Assembly: GCF_014640535.1 (NCBI RefSeq)
Contig: NZ_BMHD01000001.1
Location: 3,027,474 to 3,091,473, forward strand
Source: Cnuibacter physcomitrellae
GTDB lineage: Bacteria > Actinomycetota > Actinomycetes > Actinomycetales > Microbacteriaceae
Direction: 5' to 3'
Length of the DNA: 64,000 nucleotides
Part shown: positions 1 to 64,000 of the stretch, in pieces
Numbering within the stretch: position 1 is the stretch's first letter
Layout: each line of letters begins with the position of its first letter
Translations under genes and position numbers: made by a program
Notes under the pieces: generated by a model
Database searches by the model: none
Told to the model about the DNA's origin: nothing
Seen by the model: the letters and a program-made list of their open reading frames with translations, nothing else

Positions 1-2
1 CT

Positions 3-3000
3 CCCGTGAGCGCCACGCTTGAGGGCTACCCGCTGCCGTACAGCGTGATTGGCATCACCAGCACGTCGAATGCGAACAACTCCGTCATCAACACTGGGAA
101 CCAGTCCTGCTCCCAGCCGGGCGGTCCGGGAACCCCGATCACGATCACGCTGACGAACCCCGACTGGTCAGCGAACACACTGCCTACGGCCACCGCGGCC
201 GGCTCGCCCATCGCGTCCGGAACCAACTGGGTTGCTACCGGCGTGTTCTTCCTCTTCGTGCCAGTCGATGACATCGTCGCTGCCGGGGGTTCGCTGAACA
301 CGACGAACCAGTTCCGTGGTTTCGACCCGGTCTCGATCTCGGGTCAGTCCAACTTCGGTACCGGCTACGAGCCCGGCGGTGACCCGACCGAGCCTGCTTG
401 CCCGTTCGTCGGCGACAACTCCACCCGCGCCAACAACAACTGCCACTCCACCACCGTCATTGCCAACCAGGGCGGCGCCGACAAGTACTTGCTCAACGCC
501 GACGCCACCGGATACGCCGGAAACCCCTCCGGACCACACGCCGGCAACGGCGTCGTGGACGCGGGAACCAACTACCAGAGCCAGCTTGTCATGGCCAACT
601 TCGGTGTCTCAGACTTCACGAACCAGGGCGTCTGCGACGTGTGGGACCCCTCCACCCAGCAGATCACCGCTGCCGGGGATGTGCTGCGCAACGCGACCGA
701 GCTGCAGACCGCGGGAACGGACTACACCGTCGAGTTCGCTGCACTGCCGTTGACCTCCGAGGATGAGCGTCGCGCCGCGGATTGTGGATCCGGCACCTGG
801 TACTCGAGCATCGCGGCCGCCGGCGGCCCCAGCGTCGTCAACGCGATCCGATTCAAGGCCAACTGGACGCTGACTCCGAACGAGCAGGACCTGTTCCGGG
901 TGAAGTTCGTGGCCATGCCCAACCCGTCCGGCACCATCATCGGCGACTGGGCCATGACCAACTTCGGCGGCGGCTGGAGCCAGTCCAGCTACAGCAAGGA
1001 GTCGAACTCCGGCGGCCTCGGCGATCGGGTCATCCTCACTCCTGCGATCGCGACGATCACGAAGAGCACCGCCCCCGCCACCAACTCGGTGCTGGCCGGC
1101 AGCCCGGTGACCTACCAGCTGAACCCTGCATTGACCTCCGGTGCGCAGACACCAGCACCTGTCACGAACGCAACCGTCACTGATCAGCTGCCGTCCTGCC
1201 TGCAGTACGTCGCGGGCTCCTCTTCTGTGCCGGTGATGGTCGCACCGGGCAACGACGGCGCGGACGGGATCCCCTGCACGGGTGATGCTGGTGAGACGGG
1301 ATCGACGCTCACGATCAACCTGGGCACCCGCACCCCGAACCAGGTGATCGACCCGATCACCTACCAGGTCGGCACCCTCGGCACCACCGCGGACGGCACC
1401 CACGCGCCCAACACAGCCGTGGTCTCCTTCGACGGGGTCCAGCCCGACGATCTCGGACGGCGCACCGCGGCGTACGACATCGTCATCCGCAACGTGGCCC
1501 AGTTCTCGATCGCGAAGTCGACCGACACACCGCTGGTGCAGGTGCGGGACTCGTTCCGGTACACGGTGTCCTACCGCAACAACACCGGCCAGGCTGTGCA
1601 GCAGGCGCAGCTGATCGATGAGCTGCCCTACAACGGCGACAGCCGAGGCACCTCCTACACCGGTGCCGTCGCGTTCGCGGGAGCGTCCAACGTGCCGGCC
1701 AACGCCGTCGTGGAGTGCACCACCGACCCGCACCGCAGCATCAACGGCGACCCGGCCGCGAACACCAACACCTGGTCGCCGGTCTGCCCGCCGAACACCA
1801 CCGGCGTCCGCATCACGGTCGCCGGGATCCCGGACGGTGCTGTGGGAGGGGTGATCCTGAACTTCACCGCCACCGGCAACAGCGAGGGAGACCACTACAT
1901 CAACACCGTCGCCGGGGCCCGCGTGACGGGACTTTCGAACCCGATCACCGAGACCGCGCCCGTGCGGGTGGACGTCATCGCGTCCACGATCGGTGACCGG
2001 GTGTGGCTGGATAGCAACTACGACGGCATCCAGGACCCTTCCGAGCCGGGCGTCGGTGACGTGACCGTCACCCTCACCGGCACCGAGGACAACGGCACCG
2101 CCGTGTCGCTGACCACCACCACCGCCGCCGACGGCTCCTACCGGTTCACCAACCTCCGGGCAGGCAGCTACACCGTCGGATTCATCGCCCCGAACGGTCT
2201 GGAGTTCACCCGCCAGGCCACCGGCACCGGATCCGACGACTCCCGCCCGCCGATCGGTCTGGCCACCCAGACCGCGCCGACCATCACCCTCGGCGTGGAC
2301 AGCGACAACCTCGACCAGGACGCGGGCCTTGCCCGGCCCTCGATCGAGCTGGTCAAGTCCGCTTCGGCCCCGGCCACCGGTGACACCTACACGGTGGGGG
2401 AGACGGTGACCTACACCTTCACCGTCACCAACACCGGACCCACCCCGCTCACCGCGGTGACCCTGCAGGAGGACTCGTTCACCAACGGCGCCGGGACCCC
2501 GCTGACCCTGACCACCCCGATCACGGCCAGCAACCCCAACCCGTTCGACGGCGACCTCGCCCCCGGCGGCGTGGCGGTCTACACGGCCACCTACGTCATC
2601 ACCCAGGACGACGTCGACGCCGGAGGCAGCATCAGCAACGCCGCCAGCGTCACCGGGCTCTCCCCGGCCCGCCAGACGGTGACCGATGACAGCCCCGTGC
2701 AGATCAGCACCGGGACCCCCGCCCCGGGCATCAGCCTGGTCAAGGGCGTCTCCAACGCTCCCGCCAACGGGATCGGCTTCGCCGCGGGGGAGACGGTGGA
2801 CTTCACGTTCACCATCCGCAACACCGGCAACGTGACGCTGCGCGACGTGACCCTCACCGAGGACTCGTTCACCAACGCCACCGGCACCGCGCTGAAGCTG
2901 ACCACCGGCCCGACCGCGCCTACCGGGTTCACCGGCACCCTTACCCCCGGACAGCAGGTCGTCTTCACCGGCACCTACGTCCTCACCGCCGCCGACACCA

Positions 3001-3251
3001 CCGAAGACCTGGACAACCACGCCTCCGTCACCGGCACGCCCCCCACAGGAGGCAAGGTGACCGACACGTCCAGCGTGAAGGTGCCCACCTGGGCGCCCCC
3101 CGCTCCGCCGGCACCGGCCGTACCGACGTCGAGCAACCTGGCCTCCACCGGCCTGGCCGCAGGTGGCATCGGACTCACCGCCGCGCTGCTGCTCGCAGCC
3201 GGGATCGTGCTGATCCTGCGCCGGCGCCGGCGCCGGACGGCGAGTGAGTGA
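3..3251 (+). CDS. Large sortase-anchored surface protein, DUF11/SdrD_B repeats (5'-partial)
   Basis: The frame is open to the window edge and the first GTG (position 6) is not followed by a signal peptide, so the real N-terminus lies upstream. Numbering from that GTG, residues 1-340 are an unrecognised Asn/Gly/Thr-rich beta-type region. Residues about 350-655 hold DUF11-like domains (ITKSTAPATNSVLAG, IAKSTDTPLVQ). An SdrD_B-type domain follows at about 658-740 (GDRVWLDSNYDGIQD), then two DUF11 repeats at about 780-900 and 905-1020, each with EDSFTN. The C-terminus is a Pro/Ala linker, a LASTG motif (1045-1049), a hydrophobic helix and a run of Arg, the layout of a class E sortase substrate. 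Role is inferred: wall-attached adhesin or S-layer-like protein. A strong hairpin follows its stop. Confidence 0.85.
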   Translation, partial: PVSATLEGYPLPYSVIGITSTSNANNSVINTGNQSCSQPGGPGTPITITLTNPDWSANTLPTATAAGSPIASGTNWVATGVFFLFVPVDDIVAAGGSLNTTNQFRGFDPVSISGQSNFGTGYEPGGDPTEPACPFVGDNSTRANNNCHSTTVIANQGGADKYLLNADATGYAGNPSGPHAGNGVVDAGTNYQSQLVMANFGVSDFTNQGVCDVWDPSTQQITAAGDVLRNATELQTAGTDYTVEFAALPLTSEDERRAADCGSGTWYSSIAAAGGPSVVNAIRFKANWTLTPNEQDLFRVKFVAMPNPSGTIIGDWAMTNFGGGWSQSSYSKESNSGGLGDRVILTPAIATITKSTAPATNSVLAGSPVTYQLNPALTSGAQTPAPVTNATVTDQLPSCLQYVAGSSSVPVMVAPGNDGADGIPCTGDAGETGSTLTINLGTRTPNQVIDPITYQVGTLGTTADGTHAPNTAVVSFDGVQPDDLGRRTAAYDIVIRNVAQFSIAKSTDTPLVQVRDSFRYTVSYRNNTGQAVQQAQLIDELPYNGDSRGTSYTGAVAFAGASNVPANAVVECTTDPHRSINGDPAANTNTWSPVCPPNTTGVRITVAGIPDGAVGGVILNFTATGNSEGDHYINTVAGARVTGLSNPITETAPVRVDVIASTIGDRVWLDSNYDGIQDPSEPGVGDVTVTLTGTEDNGTAVSLTTTTAADGSYRFTNLRAGSYTVGFIAPNGLEFTRQATGTGSDDSRPPIGLATQTAPTITLGVDSDNLDQDAGLARPSIELVKSASAPATGDTYTVGETVTYTFTVTNTGPTPLTAVTLQEDSFTNGAGTPLTLTTPITASNPNPFDGDLAPGGVAVYTATYVITQDDVDAGGSISNAASVTGLSPARQTVTDDSPVQISTGTPAPGISLVKGVSNAPANGIGFAAGETVDFTFTIRNTGNVTLRDVTLTEDSFTNATGTALKLTTGPTAPTGFTGTLTPGQQVVFTGTYVLTAADTTEDLDNHASVTGTPPTGGKVTDTSSVKVPTWAPPAPPAPAVPTSSNLASTGLAAGGIGLTAALLLAAGIVLILRRRRRRTASE

Positions 3252-3257
3252 GTGACC

Positions 3258-3304
3258 CCGGGAGGGCGAACGAGCATCCCTTGGTGGCTTGTTCGCCCTC
3301 CCGG
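3258..3304 (+). terminator. 18-bp stem-loop behind the surface protein gene
   Basis: Arms 3258-3275 and 3287-3304 pair over 18 bp with one G-T wobble and an 11-nt loop, starting 7 nt after the stop at 3251. There is no T tract, as is common for intrinsic terminators of high-GC actinobacteria. Its right-arm segment TCGCCCTCCC can also pair with a second GGGAGGGCGA copy at 3351-3360. Confidence 0.75.
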
Positions 3305-3310
3305 CCCACA

Positions 3311-3356
3311 CTTCCCCGGTCTGGCCTCAACCCCACCCGAGACCAGACCGGGGAGG
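3311..3356 (+). other. Second hairpin of a three-hairpin array
   Basis: Arms CTTCCCCGGTCTGG (3311-3324) and CCAGACCGGGGAGG (3343-3356) pair over 14 bp with one wobble and an 18-nt loop. It begins 7 nt after the first hairpin. Its 3' arm overlaps the GGGAGGGCGA copy that can compete for the right arm of hairpin 1, so the two structures are partly exclusive. Function unknown. Confidence 0.6.
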
Positions 3357-3380
3357 GCGAGCCGTCCCGACGGCACGCCG

Positions 3381-3419
3381 GTGCTGGCTGCCGGAACCCC
3401 CATCCCCGGCAGCCAGCAC
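3381..3419 (+). other. Third hairpin, just upstream of the LuxR-HTH gene
   Basis: A perfect 14-bp stem GTGCTGGCTGCCGG (3381-3394) pairs with 3406-3419 around an 11-nt loop. It ends 31 nt before the GTG at 3451, so it may be a terminator for read-through or part of the 5' leader of the regulator gene. Confidence 0.6.
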
Positions 3420-3450
3420 ACCCCTTCCATCCCTTCGTCGGAAGCAGATC

Positions 3451-3693
3451 GTGACCAGCACCACCGCAGCCCCCGGCACTGCGGAGCTCACCCCTCGTGA
3501 GCAGGCCGTAGCTGCCCACATCGCCGTGGGTATGTCGAACCACGCGATCGCCGAGCAGCTCGGGGTCAGCGTGAACACGATCAAGACCCTCGCATCCCGC
3601 AGCTTCACCAAGCTCGGAGTCCATAACCGCGTCCAGCTCGCCAATGCCCTCCGCGACCGGTCAACCGCCGGGGCGCAGGAGCCGGTGGGCTGA
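3451..3693 (+). CDS. Single-domain LuxR/GerE-type HTH regulator (80 aa)
   Basis: Translation from GTG 3451 gives a short Thr/Ala-rich N-terminus and then one GerE-type helix-turn-helix: LTPREQAVAAHIAVGMSN, then the recognition-helix region NTIKTLASRSFTKLG. No receiver, PAS or other sensor domain is attached, so it is a free-standing DNA-binding domain. The GTG start was chosen because the reading frame upstream runs through the hairpin array and reads as low-complexity sequence; the Shine-Dalgarno (GGAAG, 3440-3444) is weak. It lies between the surface protein and the sigma-factor cluster and may regulate either. Targets are unknown. Confidence 0.75.
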   Translation: MTSTTAAPGTAELTPREQAVAAHIAVGMSNHAIAEQLGVSVNTIKTLASRSFTKLGVHNRVQLANALRDRSTAGAQEPVG

Positions 3694-3704
3694 GACCGCC
3701 CGGT

Positions 3705-3854
3705 CTAGAGCAGGACGATGAGGCCCACCACCGCGGCCGTCCAGAACACGGCTGCAGCTCCCAACCCGATGAGGATGCCGCGCATCGCCGTGACCCCCTC
3801 ATGCCGCTCACGGTCGATCGAGCGAGTTCCCCGGCAGTCGTCTCTGAAGTCCAT
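3705..3854 (-). CDS. Small single-pass membrane protein (49 aa)
   Basis: This short reverse-strand ORF starts at ATG 3854, preceded by AAAGGA eight nucleotides upstream. The product has a charged N-terminus (MDFRDDCRGTRSIDRERHEG) and one C-terminal membrane segment (ILIGLGAAAVFWTAAVVGL). It converges on the LuxR-HTH gene with 11 nt between stops and diverges from the 3982 gene across a 62-bp dyad. I do not recognise a family. The good ribosome-binding site and clear membrane segment argue that it is real. Confidence 0.6.
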   Translation of the reverse strand: MDFRDDCRGTRSIDRERHEGVTAMRGILIGLGAAAVFWTAAVVGLIVLL

Positions 3855-3881
3855 GGGTGTGGTCCTTTCCCCTCGACAGAC

Positions 3882-3943
3882 ACAGACGCGCCAGGACCGG
3901 TTTCGTGACAGGGCTGTCACGGAACCAGGGCGTGTGCGTCTGT
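3882..3943. promoter_or_regulatory. 62-bp nested dyad between divergent genes
   Basis: The inner arms GGTTTCGTGACA (3899-3910) and TGTCACGGAACC (3915-3926) and the outer arms ACAGACGC (3882-3889) and GCGTCTGT (3936-3943) share the same axis at 3912.5. The inner stem has one wobble. The element lies in the 127-bp gap between the divergent 3854 and 3982 genes, which suggests a two-sided operator. Both inner arms end in TGTCAC, a hexamer that also begins the element before the sigma-factor gene. Confidence 0.6.
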
Positions 3944-3981
3944 TCCGGGTGAGAGATGCCCGTGCGCGTGAGGAGGATGCG

Positions 3982-4425
3982 GTGCCGCAGATCAGATGGT
4001 GGACCGACGAGGTCACCGACCAGGGGCGGATCCGAGTCTCCTGGCGGGCCAACCCCGCTCGCCGCTATCTTCCTGCCGTCGCGACCGGCATGACCGTCGC
4101 GGTCGCAGGTCTGGTCGTCGGCGCGTGGACCGGCCCGATCCTCGCGATCATCGCTCTCGCCGGCGCCGCAGCGGCGTCGCTGACCCACAAGGGTCGCGTG
4201 GCGCGGGTAGACGTCGTGAACGGGACCGCGTTCCTCTCCGGACCCGGGATCCGCCGGGAGGTCTTCGTACGAGGAAGCACCGAGTACGTCCCCACCAAGG
4301 AGGGACGGTCGCTGATCGCGTGCCGCGACGGTGTCTGCGCCGAATTCGACCTCACCCTGTTCGCCCGCCGCGACCGGGAAGGCATCATCGGCCATCTGAT
4401 GCTCGCCGAGATCAGGTGGCCATGA
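3982..4425 (+). CDS. Two-helix membrane protein of unknown function (147 aa)
   Basis: The GTG start at 3982 is fixed by a perfect AGGAGG at 3971-3976. After a soluble N-terminus with WWTDEV and RVSWRANPARR, two adjacent membrane segments (about residues 33-66) are followed by a cytoplasmic domain of about 80 residues with alternating hydrophobic strands (RVARVDVVNGTAFLSGPGI, STEYVPTKEGRSLIA). The shape resembles small actinobacterial PH-like membrane proteins, but I cannot assign a family. It overlaps the next gene by 4 nt (ATGA), so the two are probably translated together. Confidence 0.65.
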   Translation: MPQIRWWTDEVTDQGRIRVSWRANPARRYLPAVATGMTVAVAGLVVGAWTGPILAIIALAGAAAASLTHKGRVARVDVVNGTAFLSGPGIRREVFVRGSTEYVPTKEGRSLIACRDGVCAEFDLTLFARRDREGIIGHLMLAEIRWP

Positions 4426-4649
4426 CACGGCTTGGCCCCGGGCAACGGGCAGACCTTCGGAGCCTGCACGGACGGATCACCGACGCCGATCACGAGCGCC
4501 TCACCCGCCTGGCGGTGCTGATCGCCACCCGCACAGACGATCCGCACGCAGTCCGCGAACTCACGCGGGAGTTCGACCTCGCCCGCGACGTAGCTCTACG
4601 CCGGGTGCTGACGGAGAGCACCCCTGCACGGGTGTCACCCGAAAGATGA
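4422..4649 (+). CDS. Small helical protein of unknown function (75 aa)
   Basis: It starts at the ATGA overlap with the upstream membrane protein. The product is short, charged and probably all-helical (ADHERLTRLAVLIATRTDD, RELTREFDLARDVALRRVL), with no signal or membrane segment. Its last codons overlap the promoter-like element before the sigma-factor gene. Translational coupling suggests a shared function with the 3982 product. No family recognised. Confidence 0.5.
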   Translation: MTRLGPGQRADLRSLHGRITDADHERLTRLAVLIATRTDDPHAVRELTREFDLARDVALRRVLTESTPARVSPER

Positions 4650-4665
4650 CAAACCACAGTCGCGG
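4633..4665 (+). promoter_or_regulatory. Candidate sigma-dependent promoter before the ECF sigma gene
   Basis: TGTCACCCGAAAG (4633-4645), exactly 14 nt, then TCGCGG (4660-4665). The same two blocks with the same spacing recur at 6748-6780 before a membrane-protein gene. The two copies differ in most intervening bases, so this is not a simple duplication. Position (51 nt before ATG 4716) and the -35/-10-like layout suggest autoregulation by the sigma factor. Confidence 0.5.
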
Positions 4666-4715
4666 GGTCGCATCCGCCAGGACACTGGGCGAGGCCGCAC
4701 GGGCAGTACAGGGGG

Positions 4716-6479
4716 ATGCACGCGATGGTGAGAGATCGTGCAGGGTGGTCGGATGACGCGCTGGTCGCTGCCGCCCGAGAGGGTGACGACCGCGCGTACG
4801 CCGCGCTCTACACCCGCCACCATGGGGCGGGGATCCGGGTCGCCCGCGCCTTCACGCGATACGACCCCGACGATGTCGTCGCGGAGGCGTTCACCCGCAT
4901 CCTCGCCGCCATGCGGCGCGGCGGAGGCCCCACCGCGGGGTTCCGTCCCTACCTGCTGACCGCAGTCCGGAACGTCGCGACGAGCTGGGGACGCCACGAT
5001 CCCGACCTGCCCGACCTGCCCCTCGACGACACCGCCCCCGCCGCCGCTGGCACAGAGGAGCAGGCACTCGCGCGGTTGCAGGACGAAGTCACCGCCGCCG
5101 CCTACGCGGCCCTGCCCGCCCGGACCCGCGAGGTGCTCTGGTACTCCGATGTCGAGGCCATGCGACCCCGCGAGATATCGCCCCTGATCGGTCTCTCCTC
5201 GAACGGGGTGTCCGTGATGGTCCGGCGCGCGCGGCGGGCGTTCCGGGACAGCTGGGTCACCGCGAACCTCGCCACCACCACCGATGCCACCTGCCGGGAG
5301 AGCCTGACCAGGCTCGGTGCCCACACCCGGCGGGGTCTCACCGCCTTGCAAGAGGCGGCGCTGCAGGACCACCTCGAGCAGTGTCCTCGGTGCAGTCTCG
5401 CCGCGATCGAGGCCCGGGATCTCGCCCGCCAGCTCACTCTCGTTCTGGTGCCCGTCGTCGCCGGCATCCCCGCCGGCGCCTACGCGCTCAGCACAGCCGG
5501 GGGAGGAGCGGGTGCCGCCACCGCGACAGGGGTCAGCGTCGTCGGGCCACGTCGGGGCTCCGGCAGCCCTCGCGTGGTGCTCTCCGGTGCGGCGGCCGCC
5601 GCGATCCTCGCCGCGTCGGTCGTGACGGTCGCTGCCGTCGGAGCTATAGGTGCAGGACCCTCGAACGTCCCGCCCGAGGCAGCTGCCGCGCTTCCTGCGC
5701 CCGCCGCCGACGATGCGTCTGCGCTCGTGACGCCGTCGACCGAGCAGATCCCGCCACAGGTACCACCATCGAGTCTGCCGGGCGACCCGTCGACGACGCC
5801 GCGTCCCAGCCGGCCGCAGGACCCGTCGAGCGAACCGGATAAGGCATCCGACCCGCCTCTAGTCGATCCCCCGGCGCCGTCGCCGTCGCCGCTGCCGGTC
5901 GTGGTCGATCCGCCCACGGTCCCTCCGATCGTGGTGGATCCACCGGCCACGGTGGAACCGCCTGCGGCTCCGATGATGTTCGTCTCCACCACCGACCGCA
6001 ACCTCTACCTCCCCACCGCGATGGGGACCGCGGAACCGGGCGCGATCCTCACCTTCGTCGACGACACCGCCGGCACCCTCGGCTCCACCCTCGCCGACGA
6101 CACCGGCTCCTGGACCTGGACCCTCCCCACCGGCACGCCCGGAAGCCACATGCTGCGCGCCTGGCAGACCGTGAACGGCGCCACCTCGCCGGCGTCGATC
6201 CCCGTCAGCTACACCCTCGCCCCGCCCCCCTCCGCGACCCCCGCAAACGGGTCCAGCGTGGCAGCAGACGGATACGTGCTGACCATCACCGGGGAGCCGG
6301 GCACGCTGGTCGAGCGCACCCTGAACGGTGTCACCGTGACCGTGCCGCTCGATGCCAGCGGCACATGGTCAGGCACCGCGGCCGGGACCCCAGGCCAGAA
6401 CACTCTCACCCTCCGCTACATCGACACCGGGGCGGGACTGGCCGGGCCGGCGTCGACCAGCCACTACACGACCGAATGA
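4716..6479 (+). CDS. ECF sigma factor fused to zinc-finger, TM helix and Ig-like extracytoplasmic tail
   Basis: Residues about 12-90 are sigma region 2 (AAREGDDRAYAALYTRHH ... DDVVAEAFTRI ... FRPYLLTAVRNVATSW). Residues about 118-180 are region 4 (LPARTREVLWYSDVE ... LIGLSSNGVSVMVRRAR). Next comes an anti-sigma-like zinc-binding motif (C193, then H219-x3-C223-x2-C226), a membrane helix at about 288-313, a long Pro/Ser stalk (320-420) and two bacterial Ig-like modules to residue 587. The sigma domain would be cytoplasmic and the tail outside, so release probably needs proteolysis or conformational change. Fused actinobacterial ECF sigmas of this general layout are known (for example groups ECF52/53); exact group not assigned. 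ATG 4725 is an alternative start, better spaced from the GGGGG at 4711-4715. Confidence 0.85.
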   Translation: MHAMVRDRAGWSDDALVAAAREGDDRAYAALYTRHHGAGIRVARAFTRYDPDDVVAEAFTRILAAMRRGGGPTAGFRPYLLTAVRNVATSWGRHDPDLPDLPLDDTAPAAAGTEEQALARLQDEVTAAAYAALPARTREVLWYSDVEAMRPREISPLIGLSSNGVSVMVRRARRAFRDSWVTANLATTTDATCRESLTRLGAHTRRGLTALQEAALQDHLEQCPRCSLAAIEARDLARQLTLVLVPVVAGIPAGAYALSTAGGGAGAATATGVSVVGPRRGSGSPRVVLSGAAAAAILAASVVTVAAVGAIGAGPSNVPPEAAAALPAPAADDASALVTPSTEQIPPQVPPSSLPGDPSTTPRPSRPQDPSSEPDKASDPPLVDPPAPSPSPLPVVVDPPTVPPIVVDPPATVEPPAAPMMFVSTTDRNLYLPTAMGTAEPGAILTFVDDTAGTLGSTLADDTGSWTWTLPTGTPGSHMLRAWQTVNGATSPASIPVSYTLAPPPSATPANGSSVAADGYVLTITGEPGTLVERTLNGVTVTVPLDASGTWSGTAAGTPGQNTLTLRYIDTGAGLAGPASTSHYTTE

Positions 6480-6847
6480 GCGCTCCTGGCCGCTTGGACG
6501 TCACCTCGCTGCTTGAGGCCGACCTGCGCCACCTCGCACCCCTGCTGCGCCGGCGAGACCACCGGCGGCTCACGGACGCCGCGATCGCTCTCACCCAACG
6601 CATCCGCGAAGGTGGCGAGACGCGTGGGCACCTCCTCGACATCAGACCAGGCGCGCCCGCGCTCTCCGCCGCGCCAGGCAACCCCTCCGCCCCCTCGACC
6701 AGCCCTCGCCACCCCCGCGCGACTGACTCGTCACGAGATTCGGGTTCTGTCACCCGAAAGTTGATCCGGGCCCATCGCGGAGCTCGAAGGGTCGATACGG
6801 TGCAGCAACCCGACAGAACACCACTCCGACGAGAGGGCAGCCCATGA
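6476..6847 (+). CDS. Hypothetical protein overlapping sigma-factor stop (123 aa)
   Basis: The ATG overlaps the sigma-factor stop (ATGA). The first 45 residues are a plausible helical domain (LLEADLRHLAPLLRRRDHRRLTDAAIALTQRI) resembling in style the 75-aa protein at 4422. The rest is Pro/Ser/Arg-rich and its DNA also carries the second copy of the two-block promoter element, so the 3' half may be read-through of non-coding DNA. It ends overlapping the next ATG. Possibly a small cytoplasmic partner of the sigma factor; low certainty. Confidence 0.4.
   Translation: MSAPGRLDVTSLLEADLRHLAPLLRRRDHRRLTDAAIALTQRIREGGETRGHLLDIRPGAPALSAAPGNPSAPSTSPRHPRATDSSRDSGSVTRKLIRAHRGARRVDTVQQPDRTPLRREGSP
6748..6780 (+). 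promoter_or_regulatory. Second copy of the two-block promoter element
   Basis: TGTCACCCGAAAG (6748-6760), 14 nt, TCGCGG (6775-6780), matching the 4633-4665 copy in both blocks and spacing. It lies 63 nt upstream of ATG 6844 and probably gives that gene its own sigma-dependent transcript. Confidence 0.5.
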
Positions 6848-7158
6848 CAGTGACCACCCCGACCAGCAGCCCCGGCCGAGTCCTCGGCATCGTCGGGCTG
6901 ATCCTGGCCTTCCTGACACCCGTGATCGGCTTGATCCTGTCCATCATCGCCCTGGTGCAGTCCAAGAAGGCCGGCGTCCGCAACGGGCTGGCCCTCGTTG
7001 GTGTGATCGTGGGGGCCGCTCTCACTGCAGCGATCATCGCCGTCATCGTGATCGCCTCCGTCACCTTCGGAGGCCGTGTCGGCACCGCCCTGGACCTGTG
7101 CGCTCAGAACGGGCCCGGCACCTACACCCAGGACGGCACCACCATCACCTGCGACTGA
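6844..7158 (+). CDS. DUF4190-like small membrane protein (104 aa)
   Basis: After a Thr/Ser-rich N-terminus there are two hydrophobic segments (about residues 12-39 and 46-73) separated by a short basic loop (VQSKKAGVRNG), the arrangement of DUF4190 proteins. A C-terminal extracytoplasmic tail of about 30 residues carries two Cys (CAQNGPGTYTQDGTTITCD) that could form a disulfide. A purine-rich stretch (GAGAGGGCAGCCC) precedes the ATG. The upstream two-block element suggests membership of the ECF sigma regulon; function unknown. Confidence 0.7.
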   Translation: MTVTTPTSSPGRVLGIVGLILAFLTPVIGLILSIIALVQSKKAGVRNGLALVGVIVGAALTAAIIAVIVIASVTFGGRVGTALDLCAQNGPGTYTQDGTTITCD

Positions 7159-7297
7159 GTCCGCCCACCCGTCCCGCAGAGCTAGATCAGGGGTGAAGTT
7201 CCAGCCCCACCACAGCGACCGGCAACTCGCGAATGCGAGCATCAGAGACAGCCATGACCCGACCGGGAGTCCCCACCCGGAGCTTCATGACGCTGAC

Positions 7298-7341
7298 GGA
7301 AGGCCACCGTTCCATCCCCCCACCCGGAACGGTGGCCTTCC
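7298..7341 (+). terminator. Perfect 16-bp stem-loop
   Basis: GGAAGGCCACCGTTCC (7298-7313) pairs perfectly with 7326-7341 around a 12-nt loop. It sits 140 nt after the 7158 stop and 28 nt before ATG 7370, so it can terminate the upstream transcript or fold in the leader of the next gene. No T tract. Confidence 0.6.
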
Positions 7342-7369
7342 CCTTCCCCCGGAGAACGGAGAACCCGCG

Positions 7370-7621
7370 ATGGGCGATGACGACAACCTCGATCTGGGCA
7401 CCGTCTATGGGGCGGCGAAGTTCGGCAGCCGCACCGCTACGCCGAGGATCCTCACCGTCTACGCCGGGGTCGGCGGACACCACGAACCGGTGCAGCGCCT
7501 CCGCCTCACCCGCGGGACCGCGCAGGAGCTCCGCGCCGGCGGCTACACGATGGTCCGGGTCCGGCACCGGTTCCGCACCTACGAGATCTCCCTCACCCGC
7601 TACCTGGGCCTTGACCGGTGA
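7370..7621 (+). CDS. Hypothetical small basic protein (83 aa)
   Basis: ATG 7370 follows a purine-rich GGAGAACGGAGAA about 7-19 nt upstream, which decides this start over longer in-frame options. The product has no signal or membrane segment and looks like a compact beta/alpha fold (PRILTVYAGVGGHHEPVQR ... YTMVRVRHRFRTYEISLTRYL). No family recognised. It is the last intact forward gene of the surface/sigma locus and ends about 45 bp before the truncated VOC remnant. Confidence 0.5.
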   Translation: MGDDDNLDLGTVYGAAKFGSRTATPRILTVYAGVGGHHEPVQRLRLTRGTAQELRAGGYTMVRVRHRFRTYEISLTRYLGLDR

Positions 7622-7665
7622 CCCCGGGGGAGGAGGAGGTCCTCACGCCGCGAGGCGGAAGGTGA

Positions 7666-7836
7666 GCCGTAGTCCGCGGCCGGGCGCGGCTCCGTCCCGC
7701 CGGTGGCGAGCGCGTGGGTCACGATCGTGTCGACCGTCTCGCGGCTGTCCTGGAAGATCGCGACGGCGACGCCGGGGCTCACGCACGGGTCACCGATCGG
7801 GAGGTCGGTGAAGGTCTGGCGAACGACGAGACGACC
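7666..7836 (-). pseudogene. Truncated VOC (glyoxalase-like) gene remnant
   Basis: On the reverse strand, in the same frame as the amidase and directly after its stop codon, the translation reads VVRQTFTDLPIGDP ... FQDSRETVDTIVTHALA and then TGGTEPRPAADYG. This is the C-terminal half of a VOC family protein (the family usually reads S-x-E-x-VD-x4-AL-A-GG-x-E-x2-P-x-D-x-G, followed by a mobile-loop/DPDGH segment). The DPDGH metal-ligand segment and the N-terminal half are absent. The remnant is cut at both ends and marks a probable rearrangement junction between the surface/sigma locus and the amidase operon. Confidence 0.55.
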
Positions 7837-9273
7837 TCAGGAGACGGGTGGGCGGGCGGTCCAGGGGAGGGCGCGCTCCAGGGCGGCCGCGGCGCGGAGG
7901 ACTCGGGCATCGGCAAGGTGGCCGCCCGCGATCTGGATCCCGACCGGGAGTCCCGCGGCGGTGAGCCCGACGGGGATCGACGCGGCAGGGGTGTCCGTCA
8001 TGTTGAAGGGGTAGGTGTTCAGCCAGCCGAGCATCCGCTGGCGGAGCGGGAGCCCGTCGAGGTGGGGTGGGCCGTACATCCCGACGGGGATGCCCGCGAC
8101 CCTCACGGTGGGGCTCACCAGGACGTCGTAGTCCTCCATGAACGAGCGGAACGCCCGGTAGACGGCGGTGCGTCCGATCTCGCCTGCGGCGATCGCGGCC
8201 CCCGTCTGGCGGGCGCCCGCGAACGCGATCTCCTTGAGCTCGGGGTCGACCTGGCCCTCGAGGGCATCCCAGTCGTAGTAGTCGGCGTCGCCGGCGTACG
8301 CCGGGAGCCAGACCGCCGACCACATCGCCTCCTCGACGCCGGACCAGGCCGGGGTCGCGTCGACGACCGTCGCTCCCAGGTCGGCGAAGCGGCGCACCGC
8401 ATCCTCGCAGAGGGCGAGGACCTCGGGGTCGGTCCGATGCGGGAAGCCCAGGTCGGGAGACCAGGCGATGCGCCAGCCGGTCAGATCGGGTGCGCCGTCT
8501 CCGAGGTCGACCGCGGCCAGCCAGTCGACGTCTCCCGCCGGCAGGCTGAGCGGGTCCACCGCATCCGGGCCGGACTCGACGCTCGCCATGAGCGCGGCGT
8601 CGGCGACCGACCTCGCGAGGACGCCGTGGCTGAGGAACGTCGCGAACCCGGTGGGGAGGAGCTCCTGAGGGATACGGCCGGTGGACGGCTTGAACCCGAC
8701 GACCCCCGACATCGCGGCCGGGATGCGGATGGACCCGGCCCCGTCGCTGCCGTCTGCGAGGGCAGTCAGTCCTGCCGCCACGCCTGCGGCGCCGCCGCCG
8801 GTCGACCCTCCGGGCGACCAGTCGGGGTTCCACGGGTTGCGGGTCGCGCCGTAGAGGTGGTTGTCGGTGACGCCCTTGTAGCCGTTCTCGGGGAGGTTCG
8901 TCTTGCCGAGGAAGAGCCCGCCGGCGGCCGCGAGACGTCGGGTGACGACGGCGTCGGCCGCGGCGACATGCCCCTCTGCCGCCTTCATCCCGCCGGTGTG
9001 GGGCAGGCCCGCCGCGGCCGTGCTCTCCTTGAGGGAGTACGGCACCCCGGCGAGGGGTCCGGGGTCCTCGCCGCGGGCGATCGCAGCATCCAGGCGCGCG
9101 GCGCCGGATCGGACCTGCGCCGGGTCGTGGTGCACGAGCGCGTTGAGCGTCGGGTTCAGCCGCGCGACACGCTCGAGGCACTCCTCCGCGATGTCGGCGA
9201 CGCGCAGGTCGCCGGCGCGGACGCGCTGAGCGATCGTCGTCGCGGGAAGCCAGGCGAGCTCGTCGTCGGCCAT
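7837..9273 (-). CDS. Amidase-signature family amidase (478 aa)
   Basis: Hydrolyses a C-N amide bond with a Ser-cisSer-Lys triad. K82 lies in SLKES, the cis-Ser S157 in PGGSTGG and the nucleophile S181 in GSDGAGSIRIPA; the S157-S181 spacing of 24 equals that of characterised members. Full length for the family; no signal peptide, so cytoplasmic. The gene follows the aminotransferase with a 3-nt gap, so the two are an operon, and its substrate may be an amide linked to that enzyme's pathway. Close relatives act on many substrates, so the specificity is open. Confidence 0.88.
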   Translation of the reverse strand: MADDELAWLPATTIAQRVRAGDLRVADIAEECLERVARLNPTLNALVHHDPAQVRSGAARLDAAIARGEDPGPLAGVPYSLKESTAAAGLPHTGGMKAAEGHVAAADAVVTRRLAAAGGLFLGKTNLPENGYKGVTDNHLYGATRNPWNPDWSPGGSTGGGAAGVAAGLTALADGSDGAGSIRIPAAMSGVVGFKPSTGRIPQELLPTGFATFLSHGVLARSVADAALMASVESGPDAVDPLSLPAGDVDWLAAVDLGDGAPDLTGWRIAWSPDLGFPHRTDPEVLALCEDAVRRFADLGATVVDATPAWSGVEEAMWSAVWLPAYAGDADYYDWDALEGQVDPELKEIAFAGARQTGAAIAAGEIGRTAVYRAFRSFMEDYDVLVSPTVRVAGIPVGMYGPPHLDGLPLRQRMLGWLNTYPFNMTDTPAASIPVGLTAAGLPVGIQIAGGHLADARVLRAAAALERALPWTARPPVS

Positions 9274-9276
9274 GAC

Positions 9277-10437
9277 TCAGCCCGCTGTCCGGCCGTACTC
9301 GGCCATCGCCGCATCGATCCCCGCGCCCAGGTCGACCTCGACCCCCAGGTCGCGCAGTCCGCTGCCGAGCGCGGTCAGCCCGACGATCGGGTACAGGCCC
9401 GTCGCCGTCGGGCCCATGTGGCCGATGTGGATGATGTTGCCGGCGCCCTGCCCGGTCGACAGCATCACGCCGTAGCGCTCGCGGATGTGCGCCGAGAGCT
9501 GGGTGTGGACGATGCCCTCGGGGACCCGCACGGCCGTGATCGGGTTGCCCGAGATCGCCTCGGAGCGGGGCCAGAGGGACAGCCCCATCGCCCGCACGCC
9601 CGCGCGGGTCACCGCGGCCGACCGCGCGTGCCGAGCGATCGAGGCGTCGACGCCCTCTTCGAGCATCTGGTCGAGCGCCGCCTCCAGGCCGACGACGTCG
9701 GTCACGGACGGGGTGAACGGGAAGGTGCCGTTCTCGAGCCAGCCCTCCTTCCAGTCGATGAGCGACACGTAGGAGTACCGCGGAGCGAGCGGGTTGGCGA
9801 GCATCCGCTCCCAGGCTGCGGGGCTGACCGACACCATGGTCGCTCCGACCGGGCCGCCGAGGCACTTCTGGCCGCCCGAGACGCAGACGTCGAGCTGCCA
9901 CTCGTCGGCCTCGAAGGGCACGCCTCCGATCGAGGAGAGCGCATCCACCAGGGTGAGGGCGCCGTGCCGGTGGGCGATCGGTCCGATGCGGGAGCAGTCG
10001 GAGATGGTGCCGGACGGGGTCTCCGAGTGCACCACGGTGACGAGCTCGATCTCGGGATGCTCGGCGAGGTAGGCGTCGACCGCATCCGGGTCGACGGCGT
10101 CGTCGTAGTCGACCTCGATCTCGTGCAGCACGGCACCCCACGCCGTCAGCCAGGAGCCCATGCCCTTGCCGTAGACGCCCTGCACCAGGTTGAGGACGTG
10201 CATCCCGGGCGTGACCAACGACCGCCCGGCCCCCTCGAGCGCGAGGATGCCCTCGCCCTGGAGCAGCAGCATGTCGTTCGTGGTGCGGAAGAACGCCGCC
10301 GCCTTCTCGGTCGTGCGGCGGAAGGTCTCGAGGAAGACGGGATCGAGGTGGTAGACGATCTGGGACCCGAGCGCGTCGAGCGTGCGGCCGGACGCCATCG
10401 TCGGACCCGCGGCGAGGGTGAAGTCGGGTGCTCTCAT
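9277..10437 (-). CDS. Class V aminotransferase, pyridoxamine-pyruvate transaminase-like
   Basis: PLP-fold type I, class V enzyme with the cofactor lysine at K191 (SGGQKCLGG). Segments LTLVDALSS, HSETPSGTI, NPLAPRYSYVSLIDW, FPFTPSV and RIGHMGPTA-like GHMGPTAT match my recollection of pyridoxamine-pyruvate aminotransferase of vitamin B6 degradation more closely than serine-glyoxylate or alanine-glyoxylate transaminases. I chose ATG 10437 rather than an upstream ATG at 10506, because the extra 23 residues are atypical and would cross the operator. A -10-like TATCGT lies 7 nt before this ATG. No other B6-degradation gene is in the window, so the substrate is uncertain. Confidence 0.75.
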   Translation of the reverse strand: MRAPDFTLAAGPTMASGRTLDALGSQIVYHLDPVFLETFRRTTEKAAAFFRTTNDMLLLQGEGILALEGAGRSLVTPGMHVLNLVQGVYGKGMGSWLTAWGAVLHEIEVDYDDAVDPDAVDAYLAEHPEIELVTVVHSETPSGTISDCSRIGPIAHRHGALTLVDALSSIGGVPFEADEWQLDVCVSGGQKCLGGPVGATMVSVSPAAWERMLANPLAPRYSYVSLIDWKEGWLENGTFPFTPSVTDVVGLEAALDQMLEEGVDASIARHARSAAVTRAGVRAMGLSLWPRSEAISGNPITAVRVPEGIVHTQLSAHIRERYGVMLSTGQGAGNIIHIGHMGPTATGLYPIVGLTALGSGLRDLGVEVDLGAGIDAAMAEYGRTAG

Positions 10438-10445
10438 GCGTCTCA

Positions 10446-10466
10446 CGATATGACTATGCAATATCG
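10446..10466. promoter_or_regulatory. Palindromic operator over the aminotransferase promoter
   Basis: CGATAT (10446-10451) and ATATCG (10461-10466) form an inverted repeat with a 9-nt centre, overlapping the reverse-strand TATCGT that lies 7 nt before ATG 10437. Its position over a probable -10 box suggests repressor binding. Confidence 0.45.
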
Positions 10467-10582
10467 CAAGTCGAGAAGAACTGGGAAGACGAAACACACT
10501 TGTCACACGGCGCGCGACGACTGCTCTCCGGCGTCGGTGAGCAGTACTGCTCCCGCCCTCACGACTCGCCCGAGATCGTCGC

Positions 10583-10597
10583 TAGCGTCGACGCGTG
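10583..10597 (+). promoter_or_regulatory. Leaderless-type -10 box of the subtilase gene
   Basis: TAGCGT (10583-10588), six nucleotides, then the GTG start at 10595. No Shine-Dalgarno is present. The same TANNNT-N6-start arrangement occurs at five other genes in the window. Confidence 0.5.
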
Positions 10598-12355
10598 CGC
10601 TCGTCACTCCTCGCCAAGTCCCTCCTCGTCCTCGCCGCGGGCGCCTTCGTCCTCGCGGGCGGAGTCGACGTCTCCGAGCCGGCGACGGCCGCGACCCCTG
10701 CCGACTGCCGGGCGATACCGGTGGAGGCCGACGGGCCCCTGCACTCAGCTGAGGCACGCGCCGCGTTCGGCGTCGATGGATCGGGCGTCACCGTGGGGCT
10801 GATGTCCGACTCGTTCGACGTCTCGCAGGGGGTGACCTCCTGGCAGGATGACGTCGCCTCCGGGGTGCTTCCCGGCCCGGGGAATCCGTGCGGATACGAG
10901 CAGCCGGTCGAGGTGCTGAAGGAGAGCGCAGACGGCGGGGCCGATGAGGGTCGTGCGATGGCTCAGCTGGTGCACGGCATCGCCCCGGGTGCTCGGCTGG
11001 TGTTCGCCAGCGACGGCACGAACGTCGACACGGCGGCGGACGCGGTGCGGGCTCTCGCCGCTGCGGGCGCCGACATCATCGTCGACGACGTCTCGCCCAC
11101 CGGGGAGCTCGTCTACCAGAAGACCGCGCTGTCGTCGGCGATCGAGCAGGTGAGATCGCAGGGGGTGCTCTACCTCACCTCCGCGGGCAACGAGAACATC
11201 GTCGGAGCCGCGGGCACGCCCGCGGAAGGCCGTCCGATCTCCGGATGGTCGACCCCGTCGTATCGCCCGACGGCCTGCCCGGCCTGGGTGACCCTCGACG
11301 ACACCGTGGTGGACTGTCTCGACTTCGATCCCTCGGGGACCTCCCCCGATCCGACCTACGGGCTGACCCTCGGGGAGGGGCAGTCGCCGAAGGAGCTCAT
11401 CCAGTGGGGAGAGCCCCAGGACGGCGCGAAGACGCGTCTCGTGCTGCAGCTCTACTCCCTCGACTCGGACACACCCGAGCTCCTGGCCACATCCCGGCCG
11501 CTGGCTGAAGGACCCGGAGTGACCGCGGCCACGCTCGCGAGCCTTCCCGACCCCGTCGACGAGGGCGAGTACGCCTTCGTCGTGGTCAGGGCCGCGGCCG
11601 ACCCCGAGTCGCTGCCGGCCGTGACCGTCGCGCCCGAGCTCGCGGGCGCGGCGGTCCTGGCTGTCGAGTACGACCGCAGCGCCGGACCCGATCGGGTGGG
11701 CGTGACGACGTACGGGCACCAGTCCGACGGCTCCGTGTCCGCCACCATCGGAGCGGCGCGCTGGTCGACTCCCGATCAGCTGCGCGACTACAGCTCGCTG
11801 GGCCCGGGCACGCTGCTCTTCGGTCCGACGCGCGACGACGAGCAGCCGGCCGCGCGGCTGCCCGAGCCCGTCGTCGTGCACGCACCCCAGATGATCGCCG
11901 TTGACGGGACGCGGACGTCGTTCTTCGGCAGCCGCTCCGTCGTCGACGGCGAGGTGCAGTACCGGTTCAGCGGTACGTCGGCGGCCGCACCCAACGCAGC
12001 AGCCGTCCTCGCGCTCGGCTGGTCGCTGCGGCCGGATGCAGGAGCGGAGGAGATCCTCGCGGCGGCTCAACGGACGGCGACGCCCCTGGCGAACCCCTAC
12101 GCCGAGTTCGGCTTCGCCGACGAGGACGTGGTGGGTTCCGGGCTCATCGACGCCTCCGCGCTGCTGGCCGAGCTGGCGGTCGCCCCCGCACCGTCTCCGT
12201 CTCCGTCCGACGTCGCCTCCACCGCCGCCTTGGCGGCGACCGGCGCCCCTGCGCCGTGGGCTCTGCTCGTGGCCGCGTCCGCCGTGCTCGCTGCGGGTGC
12301 AGCTGTAGTCGGCGTTCGCCGCCGGATGTCGCGCCGCTCCGCGGTGCGCGGCTGA
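10595..12355 (+). CDS. Subtilase-like sortase substrate with Glu in place of catalytic His
   Basis: A signal peptide (residues 1-33, AAT-AT cleavage region) leads into an S8-like fold. D72 lies in VTVGLMSDSFD and S462 in FSGTSAAAPNAA. Where subtilisins have HGTHVAG, this protein has DEGRAMAQLVHGIAPGA (E118), a substitution shared by a divergent S8 branch and reminiscent of sedolisin Glu. A beta insert of about 230 residues separates this from the Ser motif. The C-terminus is a Pro/Ser linker, LAATG (546-550), membrane helix and Arg tail, so it is probably attached to the wall by a class E sortase, as is the 3-3251 product. Protease activity is plausible but not certain. Confidence 0.75.
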   Translation: MRSSLLAKSLLVLAAGAFVLAGGVDVSEPATAATPADCRAIPVEADGPLHSAEARAAFGVDGSGVTVGLMSDSFDVSQGVTSWQDDVASGVLPGPGNPCGYEQPVEVLKESADGGADEGRAMAQLVHGIAPGARLVFASDGTNVDTAADAVRALAAAGADIIVDDVSPTGELVYQKTALSSAIEQVRSQGVLYLTSAGNENIVGAAGTPAEGRPISGWSTPSYRPTACPAWVTLDDTVVDCLDFDPSGTSPDPTYGLTLGEGQSPKELIQWGEPQDGAKTRLVLQLYSLDSDTPELLATSRPLAEGPGVTAATLASLPDPVDEGEYAFVVVRAAADPESLPAVTVAPELAGAAVLAVEYDRSAGPDRVGVTTYGHQSDGSVSATIGAARWSTPDQLRDYSSLGPGTLLFGPTRDDEQPAARLPEPVVVHAPQMIAVDGTRTSFFGSRSVVDGEVQYRFSGTSAAAPNAAAVLALGWSLRPDAGAEEILAAAQRTATPLANPYAEFGFADEDVVGSGLIDASALLAELAVAPAPSPSPSDVASTAALAATGAPAPWALLVAASAVLAAGAAVVGVRRRMSRRSAVRG

Positions 12356-12365
12356 GAGCATCGGT

Positions 12366-12393
12366 CGCGTCCGGCTCCTGTGGCGCGGACGCG
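12366..12393 (+). terminator. Stem-loop after the subtilase gene
   Basis: CGCGTCCG (12366-12373) and CGGACGCG (12386-12393) form a perfect 8-bp stem with a 12-nt loop, 10 nt after the stop at 12355. No T tract follows. Confidence 0.5.
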
Positions 12394-12441
12394 CTTCACG
12401 ACCTCGAATAAGTTATGCAATGTAAATGATCAATCAGGTTG

Positions 12442-12456
12442 TAGAGTTGCTCGGTG
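12442..12456 (+). promoter_or_regulatory. Leaderless-type promoter of the marR-MFS operon
   Basis: TAGAGT (12442-12447) lies six nucleotides before GTG 12454. The preceding 12410-12440 stretch is unusually AT-rich for this genome (TTATGCAATGTAAATGATCA) and is the natural place for a MarR autoregulatory operator. Confidence 0.5.
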
Positions 12457-12882
12457 CCCGACGACGATCAGCTCGCCTCGACCTTCCGCGACGCCCTGCG
12501 TCCGCTCCTCCGGCGTCTGACGCTCGAGCGGACGCTGTCGCTCAGCAAGACCGGGATGCTCTCCCGTCTCGATGAGCAGGGGCCGGCCACGGCGTCCGAG
12601 CTGGCGGCCGCGGAGCAGGTCAGCGCCCAGGCGGCCGCCGTAGCGCTGCGGGAGCTCGAGGATCGCGGGTTCGTCTCGCGGACCTCCGACCCGGATGATC
12701 GCCGCCGGGTGCGGGTGAGCCTCACCGACGCCGGCCGCAACCGCCTGCAGGAGGAGCGGGCTCGCGGGACGCGGTGGCTCGACGGAGCCCTCCGCGACCG
12801 CCTCGACGACGCCGATCGAGCCGCCCTCGAGGCGGTCGTCCCGGTGCTCCGGAAGCTCACGGGGGCGGGCGTCGATGAGTGA
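12454..12882 (+). CDS. MarR family transcriptional regulator (142 aa)
   Basis: A winged-helix dimer protein. The HTH reads ATASELAAAEQVSAQAAAVALRELEDRG (about 44-71), followed by the wing SRTSDPDDRRRVRVSLTDAG, the MarR hallmark DxRxxxxxLT. It starts at GTG 12454 directly behind a -10 box. It overlaps the MFS transporter gene by 8 nt, the usual layout of a local repressor controlling an efflux pump in response to the pump's substrate. Confidence 0.9.
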   Translation: MPDDDQLASTFRDALRPLLRRLTLERTLSLSKTGMLSRLDEQGPATASELAAAEQVSAQAAAVALRELEDRGFVSRTSDPDDRRRVRVSLTDAGRNRLQEERARGTRWLDGALRDRLDDADRAALEAVVPVLRKLTGAGVDE

Positions 12883-14275
12883 GTCCGGGCGGCGCCTGCT
12901 GCCGGCGCTCGTCTACGCCGCACTGTCGACGGCGATCGTCAGCTCCCTGGGCATGCTGCTCGTTCCCACCATCTCGCGGGAGCTCGCCGTCCCGATCAGC
13001 AGCGCGCAGTGGATGCTCACCGTCAACCTCCTCGTCGGGGCCGTCGCGACCCCGGTGATGGGTCGCCTCAGCGACGGCCCTCACAAGAAGGCCCTGCTGG
13101 TGGGGGCGCTGCTGGTGATCCTCGCGGGGTCGGTGATCGCGGCGACCGCGACGGACTTCTCCGTGTTCCTCGTGGGGCGGGCGCTGCAGGGCCTGACCTA
13201 CGGCATCGTCCCGGTCACGATCGCCCTGGCGCGGCGGTACCTGCCGCGCGATCAGACGGCGCGAGGCATCTCGAGCCTGTCGGTGACGGTGGCCACGGGC
13301 ATCGGGATCGGCTACCCGCTGACGGGCATCATCGCCGGCGTCGCCGACTACGAGTGGGCCTTCTGGTTCGCGGCCCTGTTCGTGGTCACGGCCATCGTCG
13401 TGGTGCTCGTCGTCGTCCCGCGCGGTCCGGACCGCGAAGCGCCACGCGCCGGGTTCGACGTCCCGGGTGCGCTTTTGCTCGCCGCCGGACTCGGCTCGCT
13501 GCTGCTCGCCGTGAGCGAGGGGCCGACCTGGGGATGGGGGTCGCCGGCGACGATCGGATGCTTCGTGGCCGCCGCCGTGCTGCTGACCGTCTGGGTCCTC
13601 GTCGAGCTGCGGGTCGCGCATCCGCTCATCAACCTGCGGGTGCTCCGCAAGCCGGAGGTGCTGCTGGCCAACGCGACGGGATTCGGGCTGGGCACGGCGA
13701 TGTACATGGGCCTCTCGATCGGCAGTCTCATCGCCCAAGCGCCTGCCGAGACAGGATACGGGATCGCCCTCCCGGTCTTCTGGGCGGGCTTCGTGATGTT
13801 CCCGCTCTCGGCGGGGAGCTTCCTCGCCAACCGGCTCACGCACGTGATCACCCGGCGCATCCGGATGACGACCCTGCTGCCGCTGGGAGCAGCCGTCGTC
13901 ACGGCGTCGATGATCCTGCTGCTGATCGCCCACGACGAGCTGTGGGAGATCCTCGTCGGGATGTTCCTGTTCGGTGTCGGGATCGGGAGCACCTACGCGG
14001 CGATGCCGGGCCTGATCGCCCGCAGCGTCGCCATCGAGGAGCTCGGCAGCACGGTCAGCTTCAACCAGGTGCTGCGCACCGTGGGCGGATCGTTCGGCAG
14101 CGCGATCTCGGGCGCTGTGCTGGCCGCGCACATGGCGACCGACGGACATCCCACCGGCGGGGGGATCGAGCTCGCGCTCACCCTCGCGGCGGCCGGATGC
14201 GCGGCGGTGCTGCTCGCGCTCCTCGCCGACCACGTCCGGGGCCGGCCTCGTCCGTCTGACGTGACCAGGTCCTAA
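12875..14275 (+). CDS. MFS drug/solute exporter, DHA2 (EmrB/QacA-like) type, 466 aa
   Basis: Multiple membrane segments, about 14 in total, with motif A of the MFS between helices 2 and 3 (GRLSDGPHKKALLVG) and the DHA2-like GIGIGYPLTGIIAG region near helix 5. Residues 8-40 form the first helix. It overlaps marR at its start and converges on the 14272 gene, with a 3-nt overlap of stop regions (14272-14275). Probable proton-driven export of a toxic compound sensed by the MarR protein; the substrate is not predictable. Confidence 0.85.
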   Translation: MSESGRRLLPALVYAALSTAIVSSLGMLLVPTISRELAVPISSAQWMLTVNLLVGAVATPVMGRLSDGPHKKALLVGALLVILAGSVIAATATDFSVFLVGRALQGLTYGIVPVTIALARRYLPRDQTARGISSLSVTVATGIGIGYPLTGIIAGVADYEWAFWFAALFVVTAIVVVLVVVPRGPDREAPRAGFDVPGALLLAAGLGSLLLAVSEGPTWGWGSPATIGCFVAAAVLLTVWVLVELRVAHPLINLRVLRKPEVLLANATGFGLGTAMYMGLSIGSLIAQAPAETGYGIALPVFWAGFVMFPLSAGSFLANRLTHVITRRIRMTTLLPLGAAVVTASMILLLIAHDELWEILVGMFLFGVGIGSTYAAMPGLIARSVAIEELGSTVSFNQVLRTVGGSFGSAISGAVLAAHMATDGHPTGGGIELALTLAAAGCAAVLLALLADHVRGRPRPSDVTRS

Positions 14276-16836
14276 TCCCGCTCCCGGGGCCGCATGGAGC
14301 GGATGTATCGGGCAGCGCTGCGGACAGTCAGCCCGGGGATGTAGCAGCGGGTGAGGGCGATCGCGATGGCCGGCAGGTCGGTCGGATCCGGGTAGATCAT
14401 CCACAGCGGGACGAACCGCGGCTGGAACTTGCGTTTGAAGGCGAGGAGCGAGCGGAAGCCGTACGCCGGCTCGAGGCGAGCGCCCATATCGTCGAGGAGG
14501 CGGTCGAGCGGCTCGCTCGAGTCGCCGTCCGTCGCCCCGGTCCGGGCCAGCGGGGCCCCGGAGAGGCTGAGGAAGGTGAGCCCGTCGGCCTTCATCCACT
14601 CGGCCGCAGAAGCGATCAGGAACTCCATGACCCCGTTCACCGCATCCGGCTCTCGGCGCATGAAGTCAAGGGTGTAACCGATCACCCGTCCTCGTTCGAA
14701 GCGGGGCAGCCAGCTGGTCACCGCGCGCACGCGGTCCTGCTCGTCGAGTGCGAGGAGGAGGCGCACGTCGTCATCGCGCAGTTCGTCGAGGCCGCCGAGG
14801 GTGAAGCCCATCTCCGGGAGGTCCTTCTCGGACACCCAGTCCTCGGAGAGCGCGGCGATCTGCGACTGCTGGACCAGCGTCAGATCGCGCCACCGTGTCC
14901 ACTCCGATCGCAGCCCCTCCTTCCCTGCCCGATTGACGGCGGTCCGGATGTCCTGCCACTTCTTGCCGCTGGTCGTCCACGCGGTCGGATCGAGCACGGC
15001 CTCCTCTGCGACCTGGATGCTGCGCCAGCCCAGCCGGGTGAACCGTGCGCGGTCGTCGTCGGTCACGCTGTAGAAAGCGGCGGTGAGTCCGTGGTCCCCG
15101 CAGTGACGGACGAACCTCTCGACGACCTCGGGATCATCGGCACCGGGGCCGAACGGGCCTCCCACGGTGATGGCGATGAAGCCCTGCACACGGTAGGCGA
15201 CCGCCGCTCGACCCGACGGATCGAACCAGTACGAGGTCTGCGGCCACGTCGACATGAACGAGACGGTGTCGCCCCCGCCCTGCTCGAGCAGCTCACGTGC
15301 TCTCGCCGAGTCCATGGAGTGACGTCCAGCGCGGCTGAGCACGAGCCGGGTCGAGGCGACCAGCAGGCCCGCCCAGCACACGATCGACGGCAGGTACCAG
15401 AACACGTCGGCGACCGGGTCGGCGGGGACGTAGCCGAGCGAGTCGGAGATCAGGAGGGACGGCGGGATGAGACGGGAGGGCAGGGTCGAGAGCACCGCGC
15501 CGACATCCACGGCCGGCCGGTAGTGGTCGGCGAAGGCGAGCTGCCCCACGACGGCGATCACGGCGGCCGCGGCCACCGACCCGCCCGCGGTCACGGCGAA
15601 GGACCGTACGGCCGACCCGGTCCCAGCGACCTGCACATGCCGTCGCATCAACACCAGGAGCATCGCGACCGCCAGGGGTGCGGCCGTGCACACGACCGAG
15701 CTGGTGACGATCTGCCAGACGAAGACCGTGTTCGCGTCCTGGAGGGAGAGCTGCTCCGCGAGCGTCACGCGCGTCTCGGCGTCCAGGAGCGCCGTGACCT
15801 GGAGCATCACCAGGAACACGACCAGCTCCAGTGCGACCCCGAGCCAGAGCGCGGCCCGTCTCCCCTTCAGGATCCCCCAGGCCGCCACGAGTCCGACGAG
15901 CACAGGCAGGATCGCGATCATGCCGGCCCACGGATGCCGATAGTCGAGTTCGGTGATCCCGTCCGGGCATCCTGCGATCGAGTCCGATCCCCAGGCGCAA
16001 GCCACCCCGTCGGCCGTGGAGACCGAGTCGTAGGACAGGTATCCATAGATCGAGAACAGGCCTGTGCCCCATCCGATCGACGCCGCCACCACGGGACCGA
16101 CGACGCTGATGGCGACCAGGGACGCCAGGAGGACCCGCACCTCGTGGTGCGAGCTCTTCACGACCCGGAAACGCGTTCGGCGACCGCCGAGGACGGCGCC
16201 GAGGACAAGCCCCACCGGGACGGCGATGAGCGCGAAGAGGTCACCTGGCGCACCCGAGTACAGCACCAGCGTCACCGTGAACAGGGTCGACGCGAGGCGG
16301 ATGCGTCGTCGCCAGAGCGCGTTCGTGCGATAGCTCGCCGCCATCGCCACACAGACGATCCCCGTCCCCGGCGAGGTGGCGTCAACGGCGGGTGCAGTCA
16401 GCGGGATGAACTCGAGGAAGTGCACGATCAGCCAGGACGCCGCGAAGCCGAGCAGGGTCGACGCGACACCGCCCACGACCCACGCCACGGCGGTGCGCCA
16501 GGATCCGAGCAGGCGCTCCGACTCGCCGACGACCAGGAGGAGAAGGGGGACGAGGGCGATCAGGGAGAGCCAGTCGGTCGCGACGAACGTCGACGTGATC
16601 GGGCTCCACCACTGGTGCCTGCCGAACACGCTCGCCTCGCCCGTGTCGAGCACGTCCCAGCCCCAGGGGTCGGCGGAGAGGAGGAAGCCGCTCAGGCTGA
16701 GCAGCAGGGTCAGCGAGAGGATCGTGATCGTGACCGGACGCATCCGGGCCCACCGGGGGAGCCCCGTCCCGAGCAGCGTCGTGAGGTGCTGGAAGGCGGG
16801 GACGGAGGGGCTCGCGAGGTCGCGCGGGTGCTGCAC
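14272..16836 (-). CDS. MprF-like membrane protein with C-terminal lysyltransferase (DUF2156) domain
   Basis: The N-terminal 510 residues hold many membrane helices; residues about 35-230 look rhomboid-like in spacing. The C-terminal domain, about 525-840, reads FMSTWPQTSYWFDPSGRAAVAYRVQGFIAI..., TTSGKKWQDIRTAVNRAGKEGL, GYTLDFMRREPDAVNGVMEFLI and LSLSGAPLA, as in phosphatidylglycerol lysyltransferases, which use aminoacyl-tRNA to modify phosphatidylglycerol and raise resistance to cationic peptides. GTG 16836 has AGGGGA directly upstream. The amino acid transferred and the lipid acceptor are not certain. Confidence 0.8.
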   Translation of the reverse strand: MQHPRDLASPSVPAFQHLTTLLGTGLPRWARMRPVTITILSLTLLLSLSGFLLSADPWGWDVLDTGEASVFGRHQWWSPITSTFVATDWLSLIALVPLLLLVVGESERLLGSWRTAVAWVVGGVASTLLGFAASWLIVHFLEFIPLTAPAVDATSPGTGIVCVAMAASYRTNALWRRRIRLASTLFTVTLVLYSGAPGDLFALIAVPVGLVLGAVLGGRRTRFRVVKSSHHEVRVLLASLVAISVVGPVVAASIGWGTGLFSIYGYLSYDSVSTADGVACAWGSDSIAGCPDGITELDYRHPWAGMIAILPVLVGLVAAWGILKGRRAALWLGVALELVVFLVMLQVTALLDAETRVTLAEQLSLQDANTVFVWQIVTSSVVCTAAPLAVAMLLVLMRRHVQVAGTGSAVRSFAVTAGGSVAAAAVIAVVGQLAFADHYRPAVDVGAVLSTLPSRLIPPSLLISDSLGYVPADPVADVFWYLPSIVCWAGLLVASTRLVLSRAGRHSMDSARARELLEQGGGDTVSFMSTWPQTSYWFDPSGRAAVAYRVQGFIAITVGGPFGPGADDPEVVERFVRHCGDHGLTAAFYSVTDDDRARFTRLGWRSIQVAEEAVLDPTAWTTSGKKWQDIRTAVNRAGKEGLRSEWTRWRDLTLVQQSQIAALSEDWVSEKDLPEMGFTLGGLDELRDDDVRLLLALDEQDRVRAVTSWLPRFERGRVIGYTLDFMRREPDAVNGVMEFLIASAAEWMKADGLTFLSLSGAPLARTGATDGDSSEPLDRLLDDMGARLEPAYGFRSLLAFKRKFQPRFVPLWMIYPDPTDLPAIAIALTRCYIPGLTVRSAARYIRSMRPRERD

Positions 16837-17162
16837 TCCCCTGATTGTCCTGATGCAGCTGTGCGCCGGTTATGAGCCACCTGTGTCCGTCGTGCGCGGG
16901 GGAGCACCGAGGGACGGTGCGGCGGACACAGGCGCCGGATGAGCAGCGGGCCGCCGATGCCGTGGAGCAGGATCATGCGAGCTCCTGTGCTCCAGCCCGC
17001 TCTACGCCCGGCTCGTCGATGCCATGCGGATCGACCCCGACCCCGGGTCGGTCGTCGGTGCAGGCGGGGATGCGGCTGCGCGGGACACGACCGCACGGGA
17101 GCGCCCTTCAGCTGGTGGACGTCACGAACGTGGACACGCATGAGGCGCGGTAGGGTTCTCGC
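16837..17162. other. 326-bp divergent intergenic region
   Basis: It separates the lysyltransferase gene from the PucR gene. One forward frame from about 16978 reads SSPLYARLVDAMRIDPDPG, protein-like but without a start, ending at about 17142; it may be a degraded gene, and I do not assign it. The only clear signal is TAGGGT (17151-17156), six nucleotides before GTG 17163, a leaderless-type -10 box for the PucR gene. Confidence 0.4.
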
Positions 17163-18494
17163 GTGAACGGAGCAGTTCCCCCACCTGAACTCGACCCCCG
17201 GAGCATCCCGGGAGACGGATCGTGGATGCGGGGCCTCCGGCCGACGGGCGATGCCGACCAGCTGCTCCGAGACTCCGCCGCGACGCCGACCGAGTTGGCC
17301 TCGGCCGTCGAGATCCTCGGTCCTGAGATCGCGGCGTGGGCGGTCGAGACCGCCCTCCGGGTGGTCGCCGACGTGCACAGCGCCGATGCCGACTCGACCA
17401 TGTCCACGGGGCGTGAACGCCAGGGCTGCGAGGAGTGCCTGCTCTCCTCGTTGGTCGCCCTTCACGAGAGCACGCCTCCGGAGAGGGTGACCGCGCCGCC
17501 CGGTGCTGTCGTGAACGCCCGAGCGGCGGTGAGGCAGGGACTCAGCGTGGGTGCCGTGCTGCGGACGGTGTGGGCCTCGCACACGAGGGTCCTCGACGCG
17601 CTCCTCGCGGTGCTGGGAGAGGAGGCGTCCAGCGGCCGGCTCGTCGCTGACGTCAGGATGCTCAACACGCGGATGTTCGACTACGCGAACGCCTACATCC
17701 GGGATCTCAGCGACGCCTTCGACGACGAGCGCCGCCTCTGGAACGGCCGGAGTGCCATCCTCCGGCGCTCCGTGCTCGAGGCGATCGCCGCGGGCGAGGC
17801 GCCTCCCGCGGATGCCGAGGCGGTGCTCGGGCTCCCGCTCTCGGGAACCCATGTGATCGCCTACGCCTGGGCCAGCGCCACGGCGTTCGTCCCGGATCGA
17901 GGGGCCGAGATGCACCGCCTCCTGGTCGACCTCGCGGTCGCGACGAGCGCCCGCGACTTCGTCGCGATCGGCCTGGGCGACGTCACGGCCCTGTGGTGGC
18001 GGTACCCCGGCGGCGTCGACCCGACGGTCGTCGAGACCATGCGCACGGTGCCGCGCCCGAGCTGGGTCCGTCTCGCCGTCGGGCCGCCAGGGGCCGGCGC
18101 TGTCGGCGTCCGGACGAGCGTCCGCACAGCGCGCGACCTCCGTCGACTGGCGGGGGACTTCGGATCCGGCGGGTTCTGGAGCTCCTACGCGGACGGTCTC
18201 GGTGCCCTCCTCGCCTCGGATCCCGAGGCGGCCGAGCGCTTCGTCGAGACCGAGATCGGACCTCTTCGCGGGACGGATGCGAGGAGGCAGGAGATCCGGG
18301 AGACCCTCAGGCTCTATCTCCGCTTCAACCGGAGCCGCTCGGCGGTGGCGACCCATCTGACCATCGCGCCGAACACCGTCGCCGCCCGGGTGCAGCGTGC
18401 GAAGGACCTGATGGGTCTGGACCTCGATGACCGGTGGGTCGAGATCCTCATCGCGCTCGAGATCGACGCGTTGAATCTGTCGTCGCGCACCTGA
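17163..18494 (+). CDS. PucR family regulator with C-terminal HTH (443 aa)
   Basis: The N-terminal half is helical (EECLLSSLVALHE, RQGLSVGAVLRTVWASH), a central GGDEF-like/CdaR region spans about 225-355, and the C-terminus is a PucR-type HTH_30: LRLYLRFNRSRSAVATHLTIAPNTVAARVQRAKDLMGLDLDD. PucR/CdaR-type proteins activate catabolic genes for purines, polyphenols or aromatics. It lies 139 bp upstream of, and in the same direction as, the carotenoid-oxygenase gene, its likely target. TAGGGT six nucleotides before the GTG suggests leaderless translation. Confidence 0.8.
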   Translation: MNGAVPPPELDPRSIPGDGSWMRGLRPTGDADQLLRDSAATPTELASAVEILGPEIAAWAVETALRVVADVHSADADSTMSTGRERQGCEECLLSSLVALHESTPPERVTAPPGAVVNARAAVRQGLSVGAVLRTVWASHTRVLDALLAVLGEEASSGRLVADVRMLNTRMFDYANAYIRDLSDAFDDERRLWNGRSAILRRSVLEAIAAGEAPPADAEAVLGLPLSGTHVIAYAWASATAFVPDRGAEMHRLLVDLAVATSARDFVAIGLGDVTALWWRYPGGVDPTVVETMRTVPRPSWVRLAVGPPGAGAVGVRTSVRTARDLRRLAGDFGSGGFWSSYADGLGALLASDPEAAERFVETEIGPLRGTDARRQEIRETLRLYLRFNRSRSAVATHLTIAPNTVAARVQRAKDLMGLDLDDRWVEILIALEIDALNLSSRT

Positions 18495-18633
18495 TCTGCG
18501 CTCCGGACGCCGTCCTCTCGGTCCATCGTGGTGCCGGAGCGCTGGATCGTCACCGAGCGCAGAGTCAGGATCGATCGGACGGAGACGCCGTGCGCCAAGG
18601 GAGGCGCGCGGCCCGGTCGCGAGAGGACTCCCC

Positions 18634-20091
18634 ATGGCGCTGTGGCCCACCGACAACAAGTTCCTGAACGGACCCTTCGCTCCGTGGGCCGAGGAGTCCG
18701 AGGCGTTCGACCTCCCCGTCCAGGGCGAGATCCCCGCCGATCTCGCCGGTGCCCTGTTCCGGATCTCCTCGAACCCCCGCTTCGAACCACGCAACACCGA
18801 TCGCTACCACTGGTGGGAGGGCGATGGGATGGTGTGCGCCGTCTACGTCCGCGACGGACGGGTCGGGTATCGGACGCGCTGGGTCGAGACCGACTCGATG
18901 AAGGTCGAGGTGGAGCAGGGCGAGGCGGTCTACAGCGGCTTCGTCAGCGGCGGGACGCCCGGGCGGCTGCCCGCCGGGGCCCCGCCGGCGAAGAACGTGG
19001 CGAACACCAACGTGGGGATCTTCGACGACAAGCTGCTGGTGTACTACGAGGGCGGCCTGCCGCACGAGCTCCACCCCGAGACCCTGGCGACCAAGGGCGC
19101 CTACGACTTCCACGGGGGGATCGACACCCTGTGCACGGCGCACTACAAGATCGATCGACTCTCCGGCGACATGCTGTTCTTCGCCGCGAAGGGGCCGACG
19201 ATCACCTGGTACCGAGCCGACGTGACCACCGGCCGGATCGTCGAGAGCCACGCGATCGACATCGGGCTGCCGGTGCTCATGCACGACTTCGTCGTGAGCG
19301 ACAACTACGCCATCTTCTTCGTCACCCCGTCGCTGTTCCGGCTCGACCTGATCATGCAGGGCCGTCCCGGCGTGATCTGGGATGAGAGCGTGCTGCCGCA
19401 TGGCACGCAGATCGTGATGATGGACCGCCGGACCAAGAAGGTGACGTGGTACGAGGCGAACGGCGTCTTCGGCCCCACCCACTTCTACAACGCCTACGAG
19501 GTCGGCGACGAGGTCGTGATCGACCTGCACCGGATCTCCCGGCTGGGCAATCCCGCGAGCGGCAACACGCCTCTGTCGTCGCACGAGTGGTTCCCGCCGG
19601 CACTGCCGTGGCAGTGGCGGGTCAACGTTAAGACGGGCAAGGTCAGCGACCGGATGATCAGCGGCGTCGCCGGGGAGTTCCCCAAGATCAACGACGCGTA
19701 CGTGGGCGCTGCTCATCGCTACGGGTACTTCGTGACGACGAGGTCGCTGGACCGCCAGACCATGAGCGACGGGCTGGCGAAACATGACCACCTGCTCGAC
19801 TCCACGGTCGTGATCGAGGGCGTCGGCGGGCTGACGAATCCGAGCGAACCCGTGTTCGTGGCGCGGGAGGGCGCCGTCGAGGAGGACGACGGCTACATCC
19901 TGTCGATCTGGTGGAACCCGACGACTGAGCTCAGCGAGCTGCTCGTGCACGACGCGGTCCGGATGACGCGGGACCCGCTGGCGCGCGTACCGCTGCCCGT
20001 CCGTGTTCCCTTCGGGTTCCACGGCAGCTGGGCCGGGCGGGACGTGCTCGAGGGCGCCATCGCCGCCCAGCGCGAGCCCGCGGATCTCTGA
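18634..20091 (+). CDS. Carotenoid/lignostilbene-type cleavage oxygenase (485 aa)
   Basis: Fe(II) beta-propeller dioxygenase that splits an alkene C=C bond into two carbonyls. The four iron ligands are visible as H170 (TAHYKID), H217 (LMHDF), H283 (PTHFYNAYE) and H463 (FGFHGSW). The N-terminal signature PADLAGALFRISSNPRF plus WWEGDGMV is typical of the family. No signal peptide. AGAGGA lies 7 nt before ATG 18634. The family includes apocarotenoid, lignostilbene and resveratrol cleavage enzymes; lack of carotenoid genes nearby and the aromatic pathway downstream favour a stilbenoid or phenylpropanoid substrate, which is inference. Confidence 0.85.
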   Translation: MALWPTDNKFLNGPFAPWAEESEAFDLPVQGEIPADLAGALFRISSNPRFEPRNTDRYHWWEGDGMVCAVYVRDGRVGYRTRWVETDSMKVEVEQGEAVYSGFVSGGTPGRLPAGAPPAKNVANTNVGIFDDKLLVYYEGGLPHELHPETLATKGAYDFHGGIDTLCTAHYKIDRLSGDMLFFAAKGPTITWYRADVTTGRIVESHAIDIGLPVLMHDFVVSDNYAIFFVTPSLFRLDLIMQGRPGVIWDESVLPHGTQIVMMDRRTKKVTWYEANGVFGPTHFYNAYEVGDEVVIDLHRISRLGNPASGNTPLSSHEWFPPALPWQWRVNVKTGKVSDRMISGVAGEFPKINDAYVGAAHRYGYFVTTRSLDRQTMSDGLAKHDHLLDSTVVIEGVGGLTNPSEPVFVAREGAVEEDDGYILSIWWNPTTELSELLVHDAVRMTRDPLARVPLPVRVPFGFHGSWAGRDVLEGAIAAQREPADL

Positions 20092-20128
20092 TCCGGCGAG
20101 GACCGCTGCAGCGATGGTGCTCGTCGCG

Positions 20129-20908
20129 TCAGGCGTCGTGGAGGGTCACGCGCTCGGAGAGGCGCCCGGCCGCGCGCACGATGGTGTCGATCACAGACGG
20201 CACGGTTCCCGGATCGATCCGGGACTGGATCACCACCACGCTGAGGCCGCCCACGACCTTGTCCTCACCCGAGAAGATCGGGGCGGCGATGCCCATCGCA
20301 TCCGGGTCGACCTCGCCGCGCGTCACCGAGAAGCCGTCGGATCGGATCGTGGCGAGCCGCTCGACGATGGCGTCGGGATCCACGAGCGTGGCGTCGGTGA
20401 ACCGGGTGAGGGGCTGGGCGGCGAGCAGCTCGCGCACGCGCGCCTCGGGGAGCCAGGCGAGGAGCACCAGCGCACTCGCGCCCGCGTTGATGTTGAGCAG
20501 CGACCCGCGCTCGTAGGACAAGCGCACGTACTGCCCCTGCCACTCCTCGCGCTCGAGGCAGACGATGGAGTTGCCGGACAGCCGGGTGAGGAGCACCGTC
20601 TGGTGGAGCTCCTCGGCGAGCTGCCTCATGGTCGGGAGCGACAGCTCCGCCACCCCCTGGCTCCGTCGGGCGATCCGCGAGAGCTGCAGGATCCTCACCC
20701 CCAGCCGGAACCCGCTGCCGGGCTCCTCCTCGAGGAACGACGCCTTCACGAGGGTCTGGAGGTAGCGGTACGCCGTCGAGCGTGCCACGCCGAGGGTCTC
20801 GGCGACGTCGACCGCGGTGATCAGCAGGCGATCGTCGTTGAACATCTCCAGGATCGTCAGGGCCCGGTCGGCGGTGCTGTTCCGCTCGCGATAGCCGCTC
20901 TCGTTCAT
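20129..20908 (-). CDS. IclR family regulator (259 aa), divergent from the ring-cleavage operon
   Basis: An N-terminal winged HTH (TADRALTILEMFNDDRLLITAVDVAETLGVARSTAYRYLQTL split over residues 12-53) is followed by the IclR effector domain (HQTVLLTRLSGNSIVCLE ... INAGASALVLLAW ... DPDAMGIAAPIFSGEDKVVGGLSVV). GAGGGAG lies upstream of ATG 20908. The gene diverges from the 21036 operon over 127 bp that contain two CCTG-N5-[C/T]AGG sites; the same site occurs before the ABC importer at 34.8 kb and the esterase/ALDH pair at 36.5 kb. It is therefore the best candidate for controlling all three. Confidence 0.88.
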   Translation of the reverse strand: MNESGYRERNSTADRALTILEMFNDDRLLITAVDVAETLGVARSTAYRYLQTLVKASFLEEEPGSGFRLGVRILQLSRIARRSQGVAELSLPTMRQLAEELHQTVLLTRLSGNSIVCLEREEWQGQYVRLSYERGSLLNINAGASALVLLAWLPEARVRELLAAQPLTRFTDATLVDPDAIVERLATIRSDGFSVTRGEVDPDAMGIAAPIFSGEDKVVGGLSVVVIQSRIDPGTVPSVIDTIVRAAGRLSERVTLHDA

Positions 20909-20971
20909 TCCGCTCCCTCGCTTCGCGCCGGACGTCCTCAGCGTACCGAGTCCGTTTCGCTTCCCGTCAGT

Positions 20972-21005
20972 CCTGTTTATCAGGTATAGTTTCCTGCATG
21001 CTAGG
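20972..21005. promoter_or_regulatory. Two IclR-type operator sites around the -10 of the ring-cleavage operon
   Basis: CCTGTTTATCAGG (20972-20984) and CCTGCATGCTAGG (20993-21005) are 21 bp apart, two helical turns. They flank TATAGT (20985-20990), the probable -10 for the 21036 operon, which fits repression. Sites of the same form occur at 34800 and at 36483/36504. Confidence 0.6.
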
Positions 21006-21035
21006 CAACGGCGTCGAGATACTCAGGCGCGACCG

Positions 21036-22646
21036 ATGAGGACGTCAGGGGCCGAGTCCTGCGACGTGATCGTGGTCGGCGCGGGCCCCGTGGGGATGAC
21101 GGCGGCTCTGCTGCTCGCCGCGCGCGGCGTCGACGTGGTCATCGCGGAGCGCAACCTGCAGACGAGCAACGACCCGAAGGCCATCAGCCTCGACGACGAG
21201 TCGCTCCGCTCGTACCAGGACGCCGGCATCGAGACGCAGGTGATGTCGGTCATCGTCCCGGGGACCGGCACGATGTACTTCGGCGCCGACGACAGGCCGC
21301 TCTTCCATGCCAGGGCCGCCGCGCCGTTCCGCAACGGGTTCCCGTTCAAGAACCCCTTCGCCCAGCCCGACCTCGAACGGGTGCTGATGTCCGCGCTCCT
21401 GGAGAACCCTCGAGTCCGCGTGCTGCTGGGGGCGCCCGTCGAAAGCATCCGCCTCCTGCCCGAGGGGGCCGAGGTCGTGACCGGGGGACCGTCACCACAG
21501 GAGATCCGCGCTCGCTACGTGCTCGGGGCGGATGGCGGCCGTTCGGCCGTGCGCTCCCTCATCGGGGCGACGATGAGCGGGCGCAGCCACGACGATGTCT
21601 GGCTCGTGGTCGACACCTCGGGAGATACCCGGACCGAGCGGTACGGCATGCATCACGCGCTTCCCGAGAGACCCCATGTCATCGTGCCGGGGCTCGACGG
21701 GCGGTGCCGGTACGAGTTCCGGCTGTTCCCCGGGGAGGGTGAGGCGGGGGAGGAGCCGCGGTTCGAGCTCATCGAGCGCCTGGTCTCGCAGTACCGTCCC
21801 CTCACGCCCGATCAGGTCGAGCGGGCGGTCGCCTACCGCTTCCACGGTCTCAACGCCGACCACTACCGGTACGGGCCCGTCTTCCTGCTCGGGGACGCGG
21901 CCCACATGATGCCGCCGTTCGCCGGCCAGGGGCTCAACTCCGGGCTCCGCGACGCGAGCAACCTCAGCTGGAAGATCGCCGAGCGCCTGAGGGGTCGTCT
22001 CTCGGATGCGGCCCTCGACTCCTACGAGACCGAACGTCGTCCTCACGCCGGGGCGGTCATCCGGAGCTCCGAGCGGCTCGGACGGGTCGTGATGACGACG
22101 AACCGCCGCCTGGCGGAGCACCGAGACGCCGTGGTGCGCGACGCGATGAGCACGATCGAAGGTCGCCGCTTCTTCGAGGAGATGCGGTACCGACCGGCCG
22201 CTCGATACCGGGACGGCCTCGTGGATGGCGACCATCCACTGGTGGGCGCGCAGATCGGGCAGCCGAGGGTCTTCGACTTCACCGTCCGCCGCACCGTGCC
22301 CTTCGACCGGATGGTCGGCACGGGCTGGGCGATCGCCGGCGTCGGCGTCGACTCGGTGGCGTGGGCGGCGATGGACCCCGTGGTCGAGCGCCTTCAGGCG
22401 GCCCGCATCAGCGTGCCTCTGGACGACACCATCGTCGTCGACGACCGTGTGCACGTGGCCATCGACCTCGACACCCTGCTCTACGCCGAGTTCGCCCCGG
22501 CCCGGGGCTCCTTCGTCGTCCTGAGGCCCGACCACTTCGTGGCGGCCGTCTGGACGCCGGACGAGAGGGAGCGTGCGGACGAGGCGCTCGAGCGCTGGGG
22601 GATCCCGGTCCGCGAGGCCGTCACCGATCCCCTGCCTGCCCCATGA
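21036..22646 (+). CDS. FAD-dependent aromatic hydroxylase, MhpA/TfdB-like (536 aa)
   Basis: Class A flavoprotein monooxygenase: a GAGPVG dinucleotide motif (15-20), E37 at the end of the second strand, the DG motif in YVLGADGGRSAVR and the FAD GD motif LLGDAAHMMPPFAGQGLNSGL near 285. The C-terminal thioredoxin-like domain (about 400-536) is kept. Such enzymes use NAD(P)H and O2 to hydroxylate a phenol, giving a catechol. It is the first gene of a tightly packed operon and immediately precedes an extradiol dioxygenase, so it most likely makes the catecholic substrate. It may act on a 3-arylpropionate or a similar compound; unproven. The start lacks a strong Shine-Dalgarno. Confidence 0.88.
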   Translation: MRTSGAESCDVIVVGAGPVGMTAALLLAARGVDVVIAERNLQTSNDPKAISLDDESLRSYQDAGIETQVMSVIVPGTGTMYFGADDRPLFHARAAAPFRNGFPFKNPFAQPDLERVLMSALLENPRVRVLLGAPVESIRLLPEGAEVVTGGPSPQEIRARYVLGADGGRSAVRSLIGATMSGRSHDDVWLVVDTSGDTRTERYGMHHALPERPHVIVPGLDGRCRYEFRLFPGEGEAGEEPRFELIERLVSQYRPLTPDQVERAVAYRFHGLNADHYRYGPVFLLGDAAHMMPPFAGQGLNSGLRDASNLSWKIAERLRGRLSDAALDSYETERRPHAGAVIRSSERLGRVVMTTNRRLAEHRDAVVRDAMSTIEGRRFFEEMRYRPAARYRDGLVDGDHPLVGAQIGQPRVFDFTVRRTVPFDRMVGTGWAIAGVGVDSVAWAAMDPVVERLQAARISVPLDDTIVVDDRVHVAIDLDTLLYAEFAPARGSFVVLRPDHFVAAVWTPDERERADEALERWGIPVREAVTDPLPAP

Positions 22647-22705
22647 CCGAAGACCAAGGCGAAGGCCGGAACGCACCGACCCGCCGTGAGGAGAGGAGAG
22701 ACGTC

Positions 22706-23638
22706 GTGAGCGACGCGAATCGCATCACCCTGACCCAGAACGAGAACGCGGGCACCCTGCGGAGGACTGCCGTGTCGCACATCGGATTCCGTGTGCCCGA
22801 CGTCGCTGCCGCCGCGCAGTTCTACTCACGGGTGCTCGGGATGGAACGACACGGTGACCTGCCTGACGGCGGCCTGCGTCTCGGCTGGGGCAGCGGGCAT
22901 CACGTGATCGACCTCCTCCCGGGTGAGCAGGGTCTCGTGCACTACGGGTTCGAGGTGCGCGACGAGGACGGGGTCGCGGGCATCGCCGAGCGCCTGACCG
23001 CCGCCGGGTACGAGGTCGCGGACCTCGACGCCTCGTTCATCGACGCCGCCGTGGGCAGCCCGGCCGGTATCTCGGTGAAGGACCCCGATGGCACCGAGGT
23101 CCACTTCCACTCCGAGGTGCAGCGACAGGGTGAGAACAGCGCGGACCCCGGTCGGCGCCCCGTGAAGTTCCAGCACACCACCCTCACCACCACCGACGTC
23201 CCGGGTCTGGTGTCGTTCTACGTCGACACGGTCGGCTTCCGCATCTCGGACCAGCTGGCCGACGGACGGTTCTGCTGGCTCCGGAGCGACAAGGATCACC
23301 ACACCCTGGCGGTGGTCGACACCGGCCGGTCGGGCGACATCGACCACTACTCGTACGACCTCGCCGAGTGGGAGGACTTCAAGGCCTGGTGCGACCGGCT
23401 CTCCGAGCTCGACGTGGACGTGCAGTGGGGGCCAGGACGCCACGGACCGGGCAACAACCTCTTCGTCTTCTTCGACGATCCTGCGGGGAACCACATCGAG
23501 CTGTCCGCCGAGATGGAGAAGTTCTGGGACGACCGGGTGGCCTACGAGCCGCGTCGGTGGCAGCCCATCCCGCACAGCGTGAACCTCTGGGGCGGTCAGA
23601 CCCCGACCTGGCGTCGCACGAGCGAGGCGCGCGTCTGA
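22706..23638 (+). CDS. Extradiol (meta-cleavage) catechol dioxygenase, type I VOC fold
   Basis: Two VOC modules, as in 2,3-dihydroxybiphenyl and catechol 2,3-dioxygenases. In the C-terminal module the Fe(II) ligands are H157 (FQHTTL), H214 (IDHYSYD) and E265 (NHIELSAEME), all present, so the enzyme should be active. GTG 22706 has GAGGAGAGGAGAG upstream; ATG 22643, overlapping the previous stop, would add 21 residues and is an alternative. It opens the ring of the catechol made by the 21036 hydroxylase next to the diol. The downstream FAH-family protein fits as the next enzyme. Confidence 0.87.
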   Translation: MSDANRITLTQNENAGTLRRTAVSHIGFRVPDVAAAAQFYSRVLGMERHGDLPDGGLRLGWGSGHHVIDLLPGEQGLVHYGFEVRDEDGVAGIAERLTAAGYEVADLDASFIDAAVGSPAGISVKDPDGTEVHFHSEVQRQGENSADPGRRPVKFQHTTLTTTDVPGLVSFYVDTVGFRISDQLADGRFCWLRSDKDHHTLAVVDTGRSGDIDHYSYDLAEWEDFKAWCDRLSELDVDVQWGPGRHGPGNNLFVFFDDPAGNHIELSAEMEKFWDDRVAYEPRRWQPIPHSVNLWGGQTPTWRRTSEARV

Positions 23639-24462
23639 TGGCCTACGTCAGCTACATCGTGGATGGCCTCTGGCACGTAGGCGTCCTGGACGGCGACGGG
23701 ATCATCCCGTTGGAGGGCGTCGAGGCCATCGGGCCCGACACAGGGATCGACGAGCTCGCGGCGGCACCGCGTCGGGACGACCTGCGGACCGGTCGCGACC
23801 AGGTCGAGCTGCTCCCGTCGAGCCCTCGCCCGAACAAGATCTTCTGCGTGGGGCTCAACTACTCCTCGCACATCGAGGAGACCAAGCGCGATCTCCCGAC
23901 CTACCCCGTGCTGTTCCCCAAGTTCGCCTCGAACCTGGTCAGCGCCGACGCCCCGATCGTGGCGCCCCCGGAGTCGACCCAGGTCGACTACGAGGGTGAG
24001 CTCGCCGTGATCATCGGCAGGGCAGGGCGACGCATCCGCAGGGAGGATGCGCTCGACCACGTGCTCGGCTACAGCGTCGCGAACGACGTGACGATGCGCG
24101 ACTACCAGTACAAGACCCATCAATGGACCCAGGGCAAGGCCTGGGACTCGTCGACGCCCCTGGGGCCGGTCGTGGTGACACCGGACGAGGTCGACCTCAC
24201 GGCGGCGGGCATCCGCACCACGCTGAACGACGAGGTGGTCCAGGACTCCGACCTGTCGAAGCTGATCTTCGACATCCCGACGCTGATCGCGACGGTGTCG
24301 GAGTTCACCGTCCTCGAACCGGGCGACGTCATCCTCACCGGCACGCCCGGGGGAGTGGGCTACCGCCGCGACCCGCAGCTGTTCCTCCACCCGGGCGACC
24401 GGGTGAGCGTCGAGATCGAGGGTGTCGGGCGGATCGACAGCGTCGTGGTCGCGGACGCCTGA
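23638..24462 (+). CDS. Fumarylacetoacetate hydrolase family protein (274 aa)
   Basis: The metal site of the FAH fold is visible: E119 and E121 in DYEGELAVI and D150 in VANDVTMRD, plus KTHQWTQGKAWDSSTPLGP and the TGTPGGVG loop. The family contains acylpyruvases, 2-hydroxymuconate decarboxylases/hydratases and C-C hydrolases. In a meta-cleavage operon lacking an alpha/beta C-C hydrolase it probably processes the ring-opened product. It overlaps the dioxygenase stop by 1 nt (TGATG), indicating tight translational coupling. Confidence 0.87.
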   Translation: MAYVSYIVDGLWHVGVLDGDGIIPLEGVEAIGPDTGIDELAAAPRRDDLRTGRDQVELLPSSPRPNKIFCVGLNYSSHIEETKRDLPTYPVLFPKFASNLVSADAPIVAPPESTQVDYEGELAVIIGRAGRRIRREDALDHVLGYSVANDVTMRDYQYKTHQWTQGKAWDSSTPLGPVVVTPDEVDLTAAGIRTTLNDEVVQDSDLSKLIFDIPTLIATVSEFTVLEPGDVILTGTPGGVGYRRDPQLFLHPGDRVSVEIEGVGRIDSVVVADA

Positions 24463-25865
24463 TGTCGGGCCAGCTTCGGACGGTCGACGTCGTCGAGGGC
24501 TTCACCGGGCGGCTCATCACCCCCGGTGATGGGGACTACGACGAGGCCCGCACGATCTGGAACGCCATGATCGATCGCAGGCCGAGCCACATCGCCCGGT
24601 GTCGGACGACCGACGACGTCGTCGCCGTGCTGGCGTGGGCGCGGGCGGGCGACCGCGAGGTCGCGGTGCGCGGAGGCGGGCACAGCATCCCCGGGCACAG
24701 CATGATCGACGACGGTGTGGTGATCGACCTCTCGCCGATGGACTCGGTCGAGGTCGACGAGGATGCTCTGGTCGTCCGTGTCGCCGGGGGATGCCTGCTC
24801 GGCGACGTCGACGCGGCCACCCAGGCCCACGGACTCGCCACCCCGGCCGGGGCGATCTCGCACACCGGGGCCGGAGGCCTGATCCTCGGCGGTGGGCTGG
24901 GCTGGACGATGCGCAAGTACGGATTGACGATCGACAACCTCCTGTCGGCGACCGTCGTCCTCGCCGACGGGGAGGTCGTCACCGCGTCGGAGGACGAGCA
25001 TCCGGACCTCTTCTGGGCCCTCCGCGGAGGGGGAGGCAACTTCGGGGTGGTCACGGAGTTCGTGCTCCGCCTCCACCCCCGCGGGCCGGTCTACCTGGCG
25101 GCCACCGCCTTCTCTATCGAGGACTCCGCCGTCGTCCTGCGGGCCATGGCTGCTCACATGCCCACGGCGGACGACGATCTGGTGTGGTCGGCGTTCTTCC
25201 GGAAGCTTCCCGACTTCCCCTGGGCTCCGCCCGACCGGGTGGGGGAACCGGTGCTGCTGGCCCCCCTCGCCTGGCTCGGCGACCACGACGAGGGCGCCCG
25301 GGAGATCGACCGGATCCTCCAGGATCTCGGGGTGGACCCCCTCGCATCCGCACGCGGTCCGATCGAGTACGTCGACCTGCAGCGTCTCAACGACGAGCTG
25401 AACGGGCACGGGCACTGGAACTACCACAAGTCGGGCTTCCTGCGTGATCTCGACGACGACACGATCGCGTCGCTCGTGCGCTGCGGTGCGAGGATCGCGT
25501 CCGCGAACTCCCAGCTCGAGGTGCTGTCGATGGGCGGCCTGATCTCGCGGATCGACGAGAGCTCGACCGCGTTCGCGCATCGCGACGAGCTCTGGCCGGT
25601 GAACGTGTGCGGCATCTGGCGCCCCGAGGAGAGCGCGGAGGACAACCTCGCCTGGGTGAGGACGACCTGGAGCGACCTCGAGGACCATCTGCGAGCGGGG
25701 TCCTACATGAACTTCGGCGGCAGCGACGCGAGCGGGGACGAGCAGCGCGAGAGCTACGGCGAGACGTGGACACGCCTGCGCGAGGTGAAGACCCGGTACG
25801 ACCCCGACAACGTGTTCCGGCACAACGCGAACATCCCTCCGCTGACGTCGGGGGCGATCCGATGA
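24462..25865 (+). CDS. BBE-type FAD-linked oxidase (467 aa)
   Basis: Berberine-bridge-enzyme-like flavoprotein: PCMH FAD domain at about 40-210 with RGGGHSIPGHS, whose His is the usual 8-alpha covalent FAD anchor, and C-terminal BBE motif YDPDNVFRHNANIPP. The position that carries the second flavin linkage (Cys) in bicovalent members reads ISHTGAGGLILGGG here, without Cys, so a single covalent link is predicted. These enzymes oxidise alcohols, sugars or phenolic benzylic positions with O2. It starts 1 nt into the upstream stop codon and is inside the operon; its substrate is an intermediate of unknown structure. Confidence 0.85.
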   Translation: MSGQLRTVDVVEGFTGRLITPGDGDYDEARTIWNAMIDRRPSHIARCRTTDDVVAVLAWARAGDREVAVRGGGHSIPGHSMIDDGVVIDLSPMDSVEVDEDALVVRVAGGCLLGDVDAATQAHGLATPAGAISHTGAGGLILGGGLGWTMRKYGLTIDNLLSATVVLADGEVVTASEDEHPDLFWALRGGGGNFGVVTEFVLRLHPRGPVYLAATAFSIEDSAVVLRAMAAHMPTADDDLVWSAFFRKLPDFPWAPPDRVGEPVLLAPLAWLGDHDEGAREIDRILQDLGVDPLASARGPIEYVDLQRLNDELNGHGHWNYHKSGFLRDLDDDTIASLVRCGARIASANSQLEVLSMGGLISRIDESSTAFAHRDELWPVNVCGIWRPEESAEDNLAWVRTTWSDLEDHLRAGSYMNFGGSDASGDEQRESYGETWTRLREVKTRYDPDNVFRHNANIPPLTSGAIR

Positions 25866-26752
25866 GGGAGCTGCGCGGGAGGACCGCGTTCGTGACCGGC
25901 GGCGACAGCGGCATCGGTCTCGGGATCGCCCGGGCCCTCGTGGGCGAAGGGGTTCGGGTCGCCCTGTGCGGCCTCACCGAGTCCTCCGTGCAGACCGCCG
26001 TCGACGAGCTCTCGGCCCGGACCGGCGGGCAGGTCGAGGTCGAGGGGTACGTGCTCGACGTCCGTGACCGCGACGCCCTCGAGGCGGTCGCTGAGCAGCT
26101 GGACGAGTCGTACGGCGGCATCGACATCCTGGTCAACAACGCGGGGGTCGGGTTCCTGACGCCCACCGTCGAGGCGGGCTTCGAGCAGTGGGACTGGGTG
26201 CTCGGAATCAACCTGACCGGCGTCTTCAACGGGGTCAGGACGTTCGTGCCCCGGATGCTCGCGTCCGGCAGGGACGGACACGTCGTGTCGACCGCCTCGA
26301 TCGGCGGCCTGCTCGGGACTCCCGGCGGTCTCTACGTGGCGGCGAAGTTCGGGGTGGTGGGCCTCATGGAGGCACTGCGCACCGAGCTCCACGGCACCGG
26401 CATCGGGGTCTCGGTCCTGGCGCCGGGGATCGTGCGCACGAACATCGCCCACGGGCCGCGCCCGCCCGGAGTCGAGGCGAGCGAGTCGCCCGGCGGTGCT
26501 TCGCTCGACGAGCTCTACCAGGCGCCCCTCGAGCCCGACGACGTGGGGCGGGCCGTGGTCGCCGGCATCCTGAACGACGACCTCTACATCCTGACCCACG
26601 GCGAGCACCGGCCGTTCCTGGCCGAGCGCTTCGAGGCGATCCTCGCGTCGCTGCCCCCCGAGCCGGCAGACGAGCGGCGAAGCGCCGTCGAGCGCACCGT
26701 GCTCGCCAACCCGGTCTACTCCGAGGCCGTCGCCCGCAGGGAGGCTCGGTGA
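25862..26752 (+). CDS. SDR dehydrogenase, LigD/LigL-like C-alpha dehydrogenase subfamily
   Basis: Classical SDR with TGGDSGIG (12-19), NNAG (92-95) and the active-site set S146, Y158, K162 (YVAAK). Beyond the core, the segments WDWVLGINLTGVFNGV, FVPRMLASGRDGHVVSTASIGG, GIGVSVLAPGIVRTNIA and the C-terminal LEPDDVGRAVVAGILNDD with ERFEAILASLP match what I recall of sphingomonad LigD/LigL/LigN enzymes, which oxidise the benzylic alcohol of lignin beta-aryl ethers. Hydroxysteroid dehydrogenases also share parts of this pattern, so the substrate is inference. Overlaps both neighbours by 4 nt. Confidence 0.82.
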   Translation: MRELRGRTAFVTGGDSGIGLGIARALVGEGVRVALCGLTESSVQTAVDELSARTGGQVEVEGYVLDVRDRDALEAVAEQLDESYGGIDILVNNAGVGFLTPTVEAGFEQWDWVLGINLTGVFNGVRTFVPRMLASGRDGHVVSTASIGGLLGTPGGLYVAAKFGVVGLMEALRTELHGTGIGVSVLAPGIVRTNIAHGPRPPGVEASESPGGASLDELYQAPLEPDDVGRAVVAGILNDDLYILTHGEHRPFLAERFEAILASLPPEPADERRSAVERTVLANPVYSEAVARREAR

Positions 26753-27525
26753 GCCGTCGTCCGGGAGCCAGACAGCTCGAGGGCTCCGTCAGCCTCATCA
26801 CCGGGGGTGGCGCGGGCATCGGGCGCGCCACCGCACTGCTCTTCGCCGAGGAGGGCGCCGCGGTCGTGGTGGCCGACCGCGACGCGGTGGCGGCCCTCGA
26901 CGTCGCCGACGAGATCGCGGCCGAGGGTGGCACAGCGCTCGGCCTCCACGTCGACGTGGCCGACGAGCAGAGCGTGCGCGACCTGGTCGATGCTGCGGTC
27001 GCGCGGTTCGGAAAGCTCGACTCCGCCTTCAACAACGCGGGCATCGCCCCGCCCGGCGCCGCCGTCCAGGACATCAACGCGGAGGACTGGGACCTCGTCC
27101 AGCGGGTCAACCTGCGCGGGGTGTGGCTGTGCCTCACGTACGAGCTGAAGCACATGCTCGCGCGCGGCACGGGATCGATCGTGAACAGCGCGTCGGTCGC
27201 CGGGCTGGTCGGCAACCCCGGGTCCGCCGGGTACTCGGCGGCCAAGCACGGGGTGATCGGGCTGACCCGGACCGCGGCCGCCGAGCACGGACGCCACGGT
27301 GTGCGGATCAACGCCATCGCGCCGGGGCTCACCGGCACGGAGATGGTGCGTCGCCTGATGGCGGAGGGGGTCATCGACCCGGAGACGGCCACGGCCAGGA
27401 TGCCGCTCGGACGCCTCGCCGAGCCGCGGGAGATCGCGGAGGCGGCGCTCTGGCTGGCGTCGCCCCGGTCGAGCTTCGTGACGGGGAGCGTGCTCACCGT
27501 CGACGGAGGCGAGACGGCAGTCTGA
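26749..27525 (+). CDS. SDR family NAD(P)-dependent oxidoreductase (258 aa)
   Basis: FabG-like classical SDR: TGGGAGIG nucleotide motif, NNAG, SVAGLVG...YSAAKHG catalytic Ser/Tyr/Lys, and the C-terminal GSVLTVDGG tail of the standard family, unlike the preceding LigD-like member. GTG 26749 overlaps the upstream stop (GTGA). Together the two SDRs suggest successive oxidation of two alcohol groups, or removal of a ketone, in the same compound. Cofactor NAD is likely given the acidic residue after the second strand (VVADRD). Confidence 0.87.
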   Translation: MSRRPGARQLEGSVSLITGGGAGIGRATALLFAEEGAAVVVADRDAVAALDVADEIAAEGGTALGLHVDVADEQSVRDLVDAAVARFGKLDSAFNNAGIAPPGAAVQDINAEDWDLVQRVNLRGVWLCLTYELKHMLARGTGSIVNSASVAGLVGNPGSAGYSAAKHGVIGLTRTAAAEHGRHGVRINAIAPGLTGTEMVRRLMAEGVIDPETATARMPLGRLAEPREIAEAALWLASPRSSFVTGSVLTVDGGETAV

Positions 27526-27562
27526 ACCCGCCGGCATCGACCGGCACGAGGAGTCGTCCACA

Positions 27563-29266
27563 ATGGGCGGCACGGCGAAACGGAGCAAGGCAATGGCAGT
27601 CACCGGTGGAGAGCTGGTCATCCGGGCCCTGGAGCGCGCCGGCGTCGACGTGGCGTTCGGCATCAACGGCGCACACGTCGACAGCATGTACCAGGCGGCC
27701 CTGGACCGCTCCTTCCGCATCGTCGACACCCGTCACGAGATGAACGCCGGACACGCTGCCGAGGGGTACGCCCGGGCGGGACACCGATTGGGCGTCGCGC
27801 TCCTGACCGCCGGCGGCGGCTTCACGAACGCGGTCACCTCGATCGCCAACGCGTACCTCGATCGCACGCCGGTGCTGTACATCGCCGCGTCGGGCCCGCT
27901 CGCCGTCGACGAGACGAACACGCTCCAGGCCGGGATCGACCAGGTCGCGATCGCGACGCCCATCACGAGGTGGGCGCACCGCATCACCCGCGCCGAGCTG
28001 ATCCCGAGGCTGCTCGCGCAGGCCATCCGCATCGCCACCCAGGGTCCTCGGGGACCCGTGCTGATCGACATCCCCTGGGACGTGCTGACCGCCGCGGTCG
28101 ACGACGACCTCGCGGACGAAGCGCAGGAGCTCGGCGCCGACTCCGTCCTCGCCGCACCGGGAGCGGACGCCGTATCGAGGATCCTCGACGGGCTGGCGGC
28201 GGCGGAGCGCCCCGTCCTGATCGCCGGCTCCGAGCTGGTCAGGAGCGAGGGCGGGGCGGCTCTGCGCCGCCTGGCAGAGCGGACCGGGACTCCGCTGTTC
28301 TCCGACACCGAGGCGCTGGGCGCCATCCGGGAGAGCCCGCTCTCCTACGGGCTGCTGCAGGGGCTGTTCGGACTCGACGAGGGCGAGCGGCCGGACCGCG
28401 TGATCCTCCTGGGGCTGCGGTTCGGGCTTGCGACCGCCCACGGGTCGGGGATCCTCATCCCGACAGGATCGGCCGTGGTCCAGATCGACAGCGACGCCCG
28501 AGAGCTCGGCCGGCTGCAGCCCATCGAGCTGGGTGTCCTGGCCGACGCGGGCGCCGCCGCGGCCGAGCTCGCGGAGGCGGCCGCTCGACGCGGGGACTGG
28601 CCCGACCGGTCCGCCTGGCAGAGGCGTCTGCGCGACCTCGTCGACGGACGGTTCGACGCGGTCACGGCTCAGGCCGTGCGCGACGATCGGATCCACCCGA
28701 TGGATGCGGTCACCGCGATCGCCGAGACCGTGCCCGCCGGGTCCGTCGTGGTCGCCGACGGTGCGCTGACGTACCTCTGGCTGTCGGAGACCATCTCCCG
28801 GGCACCCGTCGCCGACTACCTCTGCCACGGCTACCTGGGCTCGATGGGCGTCGGTGTGGGAACGGCGCTCGGCGCTCAAGCGGCCGACACCGGGAGGCCC
28901 GTGGTCCTCGTCACGGGGGACGGAGCGGTGGGCTACAGCCTCGCCGAGTTCGACTCGATGGTGCGAGCGGGGCTCCCGGTCGTCGTCGTCGTGCTGAACA
29001 ACCGAGCGTGGGGTGCGACCCTGCACGCTCAGGAGCTCCTGCTCGGACCCGATCGGGTGGTGAACAACCGCCTGGAGAACGGCTCCTACAGCGCCGTCGC
29101 GCGGGCGCTCGGAGCCGACGGCATCAACGTGACCGAGCTCGCCGACCTGGTCCCCGCGCTGGAGAGCGCGCTCGTGTCGGGCCGACCGACGTGCATCGAC
29201 GTGCAGGTCAGCCTCGCCCCGGTGCCGCCCGAGGAGAACGTCATCATGGGCGGCAAGCCCTTCTGA
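27563..29266 (+). CDS. ThDP-dependent enzyme, acetolactate synthase/benzoylformate decarboxylase type
   Basis: Three-domain thiamine-diphosphate enzyme. The catalytic Glu is E59 (RHEMNAGHAAEGYA) and the ThDP/Mg motif runs from GDG 452-454 to NN 479-480. The length (567 aa) is normal. Members include acetolactate synthase, benzoylformate decarboxylase and benzaldehyde lyase; position in an aromatic operon without a regulatory subunit gene argues against a biosynthetic acetolactate synthase. It could decarboxylate an arylglyoxylate or cleave an acyloin. ATG 27563 has AGGAG 10 nt upstream; ATG 27593 is an alternative with GGAG. Confidence 0.85.
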   Translation: MGGTAKRSKAMAVTGGELVIRALERAGVDVAFGINGAHVDSMYQAALDRSFRIVDTRHEMNAGHAAEGYARAGHRLGVALLTAGGGFTNAVTSIANAYLDRTPVLYIAASGPLAVDETNTLQAGIDQVAIATPITRWAHRITRAELIPRLLAQAIRIATQGPRGPVLIDIPWDVLTAAVDDDLADEAQELGADSVLAAPGADAVSRILDGLAAAERPVLIAGSELVRSEGGAALRRLAERTGTPLFSDTEALGAIRESPLSYGLLQGLFGLDEGERPDRVILLGLRFGLATAHGSGILIPTGSAVVQIDSDARELGRLQPIELGVLADAGAAAAELAEAAARRGDWPDRSAWQRRLRDLVDGRFDAVTAQAVRDDRIHPMDAVTAIAETVPAGSVVVADGALTYLWLSETISRAPVADYLCHGYLGSMGVGVGTALGAQAADTGRPVVLVTGDGAVGYSLAEFDSMVRAGLPVVVVVLNNRAWGATLHAQELLLGPDRVVNNRLENGSYSAVARALGADGINVTELADLVPALESALVSGRPTCIDVQVSLAPVPPEENVIMGGKPF

Positions 29267-29321
29267 GCGACCCCCGAGACCGCCGGGCGACCCGTCCGGC
29301 TCACTGAGAGATGGAGACAGG

Positions 29322-29840
29322 ATGCTCTTCGGATTCGGCCAGCCCCTGGACGGTGTGATCCAGCTGGCGTTCGTCGTGCCCGACCTCGAGAGGGCGATGG
29401 AGGAGTACTCGGCGAGGCTCTCCATCGGGCCCTGGACGGTGCTGCGTGACTTCGCGGGTGACGACCCCCGCTACTACGGCGAGCCCACGGAGGCCCGGGC
29501 CCACGTCGCCCTCGGCTTCGGCGGCCACCTGCAGTACGAGCTGATCCAGCCCGCTGACGACCTGCCGTCCGTGCACCGCGACATGATCCGCGGACGCGGG
29601 TACGGCTTCCACCACTTCGGCGTGGCGACGACGACGTTCGACCGGAGCGTGGCCGAGTACGTCGCGCGGGGCTATCCGGTGGCCTTCAGCGCCTCGGTCG
29701 ATCCGACGTCGCGGGTGGCCTACTTCGACACCCGCGACGTCCTTCCCGGCATGACCGAGCTGATCGAGGCCAGCGAGTCGACCGACCAGGTCTTCACCGG
29801 CATGTACGCGTCGTCGCTCGCCCCTCAGCCCTCCGACTGA
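29322..29840 (+). CDS. Single-module VOC family protein (172 aa)
   Basis: One glyoxalase/epimerase-like module: VIQLAFVVPDLERAMEEYSARL, then HLQYELIQP, YGFHHFGVATTTFDRSVAEY and VAYFDTR...MTELIE. Candidate metal ligands are E in QYELIQ, H in FHHFG and E in TELIE, similar to methylmalonyl-CoA epimerase-like proteins. It is preceded by GAGATGGAGACAGG and is the last gene of the ring-cleavage operon. It overlaps the end of the convergent ABC ATPase by 16 nt. An isomerase, epimerase or lyase role on a pathway intermediate is inferred. Confidence 0.75.
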   Translation: MLFGFGQPLDGVIQLAFVVPDLERAMEEYSARLSIGPWTVLRDFAGDDPRYYGEPTEARAHVALGFGGHLQYELIQPADDLPSVHRDMIRGRGYGFHHFGVATTTFDRSVAEYVARGYPVAFSASVDPTSRVAYFDTRDVLPGMTELIEASESTDQVFTGMYASSLAPQPSD

Positions 29841-30571
29841 ACGCCGAGGTAGCTGCCTCGCAGCTCGTCGAGCGAGGCGGCGATCTCCGCGGCCGTTCCC
29901 TCGCGCACGATCCTGCCCCTGGACATGACGTAGGCTCGGTCGGCGATCTCGAGTGCGAGCCGGACGTGCTGCTCGACCATCAGGACCGAGCAGCCTGTCT
30001 CCTCCACGATCCGGCGGAACACCGGGAGGATCGACTCGACGATGATCGGCGCGAGTCCGAGGCTCATCTCGTCGACGATCAGCAGGGTCGGCCGCAGAGC
30101 GAGGGCGCGGGCGAGGGCGAGCATCTGCTGCTCGCCTCCCGAGAGCACCGTGGCCCGGCGGTCGAGGATGTCGCCGAGCTTGGGGAAGTACCCCAGCACC
30201 CGAGCGATGTCCTCGGGATCGCGCGAGGCGACCTTGAGGTTCTCCTCGACGGTCAGGCCGCCGAACAGCGAGCGGTCCTCCGGGACGTGAACGATGCCCA
30301 TCCGGGTGAGTGCGTCGGGGGACCTCTTGAGCAGGTCCCGCTGCTGGAAGAGCACGGTTCCCTTCATGAGGGGGATCAGGCCCGAGATGGCCAGCAGGGT
30401 CGTGGTCTTGCCTGCGCCGTTGGGGCCGAGGAGGCAGACGATCTCGCCGCGTCGCACGGTCAGGTCGACACCCTGGGTCACGGGCGTGCCGCCGTAGCCG
30501 ACGCTGACGGAGTCGAGCTGGAGGAGGACCTCGTCCGTCTCGACGGTCACGGGTGCGCTGGTGTCGGTCAT
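29825..30571 (-). CDS. ABC importer ATPase, LivF-like (248 aa)
   Basis: Branched-chain amino-acid-type (HAAT) ATPase: Walker A GPNGAGKTT, signature LSGGEQQM, Walker B LLIVDEMSLGL, and the LivF-like end ADRAYVMSRGRIVREGTA. It overlaps the LivG-like gene by 4 nt. HAAT importers often take up aromatic acids or amides rather than amino acids in catabolic clusters, and the operator upstream of this operon links it to the IclR regulon. Substrate is therefore probably the aromatic compound degraded here. Confidence 0.9.
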   Translation of the reverse strand: MTDTSAPVTVETDEVLLQLDSVSVGYGGTPVTQGVDLTVRRGEIVCLLGPNGAGKTTTLLAISGLIPLMKGTVLFQQRDLLKRSPDALTRMGIVHVPEDRSLFGGLTVEENLKVASRDPEDIARVLGYFPKLGDILDRRATVLSGGEQQMLALARALALRPTLLIVDEMSLGLAPIIVESILPVFRRIVEETGCSVLMVEQHVRLALEIADRAYVMSRGRIVREGTAAEIAASLDELRGSYLGVQSEG

Positions 30572-31323
30572 GCTTCGGCCTTCTCCTCGTCGGTGGTGGT
30601 TCCCAGGTAGGCCTTGATCACCGCGGGATCGGCGGCGATCTCGGCGGGCGTGCCCTGGGCGATCTGACGGCCGAAGTCGAGCACGTAGATGCGGTCGCAG
30701 ACGTCGAGGACGAGGTTCATGTCGTGGTCCACGAGGAGCACGGAGATCCCGTCCGCGGCGAGTCCGCGGAGCTGGCGACCGAGCTCGGCGCCCTCGGCAT
30801 CGTCGAGTCCGGCGCCCGGCTCATCCATGAGGACGAGGGCGGGGGATGCGACGATCGCACGGGCGACGCCGACGAGCACGCGCTGTCCGTGGGAGAGCTC
30901 CCCCGGCAGGCGCCCCGCGAGTCCGGCGATGCCGAGCCGGTCGAGCACCGGATCGATCTCCACCCGCTGCCGCCTGCCGCGGAGCCGATCAGCGAGCGGT
31001 GTGTGCCCGGCGCCGACCTTCACATTCTCGGACACCGTCAGATCCTCGAACAGGCTGACGGACTGCCAGGTACGGCTCAGGCCCAGACGGCTCCGCCGGT
31101 GGGCTCGCTCTCCCCGCAGCTCGTGACCGTTCAGCGTGATGGAGCCGGTCATCGGGGCGAACCCCGAGACGGCGTCGATGAACGAGGTCTTGCCGGCGCC
31201 GTTCGGCCCGATCAGACCCACGATCTCGCCGCGGTCGACATGCAGGTCGACGTCGCTCACGGCCTTCACACCGCCGTACGAGACCGACAGCTTGGACGAG
31301 ACCAGGACACTGCTCTCCGCCAT
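30568..31323 (-). CDS. ABC importer ATPase, LivG-like (251 aa)
   Basis: Walker A GPNGAGKTS, signature LSHGQRVLVG (His replaces the usual Gly in the LSGGQ core), Walker B ALVLMDEPGAGLDD and the LivG-like HDMNLVLDVCDRIYVLDFG. ATG 31323 is the start because the in-frame extension upstream lies within the permease C-terminus and is Arg/Ser-rich. The gap to the permease stop is 1 nt. It forms a heterodimer with the LivF-like protein. Confidence 0.9.
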   Translation of the reverse strand: MAESSVLVSSKLSVSYGGVKAVSDVDLHVDRGEIVGLIGPNGAGKTSFIDAVSGFAPMTGSITLNGHELRGERAHRRSRLGLSRTWQSVSLFEDLTVSENVKVGAGHTPLADRLRGRRQRVEIDPVLDRLGIAGLAGRLPGELSHGQRVLVGVARAIVASPALVLMDEPGAGLDDAEGAELGRQLRGLAADGISVLLVDHDMNLVLDVCDRIYVLDFGRQIAQGTPAEIAADPAVIKAYLGTTTDEEKAEA

Positions 31324-31324
31324 G

Positions 31325-33334
31325 TCACACCTCCACTCGGACGGGGGCGGCCGCCGCCGGCGCCGTCCGCTGCTTCCGCTTCGCGGCCCGTCGCGCGAAC
31401 TTGTCGCGGAAGAAGCCCGCGATGCCATCCGGATTGCCCACCACCGTGGCCAGCACGGCCACTCCCGCGATCAGGGTCTGGAAGGCCGAATCGATGTTGA
31501 GGAGGTTCGTGATGGTGTACATCATCACTCCCTGCGTCACGAGGAGTCCGCCGATCACCGCCCCCGAGACCGTCGTGATCCCGCCCAGGTAGGCGATCGC
31601 GAGGAACGAAATGGCGGTGAACTCGTCGAAGCGCGTCGCTGTGACGAGGCCGAAGTTGTACCCGTAGAGCGTGCCGGCGACACCGGCGATGAGCCCGGCC
31701 AGGCCGAAGGCGAGCAGCTTGGTGCTCACGACGCTCACCCCGGCCGCCGCGGCGGCCGCCTCGTTCGCGCGCACCGCGAGCATCCGGGCGCCGAGGGCGC
31801 TCCTGCGGACCGAGACCACGAGCAGGGCGATGAGGCACGTGATGATCAGGATGAACAGCGCGAACCCGGGACTGGGGACGCTCGTGCCGAGGTTCCAGAA
31901 CGAGTCCGTGGTACCGAGCTTGATGCCGAGGAACTCGGGTGGCGGCACGGTCGCAGCGGTCGTCCCACCACCCCAGTCGGGATTGCGGAACCACAGGCTC
32001 TGGATCGCGACCGCGCCGGCGAGGGTGACCACGGCGAGCTGCATGCCGCGCATCCGAAGGGCGGGCAGAGCCACGAGCAGGCTCACCGCCGCGGCGACCA
32101 GCACCGCGAGGACGGCACCCAGGGGGAAGCCGATCCCGGCGCCCAGCGCCAGCTTCGAGGTCACGAAGCCGGCGATGCCCGCGATCGCCATCTGACCGAG
32201 GGTGACCTGCCCGAGGTAGCCCGTGATCACGACGATCGACATGCAGACGATGGCCCCGATGAGGCTCGTGATCAGAGCCTGACGCCAGCCGTACGGGGCG
32301 AACGCGATGATGGCCAGAGCGAGGACGATGGCGACGGAGAACCGGATCAGGAGCTTGCGGGGCCGAGGCGCGCGCGGCAGCCGTGGTTGAGCCTCGGTGA
32401 GGCGGTCGGGCAGGTTGCGGCCGCGCACGAACAGCACGATCGCGATGATCAGGAACGGCAACACCTCCTTCACGCCCGGCAGGGGTGCGTTGTTGACGGT
32501 CGGGAACCAGTCGAAGCCTTGGGCGTAGGTGACCAGTGCCTGCGCCATGCCGATCCCGATCCCCGCGAGGGCGGCGACCCAGAAGGACGCGAAGCCGGCG
32601 AGCAGCACCGCGCTCAGCGCCGAGACGATGAACAGGCTCATCGCCGTGGGCTGAAGCCCGATCAGCGGGCTGACCAGCACGCCGATGAGACCGGTGATCA
32701 CGGAGGCGATGACCCAGTTGATCGCCTCGAGCCGGGCGGGGTTCACGCCGAGGAGCAGGGCCCCCTTGCGGTTGTCCGCCGCCGCGCGGGTCTTGATGCC
32801 GAACGAGGTCCGCCGATAGACGAACGTGAGTGCCGCAGCGGCGATCAGGGCGAGCACGAGGATGATGAGCCGGTCGAGCGGGAGCGAGAGACCCCCGATC
32901 GCGAGCGGGGTCTGGGGCAGCAGCGGCGAGACGACCCGGGTGTCGGAGCCGAACGTCAGCACGACGAGCGACTGGAGCACGAGCAGCACGCCCGAGGAGG
33001 CGACCACCTTGGCCAGGGCGCCGGCGTTCCGGAGCGGGCGATACACGAGGAGGTACTGGAGGTACCCCAACAGGGCGGCGATCGCCAGGCAGATCAGCAC
33101 GGCCAGCCAGCCGTCGATGCCCGATCCATCGCTCGTGAGCGGGATCTCGACGCCGAGGAACAGCCGTCCGCGGCTGGTCAGATCCCAGTACGCGTAGGCG
33201 ATGAAGGCCGCTGTCGCGCCCGCGGCGAAGTTGATGACACCGGACGCCCGGAAGGTCAGCACCAGGCTGAGCGCCATGGTGGCGATCAGGGCGCCCGCAC
33301 CCAGGCTGAGCAGGAGGAAGGTCAGGATTTCCAC
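31325..33334 (-). CDS. Fused LivH-LivM ABC permease (669 aa)
   Basis: Residues 1-300 correspond to the LivH permease (SLVLTFRASGVINFAAGA..., YRRTSFGIKTRAAADN) and about 330-650 to LivM (TSLIGAIVCMSIVVITGYLGQVTLGQMAIAG split at 350-380, RMRGMQLAVVTLAGAVAIQ, SALGARMLAVRANE, YLGGITTVSGA). A charged linker (EAQPRLPRAPRPRK) joins them. One polypeptide thus supplies both membrane halves, a fusion seen in some actinobacterial HAAT importers. A 15-bp hairpin separates it from the binding-protein gene upstream. Confidence 0.9.
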   Translation of the reverse strand: MEILTFLLLSLGAGALIATMALSLVLTFRASGVINFAAGATAAFIAYAYWDLTSRGRLFLGVEIPLTSDGSGIDGWLAVLICLAIAALLGYLQYLLVYRPLRNAGALAKVVASSGVLLVLQSLVVLTFGSDTRVVSPLLPQTPLAIGGLSLPLDRLIILVLALIAAAALTFVYRRTSFGIKTRAAADNRKGALLLGVNPARLEAINWVIASVITGLIGVLVSPLIGLQPTAMSLFIVSALSAVLLAGFASFWVAALAGIGIGMAQALVTYAQGFDWFPTVNNAPLPGVKEVLPFLIIAIVLFVRGRNLPDRLTEAQPRLPRAPRPRKLLIRFSVAIVLALAIIAFAPYGWRQALITSLIGAIVCMSIVVITGYLGQVTLGQMAIAGIAGFVTSKLALGAGIGFPLGAVLAVLVAAAVSLLVALPALRMRGMQLAVVTLAGAVAIQSLWFRNPDWGGGTTAATVPPPEFLGIKLGTTDSFWNLGTSVPSPGFALFILIITCLIALLVVSVRRSALGARMLAVRANEAAAAAAGVSVVSTKLLAFGLAGLIAGVAGTLYGYNFGLVTATRFDEFTAISFLAIAYLGGITTVSGAVIGGLLVTQGVMMYTITNLLNIDSAFQTLIAGVAVLATVVGNPDGIAGFFRDKFARRAAKRKQRTAPAAAAPVRVEV

Positions 33335-33349
33335 GAATCACTCGATTCC

Positions 33350-33384
33350 GGGGCATGCGGCGGGGGAGTCCCGCCGCATGCCCC
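33350..33384 (-). other. Perfect intercistronic hairpin between binding protein and permease genes
   Basis: GGGGCATGCGGCGGG (33350-33364) pairs perfectly with 33370-33384, 5-nt loop, in the 81-bp gap between the 33416 and 33334 ends. Hairpins here commonly stabilise or partly terminate the message so that binding protein exceeds permease. The sugar importer at 46.5 kb has the same arrangement. Confidence 0.7.
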
Positions 33385-33415
33385 TGGGTCGTCGTTCAGC
33401 TGGACCGTGCGGAGG

Positions 33416-34732
33416 TCACTTGCCGGGCAGGGCCAGGTCGCCGACGTCGAGACCCTTGCCGCCGGTCGGATCGGTCCATGTGCCGGAGCCCTCGTAGTTC
33501 ACGGGGAACGCCGCCGTGGTGCACAGGCTCTGCGCGCCCTGAGCCGCGTACTGGCCGCAGTCGATCTTCTGGGGGCCGACGAACACCGGCCCGGTGAAGT
33601 TGTGCACCGCATCCCGGATCGCCTCGACGGACAGGTTGTCGTAGCCGACCTGGTTCAGCGCCCGGACCTGGCTGACGAACATCTGGAAGGTCCCGTTGGC
33701 GCCACCCGCCCGGTTGGCATCCGGCGAATAGGCGTCCATCACGGCGTTGTAGAGCTGCACGTCGGGGTCCTCGACGCCGATGGGGCTCTTCAGCGGCTGG
33801 ATGTAGGTCCACTTCGGGTAGTCGCCGAGCGCGTCGGAGACCGAGGAGTCCTGGCAGAAGCCGAACGTCTCGACCGGGGCGGTCACGCCGAGCTGCTGGA
33901 GGGCTTCGGCGAACGGCACGCACGCGGTCGTGCTGCCGCTCATCACCACGGCATCGGCGCTCTGAGCGCCGGCGGAGGCGAGCGCGCTCGCCCACTCGGA
34001 GCTGTTGGTCGCCGGGACGGACTTGATGTCCATGCCGAACTGCGGGCCGAGCCCGGTGATGACCTGCGCGGCCGACGACGCGCCGGGGTCGGTGCCGTCG
34101 TAGACGAGCGCGATCTTCTTCGCCTTGAGGTAGTCGTTCGCGTAGACGACGACGCCCGGGCCGGTCGCGTAGGCGGCCGCCTCGTAGAAGGCGACGCCCG
34201 GCTGGTCGAGGTCGTTCGGGTTGAAGGTGCCCTGACCCACGACGTTCTTCGACTCACCGAGCGTCGTGTAGATGGGGCCGGTGCCCAGGACGGTCATCCC
34301 CAGCTGCACGGTGAGGATCTCGGGGTCGTTGGCGAAGTCCTGGGCGCACTTCTGTGCGTCCTCCTCGCCCTGCACGATGTTGCACTGGACGATCTCGACC
34401 GGGTGGCCGTCGACTCCGCCCAGCTGCTCGTTGATGAAGCGCACAGCGACCTGGGCGGCGTTCGTCGACTCGGGGAACGAGGGAACTCCTCCGTCGACGT
34501 TGATGAAGCCGATCTTCACCGGTGCGAGCGACGAGTCGGCGGCGCCGGCCTTGCCGCCGGTGTACTCGACGCCCAGGGCGATCTGGTCGGAGGTGAAGGT
34601 CGACGGGTCGACGGGCGTCGCCGCCGTGGTGGAGCCGCCGGACCCCGATCCGGAACAGGCGCTGAGCGCGAGCGCCAGGGCGAGCGCGGAGGCGACGACG
34701 AGCGGGGCGCTCCGTCTGAGGTGGGTCTTCAT
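33416..34732 (-). CDS. ABC importer substrate-binding lipoprotein, LivK-like (438 aa)
   Basis: Lipoprotein signal with lipobox LSAC (C26), then a periplasmic-binding type I fold: PVKIGFINVDGGVPSFPEST, AVRFINEQLGGVDGHPVEIVQCN, and four Cys in addition to C26. AAGGAG precedes ATG 34732. It delivers substrate to the fused permease. This subfamily binds amino acids, urea, amides and aromatic acids; the catabolic setting suggests an aromatic ligand. Transcribed from the promoter at 34833-34861 with an IclR-type operator downstream. Confidence 0.88.
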   Translation of the reverse strand: MKTHLRRSAPLVVASALALALALSACSGSGSGGSTTAATPVDPSTFTSDQIALGVEYTGGKAGAADSSLAPVKIGFINVDGGVPSFPESTNAAQVAVRFINEQLGGVDGHPVEIVQCNIVQGEEDAQKCAQDFANDPEILTVQLGMTVLGTGPIYTTLGESKNVVGQGTFNPNDLDQPGVAFYEAAAYATGPGVVVYANDYLKAKKIALVYDGTDPGASSAAQVITGLGPQFGMDIKSVPATNSSEWASALASAGAQSADAVVMSGSTTACVPFAEALQQLGVTAPVETFGFCQDSSVSDALGDYPKWTYIQPLKSPIGVEDPDVQLYNAVMDAYSPDANRAGGANGTFQMFVSQVRALNQVGYDNLSVEAIRDAVHNFTGPVFVGPQKIDCGQYAAQGAQSLCTTAAFPVNYEGSGTWTDPTGGKGLDVGDLALPGK

Positions 34733-34799
34733 GTTCGGGTCTCCTTGATGGCGTCATCGGCATCGACCGCGGACCGGATGGGGCCCGGGTGTTGCGTGT

Positions 34800-34861
34800 C
34801 CTGAATATCAGGCTACGCGTCTTATTTTTTGAAGAATAGAACTCGGCGAGAATCTCGTCAA
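34800..34861 (-). promoter_or_regulatory. Promoter and IclR-type operator of the HAAT importer operon
   Basis: On the reverse strand TTGACG (34856-34861), 17 bp, TATTCT (34833-34838) form a near-consensus promoter. CCTGAATATCAGG (34800-34812), a 13-bp palindrome, lies just downstream of the expected start point, fitting repression. The AT-rich stretch CTTATTTTTT at 34821, 21 bp away, may be a weak second site. Confidence 0.65.
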
Positions 34862-34895
34862 GAACGTCTTCCTGCTCCGCGACCCCGAAGACGAC

Positions 34896-34937
34896 GATGC
34901 CGTGGGAGGGACCGGTTCTCGGTCCGCCCGACGGCAT
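34896..34937 (-). terminator. Stem-loop after the benzaldehyde-dehydrogenase-like gene
   Basis: The arms 34896-34914 and 34919-34937 (GATGCCGTGGGAGGGACCG and its near reverse complement) pair with two mismatches around a 4-nt loop, 25 nt beyond the stop of the reverse-strand gene ending at 34962. Confidence 0.6.
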
Positions 34938-34961
34938 CGAAGGCCCCTCGCCGGGGCTGGC

Positions 34962-36419
34962 TCAGAACGGGTAGTCGGCGATCTCGGATCGGACGGTGAG
35001 CCACTGGGTCTCCGTGAACGCCTCGATGTTCGCCTCGGCGCCCCCGAAGCGCGAGCCGGTGCCGGAGTCGCCGAATCCACCGAAGGGTGCGTTCGCCTCG
35101 TCGGCGACGGTCTGCTCGTTGATGTGGACCTTGCCCGAGTCGATGCGGTCGGCGAGGGTCATCGCCATCCCGACGTCTCCGAGGATGCTCACCGAGAGAC
35201 CGTAGGGGCTGCGACCGACGATCTCGACCGCCTCGTCCACGGTGCTGAACGGGATGACCGGGGCCACCGGTCCGAAGATCTCCTCGGACCAGGCCTCCAT
35301 CTCGGTGGTCAGGCCCGACAGTACGGTCGGCCGATAGAAGAGGCCCTCATGGGTCCCGCCCGCCGACAGGGTGCCGCCCTGCGCGACGGTGCGCTGCACG
35401 ATGCCGTCGATCCGCTCGACCTGGCCGGAGTCGATGATCGGACCGAGCGCGACCTGCTCGGTGGCGGGATCGCCGACAGGCAGGTGAGCAGCCTTCTCGG
35501 CGAGGAGCGCGACGTACTCATCGTGGAGCGACTCGTGCACGAGGTGGCGTCCTGTGGTCATGCAGATCTGACCCTGGTGGAGCCAGGAGCCGAAGGCGCC
35601 CGCCGAGGCGGCCTTGGCGAGGTCCGCGCCCGGGAGCACGATCAGGGCGTTGTTGCCCCCGAGCTCCAGATGGGCGCGCTTGAGGTGACGTGCCGCAGCC
35701 TCGCCCACCTTCCGGCCCGCCGGGGTCGAACCGGTGAACGACACGATCCGCACGGCGGGCGCTTCGACCAGCGCCGCGCCGACGTCCGCCCCACCGGGCA
35801 GGAGCTGCAGCACGCCGGCCGGCAGCCCCGCCTCCTCGAAGATGCGGGCGATGATCACGCCGCCCGACACCGTGGTCCTCGGGTCCGGCTTGAGCAGCAC
35901 GGCGTTGCCGAGCGCCAAGGCCGGGGCGACGGATCTGATCGAGAGCACGAGCGGGAAGTTGAAGGGCGAGATGACGGCCACGACGCCCGCGGGTCGGCGG
36001 CGCGAGAACGACCAGTGGTCGACGTTGGACGGGAGGACCTGACCGTGCGGGTGGGTGGGCAGCGCGGCGGCCTCGAAGCATTCGTCAGCCGCGGTCGCCG
36101 CCTCGATCCCGGCCTTCGCCGGGATGCTCCCCGCCTCTCGGATGACCCAGTCGATGATCTCCTCGGCGTGCTGCTGGAACAGGATGCCTGCTCGACGAAG
36201 GACGGCGGCGCGTTCGGAGGGGAGGGCTGCGGCCCACTCCTTCTGCGCACGGGAGGCGCCGGCCGCCGCCTCGGCGACGTCCTGGGGATCCGCGAAGCCG
36301 ATCTCCGCGAGGGTGTCGCCGGATCCCGGGGAGAGCACGGATCGAGTGCCGCCGCGGCCCTCGCGCCACTCCCCGGTGAAGATGGTCCCAGCCCAGGTGT
36401 TGTCTGTCAGAAGCGACAT
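34962..36419 (-). CDS. Aldehyde dehydrogenase, benzaldehyde dehydrogenase-like (485 aa)
   Basis: NAD(P)-dependent ALDH with general base E252 (LELGGNNA) and nucleophile C286 (HQGQICM). The N-terminal LTDNTWAGTIFTGEW and the GSIPAKAGIEAATAADE stretch resemble XylC/benzaldehyde dehydrogenases. It would oxidise the aromatic aldehyde left after carotenoid-oxygenase-type cleavage to the acid, an inference from context. AAGGAGG before ATG 36419. It is divergent from the esterase gene across two IclR-type operator sites. Confidence 0.85.
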   Translation of the reverse strand: MSLLTDNTWAGTIFTGEWREGRGGTRSVLSPGSGDTLAEIGFADPQDVAEAAAGASRAQKEWAAALPSERAAVLRRAGILFQQHAEEIIDWVIREAGSIPAKAGIEAATAADECFEAAALPTHPHGQVLPSNVDHWSFSRRRPAGVVAVISPFNFPLVLSIRSVAPALALGNAVLLKPDPRTTVSGGVIIARIFEEAGLPAGVLQLLPGGADVGAALVEAPAVRIVSFTGSTPAGRKVGEAAARHLKRAHLELGGNNALIVLPGADLAKAASAGAFGSWLHQGQICMTTGRHLVHESLHDEYVALLAEKAAHLPVGDPATEQVALGPIIDSGQVERIDGIVQRTVAQGGTLSAGGTHEGLFYRPTVLSGLTTEMEAWSEEIFGPVAPVIPFSTVDEAVEIVGRSPYGLSVSILGDVGMAMTLADRIDSGKVHINEQTVADEANAPFGGFGDSGTGSRFGGAEANIEAFTETQWLTVRSEIADYPF

Positions 36420-36482
36420 CCGATTCCTCCTTGAATCATCGAGTGATGGTCACACTACGTCGCCCCGTCGGGACAACGAGAT

Positions 36483-36516
36483 CCTGTTTATCGCACATGG
36501 TGTCCTGATTAATAGG
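36483..36516. promoter_or_regulatory. Paired IclR-type operator sites, esterase/ALDH divergent promoter
   Basis: CCTGTTTATCGCA (36483-36495, degenerate right half) and CCTGATTAATAGG (36504-36516) are 21 bp apart, the same spacing as at 20972/20993. They lie upstream of TAGCAT (36537-36542), the probable -10 of the esterase gene, and between the two divergent starts. Confidence 0.6.
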
Positions 36517-36548
36517 CTAACAGCCTCTGACGTTGCTAGCATCGCGCC

Positions 36549-37469
36549 ATGGATCGAAATCTCTTCACGGCCGACGCTGTCCGTCCCGAGGTCGCCGCGT
36601 TCAATGCGGTCATGGCGGAGAGGACCCGCGATCTGCCAGGGATCTGGGATCTGGGGGTCGACGTCGCACGAAGCGGTGGGTTCATGCCCACCCCGCCCCC
36701 GTCCCCGCGCTCCTTCGACATCGAGATCGGTTCCGGAGTGTCGCTGCATGTCGTGCCGAGCGAGGCAGCGAGGGGGGTGCTGCTGCACATCCACGGGGGC
36801 GGCTTCATCCTGGGTGGCGCCGCCCAGCAGGATGGGATGCTGGAGAGGATCGCCGACGGCACAGGGCTGACCTGCGTGAGCGTCGAGTACCGGCTCGCCC
36901 CGGAGCACCCCTACCCGGCCGCCTGGGATGACTGCGAGCATGCGGCGCGGTGGCTGATCGACAACGCCGCACGAGAGTTCGGATCCGACTCGCTCGTCAT
37001 CGCGGGGGAGTCCGCCGGCGCGCTCCTCGCCGTCGCGACCCTGCTGCGCTTGCGAGATCGGGGCCCGGCTCAGCCGTTCCGGGGCGCGGCGTTGAGCTTC
37101 GGCGTGTACGACTCGACGATGACGCCCAGTCAGGCGCGGGCGACGACCGGCGTGCTGAAGGCACGCGACATCGCCAAGATCGTGGACTCCTATGCGCCCG
37201 ACGCGAGTCTTCGCCGCGATCCTGAGCTGTCGCCGCTCTACGCCGATCTGCGGGGATTGCCGCCTGCGCTGTTCTCGGTCGGCACCCTGGATGCGATGCT
37301 CGACGACTCGCTCTTCATGTACGGCCGCTGGCTGGCCGCCGGGTCGGAGGCGGAGCTCGCCGTCTATCCCGGGGCGGACCATGCGTTCATCGAGGGCCCT
37401 CATCCTCTCGCCCCCGAGGCGAACGCGCGGATCGACGCCTTCCTCGCGGCGCGGGCGTCCGGCGAGTGA
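36549..37469 (+). CDS. HSL-family alpha/beta hydrolase (esterase), 306 aa
   Basis: Hormone-sensitive-lipase family: oxyanion motif HGGG (82-85), nucleophile S155 in GESAG, acid D248 in GTLDAMLDDS and H278 in GADHAF. No signal peptide. TAGCAT six nucleotides before ATG 36549, without a Shine-Dalgarno, suggests a leaderless mRNA. It probably hydrolyses an ester or lactone of the imported compound and shares operators with the ring-cleavage operon. Confidence 0.88.
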   Translation: MDRNLFTADAVRPEVAAFNAVMAERTRDLPGIWDLGVDVARSGGFMPTPPPSPRSFDIEIGSGVSLHVVPSEAARGVLLHIHGGGFILGGAAQQDGMLERIADGTGLTCVSVEYRLAPEHPYPAAWDDCEHAARWLIDNAAREFGSDSLVIAGESAGALLAVATLLRLRDRGPAQPFRGAALSFGVYDSTMTPSQARATTGVLKARDIAKIVDSYAPDASLRRDPELSPLYADLRGLPPALFSVGTLDAMLDDSLFMYGRWLAAGSEAELAVYPGADHAFIEGPHPLAPEANARIDAFLAARASGE

Positions 37470-37506
37470 GGAGGGTGCGGTCCGTCGCCGCATCCTCGTG
37501 AGGGAA

Positions 37507-37550
37507 CGAGAGAGGCCCCCGTGTGAGTCGTCACGCGGGGGCCTCTCTCG
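37507..37550. terminator. Bidirectional terminator hairpin
   Basis: A 20-bp stem with one wobble (CGAGAGAGGCCCCCGTGTGA, 37507-37526, against 37531-37550) and a 4-nt loop, midway between the ends of the convergent genes 37469 and 37581. Confidence 0.8.
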
Positions 37551-37580
37551 TCGCTCGGATGCGCGAAACGGATCGTCGGG

Positions 37581-38078
37581 TCAGGCCACGGCCGGGACGG
37601 GGTAGGCCACCTGGCGGAAGGCGCCCTTGTGGAACACCAACGGCGATGCGGTGTGCTCGGCGGACAGCGTCTCGACCTCGCCCAGGACGAGGACGTGGTC
37701 GCCGGCATCGCCCACGGAGTAGAGCGAGCATTCGATCCAGGCCACCGCTCCATCGAGGAGAGGCAGCCCGGAGTCGGAGACCCGGTGCGCGACGCCGACG
37801 AACTTGTCGCCGCCCTTGCTGGCGAACTGCCTGCCCAGGTGCTCCTGGTCGTCTGCGAGGACGTTGACGCAGAAGCGTCCCGCTGCGGCTATGCCGGGCC
37901 AGCTGGTGGAGCGGCGGTCGGGGAAGAAGCCGATGAGCGGCGGGTCCAGGGAGACGGAGGTGAAGGTCCCCACCGTCATCCCCACCGCCGTGCCCTCGGG
38001 CGTGACGGCCGTCACCACGCAGACGCCGGTGGGGTAGTGGCCCATGATCGTGCGGAAGGTCTGGGGGTCGATAGGCAT
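37581..38078 (-). CDS. Flavin reductase component of a two-component monooxygenase (165 aa)
   Basis: FMN-binding split-barrel flavin reductase: RTIMGHYPTGVCVVTAV, TVGTFTSVSLDPPLIGFFPD, FCVNVLADDQEHLGRQFAS, AWIECSLYSVGDAGDHVLVLGEV. It supplies reduced flavin to a partner oxygenase, most likely the acyl-CoA-dehydrogenase-fold oxygenase at 41859 or the luciferase-like enzyme at 39825. ATG 38078 has AAAGGA upstream. Its promoter carries the same TTGTCAC[A/G]AT motif in the spacer as the 39825 promoter. Confidence 0.88.
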   Translation of the reverse strand: MPIDPQTFRTIMGHYPTGVCVVTAVTPEGTAVGMTVGTFTSVSLDPPLIGFFPDRRSTSWPGIAAAGRFCVNVLADDQEHLGRQFASKGGDKFVGVAHRVSDSGLPLLDGAVAWIECSLYSVGDAGDHVLVLGEVETLSAEHTASPLVFHKGAFRQVAYPVPAVA

Positions 38079-38112
38079 CGTTGCAATCCTTTCCCGTGGA
38101 CTCGGTAGCAAA

Positions 38113-38141
38113 AGAGTACCTAAATTGTCACGATAAGGCAA
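38113..38141 (-). promoter_or_regulatory. Flavin reductase promoter with spacer operator
   Basis: Reverse strand TTGCCT (38136-38141), 17 bp, TACTCT (38113-38118). TTGTCACGAT (38125-38134 on the forward strand) lies wholly inside the spacer, as TTGTCACAAT does at the 39.74-kb promoter. Confidence 0.55.
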
Positions 38142-39747
38142 TCCCCGTCTTTATTGCGTCTCTCCGGAGGCGGATGATGGGCGCGATGCCCCCGTCCGTG
38201 AACACCACGGGGGCGTTGACGTCGAGGGCGGCGAGGACGCGCAGGCCGACCAGGGCAGGGTCGGCGCCCTGGGAGAGCATCGCCCGCGCGTGCGTCTGCC
38301 GTTCCGCGAGCTCCGCATCGGAGCCGCGCACGCCGCTGTCGCCGAACTCGACGGGGCGCATCGTCTCGTGATCATGGATGTTGGTGTTCACCCCGGCCGG
38401 GCAGAGGGTGGTCGCCCCGATGCCCTCGGCTGCGAGCTCGGCCCGGAGGCAGTCCATCACCGCGACCACGCCGTACTTGGCGGACGAGTAGATGGCTCCG
38501 TCGTCGGCGACCATGAGGCCGCCGGCCGAGGAGGTGGCGAGGATGCAGCCGCCTCGCTCCTGTGCGCGGAGGATGGGCAGGACGGCCTCGATCCCGTTCG
38601 TGACACCGCCGAGGTTGACGCTCATGAGCCACGACCAGTCGGCGGGCGTGCTCTGGAGCATGGTGCCCAGGATGCCGATGCCCGCGTTCAGGCACAGCAC
38701 GTCGATGCCGCCGAAGCGATCGAGGATGGAGCTCGTCGCCTCGTCCCAGGCCGCTCGGTCGGTCACATCCAGTCGAACGGCCATCACGCGGGCGTCGTGC
38801 TGGGCGAGCCGGGTCAGGGCCTCGGCGATGTGGTCCTCGCGGACGTCCGCGATCGCCACGTTCATCCCGCGTTCGAGCATGGCGGTGACGATGCCGAGTC
38901 CGATCCCGCTCGCTCCGCCCGTGACGATCGCCGTGCGGCCTGGGCTGAGGGCCGGGGAGGGCTGCGAAGCAGGATCCGAACCGGATGCCCGAGGCATCCT
39001 GTCGGTGCTCTCCTCCGAGGAGGCGTCGCTCGCCGCCCGGCCGCCGGCGGCGTTCCTCTCGAGCTCGATGCGGTACACCGCTCCCATGGGGCCCATCGGG
39101 GGAAGGTCGAGGGCTGCGGGGGTGTCGGCGAGCCCGCGCATCCAGGGATCGAAGACCCGGGCGACGTCTGTCTCGGAGATGCGCGGGGGAAGGACGTAGA
39201 GCGCACCGCCTCCGAGTGCCCCGTCCAGGCGCTGGATGAGCGATGCCTCGTCGTCCCACGCGTCGGTCAGCACGATCGACACCGGGAAGTCGCGGCCGAG
39301 GAGCTCGGCTCGCAGCCCCTCGGCGAGGCCGATCAGGCAGCGAGCGAGCACCGAGTCGGCGGTCCGGCCTGCGTCGGCGATGAGGCCGGTCGCGGGCGCC
39401 GCGATGATCACGCGTCCCCCGGCGGGATGCTCGAGGAGCTCGGGGACGAGTCCGCGCAGTGCGGTGAACGCGCGGCGGAGCGGACGGTGCACCCTCGACT
39501 CCCAGTCGACGGAGGCGACCCCTCCCTGGGGTGACGGAGCCACGGACACGACCAGCGCGGTAGCTGCTGTGCTCGAGGGCGGGGTCGCCGCACGCAGCGC
39601 GTCCGGCGAGGCTGCGGCGGCGTCGACCAGGTCGACGGCGATCTGCGTCACGGATCGGTCTGTGCGGTCGAGTGCCCGCCCCAGCGGACTGGCTCCGGCC
39701 GCTTCGACAAGAAGAATCGCAATATTGGAAACGTCATTGTTTGTCAC
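38128..39747 (-). CDS. Tandem SDR fusion: degenerate N-terminal SDR plus LigD-like SDR (539 aa)
   Basis: The C-terminal 260 residues are a complete SDR (VTGGASGIGLG, LNAGIG, SSAGG...YSSAKYG) of the same LigD-like subfamily as the 25862 and 40939 products. The N-terminal 230 residues have SDR-like helices and strands (WESRVHRPLRRAFTALRGL, RVIIAAPATGLIADAG, LARCLIGLAEGLRAELLG) but no Gly-rich dinucleotide motif and no Tyr-x3-Lys, so this half is probably inactive and serves assembly or regulation. An Asp/Ser/Pro linker joins them. GTG 39747 overlaps the operator and would be leaderless (TACACT 8 nt upstream); the start is uncertain. Confidence 0.7.
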   Translation of the reverse strand: MTNNDVSNIAILLVEAAGASPLGRALDRTDRSVTQIAVDLVDAAAASPDALRAATPPSSTAATALVVSVAPSPQGGVASVDWESRVHRPLRRAFTALRGLVPELLEHPAGGRVIIAAPATGLIADAGRTADSVLARCLIGLAEGLRAELLGRDFPVSIVLTDAWDDEASLIQRLDGALGGGALYVLPPRISETDVARVFDPWMRGLADTPAALDLPPMGPMGAVYRIELERNAAGGRAASDASSEESTDRMPRASGSDPASQPSPALSPGRTAIVTGGASGIGLGIVTAMLERGMNVAIADVREDHIAEALTRLAQHDARVMAVRLDVTDRAAWDEATSSILDRFGGIDVLCLNAGIGILGTMLQSTPADWSWLMSVNLGGVTNGIEAVLPILRAQERGGCILATSSAGGLMVADDGAIYSSAKYGVVAVMDCLRAELAAEGIGATTLCPAGVNTNIHDHETMRPVEFGDSGVRGSDAELAERQTHARAMLSQGADPALVGLRVLAALDVNAPVVFTDGGIAPIIRLRRDAIKTGIALS

Positions 39748-39765
39748 AATTTGACAGTGTAGTGT
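39737..39765 (+). promoter_or_regulatory. Promoter of the luciferase-like operon with spacer palindrome
   Basis: TTGTTT (39737-39742), 17 bp, TAGTGT (39760-39765). TGTCACAATTTGACA (39742-39756) is a TGTCA-N5-TGACA palindrome filling the spacer, the position of a steric repressor site. It also overlaps the GTG of the divergent SDR fusion. Confidence 0.6.
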
Positions 39766-39824
39766 TCGTAGCGCGTCCCGCCCCACGACGCGCAGGATCA
39801 TCGTCGATCACGAGGAGAAGTGAA

Positions 39825-40934
39825 ATGCACGTAGGCTATGCGACCGGTTTCCAGCACCAGAGTGCGGACTCGGTCAACGACACCCGTTTCGTCAAGCAGG
39901 ATCTGGAGATGGCGATCGAGGCGGAGGAGCTCGGCTTCGAGTCGATCTGGGTCACCGAGCACCACTTCTCGAACTACTCGATCTCGCCCTCCCCCCTCCA
40001 GACGCTCGCCTACCTCGCGGGCCGGACGAAGTCGGTCAAGCTGGGCACCCAGGTCATCGTGCTCCCGTGGAACGACCCGGTCCGCGTGGCCGAGCAGGCT
40101 CTGTGGCTCGACAACGTCACCGAGGGCCGTCTGGTCCTCGGGTTCGGGCGCGGACTCGGGAAGTTCGAGTACGACGGCCTGCGCGTCGACATCAACCAGA
40201 CCCGTCAGCTCTACCGCGAGTACGCCGAGATGATCATCCGCGCGCTCGAGACGGGCGTCATCGAAGGCGGGGAGATCACCCAGCAGCCGCGCCGCGAGCT
40301 CCGGCCCCGCCCCTTCCGCAGCTTCGAGGGTCGCGTGTTCGGCTCGGCGGGATCGCCGGAGTCGGTGCGCACCGTCGCGGAGCTCGGCATGGGCATCATG
40401 ATCATCAACCCCGAGCCGCGCGCCAACCTCGGCGTCGACACCGAGACGTACGACCGCGTCTGGGCCGAGACCCACGGCGACACCCGCGTGGCGCCCGCGC
40501 CGATGCTCTCCGGGACGATCTTCGTCGACGAGAGCAGCGACCGGGCCCGAGAGCTGTCTCGCCAGTACCACCGGGTCAACTTCCGCGCGGCGGTGCACAA
40601 CTACGGCATGGCCGAGGAGCACTTCGGCAACACCAAGGGCAACGAGTTCTACAAGAAGATGCGCATCGAGCCCGACAAGATCGACGAGATGGCCGAGGTG
40701 ACGGCCGACGTCATGCCCGCCGGCACCCCCACGGAGGTCCTCGAGCAGCTGGAGCGCATCAACAACGACCTCAACCTCCAGGGCTTCTTCCCGCACTTCC
40801 ACTTCGGAGGGATGCCCCGCGAGGAGGCCGAGCGCAACATGCGCCTGTTCGCCGAGAAGTGCCTGCCCGAGCTGAAGAGCTGGCCGTCGGAGAGCTCGCT
40901 CGACGGCGAGACGCGTTCGCTCCAGGCCGTCTGA
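39825..40934 (+). CDS. LLM-class (luciferase-like) flavin-dependent monooxygenase (369 aa)
   Basis: TIM-barrel bacterial-luciferase-family protein: AIEAEELGFESIWVTEHHFSNY is split over residues 30-52, then LGTQVIVLPWNDPVRVAEQ, GRLVLGFGRGLGKFEYDGL and VFGSAGSPESVRTVAELG. The family oxidises substrates with FMNH2 or F420. GAGGAG precedes ATG 39825. As first gene of an operon with an SDR, an HsaA-like oxygenase and an NTF2-like protein, it likely carries out a ring or side-chain oxygenation; whether it needs FMNH2 from the 37581 reductase or F420 is not visible. Confidence 0.87.
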   Translation: MHVGYATGFQHQSADSVNDTRFVKQDLEMAIEAEELGFESIWVTEHHFSNYSISPSPLQTLAYLAGRTKSVKLGTQVIVLPWNDPVRVAEQALWLDNVTEGRLVLGFGRGLGKFEYDGLRVDINQTRQLYREYAEMIIRALETGVIEGGEITQQPRRELRPRPFRSFEGRVFGSAGSPESVRTVAELGMGIMIINPEPRANLGVDTETYDRVWAETHGDTRVAPAPMLSGTIFVDESSDRARELSRQYHRVNFRAAVHNYGMAEEHFGNTKGNEFYKKMRIEPDKIDEMAEVTADVMPAGTPTEVLEQLERINNDLNLQGFFPHFHFGGMPREEAERNMRLFAEKCLPELKSWPSESSLDGETRSLQAV

Positions 40935-40938
40935 CACC

Positions 40939-41862
40939 ATGAAGGACCTCTCCGGAAGGACGGCCTTCATCACGGGAGGAGCGAGCGGGATCGGCTTCGG
41001 CATCGCCGAGGCCCTCCTCGCCCGGGGTGTGAAGGTGATGATCGCGGACCTGCGCGACGATCACCTGGCGGAGGCGCGCGAGCGCCTCGGCCACCACCCC
41101 GACGTCCTCACCCTGGCCGTCGACGTCATCGACCGGGACGCCATGCACGACGCAGCCCAGCGGATGCTCGACCTGTTCGGGGGATGCGACATCCTCGTCA
41201 ACAACGCCGGCGTCGGTGCCAACCCCTCGGTCGATGCGGTCACCTACGCCGACTGGGAGTGGGTGCTCTCGGTCAACCTGTGGGGACCCATCAACGGCGT
41301 GATGGAGTTCCTCCCGCTCATGCTCCGTCGTGGCGAGGGGCACATCGTCACCACCTCGTCGATGGCGGGGCTGCTCCCCACCGCCGACAACTACATCTAC
41401 GCGGCGTCGAAGTACGCGGTGCGAGGCATGAGCGACTCGCTGCGCCTCAGCCTCGCCCCGCGCGGCATCGGCGTCTCCGTCCTCTATCCGGGGCTCACCC
41501 GGAGCCGGATCCTGGAATCGGAGGAGAACCGGCACCCGCGCTTCCGGACGGGGGCCGGGTCCACGCCGCCGAGCGGAGGGCCCGTCGCCCCGCCGAAGGA
41601 CTCCGGGATGGACCCGCGCGACGTGGGCGAGGCCGTGGTCGAGGGCATCATCCACAACCGCGGGTACATCATCAGCCACTCGGAGTTCCACGACGAGCTG
41701 TCGGAGCACTTCGAGTCGATCCTCGCCGCGTCCCCGGCGCCTCAGGAGATCGACCCGGGCCGGCTGATGCTCGAGAACGCACGCCGAGCGCAGACCGCTG
41801 CGGCCATGGAGGCCGTCGAGGCTCTCACGCTCGGCGGAATCGAGGGGAGTCGAGCGCGATGA
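40939..41862 (+). CDS. LigD-like SDR dehydrogenase (307 aa)
   Basis: TGGASGIGFG nucleotide motif, NNAGVG, TSSMAGL...YAASKYA active site, then the subfamily-specific WEWVLSVNLWGPINGVMEF, GIGVSVLYPGLTRSRIL and GIIHNRGYIISHSEFHDELSEHFESIL. This tail parallels the 25862 product and LigD-type C-alpha dehydrogenases. Gap of 4 nt from the luciferase-like gene and a 4-nt overlap with the next. It presumably oxidises a benzylic alcohol of the substrate or of a product of the neighbouring oxygenases. Confidence 0.85.
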   Translation: MKDLSGRTAFITGGASGIGFGIAEALLARGVKVMIADLRDDHLAEARERLGHHPDVLTLAVDVIDRDAMHDAAQRMLDLFGGCDILVNNAGVGANPSVDAVTYADWEWVLSVNLWGPINGVMEFLPLMLRRGEGHIVTTSSMAGLLPTADNYIYAASKYAVRGMSDSLRLSLAPRGIGVSVLYPGLTRSRILESEENRHPRFRTGAGSTPPSGGPVAPPKDSGMDPRDVGEAVVEGIIHNRGYIISHSEFHDELSEHFESILAASPAPQEIDPGRLMLENARRAQTAAAMEAVEALTLGGIEGSRAR

Positions 41863-43091
41863 GCTCATCACCATCCGGTGTCGAGGACGACATCGCCCTG
41901 GCACCGCCCGAGCCCGACCTGACCCCCGAGGCGATGGTGGCGCGTGCACGCGACATGCGGGGTCTCCTCCGGGAGCGTCAGGCGGAGACCGAGGCCGCCG
42001 GGAACATCTCCGAGGACACCGTCGATCTCCTCGTCTCGTCGGGCTTCTACCGGGTCCTCCAGCCGCGCACGTTCGGCGGCTACGGCTTCGACCTGCCCAC
42101 CTACGTGCGCCTCGCCACCGAGGTCGCCCGGGGTTGTCCGGAGACGGCCTGGGTGCTCTCGCTCGTGCTCGGCCACGTGCATCAGCTGGCCACCTTCCCG
42201 ATCGAGGCGCAGCGCGACGCCTACGCGCGCGACGGCGAGTTCCGAGCCCCCGAGGTGGCTGCCCCGCAGGGTCGCGGAGTGGTCGTACCGGGTGGATACC
42301 GCGTCACCGGCGCCTGGGACTACGCCTCGGGCAGCGCGCATGCCACGCACATCCTCCTCGCCTTCATCGTGCCCGAGGGCGCCCCCGGCGGCGGCGGGCT
42401 GCGGATGGGGCTGTTCGATCGCGACGACTACACGATCGAGCACAACTGGGACGTCATCGGGATGCAGGGCACGGGATCGAATCGTGTCGTCCTCGACGAC
42501 GTCTTCGTGCCCGAGCACCGGACGAAGCCGTTCCCCGTGCTCTCGCCCGTGATCGACCACGAGGTCTACGACGACAGCCCCGTGTTCTTCGGACCGTCCC
42601 GTCCGTTCGTCGTCATGGAGTCGGCCGCGGTCATCGTGGGTGCAGCCGAGGGTGCGCTCGATCTCTACGAGGAGACGTTCCGAGCACGCAAGACGGGACC
42701 CTCCGGGGCCCCGCGCGACGAGCTCGCCGAGTACCAGCTCAACTTCGGACGATGCCGAGCCCTGGTCGACACCGCGCGCGCGGCGCTGCTGCAGACCGCC
42801 ACGGACTACATGTCGGTCGCCGAGACGACGCGACGGACCGGGATCCCCTGCCCCGACGATGACGCTCGGCGCATGACCCTGGTCGTCCTCCAGAGCATCC
42901 ACCTCGCGCACGACGCCGTGGACATCATCTTCCGCACCGTAGGATCGTCGGCGTCGAAGCGGGACTCCATGCTCGGGCGCTACTGGCGGAACGTCGGGGT
43001 GCTGCGCGGACACCTCGCGCACCAGTCCGACAGCGCGGCGCTGAACTACGGGCGCACGCACTTCGGGCACCCCGCCGTGGGCATCTCGTGA
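41859..43091 (+). CDS. Acyl-CoA-dehydrogenase-fold flavin monooxygenase, HsaA/HpaB-like oxygenase (410 aa)
   Basis: Group D flavin monooxygenase oxygenase component: DTVDLLVSSGFYRVLQPRTFGGYG, the WDYASGSAHATH flavin region, WDVIGMQGTGSNRVVLDDVFVPE, and the helical C-terminus (HLAHDAVDIIFRTVGSSASKRD). HsaA-type enzymes hydroxylate phenols using FADH2/FMNH2 from a separate reductase. The matching reductase is at 37581, outside this operon but with the same promoter motif. It may provide the catechol for ring cleavage of a second aromatic ring. Confidence 0.85.
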   Translation: MSSSPSGVEDDIALAPPEPDLTPEAMVARARDMRGLLRERQAETEAAGNISEDTVDLLVSSGFYRVLQPRTFGGYGFDLPTYVRLATEVARGCPETAWVLSLVLGHVHQLATFPIEAQRDAYARDGEFRAPEVAAPQGRGVVVPGGYRVTGAWDYASGSAHATHILLAFIVPEGAPGGGGLRMGLFDRDDYTIEHNWDVIGMQGTGSNRVVLDDVFVPEHRTKPFPVLSPVIDHEVYDDSPVFFGPSRPFVVMESAAVIVGAAEGALDLYEETFRARKTGPSGAPRDELAEYQLNFGRCRALVDTARAALLQTATDYMSVAETTRRTGIPCPDDDARRMTLVVLQSIHLAHDAVDIIFRTVGSSASKRDSMLGRYWRNVGVLRGHLAHQSDSAALNYGRTHFGHPAVGIS

Positions 43092-43900
43092 CGGGACGAG
43101 CCGAGCTGCTCGACGGGCTCGACGCCTATCTCGACGCGGTCGCCGCGGGAACCCCAGGGTCCCTCGCGCTCGCGGACGGCTTCCGATCGACCGAGAACGG
43201 CGCCGTCGTCGCGCCGGGCACGGGGCTCTGGAGCGCACACCCGCGCTTCGAGGGGATCCAGGGCTTCGCCGATCCCGAGACCGGCCAGGCGGTGTGCATG
43301 GGGGTCGCGTTCGTCGACGACGAGGCCCGCCCCTTCGCCCAGCGCATCAGGGTGGTGGATGGCGACGTGACCGAGGCGGAGGCCATCGTCAGCACGGACG
43401 GCCTCGGCCACTTCGCGGACGTCGAGCAGCTGCTCAAGCCGGACATCATCTACGGCGCCGTCGTGCCGGCTGAGCGCCGCTCCGACCGTGAGGGGCTGCG
43501 CGACGCGGCCGACCGCTACTGGGAGGGGCTGCAGCAGAGCGACGGCCGGATCCCGCGCTTCAACTACCGCTGCGACAAGTACGACAACGGTGCGAAGACG
43601 ACGAACACGCTCCGCACCCTCCTCTCGCCCGACGGCAAGGTCCACACCCCGGCGTCCGCTCTCAACGACACACGAGCGGCGCGCCCGCTCGCCCGTGAGC
43701 GGCGCTTCCCCGTGCTGGACACCGAGCTCGGGGTGGCGGCGAGCTTCGTCGTGGTGGATTTCCACCCGATCCCGGATCATCCCCGACCCGATGCGGGGTC
43801 GATGTATATGCTGGGGGCCTTCAAGGTAGTGGATGGCGAGCTGCGGATCATCGATGAGATCCGTGAGATCCTCCCGCTGGGCTCGACGAGTCAGTGGTAG
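43088..43900 (+). CDS. NTF2-like protein of unknown function (270 aa)
   Basis: Starts in a GTGA overlap with the oxygenase gene. The C-terminal half reads like a SnoaL/NTF2-type cone (RRFPVLDTELGVAASFVVVDFHP, MLGAFKVVDGELRIIDEIRE), and an earlier RCDKYDNG element is typical of a small uncharacterised family found beside oxidoreductases in actinobacteria and fungi. No catalytic residues can be assigned. Tight coupling to the operon suggests an isomerase, cyclase or dehydratase step, or a binding role; the function is unknown. Confidence 0.6.
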   Translation: MTGRAELLDGLDAYLDAVAAGTPGSLALADGFRSTENGAVVAPGTGLWSAHPRFEGIQGFADPETGQAVCMGVAFVDDEARPFAQRIRVVDGDVTEAEAIVSTDGLGHFADVEQLLKPDIIYGAVVPAERRSDREGLRDAADRYWEGLQQSDGRIPRFNYRCDKYDNGAKTTNTLRTLLSPDGKVHTPASALNDTRAARPLARERRFPVLDTELGVAASFVVVDFHPIPDHPRPDAGSMYMLGAFKVVDGELRIIDEIREILPLGSTSQW

Positions 43901-43938
43901 GACGACGCGCCCGCAGCAGATCGGACGAACACGGCACG

Positions 43939-44688
43939 ATGAACGCGACGAGTTCCGACCGGATGCTGTCCGTGATGGACCTCTTCACGCCCGAGAAGCC
44001 CGAGTGGACGGTCGACGAGGCCTGCGCCGTGCTCGGCCAGTCGGAGAGCACCGTGTACCGCTACTTCCGCAGCCTCAGCGCGGCGGGCCTCATCTTCAGC
44101 GTCCGAGCCGGCCGTTACCTCCTCGGCCCGGGCATCGTGCACTTCGACCGGCAGCTGCGCACCAGCGACCCGCTGATCCGCGCCACCGAGCCGGGCATCC
44201 TGGAGATCGCGGCCCAATACGACGAAGCGGGGATGCTGTTCATCAGCCGCATCCATCGTGACTACCTGATGACCATGCACGAGCACCGGCTCGGGTCCTC
44301 GCCCTTCCCCGAGGGGTCCTACGACCGGGGCAAGCTCGCGCCCGCGTTTCTCGGCGCGCCGGCGCTCGCGATCCACTCGTTCGCCGAGGTGCGGATCGTC
44401 CGGTCCATCTTCCGCTCCACCGGCGGGAGTGCGGAGGACTGGCTCGAGATGAAGCGCCAGATGCGCGCCGTCCGGGCGCAGGGCTACGCGTTCGGGGTCG
44501 GCGATCCGGACGAGGGCATCGTCCACGTCTCGGTCCCCCTCAAGCGTGCCGACCTCGGCGTGGCCGGAAGCCTCAACATCGCTCTGCTCGGCCGTGATGA
44601 CGACGAGCCCGTCATCGAGCGGGCCGCGAACCTGCTCATGGCTGCGTCCGCAGCCGTCGGCGAGGCCTTCACCTCCTCCGCGGACTGA
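43939..44688 (+). CDS. IclR family regulator (249 aa)
   Basis: N-terminal HTH (WTVDEACAVLGQSESTVYRYFRSL, about 23-46), then the effector domain (YDEAGMLFISRIHRDYLMTM, GAPALAIHSF, GVGDPDEGIVHVSVPLK). The HTH is shorter before the recognition helix than in the 20129 protein, so it should read a different operator. It closes the 39825 operon (38 nt after the NTF2-like gene), making it the natural candidate for binding the TGTCA-N5-TGACA site at 39742. Confidence 0.85.
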   Translation: MNATSSDRMLSVMDLFTPEKPEWTVDEACAVLGQSESTVYRYFRSLSAAGLIFSVRAGRYLLGPGIVHFDRQLRTSDPLIRATEPGILEIAAQYDEAGMLFISRIHRDYLMTMHEHRLGSSPFPEGSYDRGKLAPAFLGAPALAIHSFAEVRIVRSIFRSTGGSAEDWLEMKRQMRAVRAQGYAFGVGDPDEGIVHVSVPLKRADLGVAGSLNIALLGRDDDEPVIERAANLLMAASAAVGEAFTSSAD

Positions 44689-44692
44689 GGGC

Positions 44693-45529
44693 TCAGCTCT
44701 TCACCCCGCCCGAGAAGCCCTGCATGAGGCGACGCTGGGTGAAGATGAAGAAGATCATCACGGGGATGAACGCGATGACGACGACCGCGAAGATCTTGTT
44801 CCACTCGGCGACCAGGTTGCCGACGTACTGGTACATCACGACCGGCAACGTGGGGTAGTTCGTCCCGCCCAGGAAGATGAGCGGGGTGAAGAAGTCGTTC
44901 CAGATGGCGACGCCCGCCAGGATGGCGACCGTTCCCGTGACAGGAGCCATCAGGGGGAGCACCGAGTGCCAGTAGGTGCGGAAGGGGCCGGCGCCGTCGA
45001 TGGCCGCCGCCTCCTCGTAGTCGCGGGGGTGGCCGCGGAAGAACGAGGCGTACAGGAACACGCACAGCGGCAGGAACATCCCCGAGTAGATGATGATGAG
45101 CCCGATCAGCGAGCCGGTGAGTCCGACGGCTCGGGCGCCGACGTAGAGCGGGACGATCCCGAGCTGGGTCGGGAGGATGATGGCGACGAGGAACAGGTAG
45201 AAGGACGCCCGCGCCCATCGCCTGGTCGACCTGACGATCACGTAGGCGCAGAACGAGCCGAGCAGGATGATGACGACCAGGCTCCCCACGGTGAGGATGA
45301 GGCTGTTCATGAACCCGGCGACGATGCTGTTCCGGCCGGTCGTGGTGATGACCTCGAGGAAGTTCGACCACTGCGGGTCCGTCGGCAGCGCGAGGGGTGA
45401 GGTGCTGCGGAACTCGGCGGTCGTCTTCATCGACCCGACGAGCAGGATGTAGAGCGGCAGCGCGAAGATCGCGGTGACCAGGATCATGATGATCTCCCTC
45501 ACGAACGTGAGGGGCGTGTATCTGAACAT
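44693..45529 (-). CDS. CUT1 sugar ABC permease, MalG-like (278 aa)
   Basis: Six membrane segments and the EAA loop DYEEAAAIDGAGPFRTYWHSVLPLM in split form at about 185-210. Start ATG 45529 follows the upstream permease by 5 nt. Together with the 45535 and 46530 genes it forms a carbohydrate uptake system. No ATPase gene accompanies it, so it probably uses a shared MsiK-type ATPase encoded elsewhere. It ends 4 nt from the convergent IclR gene. Confidence 0.9.
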   Translation of the reverse strand: MFRYTPLTFVREIIMILVTAIFALPLYILLVGSMKTTAEFRSTSPLALPTDPQWSNFLEVITTTGRNSIVAGFMNSLILTVGSLVVIILLGSFCAYVIVRSTRRWARASFYLFLVAIILPTQLGIVPLYVGARAVGLTGSLIGLIIIYSGMFLPLCVFLYASFFRGHPRDYEEAAAIDGAGPFRTYWHSVLPLMAPVTGTVAILAGVAIWNDFFTPLIFLGGTNYPTLPVVMYQYVGNLVAEWNKIFAVVVIAFIPVMIFFIFTQRRLMQGFSGGVKS

Positions 45530-45534
45530 GTCGG

Positions 45535-46452
45535 CTAGTCTCCCGGGCGCTCTCGCGTGATGAGCTGCTGGATGATGGCGAAGATGAGGATGATCACTGT
45601 CAGGATGAGGGACAGGGCGGCTCCGTAGCCGAAGTTCCCCTGCGTGAAGGCCTGCTCGTAGACCAGGAGCGCCAGGTTCTTGCTGGAGCTCACCGGGCCG
45701 CCCCCGGTCAGGGCCAGGATCGGGTCGAACAGGCGCAGTCCGAAGATCAGCGAGAGCATCGTCGCGACCGTCACGGACGGACGCAGCGCGGGCAACGTGA
45801 CGTAGCGGAATCGCTGCCACAGGTTCGCCCGGTCGAGCGACGCGGCCTCTTCGAGCTCTGCGGGGATCCGTGACAGACCGGCGAGGAAGATGACCATGGA
45901 GATCCCCACGCCCTGCCAGATGATCACCGTGACGACGGTCCAGATGGCCGTCTCCGGGTCTCCGAGCCAGGTGCGCTGGAACTGCTCGAGGCCGAGGGCG
46001 CCGAGCGCCTGGTTGAGCAGCCCGTCGTACTCGAAGACGAACTTCCAGACGTAGGAGACGGCGAGCGGGCTGAGGGCGATCGGCAGGAAGACGATGGCCC
46101 TCAGGACGTACCGCGACTTCAGACCGCGGTGGAGGGCGAGGGCGAAGGCCAGGCCGAGGATGGTCGTGCCCACCATCTGCGCGACCGCATACAGCAGCGT
46201 GTTGCCGATGACGCCGAGGACCGAAGGATCCTGGAAGATCGCGACGAAGTTGTCGAGACCGGTGAGGGTGAACGTGCCGACGCCGGAGTAGTCGGTGAAC
46301 GCGAAGAACGTGCCGGCCAGCGTCGCCGCGTACTGCACCAGCAGGACGGCCAGGAGCGCCGGGCCTGCCCACCACCACCGTCCGAACGCGATCAGCGGTC
46401 GTCCTGCCCGGGGCTCGGGGGTGGTGGCACGGGGACGGGTCCGGCGCTGCAT
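45535..46452 (-). CDS. CUT1 sugar ABC permease, MalF-like (305 aa)
   Basis: Six membrane segments with a basic cytoplasmic N-terminus and the EAA loop LEEAASLDRANLWQRFRYV (about 195-215), then LPALRPSV. I chose ATG 46452 because in-frame sequence upstream encodes Arg-rich residues across the intercistronic hairpin. Partner of the 44693 permease. The presence of a sugar importer next to aromatic catabolism could reflect uptake of glycosides of the aromatic compound, which is inference. Confidence 0.9.
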   Translation of the reverse strand: MQRRTRPRATTPEPRAGRPLIAFGRWWWAGPALLAVLLVQYAATLAGTFFAFTDYSGVGTFTLTGLDNFVAIFQDPSVLGVIGNTLLYAVAQMVGTTILGLAFALALHRGLKSRYVLRAIVFLPIALSPLAVSYVWKFVFEYDGLLNQALGALGLEQFQRTWLGDPETAIWTVVTVIIWQGVGISMVIFLAGLSRIPAELEEAASLDRANLWQRFRYVTLPALRPSVTVATMLSLIFGLRLFDPILALTGGGPVSSSKNLALLVYEQAFTQGNFGYGAALSLILTVIILIFAIIQQLITRERPGD

Positions 46453-46477
46453 CGGCTGCTCTGCCTTTCGAGTAGAG

Positions 46478-46518
46478 CGGGATCGCCGCAGCCGGCCAGG
46501 CCGGCTGCGGCGATCCCG
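46478..46518 (-). other. Perfect 20-bp intercistronic hairpin in the sugar importer operon
   Basis: CGGGATCGCCGCAGCCGGCC (46478-46497) is the exact reverse complement of 46499-46518, with one central base. It lies between the binding-protein stop (46530) and the first permease start (46452), as does the 33350-33384 hairpin of the HAAT importer. Confidence 0.75.
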
Positions 46519-46529
46519 CGTCGTGGATA

Positions 46530-47819
46530 CTACGACTTGGCCCACGCTGCGTCCATGTCGGAGAGCACCTGGTCGACCGTCTTCTGGCCGGTGAACAGGC
46601 CCGGGACGTCCTCCTGCATGGCCGCGAGGACCCCGTTGGGCCACGTCAGCCCGGGCTCCGAGATGACCTTGCCGTCGGCCACCAGCGACTTGATGGGCTC
46701 GTAGACCGACTCCAGCGAGTCTGCGGTGACCTCGCCGGCTGGCACCGTGCCCGTGATGTCGGCGATCTGCTGGAGGTTCTCGGGCTGTGAGAGCCAGTCG
46801 ATGTAGGCCTTCGCCGCCTCGCTGTTGGCGTTCGCCGCCGCGTAGGACAGGGTGAACTTCACCGAGTTGACGACGCGACGGTCGTCTGCGGTCTGGCCGG
46901 GGAAGGCGTAGACCGAGGTGGTCTCGTTGGGGAGAAGCTGGGACAGGTCCTTCCAGATGTCCGCCTCACCCGTCGTGAGCGAGAGCACCGACGGCGTCTC
47001 ACCCGCGCCCACACCGGTCCAGAACTCGCCCTGGGCTGCCTCCGCGCCGTCCTGGTAGCAGCCGGCGGCGTACATGTCGGACAACGTCTGGATGGCGTAC
47101 CTCCACCCGTCCGTGTCGCTGAAGGTGACGTCGCCCGCTGCTCGCTTCGCATCCCAGTCGGGGTCGTTCGCGTACACCGAGCTGGCCGCGATGAGGAGCG
47201 CCTGACCGTCGGCGGTGAACGAGGATCCGAACTGTCCGAGCGTGAACGCGTAGCCGTTCGACTTCGACGTCTTGCAGGTGGCCAGCATGTCGGAGATGGT
47301 GTCCGGCCACTGGACGCCGGCCTTGTCGAGGTTGCCGTCGAAGACGACGGCCGCCCGTGGCGCGTTGTAGAGGGGGAACCCGTACACCTTGCCGTCAGAT
47401 CCGTACGCCGAGGTCTCCGCCGAGTTGATCAGATCCGCGGCCTGGCCGGTGACCTCTCCCAGGAGTCCCGCGCTGCCGAGCGTCACGAGACCCTTCGGGC
47501 CGGATCCGGGCTCGGTGAGGAACAGGTCAGGAGCGTTCCCGCTCTGCAGCCTGGTGCTGATCGCGGCGTCGTAGCCGTCGATGTAGATCGGTTCGACCTC
47601 GACCTTGATCCCGGTCTCCTCGGTGTACTTCTCTGCCATGGTCTCCCAGGGCGTCGTCGCGCCGGCCTTGGGGTACGCGAACGTCAGGGTGACGTCGCCC
47701 CCGCTCGAGTCGCCGCCGCTCGAGGGCTCAGCGGTGGAGCAGCCGGCGAGGAGCAGAGCGGAGGCCACTCCGATTCCGAGGATGGCCAGCGGCCTGCGGG
47801 GACGTGAATGCTGTGACAT
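46530..47819 (-). CDS. Sugar ABC importer substrate-binding lipoprotein (429 aa)
   Basis: Lipobox LLAGC (C27) and a family 1 extracellular solute-binding fold: FAYPKAGATTPWETMAEKYTEE, YDAAISTRLQSGNAPDLFLTE, GKVYGFPLYNAPRAAVVFD, AKAYIDWLSQPENLQQIA. AGGAGAGAC lies directly before ATG 47819. CUT1 binding proteins of this type bind oligosaccharides or glycosides; ligand unknown. A small inverted repeat CCTCGCC/GGCGAGG (47844-47859) is in the short leader between the ALDH gene and this gene. Confidence 0.88.
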   Translation of the reverse strand: MSQHSRPRRPLAILGIGVASALLLAGCSTAEPSSGGDSSGGDVTLTFAYPKAGATTPWETMAEKYTEETGIKVEVEPIYIDGYDAAISTRLQSGNAPDLFLTEPGSGPKGLVTLGSAGLLGEVTGQAADLINSAETSAYGSDGKVYGFPLYNAPRAAVVFDGNLDKAGVQWPDTISDMLATCKTSKSNGYAFTLGQFGSSFTADGQALLIAASSVYANDPDWDAKRAAGDVTFSDTDGWRYAIQTLSDMYAAGCYQDGAEAAQGEFWTGVGAGETPSVLSLTTGEADIWKDLSQLLPNETTSVYAFPGQTADDRRVVNSVKFTLSYAAANANSEAAKAYIDWLSQPENLQQIADITGTVPAGEVTADSLESVYEPIKSLVADGKVISEPGLTWPNGVLAAMQEDVPGLFTGQKTVDQVLSDMDAAWAKS

Positions 47820-47888
47820 GTCTCTCCTGACGTCGTTGTCGCGCCTCGCCGTGGCGAGGGAGAAAGGTGATCGTGGTGGGTGTGCTTG

Positions 47889-49322
47889 TCAGACGGAACG
47901 GTAGATGTGCTTGACTTCCTGGAACTCGGCGAGGCCGCCGGGGCCGTTGAGGCGGCCGAGGCCGCTCTTCTTGTAGCCGCCCTCTTCGAACTGGTCGAAG
48001 ATCTGCGCCCACGCGTTCGTCCAGACGGTGCCTGCCTCGATGGCCTGCGAGACGCGGAGCGATCTCCCACCGTCTCGGGTCCAGACAGAGGCGGAGAGGC
48101 CGTAGTCGGTCGCGTTCGCCCGGAAGACCGCCTCATCTTCGCCGTCGAAGGTCTCGAAGGTGGCGACCGGGCCGAACACCTCGTCCTGCACGAGGGTCGA
48201 GCCGAGGTCGGTGATGCCCACGAGCGTGGGTCGGTAGAAGGCGCCGGGCCCCTCGATCGGGCCGCCCTCGAGGATGGTCTCACCACCGCTGACGGACACC
48301 ATCCGGTGCACCCGCTCGACCGACGCCCTGTCGATCAGCGGGCCCATCTGGGTCTCGGGGTCGATCCCCGGTCCCACGCGGACGGCCGAGAGCGACGATG
48401 CCAGCCTGTCGCGGAGCTCGTCGGCGATCGACGCCTGGGCGATGACGCGGCTGCCCGTCATGCAGAACTGACCCGCGAAGGTGGTGACGGCAGCGGTGAG
48501 AGTCGGGACGACGACATCGAGATCGGCGTCGTCGAACACGACCATGGGCGTCTTGCCGCCCAGTTCGAGGGAGACGCGCTTGAGCTGGGGGGCGGCGGCC
48601 GCCATGATGCGGGCGCCCACCGCGGAGCTGCCCGTGTAGCTGATCACGCCCACCTCGGGGCTGGCGACGAGCGCCTTCGCCCCTTCGTCGCCCGACTCCG
48701 TGAACAGGTTCACGATCCCCTCCGGCAGGGAGGTCGTCTCGGCGAACAGCTCGGCGATCAGCGCGTTCGTCAGTGCCGTCTGGGCCGGCATCTTGACCGC
48801 GACGGTGCAACCCGCCGCGAGCGCGGGGGCGATCGAGCGGATCGAGAGGATCCCCGGGGAGTTCCACGGGACGATGACCCCGGCGACGCCGATCGGCTCG
48901 CGCGAGAGGATCGAGAATCCGGACGGCGTCTCCGCCGCCGTCCCGAGATCCGTGAGGGCCAGGCCTGCGAAGTAGCGCAGCTTGGGAGCCGCGATGCTGA
49001 GCTCGAACTGGGCCTGCGCGAGCGGCTTGCCGTTCTCCAGCGTGATCGCCAGGGCGATCCGATCGAGGTTCCGCTCCAGCGTGAGGGAGAGGTCCCACAG
49101 GGCTCGTGCGCGACGTTCGCGATCACTCCGCCACGATCCGCTCGTGAAGGCGGTGCGGGCGGCGGCGATGGCCTCGTTCGCGGCCTCGAGGCCGCCGTCG
49201 AAGTACTCTCCGAGGGGCTCGCCGGTGGCCGGATCGAAGGACTGCGCTCGTGGACCGATGGCCCGCCATTCCCCATCGATGTAATGCCGGGCCGGCTCAT
49301 CCGTGAACGGGGTGCGAGGCAT
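47889..49322 (-). CDS. Aldehyde dehydrogenase (477 aa) upstream of the sugar importer
   Basis: Full-length NAD(P)-dependent ALDH: E253 in SLELGGKTP and nucleophile C287 in AGQFCMTG, NAD-binding GSSAVGARI. AGGAG six nucleotides before ATG 49322 decides the start over upstream Met codons. It lies 69 bp before the binding-protein gene in the same direction, so it is probably the first gene of the importer operon. It differs from the benzaldehyde-type ALDH at 34962 and may act on an aliphatic or phenolic aldehyde. TCTGATTATCACC at 49381-49393 weakly resembles the IclR operator. Confidence 0.85.
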   Translation of the reverse strand: MPRTPFTDEPARHYIDGEWRAIGPRAQSFDPATGEPLGEYFDGGLEAANEAIAAARTAFTSGSWRSDRERRARALWDLSLTLERNLDRIALAITLENGKPLAQAQFELSIAAPKLRYFAGLALTDLGTAAETPSGFSILSREPIGVAGVIVPWNSPGILSIRSIAPALAAGCTVAVKMPAQTALTNALIAELFAETTSLPEGIVNLFTESGDEGAKALVASPEVGVISYTGSSAVGARIMAAAAPQLKRVSLELGGKTPMVVFDDADLDVVVPTLTAAVTTFAGQFCMTGSRVIAQASIADELRDRLASSLSAVRVGPGIDPETQMGPLIDRASVERVHRMVSVSGGETILEGGPIEGPGAFYRPTLVGITDLGSTLVQDEVFGPVATFETFDGEDEAVFRANATDYGLSASVWTRDGGRSLRVSQAIEAGTVWTNAWAQIFDQFEEGGYKKSGLGRLNGPGGLAEFQEVKHIYRSV

Positions 49323-49405
49323 CTGATCTCCTGAAGGCTCCATCGACATCGGGTTGAGCTGCCTTACCGCCGAAATCATCTCTGATTATCACCATGCGGC
49401 ATTGA

Positions 49406-49531
49406 AAGCAGCTGCGCGGACTGATCCTGACGGATTCTCTCGGCGCCAGCCAGAGCTGGGACGACATGATCGGCACCTTCGATTGCGCTCTCGGCGCAGG
49501 TGCTGCCGGGGCGTTCTTCGCGCACTCATAG
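49406..49531 (+). other. Orphan 41-codon open frame, possible gene remnant
   Basis: The forward frame from 49406 to TAG 49529-49531 reads KQLRGLILTDSLGASQSWDD and then MIGTFDCALGAGAAGAFFAHS. It is protein-like in composition but has no good start, apart from ATG 49466, and no Shine-Dalgarno. It sits alone in the 294-bp divergent gap between the ALDH and the efflux operon. It may be the 3' end of a deleted gene; family not recognised. Confidence 0.25.
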
Positions 49532-49558
49532 GCGAGGGCAGGGATCCCCATAAGGCGC

Positions 49559-49613
49559 CTCCCTACGGTCGATGCAACTTCATTGAGTTGAGTCGAGTCG
49601 TTCGAGTAGGGAG
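49559..49613 (+). promoter_or_regulatory. Leader stem that can hide the ribosome-binding site of the efflux operon
   Basis: CTCCCTAC (49559-49566) is the exact reverse complement of GTAGGGAG (49606-49613), which contains the GGGAG ribosome-binding site of ATG 49617. If both are on the transcript, pairing would mask the site. Confidence 0.4.
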
Positions 49614-49616
49614 ACC

Positions 49617-50984
49617 ATGGGACTGCGGGAGAGAGCGGGACGGGCGGCGAGCAGAGCGCGCGCGCTGCGGCCACGCACCTGGATCATCGGCGGCGCGGTC
49701 GCGCTCGTCGTCCTCGGTGGGGGCACGACCTGGGCGGTCCTGGCGACCACGGGCGCCCAGGCGGAGACCCGGCCCACCACGACCACCGTCGCGGCGAGCC
49801 TGGAGACGCTGGAGAAGACCGTGTCGTCCTCGGGGACGATCGCTCCCACCACGACCGAGGACGTGAGCTTCGGGGTCGAGGGCACGGTGCAGACCGTGAA
49901 CGTGCAGGAGGGACAGCAGGTCGCCGCGGGCGACGTGCTGGCGACCGTGGACACCCTGCACGCGAACGCCGCGGTGCTCGAGGCCAAGGCCACCCTCGCG
50001 GCGGCCCAGGCGAAGCTGTCCTCTGCCGAGGCGGACGACGACGGCAGCGACTCGTCCGCGACGGCGATCGCCTCGTTCCAGGCACAGGTCGACGTGGCCC
50101 AGACCGACGTGACGGAGGCGGAGACCGCCGCGACCGGCACCACGCTCGTCGCCCCGATCGCCGGACTGGTCACGAACGCGAGCGTCGAGGTGGGGGACGT
50201 CGTCTCCGGATCCAGCTCCTCGGGATCATCCAGCTCGACGGGTTCTGCCGCCTCGGGCACGTCCTCGAGCGGAGGCCTGGGGGGTGCGACCGGCTCCGGG
50301 GGCACGACCTCGGGGTCGAGCGGATCCACGAGCTCGACCGGCCAGTTCACGATCGTCAGCACGGACTCCTGGACGGTGAGCCTGTCGGTCAGCGAGACCG
50401 AGGTCTCCGAGATCGCCGTCGGCGATCAGGTCGAGCTGTCCACCGACGACGGCACGAGCTTCTTCGGCACGGTCGGCTCGATCGGCCTGCTGCCCTCGAC
50501 CAGCTCGGGTGCCGCGGCCTACCCGGTGGTCGTCGACGTCACCGGGTCCCCGGATGGCCTCTTCGACGGCGTCTCCGTGACGGGCGACATCGTCTACGAG
50601 CGTCGCGCCGACGTGCTGACCGTGCCGTCCGCGGCCGTCACCACCGGGACCGACGGCACGTCGACCGTGACCGTGGTCGCGGACGACGGCACCGAGACGG
50701 TCACGACCGTCGGGGTGGGCGAGACGAGCGGGAACCTCGTCGAGATCACGTCCGGCCTCGCCGAAGGGGACATGGTGAAGGTCACGGTCTTCACCCCGGG
50801 CAGCGGCGGCGGTGGGCAGGGCACGGGAGGTACGGGTGGCACGTTCCCCGGCGGCGGCACCGGAGGTACGGGTGGCACGTTCCCCGGCGGCGGCACCCTG
50901 CCCGACGGCGGCAGCCTCCCGGGCGGCGGCCAGTTCCCGAGCGGCGGCACCTTCCCCGGCGGCGGACAGCAGGGGGGTCGGTGA
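49617..50984 (+). CDS. MacA-like membrane fusion protein (455 aa)
   Basis: An N-terminal membrane anchor (TWIIGGAVALVVLGGGTTWAV split at 24-45), a lipoyl/barrel-sandwich half (VEGTVQTVNVQEGQQVAAGDVLATVD), a helical hairpin (50-90 residues later), a Ser/Gly/Thr-rich insert (210-260), beta-barrel domain and a Gly/Pro tail with GGTFPGGG repeats (from 405). It links the 50984/51712 ABC transporter to the exterior. In Gram-positives such adaptors act without an outer-membrane channel. Starts with GGGAG 6 nt before ATG 49617. Confidence 0.85.
   Translation: MGLRERAGRAASRARALRPRTWIIGGAVALVVLGGGTTWAVLATTGAQAETRPTTTTVAASLETLEKTVSSSGTIAPTTTEDVSFGVEGTVQTVNVQEGQQVAAGDVLATVDTLHANAAVLEAKATLAAAQAKLSSAEADDDGSDSSATAIASFQAQVDVAQTDVTEAETAATGTTLVAPIAGLVTNASVEVGDVVSGSSSSGSSSSTGSAASGTSSSGGLGGATGSGGTTSGSSGSTSSTGQFTIVSTDSWTVSLSVSETEVSEIAVGDQVELSTDDGTSFFGTVGSIGLLPSTSSGAAAYPVVVDVTGSPDGLFDGVSVTGDIVYERRADVLTVPSAAVTTGTDGTSTVTVVADDGTETVTTVGVGETSGNLVEITSGLAEGDMVKVTVFTPGSGGGGQGTGGTGGTFPGGGTGGTGGTFPGGGTLPDGGSLPGGGQFPSGGTFPGGGQQGGR
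50826..50897 (+). repeat. Perfect 36-bp tandem duplication in the adaptor tail
   Basis: Positions 50826-50861 and 50862-50897 are identical and in frame, each encoding GGTGGTFPGGGT. Weaker versions of the unit continue downstream (GGTLPDGG, GGSLPGGG, GGQFPSGG). A recent in-frame duplication that changes tail length. Confidence 0.85.
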
Positions 50985-51715
50985 TGGCGGCCCTCACCTC
51001 GCGGCCGGAAGCGACGACGGCGGCTCGCGAACCCGTCATCGAGCTCCAGGACGCCCGCAAGGTCTACCGCTCCGGCGCGATCGAGTTCGAGGCGCTGCGT
51101 GGCATCGACCTCGAGATCCACGAGGGCGAGTACGTCGCGATCATGGGTCCGTCGGGTTCGGGCAAGTCCACCCTCATGAACGTGCTGGGCTGCCTCGACA
51201 CCCTCACCAGCGGCAGCTACCGCCTGGCGGGGAGCGATGTCCGCGACCTCGACGAGGCCGAGCTCGCCGAGGTGCGCAACCGCCGCATCGGGTTCGTGTT
51301 CCAGCAGTTCAACCTGCTCCCGTCGCTGGCCGCGTGGCAGAACGTCGAGCTCCCGCTCATGTACGGCCGCGTCCCCCGCGCGGACCGCCGGGCGCGTGCG
51401 GCGCGCGCGCTCGATCGCGTCGGCCTGGGGTCCCGTCTCGACAACCGGCCCGGCGAGCTCTCAGGCGGTCAGCAGCAGCGCGTCGCCGTGGCCCGGGCCC
51501 TGGTCGGCGAGCCCACCATGATCCTGGCCGACGAGCCCACGGGGAACCTCGACACGGTCTCGACGAACGACGTGCTTGAGCTCTTCGACGAGCTCCACGA
51601 GGCCGGGCGCACCATCGTGCTCATCACCCATGAGACCGAGGTGGCGGCGCGCGCCAAGCGCGTGGTCGTCGTCCGTGATGGTCGTCTGCAGGATGCGGAG
51701 GTGCTCGCCTCGTGA
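50984..51715 (+). CDS. MacB/LolD-type ABC exporter ATPase (243 aa)
   Basis: Walker [10 protein letters not shown], signature LSGGQQQR, Walker [13 protein letters not shown] and H-loop LITHET, typical of the type VII (MacB) ATPases. ATG 50984 overlaps the adaptor stop (GTGATG context); GTG 50981 would add one residue. It energises the 51712 permease, probably to move a substrate from the outer leaflet or membrane via the MacA-like adaptors. Confidence 0.92.
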
Positions 51716-52944
51716 ACTGGTCGGAGACGCTGCACACCAGCTGGGCGGCCGTGCGGTCGCACGCGCTCCGGTCGCTGCTCACGGTGCTGGGCATCCTCAT
51801 CGGGATCGCGGCGGTGATCATGACCGTAGGGCTGGGTCTCGGTACCCAGAAGGACGTCAGTGCCCAGATCTCGTCGCTCGGCAGCAACCTGCTGATCGTC
51901 TCGCCCGGTTCCAGCACCGACAGCTCGGGGGTGCGCGGCGGCTTCGGGACGGGTGCATCCCTCACCCAGGCGGATGCGACAGCCTTGGCATCGAGCATCA
52001 ACGCGCCGGACATCGGCGGGGTAGCGGCCGAGACGACGACGTCCCTCTCGCTCGAGGCGAACGGGACGAACTGGACCACCACCGTCACGGGGACGAGCCC
52101 GTCGTGGCTCGACGTGCGCTCGCGCACGCTGGCCTCGGGCGAGTTCCTCGACGCCGAGGACGTCGCGTCGAACGCCTCCGTCGTGGTGCTCGGCTCAGAG
52201 ACCGCCGACGAGCTGTTCGGCTCGCCGTACGTCGTCGGGCAGTCCGTCTCGATCGACGGCCAGGACTACGAGGTGATCGGGGTGCTCGCCTCGGCAGGGT
52301 CCGACTCGTCCTCGAACCTCGACGACGTCGCCCTCGTGCCCTCGAGCACCGCGACCACGCAGCTGTTCGGCGGCTCGTCGGGCGGCTCGGTCTCGACGAT
52401 CTACATCAAGGCGGCGTCGGATACGCAGCTGTCGGCCGCGTACCAGGAGGCCCAGACCGTGCTGCTCAACCTGCATGGGATCGCCTCCGCCGACGACGCC
52501 GACTTCACGATCTCCAGCCAGGACGCCTTGGTCGGCGCCGCGACGTCGATCTATCAGACGCTCACCGTGCTGCTCACCGGGATCGCCGCGCTCTCGCTCC
52601 TCGTGGGTGGGATCGGGGTGATGAACATCATGCTGGTGTCGGTCACGGAGCGCACTCGCGAGATCGGACTGCGCAAGGCTCTGGGCGCGCCGCCCTGGGC
52701 CATCCGCCGGCAGTTCCTCGTGGAGGCGGCCATCCTAGGACTCTCGGGCGGGGTGCTGGGCGCGGTTCTCGGCATCGGCGCGGCCCTCGCGCTGCCCGGG
52801 GTGATCGGATCGTCGATCGTCGTCTCGCCCGCCGCGGTCGGCCTGTCGATCGCCGTCGCGGTGGCCATCGGGATCGTCTTCGGCGTGTATCCCGCCACCC
52901 GGGCCGCTCGGCTCGCGCCCATCGATGCCCTACGCAGCGAGTAG
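51712..52944 (+). CDS. MacB-like/FtsX-type ABC permease (410 aa)
   Basis: Four membrane helices with a large extracytoplasmic domain between helices 1 and 2 (residues 45-280: [19 protein letters not shown]...). The coupling region [18 protein letters not shown] is the signature of the MacB/FtsX family. GTG 51712 overlaps the ATPase stop. Works as a homodimer with the ATPase. Substrate is unknown: macrolides, peptides or lipoproteins in other systems. Confidence 0.9.
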
Positions 52945-52990
52945 GCGTCCCTCCTCCTCTCTTCCCTCGTCCTCACGAATGGAGCAACCC

Positions 52991-53896
52991 ATGATCACGA
53001 ACAAGCGCACCGTCGCGGTCTCCGCGGGCGTCCTGCTCGCTTGCGCCGGCATCTTCGCCCTGGCCGCCTGCGCCGCGACTGAGGCGTCGACGTCCTCGTC
53101 ATCGTCGTCCGCCACCTCGGCGCCGCCCGGCGGAGGAGGCTCGGGCTTCCCTGGCGGGGGGACGTCGGGTGAGATCGCCGCCCTGAGCGGGACGACGCTC
53201 CAGGTGCAGGACGCGTCGTCGCAGACCGCCGTCACGTACTCCGAGTCCACGACGATCTCGGCGAGGGTGAGTGCGACTCTCGCCGACGTGACCGTCGGCT
53301 CCTGCGTGACGGTGATGAGCGGGCAAGTGCCCACCGACTCGTCGTCCTCGTCGTCCTCGACGGGATCCGGCGACACGGCCACGTCCGTCGCGATCTCGGC
53401 GGCGACCGACGGCACCTGCACTGCAGGCTTCGGCGGAGGCGCGCCAGGTGGTGGGGGCGCCGGCGGCGGCACCCCGCCCACCGACTTCCCGACCGACGGC
53501 GCCCTGCCGACCGACGGCGCCCGACCCACGGGCATGCCCTCGGCTCCCGACGGATCCGGGGAGGGGCCCGGCGCCTTCGGCGGCTTCGTCTCCGGACTCG
53601 TCACCGCGGTCTCGGGCACGACCATCACCGTCGACGCCGCCGACATGTCGGGAACGACCTCGCCGACAGACGTGACGGTCGGCGAGGGCACGGCCTACAC
53701 CGTCACCCGCGCCGCAGACGCCTCCGCGCTCGTCGTGGGCCAGTGCGTGACGGCTCAGGGCGAGTCCGACTCGAGCGGCGCGGTCGCCGCGACATCCCTC
53801 CTCGTCTCGGAGCCCACCGACGGGAGCTGCACCATGGGCTTCGGCGCGGGCCGCCCCGGTGGCCCCGGCGGTGGATCGGCTCCCTCCACGTCCTGA
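52991..53896 (+). CDS. DUF5666-like lipoprotein in the efflux operon (301 aa)
   Basis: Signal peptide with lipobox LAAC (C27), Ser/Gly-rich linker, then two DUF5666-like OB/beta modules (EIAALSGTTLQVQDAS...VTVGSCVTVMSG and GFVSGLVTAVSGTTITVDAADMS...LVVGQCVTAQGE) separated by a Pro-rich spacer (FPTDGALPTDGARP). GGAGCAACCC before ATG 52991 recurs before the second adaptor at 53932. It is probably an accessory extracytoplasmic component of the exporter or a sensor of its cargo; unproven. Confidence 0.75.
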   Translation: MITNKRTVAVSAGVLLACAGIFALAACAATEASTSSSSSSATSAPPGGGGSGFPGGGTSGEIAALSGTTLQVQDASSQTAVTYSESTTISARVSATLADVTVGSCVTVMSGQVPTDSSSSSSSTGSGDTATSVAISAATDGTCTAGFGGGAPGGGGAGGGTPPTDFPTDGALPTDGARPTGMPSAPDGSGEGPGAFGGFVSGLVTAVSGTTITVDAADMSGTTSPTDVTVGEGTAYTVTRAADASALVVGQCVTAQGESDSSGAVAATSLLVSEPTDGSCTMGFGAGRPGGPGGGSAPSTS

Positions 53897-53944
53897 CCGG
53901 ACCGACACCCGCATCCACCCCCGACCCTTCTGGAGCAACCCCGC

Positions 53945-55954
53945 ATGACCGAGCAGACCGAGACCACCGGACCCGAGGCGTCGGCGGCACGCAAGCGCGT
54001 CGTGCGGAGACGCAAGGCGATCGCCATCGCGATCACCACCGCCGTGCTCTGCGCGGCGGGTGGCGGCACGGCGTTCTCGCTGGCGCAGGCAGCCGGGCCG
54101 TCGTACCGCACGGCGACGGCGGCGCTCGGGAGGGTGGCCGAATCGCTGGACCTCACCGGGACCGTGGCGTCGGTCACCCGACGGGACATGGCCTTCCAGG
54201 TCTCGGGCACGGTCTCCTCGGTCGCCGTGTCGGTCGGTAAGCACGTGACCGCGGGTCAGACGCTCGCCGTCCTCGACACCGGGAGCCTACAGGAGGCGAT
54301 CGACTCAGCCCAGGACGCCGTCGACTCGGCGAACGAGCAGCTCGACAGCGACCTCGAGGCGCAGTCGTCCGACTCGATGTCGACGTCCGGCGCGGCGGGT
54401 TCGGGTTCGGGAGCCCTGGTGTCCCCGGATGCCGGGGCCGCCGCGCCCTCGGGGGACGCCCCTTCCGGAGGTTCGCCCTCGGGTGGGTCGGCGTCCCCGG
54501 GGTCCGGCTCCGCAAGCCCGGGCTCGGGCGGTGGTGACTCCGGTGGAGGGTCCCCCGACACCGCCGCCATCGAGGCCGCTGTCGCAGCGGTGCAGGTGGC
54601 TCAGCAGACCCTCCTCACCCAGTACCGGTCGGCGACGGACGCCTACGACCTCGCCCAGCAGACCATCGCATCCTCGGACGAGACCTGTCGACCGTTCCTC
54701 GAGGCGAGCCTCGCGGGAAAGGACGTGAACGCCGATTCGGACGCGGACGGCGCCGTCGACGGTGCCGGAGGCCCGTCCGCCTCGGGTGGGTCGTCCACCA
54801 CGGATCCGGTCACGGGTGGTTCGTCCACAGGCACGGACTTGGCCACTCTTCAGGCGCAGCTGGCTGCCTGCCAGGCCGCGATCCAGTCCGTGCAGACCGA
54901 CCAGCAGACGGTCTCGACCGCGCAGCAGGCCGTGCTGGATGCCGCATCCGCACTCGACACCGCGGTGACCAGCCTGCAGTCCGCTGTCGCCTCGACCTCG
55001 TCATCGACGCCCGCTCCCGCTCCCACCGCCGAGACGACCTCGGCGGCCTCCGGGTCGGCGCACGTCGCGGTCCTCGCCTCCGCCGTCGTCACCGCCGGGG
55101 ACACCGTGGGAACGGGCGGTGCCTCCGGTTCGGGGAGCTCGATCCCGAGCTCGGGAGGGTCGACCACCATCACCGCGGACACCATCCTCTCTGACCAGGC
55201 TGCAGTGGACGCAGCGGAGGCGCAGCTCGCCATCGCGCAGGCGAACCTCGCGTTCGCCACCCTCTCGAGTCCGATCGAGGGTACGGTCGCGGCGGTCTCG
55301 ATCAGCGCGGGCGCCACCGTGTCCGCCGGCTCGACCGACACCGTCATCACGGTCGTGGGCGACGACGGCTACACGGTGTCCTCCACTGTCACGCTCACGA
55401 ACGTCGCGAAGCTCGAGGTCGGCCAGACGGCGACGGTGGAGCTGCCCTCCTCAGGCACCACGGTGTCCGGCACCGTGAGCGCGATCGGCCTCCTCGACAC
55501 GAGCGGCTCGTCCACGCCCAGCTACGACGTCACGATCGCGCTCGATGACGCAGGCAAGACGCTCCTGAACGGCGCCTCGGCCTCGGTCACCGTGGCGGTG
55601 GCCGCAGGCGACTCGGTGCTCACCGTGCCGACCTCGGCGGTCCACCGATCGGGCACCGAGTACAGCGTCGACGTGCTTCGCGACGGGACCTCCACAGCTG
55701 CCCCGGTGGAGATCGGCGCCATGGGCTCCGAACTGACGGAGATCGCCTCGGGGCTCTCGGAGGGAGACGAGGTGGTGCTCGCCGACCTCGACGAGGCCGT
55801 CCCCTCCGACGACTCCGACACCGATTCGGGCACGGGGCTCACCGGGCTCGGCGGCACGACCGGCGGCAGCGGTTCGTTCCCCGCCGGCGGCACGTTCCCC
55901 GGAGGGGGAGCAGGGGGAGGCTTCCCGGACGGCGGGTCGCTGCCCGCGCGGTAG
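53945..55954 (+). CDS. Second HlyD/MacA-like membrane fusion protein, expanded (669 aa)
   Basis: N-terminal anchor (residues 23-45), barrel-sandwich halves (VSGTVSSVAVSVGKHVTAGQTLAVLDTG; SSPIEGTVAAVSISAGATVSAG) and a beta-barrel/C-terminal domain ending in GGTFPGGG-type repeats as in the first adaptor. The helical hairpin between halves is enlarged by Ser/Gly/Pro inserts (150-200, 270-300, 345-410). Two adaptors for one ATPase/permease pair suggests a hetero-oligomeric adaptor or two routes. It is the last gene of the operon. Confidence 0.85.
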   Translation: MTEQTETTGPEASAARKRVVRRRKAIAIAITTAVLCAAGGGTAFSLAQAAGPSYRTATAALGRVAESLDLTGTVASVTRRDMAFQVSGTVSSVAVSVGKHVTAGQTLAVLDTGSLQEAIDSAQDAVDSANEQLDSDLEAQSSDSMSTSGAAGSGSGALVSPDAGAAAPSGDAPSGGSPSGGSASPGSGSASPGSGGGDSGGGSPDTAAIEAAVAAVQVAQQTLLTQYRSATDAYDLAQQTIASSDETCRPFLEASLAGKDVNADSDADGAVDGAGGPSASGGSSTTDPVTGGSSTGTDLATLQAQLAACQAAIQSVQTDQQTVSTAQQAVLDAASALDTAVTSLQSAVASTSSSTPAPAPTAETTSAASGSAHVAVLASAVVTAGDTVGTGGASGSGSSIPSSGGSTTITADTILSDQAAVDAAEAQLAIAQANLAFATLSSPIEGTVAAVSISAGATVSAGSTDTVITVVGDDGYTVSSTVTLTNVAKLEVGQTATVELPSSGTTVSGTVSAIGLLDTSGSSTPSYDVTIALDDAGKTLLNGASASVTVAVAAGDSVLTVPTSAVHRSGTEYSVDVLRDGTSTAAPVEIGAMGSELTEIASGLSEGDEVVLADLDEAVPSDDSDTDSGTGLTGLGGTTGGSGSFPAGGTFPGGGAGGGFPDGGSLPAR

Positions 55955-56009
55955 GCGCGCCGTTCAGGCCGTCCGCAACTGCCGCGACGCCCTCGTCGGA
56001 GACCCGACA

Positions 56010-56074
56010 CCTCGACACCGAATCGGCCCAAGCCCCGCGATATCCGCCGAGGTCCGCCTGGTTCGGTGTCGAGG
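56010..56074. terminator. 13-bp inverted repeat after the efflux operon
   Basis: CCTCGACACCGAA (56010-56022) and TTCGGTGTCGAGG (56062-56074) are exact reverse complements with a 39-nt centre, 56 nt beyond the 55954 stop. Could be a terminator or a small repeat; I saw no third copy in the window. Confidence 0.4.
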
Positions 56075-56124
56075 CGGGGGTGAGGTGTGGCTTCGCTTGC
56101 TGGCGCGGGCAGCGCCCGATTTCC

Positions 56125-56139
56125 TACGGTGTGAGCATG
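56125..56139 (+). promoter_or_regulatory. Leaderless-type -10 box of the VIT1-like gene
   Basis: TACGGT (56125-56130), six nucleotides, then ATG 56137, with no Shine-Dalgarno. It decides ATG 56137 over the in-frame GTG at 56131. Confidence 0.45.
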
Positions 56140-56859
56140 CAGGAGCGCATCGACGGGTCGCATCCCGAAGAACCGCACCGCGAAGGGCTCGCCCAGCGGC
56201 TGAACTGGCTGCGAGCGGGGGTGCTAGGGGCGAACGACGGGATCGTGTCGGTCGCGGCCGTCGTGGTCGGTGTAGCCGGGGCGACCCCGGCGGTGCCCGC
56301 GATCGTGACCGCCGGGCTCGCGGCTCTGGTCGGAGGAGCCATCTCGATGGCTCTGGGGGAGTACGTGTCGGTGAGCAGCCAGCGCGACAGCGAGCGCGCC
56401 CTCATCTCCAAGGAGCGACGTGAGCTGTCGGAGATGCCCGAGCAGGAGCTCGAGGAGCTGACGGGTCTCTACCGGGCGAAGGGGCTGAGTGAGGAGACCG
56501 CCCGCCGGGTGGCCGAGGAGCTCACCGCCCACGATGCTCTCGCGGCCCACCTGTCGGCCGAGCTGGGCATCGACGAGGACGACGTGGTGAGCCCGTGGCA
56601 CGCCGCGCTGGCGTCGGCGGTGGCCTTCACACTGGGCGCGATCCTGCCGATGCTCACGATCGTCTTCCTGTCCGAGCAGATCCGCATCCCCGTCACGTTC
56701 GCCGTCGTCCTCGTCGCGCTCGCGGTGACCGGTTACGTGGCGGCGTGGATCGGCGGCAGCTCGCGGGGCAAGGCCGCGCTCCGCGTCGTCGTCGGCGGGC
56801 TGCTGGCGCTGGGGGCGACCTTCGCGATCGGGACCCTGCTGGGCACGACCGTGCTCTGA
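56137..56859 (+). CDS. VIT1/CCC1-type membrane transporter (240 aa)
   Basis: CCC1/VIT1 family: LNWLRAGVLGANDGIVSVAAVVVGVAGA at helix 1, GAISMALGEYVSVSSQRDSERALI after helix 2, the charged helical cytoplasmic segment (EQELEELTGLYRAKGLSEETARRVAEEL) and three more helices. Eukaryotic and bacterial relatives move Fe2+ or Mn2+ across membranes; in bacteria many are uncharacterised. The glutamates of the cytoplasmic metal-binding region are present. Monocistronic or with the PAP2 gene 40 nt downstream. Confidence 0.85.
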   Translation: MQERIDGSHPEEPHREGLAQRLNWLRAGVLGANDGIVSVAAVVVGVAGATPAVPAIVTAGLAALVGGAISMALGEYVSVSSQRDSERALISKERRELSEMPEQELEELTGLYRAKGLSEETARRVAEELTAHDALAAHLSAELGIDEDDVVSPWHAALASAVAFTLGAILPMLTIVFLSEQIRIPVTFAVVLVALAVTGYVAAWIGGSSRGKAALRVVVGGLLALGATFAIGTLLGTTVL

Positions 56860-56899
56860 TGATCCCCCTCCCCGATCTGCTGCGACCCGACGAGGACGG

Positions 56900-57661
56900 A
56901 TGACAGAAATGACCTCGACCCCCAGGCACCGCGCCGCGGCGCAGGACGCGATCCTGCAGCCATCCGCCCATCCGCGTCGCATCCTCGTCCTCGCGGCGGT
57001 GGTCGTGGTGCTGGTCACGGTCGTCGGGTTCGTTCTGCGCGGGCATCCGCTCGACGCCGGCCTCTCGGCCTGGCTGAACCAGGCCCATGTGGGTCTGTTC
57101 GGCGCGCTGGGCTCCGCGGTCTACGCCGCCTTCTCGCCCATCCCCGCCATCATCGAGACGACGATCATCGCGGCCCTCCTCTGGCTGTGCACGCGGCAGC
57201 TGCGGATCGCCCTCGCCTTCGGCGTGACCATCGCCGCCACCTGGATCCCCTCCGGGATCCTCAAGGAGATCATCGACCGTCCGCGGCCGGACCCGGCGAT
57301 CCTCCCGCATCCCTTCGATCCCGTGCAGCTCGACCCCTCCTACCCCAGCGGCCACACGGTCTATGCGACGGCGTTGGTCGTGACGCTGGTGCTCCTCGCC
57401 GGCCGGACGCGCTGGCGGGTCCCCGTCGTGGTGGGCGGGACGGCGCTCATCCTCGTGGTCGGGGTGTCGCTGAGCATCGACGCCGTGCACTACCCGACGG
57501 ATGTGGTCGCCTCGATCGCGTGGGGTCTCGCGGTCGCCCCCGCGGCGCGGCTCCTCGTGGTGTTCCTGCTCGCGAAGCTGCCCCCGGGCCGTCGAGTCGC
57601 GAGAAGCGGCCCCTCCTCGGGCCGCGAAGCGGCGCCTTCTCGCGACTCGAAGCGGGGGTAG
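56900..57661 (+). CDS. PAP2 family phosphatase, with altered third motif (253 aa)
   Basis: Membrane-bound PAP2: motif 1 KEIIDRPRP (K122-P130), motif 2 PSGH (149-152) and motif 3 S190-x6-H197-x3-D201 (HYPTDV). In motif 3 the usual S-R pair reads S-L, so the phosphate-binding Arg is replaced by Leu. Six membrane helices fit undecaprenyl-diphosphate or lipid phosphatases. The last 20 codons lie in a 15-bp inverted repeat and are probably non-functional. GAGGACGG precedes ATG 56900. Confidence 0.82.
   Translation: MTEMTSTPRHRAAAQDAILQPSAHPRRILVLAAVVVVLVTVVGFVLRGHPLDAGLSAWLNQAHVGLFGALGSAVYAAFSPIPAIIETTIIAALLWLCTRQLRIALAFGVTIAATWIPSGILKEIIDRPRPDPAILPHPFDPVQLDPSYPSGHTVYATALVVTLVLLAGRTRWRVPVVVGGTALILVVGVSLSIDAVHYPTDVVASIAWGLAVAPAARLLVVFLLAKLPPGRRVARSGPSSGREAAPSRDSKRG
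57592..57650 (+). terminator. Large inverted repeat overlapping the PAP2 3' end
   Basis: TCGAGTCGCGAGAAG (57592-57606) and CTTCTCGCGACTCGA (57636-57650) pair perfectly, with an inner CGGCCC/GGGCCG stem. The structure ends 11 nt before the stop codon and lies inside the coding sequence, so the tail is shaped by the terminator. It also sits between the converging PAP2 and IclR genes and may serve both. Confidence 0.65.
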
Positions 57662-57687
57662 CGGGCGCTGCGGCGGCCGCGGGTGCC

Positions 57688-58533
57688 TCAGGCGCGGTAG
57701 CCGAGGTCGCGGGAGAGGTCCTGCGCGTTCTGCGCGACGAAGCGCGCGAGCGAGGGGAGGCGGTCGCCGATCCGCATCTTCGGGGCGCTGACGTTGAGGG
57801 CGGCGACGATCCGGCCGCTGAAGTCGCGTACCGGCGCCGAGGCGCCGACGACACCGAGCTCGAGCTCCTCGTCGAGCAGGGCGTAGCCGGTCGAGCGGAT
57901 GCGCGCGAGCTCGGCGCGCAGGCTCGCGAGGTCGGTGACCACGGCCTTGTCGCCGGGCGGCGATTGAAGGACCGAGAAGCCGGCGCCCCGCGGCGGGATG
58001 GGGCCGACGATCGGCTGGTCCTGCCCGTGCTCCTGGTACCACTGCGCGAGGGCCTCGTCGTCCCAGTCGGAGAGCAGCACGCGGCCGGACGGAGTCCGCC
58101 ACGCCGCCGTCGTGATGCCCTCCCACCCCGTCGTGCGGAACTCGTGGGGGCTCAGCTCGCTCGCGATCGTCAGGACGTTGCCGCCCCGGAGCACGCAGAG
58201 ATGCGCCGTCTCGCGGGCGTTCTGGGCGATGCGGCGCAGGCGGAAGCGCGACTCGCCGATCATCCGACTCTCCATCGTCATCGCGGCGAGGGCGAAGAGG
58301 CGGTGCCCGAGCCGATAGCTCAGCGTGTTCTCGTCGCGGTCGAGGAGTCCCGCGTCGGCGAGGGTCGCCAGCGTGCGCGAGACCACAGACTTGTCGCGGC
58401 CGGTGAGCTGCGCGATGCGCACGACGCCCATGCCGTTCGAGACCTCGGCCTCGGCGCCACCGAGGAGTTCGAGGATCTCGATGTCGCGGGTCAGCCCGGA
58501 CGAGTTGCGGCGGGGCGAGCCAGTTTCGGTCAT
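57688..58533 (-). CDS. IclR family regulator of the Fae cluster (281 aa)
   Basis: HTH MGVVRIAQLTGRDKSVVSRTLATL (about 33-58) and IclR effector domain (RETAHLCVLRGGNVLTIASEL, WRTPSGRVLLSDW, GASAPVRDFSGRIVAALNVSAPK). TAGTGT lies six nucleotides before ATG 58533, with TTGAGG 17 bp further upstream, a well-formed leaderless promoter. Divergent from the Fae-homologue gene across 126 bp that contain a CACTC-N4-GAGTG palindrome; local regulator. Confidence 0.85.
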   Translation of the reverse strand: MTETGSPRRNSSGLTRDIEILELLGGAEAEVSNGMGVVRIAQLTGRDKSVVSRTLATLADAGLLDRDENTLSYRLGHRLFALAAMTMESRMIGESRFRLRRIAQNARETAHLCVLRGGNVLTIASELSPHEFRTTGWEGITTAAWRTPSGRVLLSDWDDEALAQWYQEHGQDQPIVGPIPPRGAGFSVLQSPPGDKAVVTDLASLRAELARIRSTGYALLDEELELGVVGASAPVRDFSGRIVAALNVSAPKMRIGDRLPSLARFVAQNAQDLSRDLGYRA

Positions 58534-58539
58534 CGCCCC

Positions 58540-58600
58540 ACACTACGTTGTCATTTGCGCACCCTCAAGTGGCCGGAGGGCACCTCCACTCCCTAGAGTG
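58540..58600. promoter_or_regulatory. Divergent promoter region of the Fae cluster
   Basis: Reverse strand: TTGAGG (58563-58568), 17 bp, TAGTGT (58540-58545), then 6 nt to ATG 58533. CACTC-CCTA-GAGTG (58587-58600) is a perfect 5-bp palindrome between the two genes and is a candidate IclR operator. Confidence 0.55.
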
Positions 58601-58659
58601 CGATACGTCCACACGCAACACGGACGAGCTCGATGGAGAGAAGAGAGGGTGCCCTCGGC

Positions 58660-59178
58660 ATGGACATGAACATCGGCGAGAGCTTCGTGGGAGACGGCGT
58701 CAACGCCGCCCACATCAACACGGTGGCCGGGCCCCGCTCCGGCCCGGCGGGCACGGCCTGGGCCACGGCCCTCGCCAGCCCCAGCGCCGGGCACGTGCCC
58801 TTCGTGGCGGTGCTCGCGCCGTCGCTACCGGTGAAGCCCCTCACCCTCTTCGTCACCAAGTCGGCACCCGCCGGCGACGAGCACGGCAACCACATCTGGG
58901 GTCCTGCGCAGGCGGGGGTCGCCGCCGGGGTCGCGGATGCGGTCGCCGCCGGTGTGATCACCCGCGAGGAGTGCGACAGCCACGTCATCATCGCCGCGGT
59001 CTGGGTGAACCCGGGCGCCGACGACGCCGACGCGGTCTACCGCAACAATCGCACCGCCACCGCGACGGCACTCCGCAACGGCGTCGAGCGCCTCCCGGCC
59101 ATCGACGACGTGCTCGCTGTGAAGGACCGCCCGTCCAACCCCTTCTACACCGCCCCCGAGTCTGGAGACCGCGCATGA
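58660..59178 (+). CDS. fae: Formaldehyde-activating enzyme (Fae) family protein (172 aa)
   Basis: Fae condenses formaldehyde with tetrahydromethanopterin in methylotrophs. Here the family pattern is clear: IGESFVGDGVNAAHINTVAGPRSGPAGTA is split at residues 5-33, H18 matches the essential His, and the FVAVLAPSLPVKPLTLFVTKSA and GPAQAGVAAGVADAVAAGVI segments follow. Actinobacteria generally lack tetrahydromethanopterin, so the acceptor is either another pterin or thiol, or the protein has a different role, perhaps aldehyde sensing. ATG 58660 was chosen with GAGAGGG 12 nt upstream; ATG 58666 is possible. First gene of the operon. Confidence 0.75.
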   Translation: MDMNIGESFVGDGVNAAHINTVAGPRSGPAGTAWATALASPSAGHVPFVAVLAPSLPVKPLTLFVTKSAPAGDEHGNHIWGPAQAGVAAGVADAVAAGVITREECDSHVIIAAVWVNPGADDADAVYRNNRTATATALRNGVERLPAIDDVLAVKDRPSNPFYTAPESGDRA

Positions 59179-60107
59179 GCGACCCTCGCCCCACCGTGGG
59201 ATTCATCGGCCTCGGCAGCATGGGCGGCGGGATGACGCGCAACCTGCAGCGGGCCGGCTTCCCCCTCGTCGTCACCGATCTGCGCCCCGAGTCGGCGACC
59301 GAGCTCCTCGCCGGGGGCGCGGTCTGGGCCGACACCGCAGCGCAGGTGGCGGCCGCCAGCGACCTCGTGATCACCATGCTGCCGACCCCGCGTCACGTCG
59401 CGGATGCGGTGAGCGGACCGAACGGCGTGCTCGACGGCATCCGCGACGGCGGCACCTGGATCGACATGTCGACGTCGGTGCCCGAGGTGGCCGACGCCGT
59501 CCGCGCCGCGGCTGCGGACCGCGGTCTCCGCATCCTCGACGCTCCCGTGAGCGGGATGTCGGTCGGTGCGGCCAACGGGATGCTGCAGATCTTCATCGGC
59601 GGCGACGCCGACGACGTCGCCCGGCTCCGCCCGGTGTTCGAGGCGATGGGCGACCCGGAGCGCATCCTCCATGTCGGCGGGCACGGCGCGGGATACGCGG
59701 TGAAGCTGATGATCAACCAGCTCTGGTTCTCGCACCTGGTCGCCACCGCCGAGGTGCTCGCCGTCGGCGTCAAGGCCGGGGTGGATCTCGGGGTGCTGCG
59801 CGACGCCCTCGTCGCGAGCCCGGCGAACAGCAACTTCGTCGAGCACGACGTGCTCTCGATCCTCGAGCGCGGCGACTACGACGAGGGATTCGCGCTCGCC
59901 CTCGCCTGCAAGGACCTCGGCCTCTCGGTCGACCTGGCCCGGGCCGTGAACGTCCCGGTCGAGCTGTCGGGCCTCGTCGAGCAGGTCTTCCGCCGGGCCA
60001 AGGCGAGCTACGGTGACCGGGCGGGCGAGATGACGCCTTTCCAGCTCTACGAGGACCTCGTCGGCACCCCGCTCCGCCTGAACCCTGTCGAGGAGGGAGT
60101 CCGATGA
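59175..60107 (+). CDS. Beta-hydroxyacid dehydrogenase, 3-hydroxyisobutyrate dehydrogenase-like (310 aa)
   Basis: NAD(P)-dependent oxidoreductase: GLGSMGGGM nucleotide motif (12-20), DAPVSGMSVGA substrate-binding segment (121-132) and catalytic K177 (GYAVKLMINQ). Related enzymes reduce or oxidise 3-hydroxyisobutyrate, tartronate semialdehyde and other 3-hydroxyacids. It overlaps the Fae stop by 4 nt (ATGA), so it acts on the same pathway. Confidence 0.87.
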   Translation: MSDPRPTVGFIGLGSMGGGMTRNLQRAGFPLVVTDLRPESATELLAGGAVWADTAAQVAAASDLVITMLPTPRHVADAVSGPNGVLDGIRDGGTWIDMSTSVPEVADAVRAAAADRGLRILDAPVSGMSVGAANGMLQIFIGGDADDVARLRPVFEAMGDPERILHVGGHGAGYAVKLMINQLWFSHLVATAEVLAVGVKAGVDLGVLRDALVASPANSNFVEHDVLSILERGDYDEGFALALACKDLGLSVDLARAVNVPVELSGLVEQVFRRAKASYGDRAGEMTPFQLYEDLVGTPLRLNPVEEGVR

Positions 60108-61612
60108 CGATCGAGCAGACGACGGGAGCAGCCGAGGTCGCGCTCCTCGAGCGGGTCCCCACGGGCCTGTTCCTCGACGGCGAGTGGCGAGACGCCTCGA
60201 CAGGGGCGCGCTTCGACGTGATCGACCCCGCCACCGAGCGTGTGCTCGCCCGCGTCGCCGACGCGAGCCCCGAGGATGGGAGGGCTGCGCTCGACGCCGC
60301 CGCGCGGGCGCAGCGCTCGTGGGGCCGGACCGCCCCGCGGGAGCGGGCCGAGATCCTCCGCCGCGCGTTCGAGCTGGTCACCGCGCGGGCGGAGGAGTTC
60401 GCCCTGCTCATGACGCTCGAGATGGGCAAGCCGCTCGCCGAGTCGCGGGGGGAGGTCGCCTACGGCGCGGAGTTCCTGCGCTGGTTCTCGGAGGAGGCGC
60501 CGCGCATCGCGGGCCGCTACTCCACGGCCCCGGACGGGCGGAACCGCCTCGTGGTGGTGCAGCGACCCGTCGGGCCGAGCCTGTTCATCACCCCCTGGAA
60601 CTTCCCCCTCGCCATGGCGACCAGGAAGATCGCCCCGGCGATCGCGGCGGGCTGCACGATGGTGCTGAAGCCCGCGGCCCTCACGCCGCTCACGGCGCTC
60701 CTGCTGGCCCGGGTCCTGGAGGAGGCGGGCCTGCCGCCCGGCGTGCTCAACGTCATCCCGACCACCAGGGCCGGCGCGGTCACCGGTCCCCTCCTCAAGG
60801 ACTCGCGACTCCGCAAGCTCTCGTTCACGGGCTCGACCGAGGTGGGCCGTCGGCTGATCGCCGACTCGGCCGATCAGGTGCTCAGGGTGTCGATGGAGCT
60901 CGGCGGCAACGCCCCGTTCCTCGTGTTCGAGGATGCGGACCTCGACGCCGCCGTCGACGGCGCCGTGCTCGCCAAGATGCGGAACGGCGGCGAGGCGTGC
61001 GTCGCGGCGAACCGGCTGCTCGTCCACGAGGACGTCGCCGCCGAGTTCACGCGCCGCTTCGTCGAGCGCATGGCCGGATTCACCGCGGCCCGCGGCACCG
61101 AGCCCCAGTCGACGCTCGGTCCGCTCGTCGATGCGGCGACCCGCGACAAGGTCGCGTCGTTGGTCTCCGGGGCGGTGGAGGACGGCGCCCGGATCGCGCT
61201 CGGCGGGACCGCCCCCGAGGGGCCCGGCTACTTCTACCCCGCGACCGTCCTCGTCGACGTGCCGAAGGATGCGCGCATCCTCGACGAGGAGATCTTCGGC
61301 CCGGTCGCCCCCATCACGACCTTCCGCACCGAGGAGGAGGCCGTCCGTCTCGCCAACGCGACGCCGTTCGGACTCGTCTGCTTCGCTTACACCCGCAGCC
61401 TCGACCGCGGTCTGCGCCTGGCGGAGGAGCTCGAGACGGGCATGCTGGGCATCAACGCCGGCGTGGTGTCGAACCCCGCGGCGCCGTTCGGCGGCGTCAA
61501 GCAGTCGGGGCTCGGCCGCGAGGGCGGATCCGAGGGCATCCACGAGTACCTCGAGACCACCTACGTGGGGATCGCGGACCCGTTCGCGAGCCTCGCTGGA
61601 AGGGACGCGTGA
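60104..61612 (+). CDS. Succinate-semialdehyde-type aldehyde dehydrogenase (502 aa)
   Basis: GabD-like ALDH: E265 in SMELGGNAPF and nucleophile C299 in GGEACVAANR, NAD-binding FTGSTEVGRRL, WNFPLAMATRKIAPA. ATG 60104 overlaps the previous stop by 4 nt. GabD-like enzymes also oxidise glycolaldehyde- and tartronate-semialdehyde-like compounds, so the physiological aldehyde cannot be fixed; pairing with a hydroxyacid dehydrogenase suggests a short-chain semialdehyde. Confidence 0.87.
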   Translation: MTIEQTTGAAEVALLERVPTGLFLDGEWRDASTGARFDVIDPATERVLARVADASPEDGRAALDAAARAQRSWGRTAPRERAEILRRAFELVTARAEEFALLMTLEMGKPLAESRGEVAYGAEFLRWFSEEAPRIAGRYSTAPDGRNRLVVVQRPVGPSLFITPWNFPLAMATRKIAPAIAAGCTMVLKPAALTPLTALLLARVLEEAGLPPGVLNVIPTTRAGAVTGPLLKDSRLRKLSFTGSTEVGRRLIADSADQVLRVSMELGGNAPFLVFEDADLDAAVDGAVLAKMRNGGEACVAANRLLVHEDVAAEFTRRFVERMAGFTAARGTEPQSTLGPLVDAATRDKVASLVSGAVEDGARIALGGTAPEGPGYFYPATVLVDVPKDARILDEEIFGPVAPITTFRTEEEAVRLANATPFGLVCFAYTRSLDRGLRLAEELETGMLGINAGVVSNPAAPFGGVKQSGLGREGGSEGIHEYLETTYVGIADPFASLAGRDA

Positions 61613-61614
61613 GC

Positions 61615-62391
61615 ATGGAGATCTCGGACTTCTCGACCTCGTGGTTCTCGCTTGAGGGCAAGCGCGCGATCGTCACCGGCGGCAACACCGGGCTCGGGCG
61701 CGCCTTCACCGTCGCGCTGGCGGCGGCCGGAGCGGACGTCTTCGTCCCCGGTCTCGCCGCCGACGACGGGGAGACCGAACGGCTGGTCTCCGGCCACGGA
61801 CGGCGCTTCGCGTTCGTCGAGGCCGACATCACCACTCCCGGACGGGCGGACGAGGTGGTCGAGCAGTGCGTCGACACCCTCGGCGGCCTCGACATCCTGG
61901 TCAACTCGGCGGGGATCTCGCTGCTGGCCGAGGTGCAGGACTTCGGGCGGGACGAGTGGGACCCGATGGTGGCGGTCAACCTCACGGCCGCCTTCGAGTT
62001 CGCGCACGCCGCTGCGCGGGTGATGATCCCGCAGCGTTCGGGGAAGATCGTCAACATCGCGTCGCTCTTCTCCTTCCTCGGCGGCCGGATGTCACCGGCC
62101 TACGCCGCCACCAAGGCCGGGATCGCCGGGTTCACCCGGGCCTACGCCGATGAGCTCGGCGAGCACGGGATCCAGGTCAACGCGCTGGCGCCGGGGTACT
62201 TCGCGACCGCCATCACGGAGCGCACCCGCTCCGACCCCGACACGAACCGTCGGGTCCTCGAGCACATCCCCACGGGGCGCTGGGGCGACCCGGCCGACCT
62301 CATGGGCGCGCTCGTCTTCCTCTCGTCCCGCGCGGCCGACTACGTCACGGGGACCACGCTCGTCGTCGACGGCGGATACCTCGTGCGATGA
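61615..62391 (+). CDS. SDR, KduD-like (258 aa)
   Basis: FSLEGKRAIVTGGNTGLGRAF at residues 11-31 in split motif (SLEGK, TGGNTGLG), NSAG, active site SLFSFLGG...YAATKAG and the VTGTTLVVDGGYLVR tail, as in 2-dehydro-3-deoxy-D-gluconate 5-dehydrogenases and related sugar-acid dehydrogenases. ATG 61615 is spaced 8 nt from GGAAGGGA; the GTG at 61609 overlapping the ALDH stop is an alternative. A sugar-acid or polyol substrate is implied by the FGGY kinase and FAD oxidase that follow. Confidence 0.85.
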   Translation: MEISDFSTSWFSLEGKRAIVTGGNTGLGRAFTVALAAAGADVFVPGLAADDGETERLVSGHGRRFAFVEADITTPGRADEVVEQCVDTLGGLDILVNSAGISLLAEVQDFGRDEWDPMVAVNLTAAFEFAHAAARVMIPQRSGKIVNIASLFSFLGGRMSPAYAATKAGIAGFTRAYADELGEHGIQVNALAPGYFATAITERTRSDPDTNRRVLEHIPTGRWGDPADLMGALVFLSSRAADYVTGTTLVVDGGYLVR

Positions 62392-62463
62392 CCGCGCCGC
62401 ATCCCGTCCGCCCGCCGCACCCCGTTCACCCGCCCGTCGCCCTCTCCCGATAGGACAGTCCCC

Positions 62464-63960
62464 ATGCCTGCCTCCCGTTCCCCGCTCAGCCGTGACGAGA
62501 TCGCCGCCGCCCTCACCGGGCTCCTCGGCGCCGACGCGGTCGACACCAGCGACGCCGCCCTCCGGGAGGCGAGCGTCGACCGCTTCAAGAAGTACACCGC
62601 CGCCCACGGCATCTTCGACGGCCCGTTCCCCTCGGCTATCGCCTACCCGGAGTCGACGCAGCAGGTCAGCGAGGTCCTCCGGTTCGCGAACGAGAACCTC
62701 GTCGCCGTCGTGCCGCGGACCGGTCGCACGGCGACCGAGGGCGGACTCGAGACCGTCGTCGCCGACTCGATCGTGCTCGACTGCTCGCGCATCGACTCCA
62801 TCATCTCGATCGACGCCGAGAACATGATGGTGACCGTGGGATGCGGTGTGCCGCTGCAGAGGCTCGAGGACGAGCTGCGGCCCCTGGGCCTGACCACCGG
62901 CCACTCGCCCCAGTCGAAGCCGCTCGCCCAGTACGGCGGGCTCACCGCCACCCGCTCGATCGGCCAGTTCTCGACCCTCTACGGCGGCATCGAGGACATG
63001 GTCGTCGGGCTCGAGGCCGTGCTCGCCGACGGCACGATCACCCGGATCAAGAACGTGCCGCGCCGTGCCGCAGGGCCCGACATCCGCCATCTCGTCATCG
63101 GCAACGAGGGCGCCCTCTGCATCATCACCGAGGTCACCATCAAGGTCTTCCGCTTCCAGCCCGAGAACTACCGGTTCTTCGGCTTCCTCGTCGACGACTT
63201 CGCCACCGGCGTGGATGCTCTGCGCGAGCTGGTCACCGCCGGCTACCGGCCGAGCGTCGCCCGGGTGTACTCGCCGGAGGACGCCGGGCAGCACTTCTCG
63301 CACTTCTCGGACGGCAAGAACGTCGTCGTCCTGGTGGCGGAGGGGCCGAGGAGGATCGCGGACGCGACGGCCGACGCCATCCTCGAGACCTTCGCGGAGC
63401 GCCCTCACGTGCGCGTCGACGACGAGCTCATCGAGCAGTGGTTCAACCGGCTCAACTGGGGTCAGGACGCGATCGACAGGGAGCGCGCCGACATGATCGA
63501 GCGCCCCCATCTCGGCTACACCACCGAGGTGTCGGTCGACTGGTCGCGCGTCGACGAGCTCTACCACGCGGTCATGGACCGCGTGCGGAGCGAGTTCCCG
63601 AGGGCGGAGGATCTGACGATGCTGGGCGCGCACTCCTCGCACAGCTACCAGACCGGGACCAACCTCTACTTCGTCTACGACTACTGGATCAGGGTCGACC
63701 CGCGCGACGAGATCACCGAGTACCACAAGCCCCTCAACGCGATCATCGTCGAGGAGGCGCTGCGGCTCGGCGGCTCGATGGTGCACCACCACGGGATCGG
63801 GAAGTACCGCACCGACTGGACGCTCGAGGAGCACGGCTCCGCGTACCCGCTGCTGGAGCGGCTGAAGACGGCGCTCGACCCGAACGGCATCATGAACCCG
63901 GGCACCATCTTCCCGCTCGAGGACGGTGGTCCCGCGGCCGCGGTGCGGACGTCCGCGTGA
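62464..63960 (+). CDS. FAD-linked oxidase, AGPS/GlcD-like (498 aa)
   Basis: PCMH-type FAD-binding domain (residues 50-225: AIAYPESTQQVSEVLRFAN, VVPRTGRTATEGG) and C-terminal domain with SMVHHHGIGKYRTDW, the His-rich loop of alkylglycerone-phosphate synthase-like flavoproteins; ends NPGTIFP. Related bacterial enzymes oxidise glycolate, lactate or sugar-acid alpha-hydroxy groups. AGGACA lies 9 nt before ATG 62464. Separated from the SDR gene by 72 bp with no visible terminator, so probably still in the operon. Confidence 0.85.
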   Translation: MPASRSPLSRDEIAAALTGLLGADAVDTSDAALREASVDRFKKYTAAHGIFDGPFPSAIAYPESTQQVSEVLRFANENLVAVVPRTGRTATEGGLETVVADSIVLDCSRIDSIISIDAENMMVTVGCGVPLQRLEDELRPLGLTTGHSPQSKPLAQYGGLTATRSIGQFSTLYGGIEDMVVGLEAVLADGTITRIKNVPRRAAGPDIRHLVIGNEGALCIITEVTIKVFRFQPENYRFFGFLVDDFATGVDALRELVTAGYRPSVARVYSPEDAGQHFSHFSDGKNVVVLVAEGPRRIADATADAILETFAERPHVRVDDELIEQWFNRLNWGQDAIDRERADMIERPHLGYTTEVSVDWSRVDELYHAVMDRVRSEFPRAEDLTMLGAHSSHSYQTGTNLYFVYDYWIRVDPRDEITEYHKPLNAIIVEEALRLGGSMVHHHGIGKYRTDWTLEEHGSAYPLLERLKTALDPNGIMNPGTIFPLEDGGPAAAVRTSA

Positions 63961-64000
63961 CCCGGCACGTCGTCGCGATCGACAACGGATCGCAGTCGAC
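63957..64000 (+). CDS. FGGY-type carbohydrate kinase, 3'-partial
   Basis: GTG 63957 overlaps the oxidase stop (GTGA) and the 14 readable codons encode VTRHVVAIDNGSQS, the phosphate-1 motif (DNGSQST) of FGGY sugar kinases. The gene continues outside the window. It supports a carbohydrate or polyol substrate for the Fae cluster. Confidence 0.7.
   Translation, partial: MTRHVVAIDNGSQS

What the first reader, a model, noticed from the sequence alone, without database searches (positions are those of the whole stretch)
20972..36516. IclR-type operator CCTG-N5-[C/T]AGG shared by three promoters, with a 21-bp repeat spacing
Sites at 20972, 20993, 34800, 36483 (half) and 36504. Two of the three promoters carry two sites exactly 21 bp apart. 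The sites flank or follow the -10 boxes at 21 kb and 34.8 kb. They tie the ring-cleavage operon, the HAAT importer and the esterase/ALDH pair into one regulon, most simply under the IclR protein at 20129.
Basis: partly seen in the sequence, partly recalled or inferred. Interest (0 to 1): 0.65.

Follow-up and report, generated by a model that had tools for sequence, protein, structure and literature searches.

The report
Conserved paired operator of IclR regulator
Three promoters in this bacterial gene cluster carry the same paired DNA switch site, and the same site occurs beside relatives of the neighbouring IclR-type regulator in many actinobacteria, so the ring-cleavage genes, an importer and an esterase/dehydrogenase pair are very probably controlled together by that one protein.

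Summary
The loose word CCTG-N5-YAGG alone means little (80+73 matches in the 4.35-Mb genome). The specific operator is a 15-bp palindrome, TCCTG-W5-CAGGA, in two copies exactly 21 bp apart. A tandem pattern allowing 3 mismatches hits the whole genome three times: exactly these promoters.

In 79 actinobacterial loci encoding a 50-64% identical IclR, TCCTG words on one strand lie 21 bp apart 62 times, against 3 each at 20 and 22 bp. The tandem occurs in 72 of 79 loci and in 0 of 24 shorter loci of other IclR proteins; within +-1.5 kb it is 41 of 79 against 0 of 24. Two other local regulators do not follow the operator (0 of 79).

Where a sigma-70-like promoter is recognisable (43 of 224), the pair starts at or just after the -10 box in 36, which favours repression by occlusion. 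Tandem IclR sites 18-22 nt apart are already described (PMC8222616). The TCCTG half-site and this regulon were not found in the searches made. Binding, effector and substrate remain untested.

The parts
20971..20985 (.). operator site 1 of the iclR / ring-cleavage operon promoter region (TCCTGTTTATCAGGT)
   Evidence: palindrome; within a 41-bp block identical in G204 with diverged immediate flanks
20992..21006 (.). operator site 2, 21 bp from site 1 (TCCTGCATGCTAGGC)
20985..20990 (+). -10-like box TATAGT between the two sites (its first base is the last of site 1)
   Evidence: read from the sequence, conserved in G204; no promoter passed the consensus scan here
34799..34813 (.). operator site of the importer promoter (TCCTGAATATCAGGC)
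   Evidence: matrix score 9.8 in a tandem of 25.9; also a tandem in G204
34833..34861 (-). sigma-70-like promoter of the binding-protein gene: TTGACG-N17-TATTCT
   Evidence: both boxes conserved in G204
36482..36496 (.). operator site with an intact left half only, between ALDH and esterase genes (TCCTGTTTATCGCAC)
   Evidence: a similarly degenerate right half before the G204 esterase
36503..36517 (.). operator site 21 bp further on (TCCTGATTAATAGGC)
20129..20908 (-). IclR-family regulator, proposed owner of the operator
   Evidence: HTH_IclR and IclR_C; clade conserved with the operator
21036..22646 (+). FAD hydroxylase, distant MhpA type
   Evidence: FAD_binding_3; NCBIfam MhpA models below cut-off
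22706..23638 (+). two-domain extradiol (VOC) dioxygenase
23638..24462 (+). fumarylacetoacetate-hydrolase family enzyme
24462..25865 (+). BBE-type FAD oxidase (no counterpart seen in the G204 operon)
25862..27525 (+). two SDR dehydrogenases (25862-26752, 26749-27525)
   Evidence: for both, for the first
27563..29840 (+). ThDP enzyme (27563-29266) and small VOC protein (29322-29840)
   Evidence: the small protein only
29825..34732 (-). HAAT-type importer: LivF, LivG, fused permease LivHM (31325-33334) and binding protein (33416-34732)
34962..36419 (-). aldehyde dehydrogenase
   Evidence: Aldedh
36549..37469 (+). alpha/beta-hydrolase (esterase type)
   Evidence: Abhydrolase_3

Best explanation
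The feature is the operator of the IclR-family regulator encoded at 20129-20908. Each operator is two 15-bp palindromes (TCCTG-W5-CAGGA, tolerant of one weak half) whose centres are 21 bp apart, two helical turns, so two dimers (a tetramer) can sit on one DNA face. With no inducer the protein covers the -10/start region and represses its own gene, the hydroxylase/ring-cleavage operon, the HAAT importer and the ALDH/esterase pair. A pathway substrate or intermediate is expected to release it, switching on uptake and breakdown together. Shown here: the sites, the exact 21-bp spacing, conservation with this IclR clade, and position at the -10 where a promoter is recognisable. Inferred: binding, tetramer, repression and inducer.
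For: Whole-genome tandem search: 3 hits, the three promoters. Training-free word count in 79 loci: TCCTG pairs at 21 bp 62 times, 3 at 20 and 3 at 22; TCCTG-to-CAGGA offsets include +10 (40), -11 (21) and +31 (18), the signature of two palindromes 21 bp apart. Matrix pairs in noncoding DNA: 150 at 21 bp against 0-14 at the other spacings from 14 to 35. Streptomyces-trained matrix on 44 loci of other genera: 93 at 21 bp against at most 12. Tandem in 72 of 79 clade loci (in 71 of them intergenic) and 0 of 24 other-IclR loci; within +-1.5 kb 41 of 79 against 0 of 24. Intergenic tandem in 19 of 23 genus labels. G204 keeps it before iclR/hydroxylase, binding protein, ALDH and esterase. -10 at offset -14 to -4 from the operator start in 36 of 43 recognisable promoters; the window's importer promoter fits (offset -4).
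Against: No binding data. The matrix began from twelve words, four from the window, and the hold-out training words were chosen with an all-loci matrix, so the hold-out is not fully independent. The 79 loci are the best 80 of 100 found (one merged), were found partly by a peptide pattern in the recognition helix, and are related (35 Streptomyces). Control loci are shorter (3.1-3.7 kb). 7 of 79 loci lack the tandem, and one of the 72 (L116) has only a weak one in coding DNA; in L006/L069 (Amnibacterium) similar sites read 22 bp apart. A strict consensus search of 299 family genomes hit two without a close IclR (G180, G245) besides G190, and missed the window itself. Only 43 of 224 operator-target pairs had a recognisable promoter, and the opposite strand gave 46. 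Some IclR proteins are activators (PMC8222616, section 4).
Confidence: 0.82

Rival explanations
1. The operator and regulon are real, but the IclR protein activates or has a dual role, as recalled for PcaU, PobR and MhpR.
For: IclR-family members include activators and dual regulators (PMC8222616, section 4). The best NCBIfam match is the PcaR/PcaU/PobR model, below cut-off. At the 21-kb and 36.5-kb promoters no sigma-70-like promoter passed the scan, which could fit a promoter needing help.
Against: The operator overlaps or directly follows the -10 box in 36 of 43 recognisable promoters, with its centre near +11, and the importer promoter has good -35 and -10 boxes. Activator sites normally lie upstream of -35 (established knowledge).
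Confidence: 0.2
2. The operator belongs to another local regulator: the PucR type at 17226-18494 or the second IclR-type protein at 43894-44688.
For: Both lie near the cluster and both are kept in G204 (86% for the second IclR; 76% for PucR over a cut fragment).
Against: Neither has a relative at 40% identity or more over 150 aa in any of the 79 loci, while 72 of those loci hold the tandem. The 79 loci were, however, selected by the first IclR.
Confidence: 0.05
3. Chance: GC-rich palindromes and common words.
For: The loose motif is at chance level.
Against: Tandem search: 3 hits in 4.35 Mb, all at these promoters. No position in 4.0 Mb of simulated sequence reached the score. The block is conserved with diverged immediate flanks and recurs in other genera.
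Confidence: 0.01

Closest known systems
IclR-family tandem operators (Suvorova and Gelfand 2021, PMC8222616)
   Same: Palindromic sites in tandem, centres 18-22 nt apart (94 orthologous groups), read there as agreeing with tetramer binding; regulons often hold aromatic catabolism and Liv importers.
   Different: Published group 1 is GKTYCRYW3-4RYGRAMC and group 2 TGRAACAN1-2TGTTYCA. Here position -6 is C in 408 of 528 half-sites (T in 86) where group 1 has T, and -4 is T in 331 of 528 (C in 171) where group 1 has C; of 264 distinct site words none fits the 15-bp odd-length group 1 core with fewer than 2 mismatches, 17 fit with 2. The paper's supplementary tables could not be read, so this group may already be in them.
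HutR of Corynebacterium resistens (GTCTGWWATWCCAGAC, Table 1 of PMC8222616)
   Same: Nearest half-site in that table by eye: CTG facing CAG around an AT-rich centre.
   Different: Six bases between CTG and CAG instead of five; TCTG rather than CCTG; histidine utilisation.
PcaR/PcaU/PobR subfamily (TIGR02431)
   Same: Best-scoring NCBIfam model for the protein; aromatic catabolism.
   Different: 128.2 bits against a cut-off of 284.75; different operator sequences (Table 1 of PMC8222616).
MhpR / mhp pathway of E. coli
   Same: IclR regulator beside an MhpA-like hydroxylase and an extradiol dioxygenase (mhp gene content recalled).
   Different: MhpR operator is GGTGCACCTGGTGCACA (PMC8222616 Table 1). 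Here the dioxygenase is VOC type and the hydrolase FAH type; the hydroxylase misses the MhpA cut-offs shown.

Membership tests
IclR family (regulator) | N-terminal HTH_IclR and C-terminal IclR_C domains | tested here: met
   PF09339 1.2e-12 and PF01614 3e-30, above gathering scores
IclR tandem operators (PMC8222616) | two palindromes with centres 18-22 nt apart | tested here: met
   21 bp at all three promoters and as the dominant spacing in 79 loci
IclR motif group 1 | GKTYCRYW3-4RYGRAMC | tested here: not met
   0 of 264 site words with fewer than 2 mismatches to the odd-length 15-bp core; the even-length form was not scored
IclR motif group 2 | TGRAACAN1-2TGTTYCA | not tested
   only compared by eye; no count was run
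PcaR/PcaU/PobR subfamily TIGR02431 | score above curated cut-off 284.75 | tested here: not met
   128.2 bits
IclR operator | bound by the cognate protein | not testable with these tools
   co-conservation only
MhpA 3-(3-hydroxyphenyl)propionate hydroxylase | score above an NCBIfam MhpA cut-off | tested here: not met
   five models shown, all below cut-off; nearest 384.8 against 546 and 358 against 390

The most novel reading that the evidence does not exclude
An undescribed, phylum-wide actinobacterial regulon. One IclR clade reads its own half-site, TCCTG, nearly always as a 21-bp tandem, and controls an uncharacterised ring-cleavage route (FAD hydroxylase, VOC dioxygenase, FAH hydrolase, often a carotenoid-oxygenase-type enzyme and an ALDH). 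Its importer differs between lineages (HAAT, MFS, other binding-protein types) while the operator stays the same.
Probability: 0.55. Interest if true: 0.55.

Novelty: new member of a known kind. Interest (0 to 1): 0.45.

Why it matters
It turns a sequence-only hunch into a testable regulon with a precise operator. The tandem is rare enough (3 in 4.35 Mb) to predict co-regulated genes by pattern search, and it links uptake, ring cleavage and side-chain enzymes of a route whose substrate is unknown. Its recurrence in 19 of 23 genus labels gives a handle for finding the substrate and a possible inducible promoter part. It also adds a half-site outside the published group 1 consensus, useful for work on IclR-DNA recognition.

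Tried and rejected
The loose motif CCTG-N5-YAGG as evidence on its own: rejected. The 53415 palindrome: GC-rich, no partner, rejected. An off-cluster member of the regulon at contig C3: rejected, inside a coding frame. Naming the substrate: solved-structure and NCBIfam comparisons give only general classes, and paper searches for the enzyme set listed 0, 1 and 2 papers, none of which I opened. Strict consensus search of 299 family genomes: 3 genomes hit, only one (G190) with this IclR, so it was too strict for this family and not fully specific. Plasmid records: one IclR relative (Embleya, 53.5%), no dioxygenase relative. Sigma-70 scans at 21 kb and 36.5 kb: nothing found. Paper searches for the operator. 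I saw listings and starts of abstracts only (one search lists 20 of 39 papers); the literal string CCTGNNNNNCAGG occurs in no held paper. One listed paper, PMC13273656, an IclR-related repressor of phenanthrene uptake and catabolism in Sphingobium by its title and term counts, was not opened. PMC8222616 was read in part: abstract, section 4, section 12 in full, and found passages; supplements not read.
Full report
WHAT WAS CHECKED. The five sites are present at the stated coordinates. As a bare word, CCTG-N5-YAGG is unremarkable: 8 window matches against a shuffle mean of 3.05, reached by 6 of 100 shuffles, and 80 forward plus 73 reverse matches in the 4,345,923-base genome. The specific form is not. 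CCTGNNTATCAGG occurs twice in the genome, both in this cluster. TCCTGNWTNNYAGG has 5 exact matches, four being these sites and the fifth inside a coding frame on contig C3.

THE OPERATOR UNIT. A search of the IclR protein in 299 family genomes gave close relatives in G204 (89%), G043 (59%), G231 (56%), G190 (53%) and G244 (51%); the next best was 33%. Upstream of the G204 gene a 41-bp block is unchanged while its immediate flanks diverge. G043 and G190 have different letters but the same design, TCCT-N6-YAGG twice, 21 bp apart. G231 reads 22 bp apart, and G244 shows no clear site (by eye).

WIDER SURVEY. A profile of the six proteins found 100 relatives in the genome collection, of which the best 80 were kept, 79 distinct loci, 50-64% identical, all titled as actinobacteria. 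One of the two peptide patterns used for that scan lies in the recognition helix. Without any trained model, TCCTG words on one strand lie 21 bp apart 62 times, against 3 at 20 and 3 at 22 bp; codon-phase spacings (multiples of three) run higher, up to 32 at 33 bp. TCCTG-to-CAGGA offsets peak at +10 (40), with -11 (21) and +31 (18). Other peaks, at +14 (33), -19 (23) and -7 (19), are not explained by the tandem. An iterated matrix gives TCCTG-W5-CAGGA; its pairs in noncoding DNA number 150 at 21 bp and 0-14 at the other spacings from 14 to 35. The matrix was started from twelve words, four of them from the window, but its final words come only from the 79 loci. Trained on Streptomyces words and tested on 44 loci of other genera it gives 93 at 21 bp and at most 12 elsewhere; the converse test gives 69 against at most 13. 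The training words had been picked with the all-loci matrix, so this is a partial hold-out.

SPECIFICITY FOR THIS IclR. The tandem occurs in 72 of the 79 loci, and within 1.5 kb of the gene in 41 of 79. It occurs in 0 of 24 loci of other IclR proteins, which hold at most about 1.5 kb on each side (Fisher p = 6e-7 for 41/79 against 0/24, relatedness ignored). Seven loci lack it: L064, L069, L081, L087, L098, L124, L141; in an eighth, L116, the only one is weak and inside a coding frame. By genus label, 19 of 23 have an intergenic tandem. The PucR-type protein at 17226 and the second IclR-type protein at 43894 have no relative of 40% or more over 150 aa in any of the 79 loci. Against exclusivity: a strict consensus tandem with up to 3 mismatches hit 3 of 299 family genomes, of which G180 and G245 lack a close IclR, and it missed the window. 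The G180 hit lies inside a long open frame; the G245 hit lies in front of a DeoR-like gene by my reading of its sequence.

THE THREE PROMOTERS. The best tandem scores in the 64-kb window are 34799 (25.9), 20971 (25.5) and 36482 (24.6), then 7.5. The importer promoter is therefore also paired, with a weak copy at 34820. With the Streptomyces-trained matrix no position in 4.0 Mb of simulated intergenic-like sequence exceeded 23, which all three real sites do. In the whole genome a tandem pattern with up to 3 mismatches finds exactly these three.

THE RELATIVE AS A TEST. G204 has much the same cluster: the matched proteins are 82-95% identical except the SDR fusion (63%), and the BBE oxidase has no match there. 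Its tandems lie before iclR/hydroxylase, before the binding-protein gene, before ALDH and before the esterase; the last two genes are not divergent neighbours there, and each has its own copy. A fifth lies before a second importer gene with two ABC ATPase domains in one protein.

WHAT THE REGULON CONTAINS. Among the 79 loci, relatives (>=40%) of the window's FAH enzyme occur in 67, of the hydroxylase in 61, of the carotenoid-oxygenase-type enzyme in 23, of ALDH in 23 and of the two-domain dioxygenase in 19. The 79 loci hold 167 tandems, 149 with a gene start within -40 to 350 bp. The commonest target groups are a small VOC protein (39 of 79 loci), IclR itself (21), FAH (18), the hydroxylase (13), ALDH (10) and an MFS transporter (10), then a binding protein (6) and others. 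Representatives of the small VOC, MFS and binding-protein groups were confirmed with Pfam; the labels of the smaller groups are my reading. Gene starts came from a simple home-made caller trained on window genes.

HOW IT PROBABLY WORKS. Of 224 operator-target pairs (exact duplicates removed; overlapping tandems and divergent targets counted separately; window and G204, G190, G231 stretches included), 43 show TTGAC-N16-18-TANNNT upstream of the start. In 36 of the 43 the -10 starts 14 to 4 bases before the operator, which puts the operator's centre at +10 to +20, mostly +11. The reversed control gave 2 of 224; the opposite strand gave 46 of 224, as would be expected if many operators lie between divergent genes, so strand is not resolved. 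The window's importer promoter has TTGACG-N17-TATTCT at offset -4, conserved in G204. At 21 kb a TATAGT box lies between the two sites. Occupancy there would block RNA polymerase, hence a repressor released by a pathway compound; this last step is inference.

COMPARISON WITH WHAT IS KNOWN. PMC8222616 (abstract, sections 4 and 12 and found passages read) reports tandem sites 18-22 nt apart for 94 orthologous groups and two consensus types. The spacing here is therefore ordinary for the family. The half-site is not in its Table 1 and differs from group 1 at two key positions; HutR is nearest by eye. The paper's supplements were not readable, so an earlier listing cannot be excluded. The listings of eight paper searches showed no title describing this operator or enzyme set; apart from PMC8222616 the listed papers were not opened.

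VERDICT. A real, conserved operator of a known architectural kind, with a regulator and regulon for which I found no description.

Noticed in passing
18634-20091: RPE65/carotenoid-oxygenase-type gene next to iclR; relatives (45-73% identical) sit in 23 of 79 IclR loci, and in 20 of the 35 Streptomyces loci together with an ALDH relative, suggesting the route starts with alkene cleavage to an aldehyde.
   Followed up: partly
L143:2395-3861: G204 has a second importer under the same operator, with two ABC ATPase domains in one protein, between the carotenoid-oxygenase gene and iclR.
   Followed up: partly
24462-25865: The BBE-type oxidase gene of the window's ring-cleavage operon has no match in the otherwise parallel G204 operon or at >=40% in the 79 loci.
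   Followed up: no
31325-33334: The permease of the window's HAAT importer is one 669-aa protein with two matched permease stretches, read as a LivH-LivM fusion.
   Followed up: no
38128-39801: 557-aa protein whose C-terminal half is an SDR; about 285 N-terminal residues have no Pfam match at E 0.001. It overlaps a flavin reductase gene.
   Followed up: no
43894-44688: A second IclR-type regulator (HTH_IclR only; 20% identical to the first) at the end of a luciferase-type monooxygenase/SDR/acyl-CoA-dehydrogenase gene row.
   Followed up: partly
L069 (Amnibacterium) and L006: The same kind of sites seem to be 22 bp apart (by eye), and iclR there faces the dioxygenase gene directly, without the hydroxylase.
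   Followed up: partly
L154: A near-consensus tandem (2 mismatches) in a genome without a close IclR, in front of a DeoR-like gene; chance or another regulator.
   Followed up: no
79 loci: TCCTG-to-CAGGA offset +14 is also high (33), as are -19 and -7; not explained.
   Followed up: no
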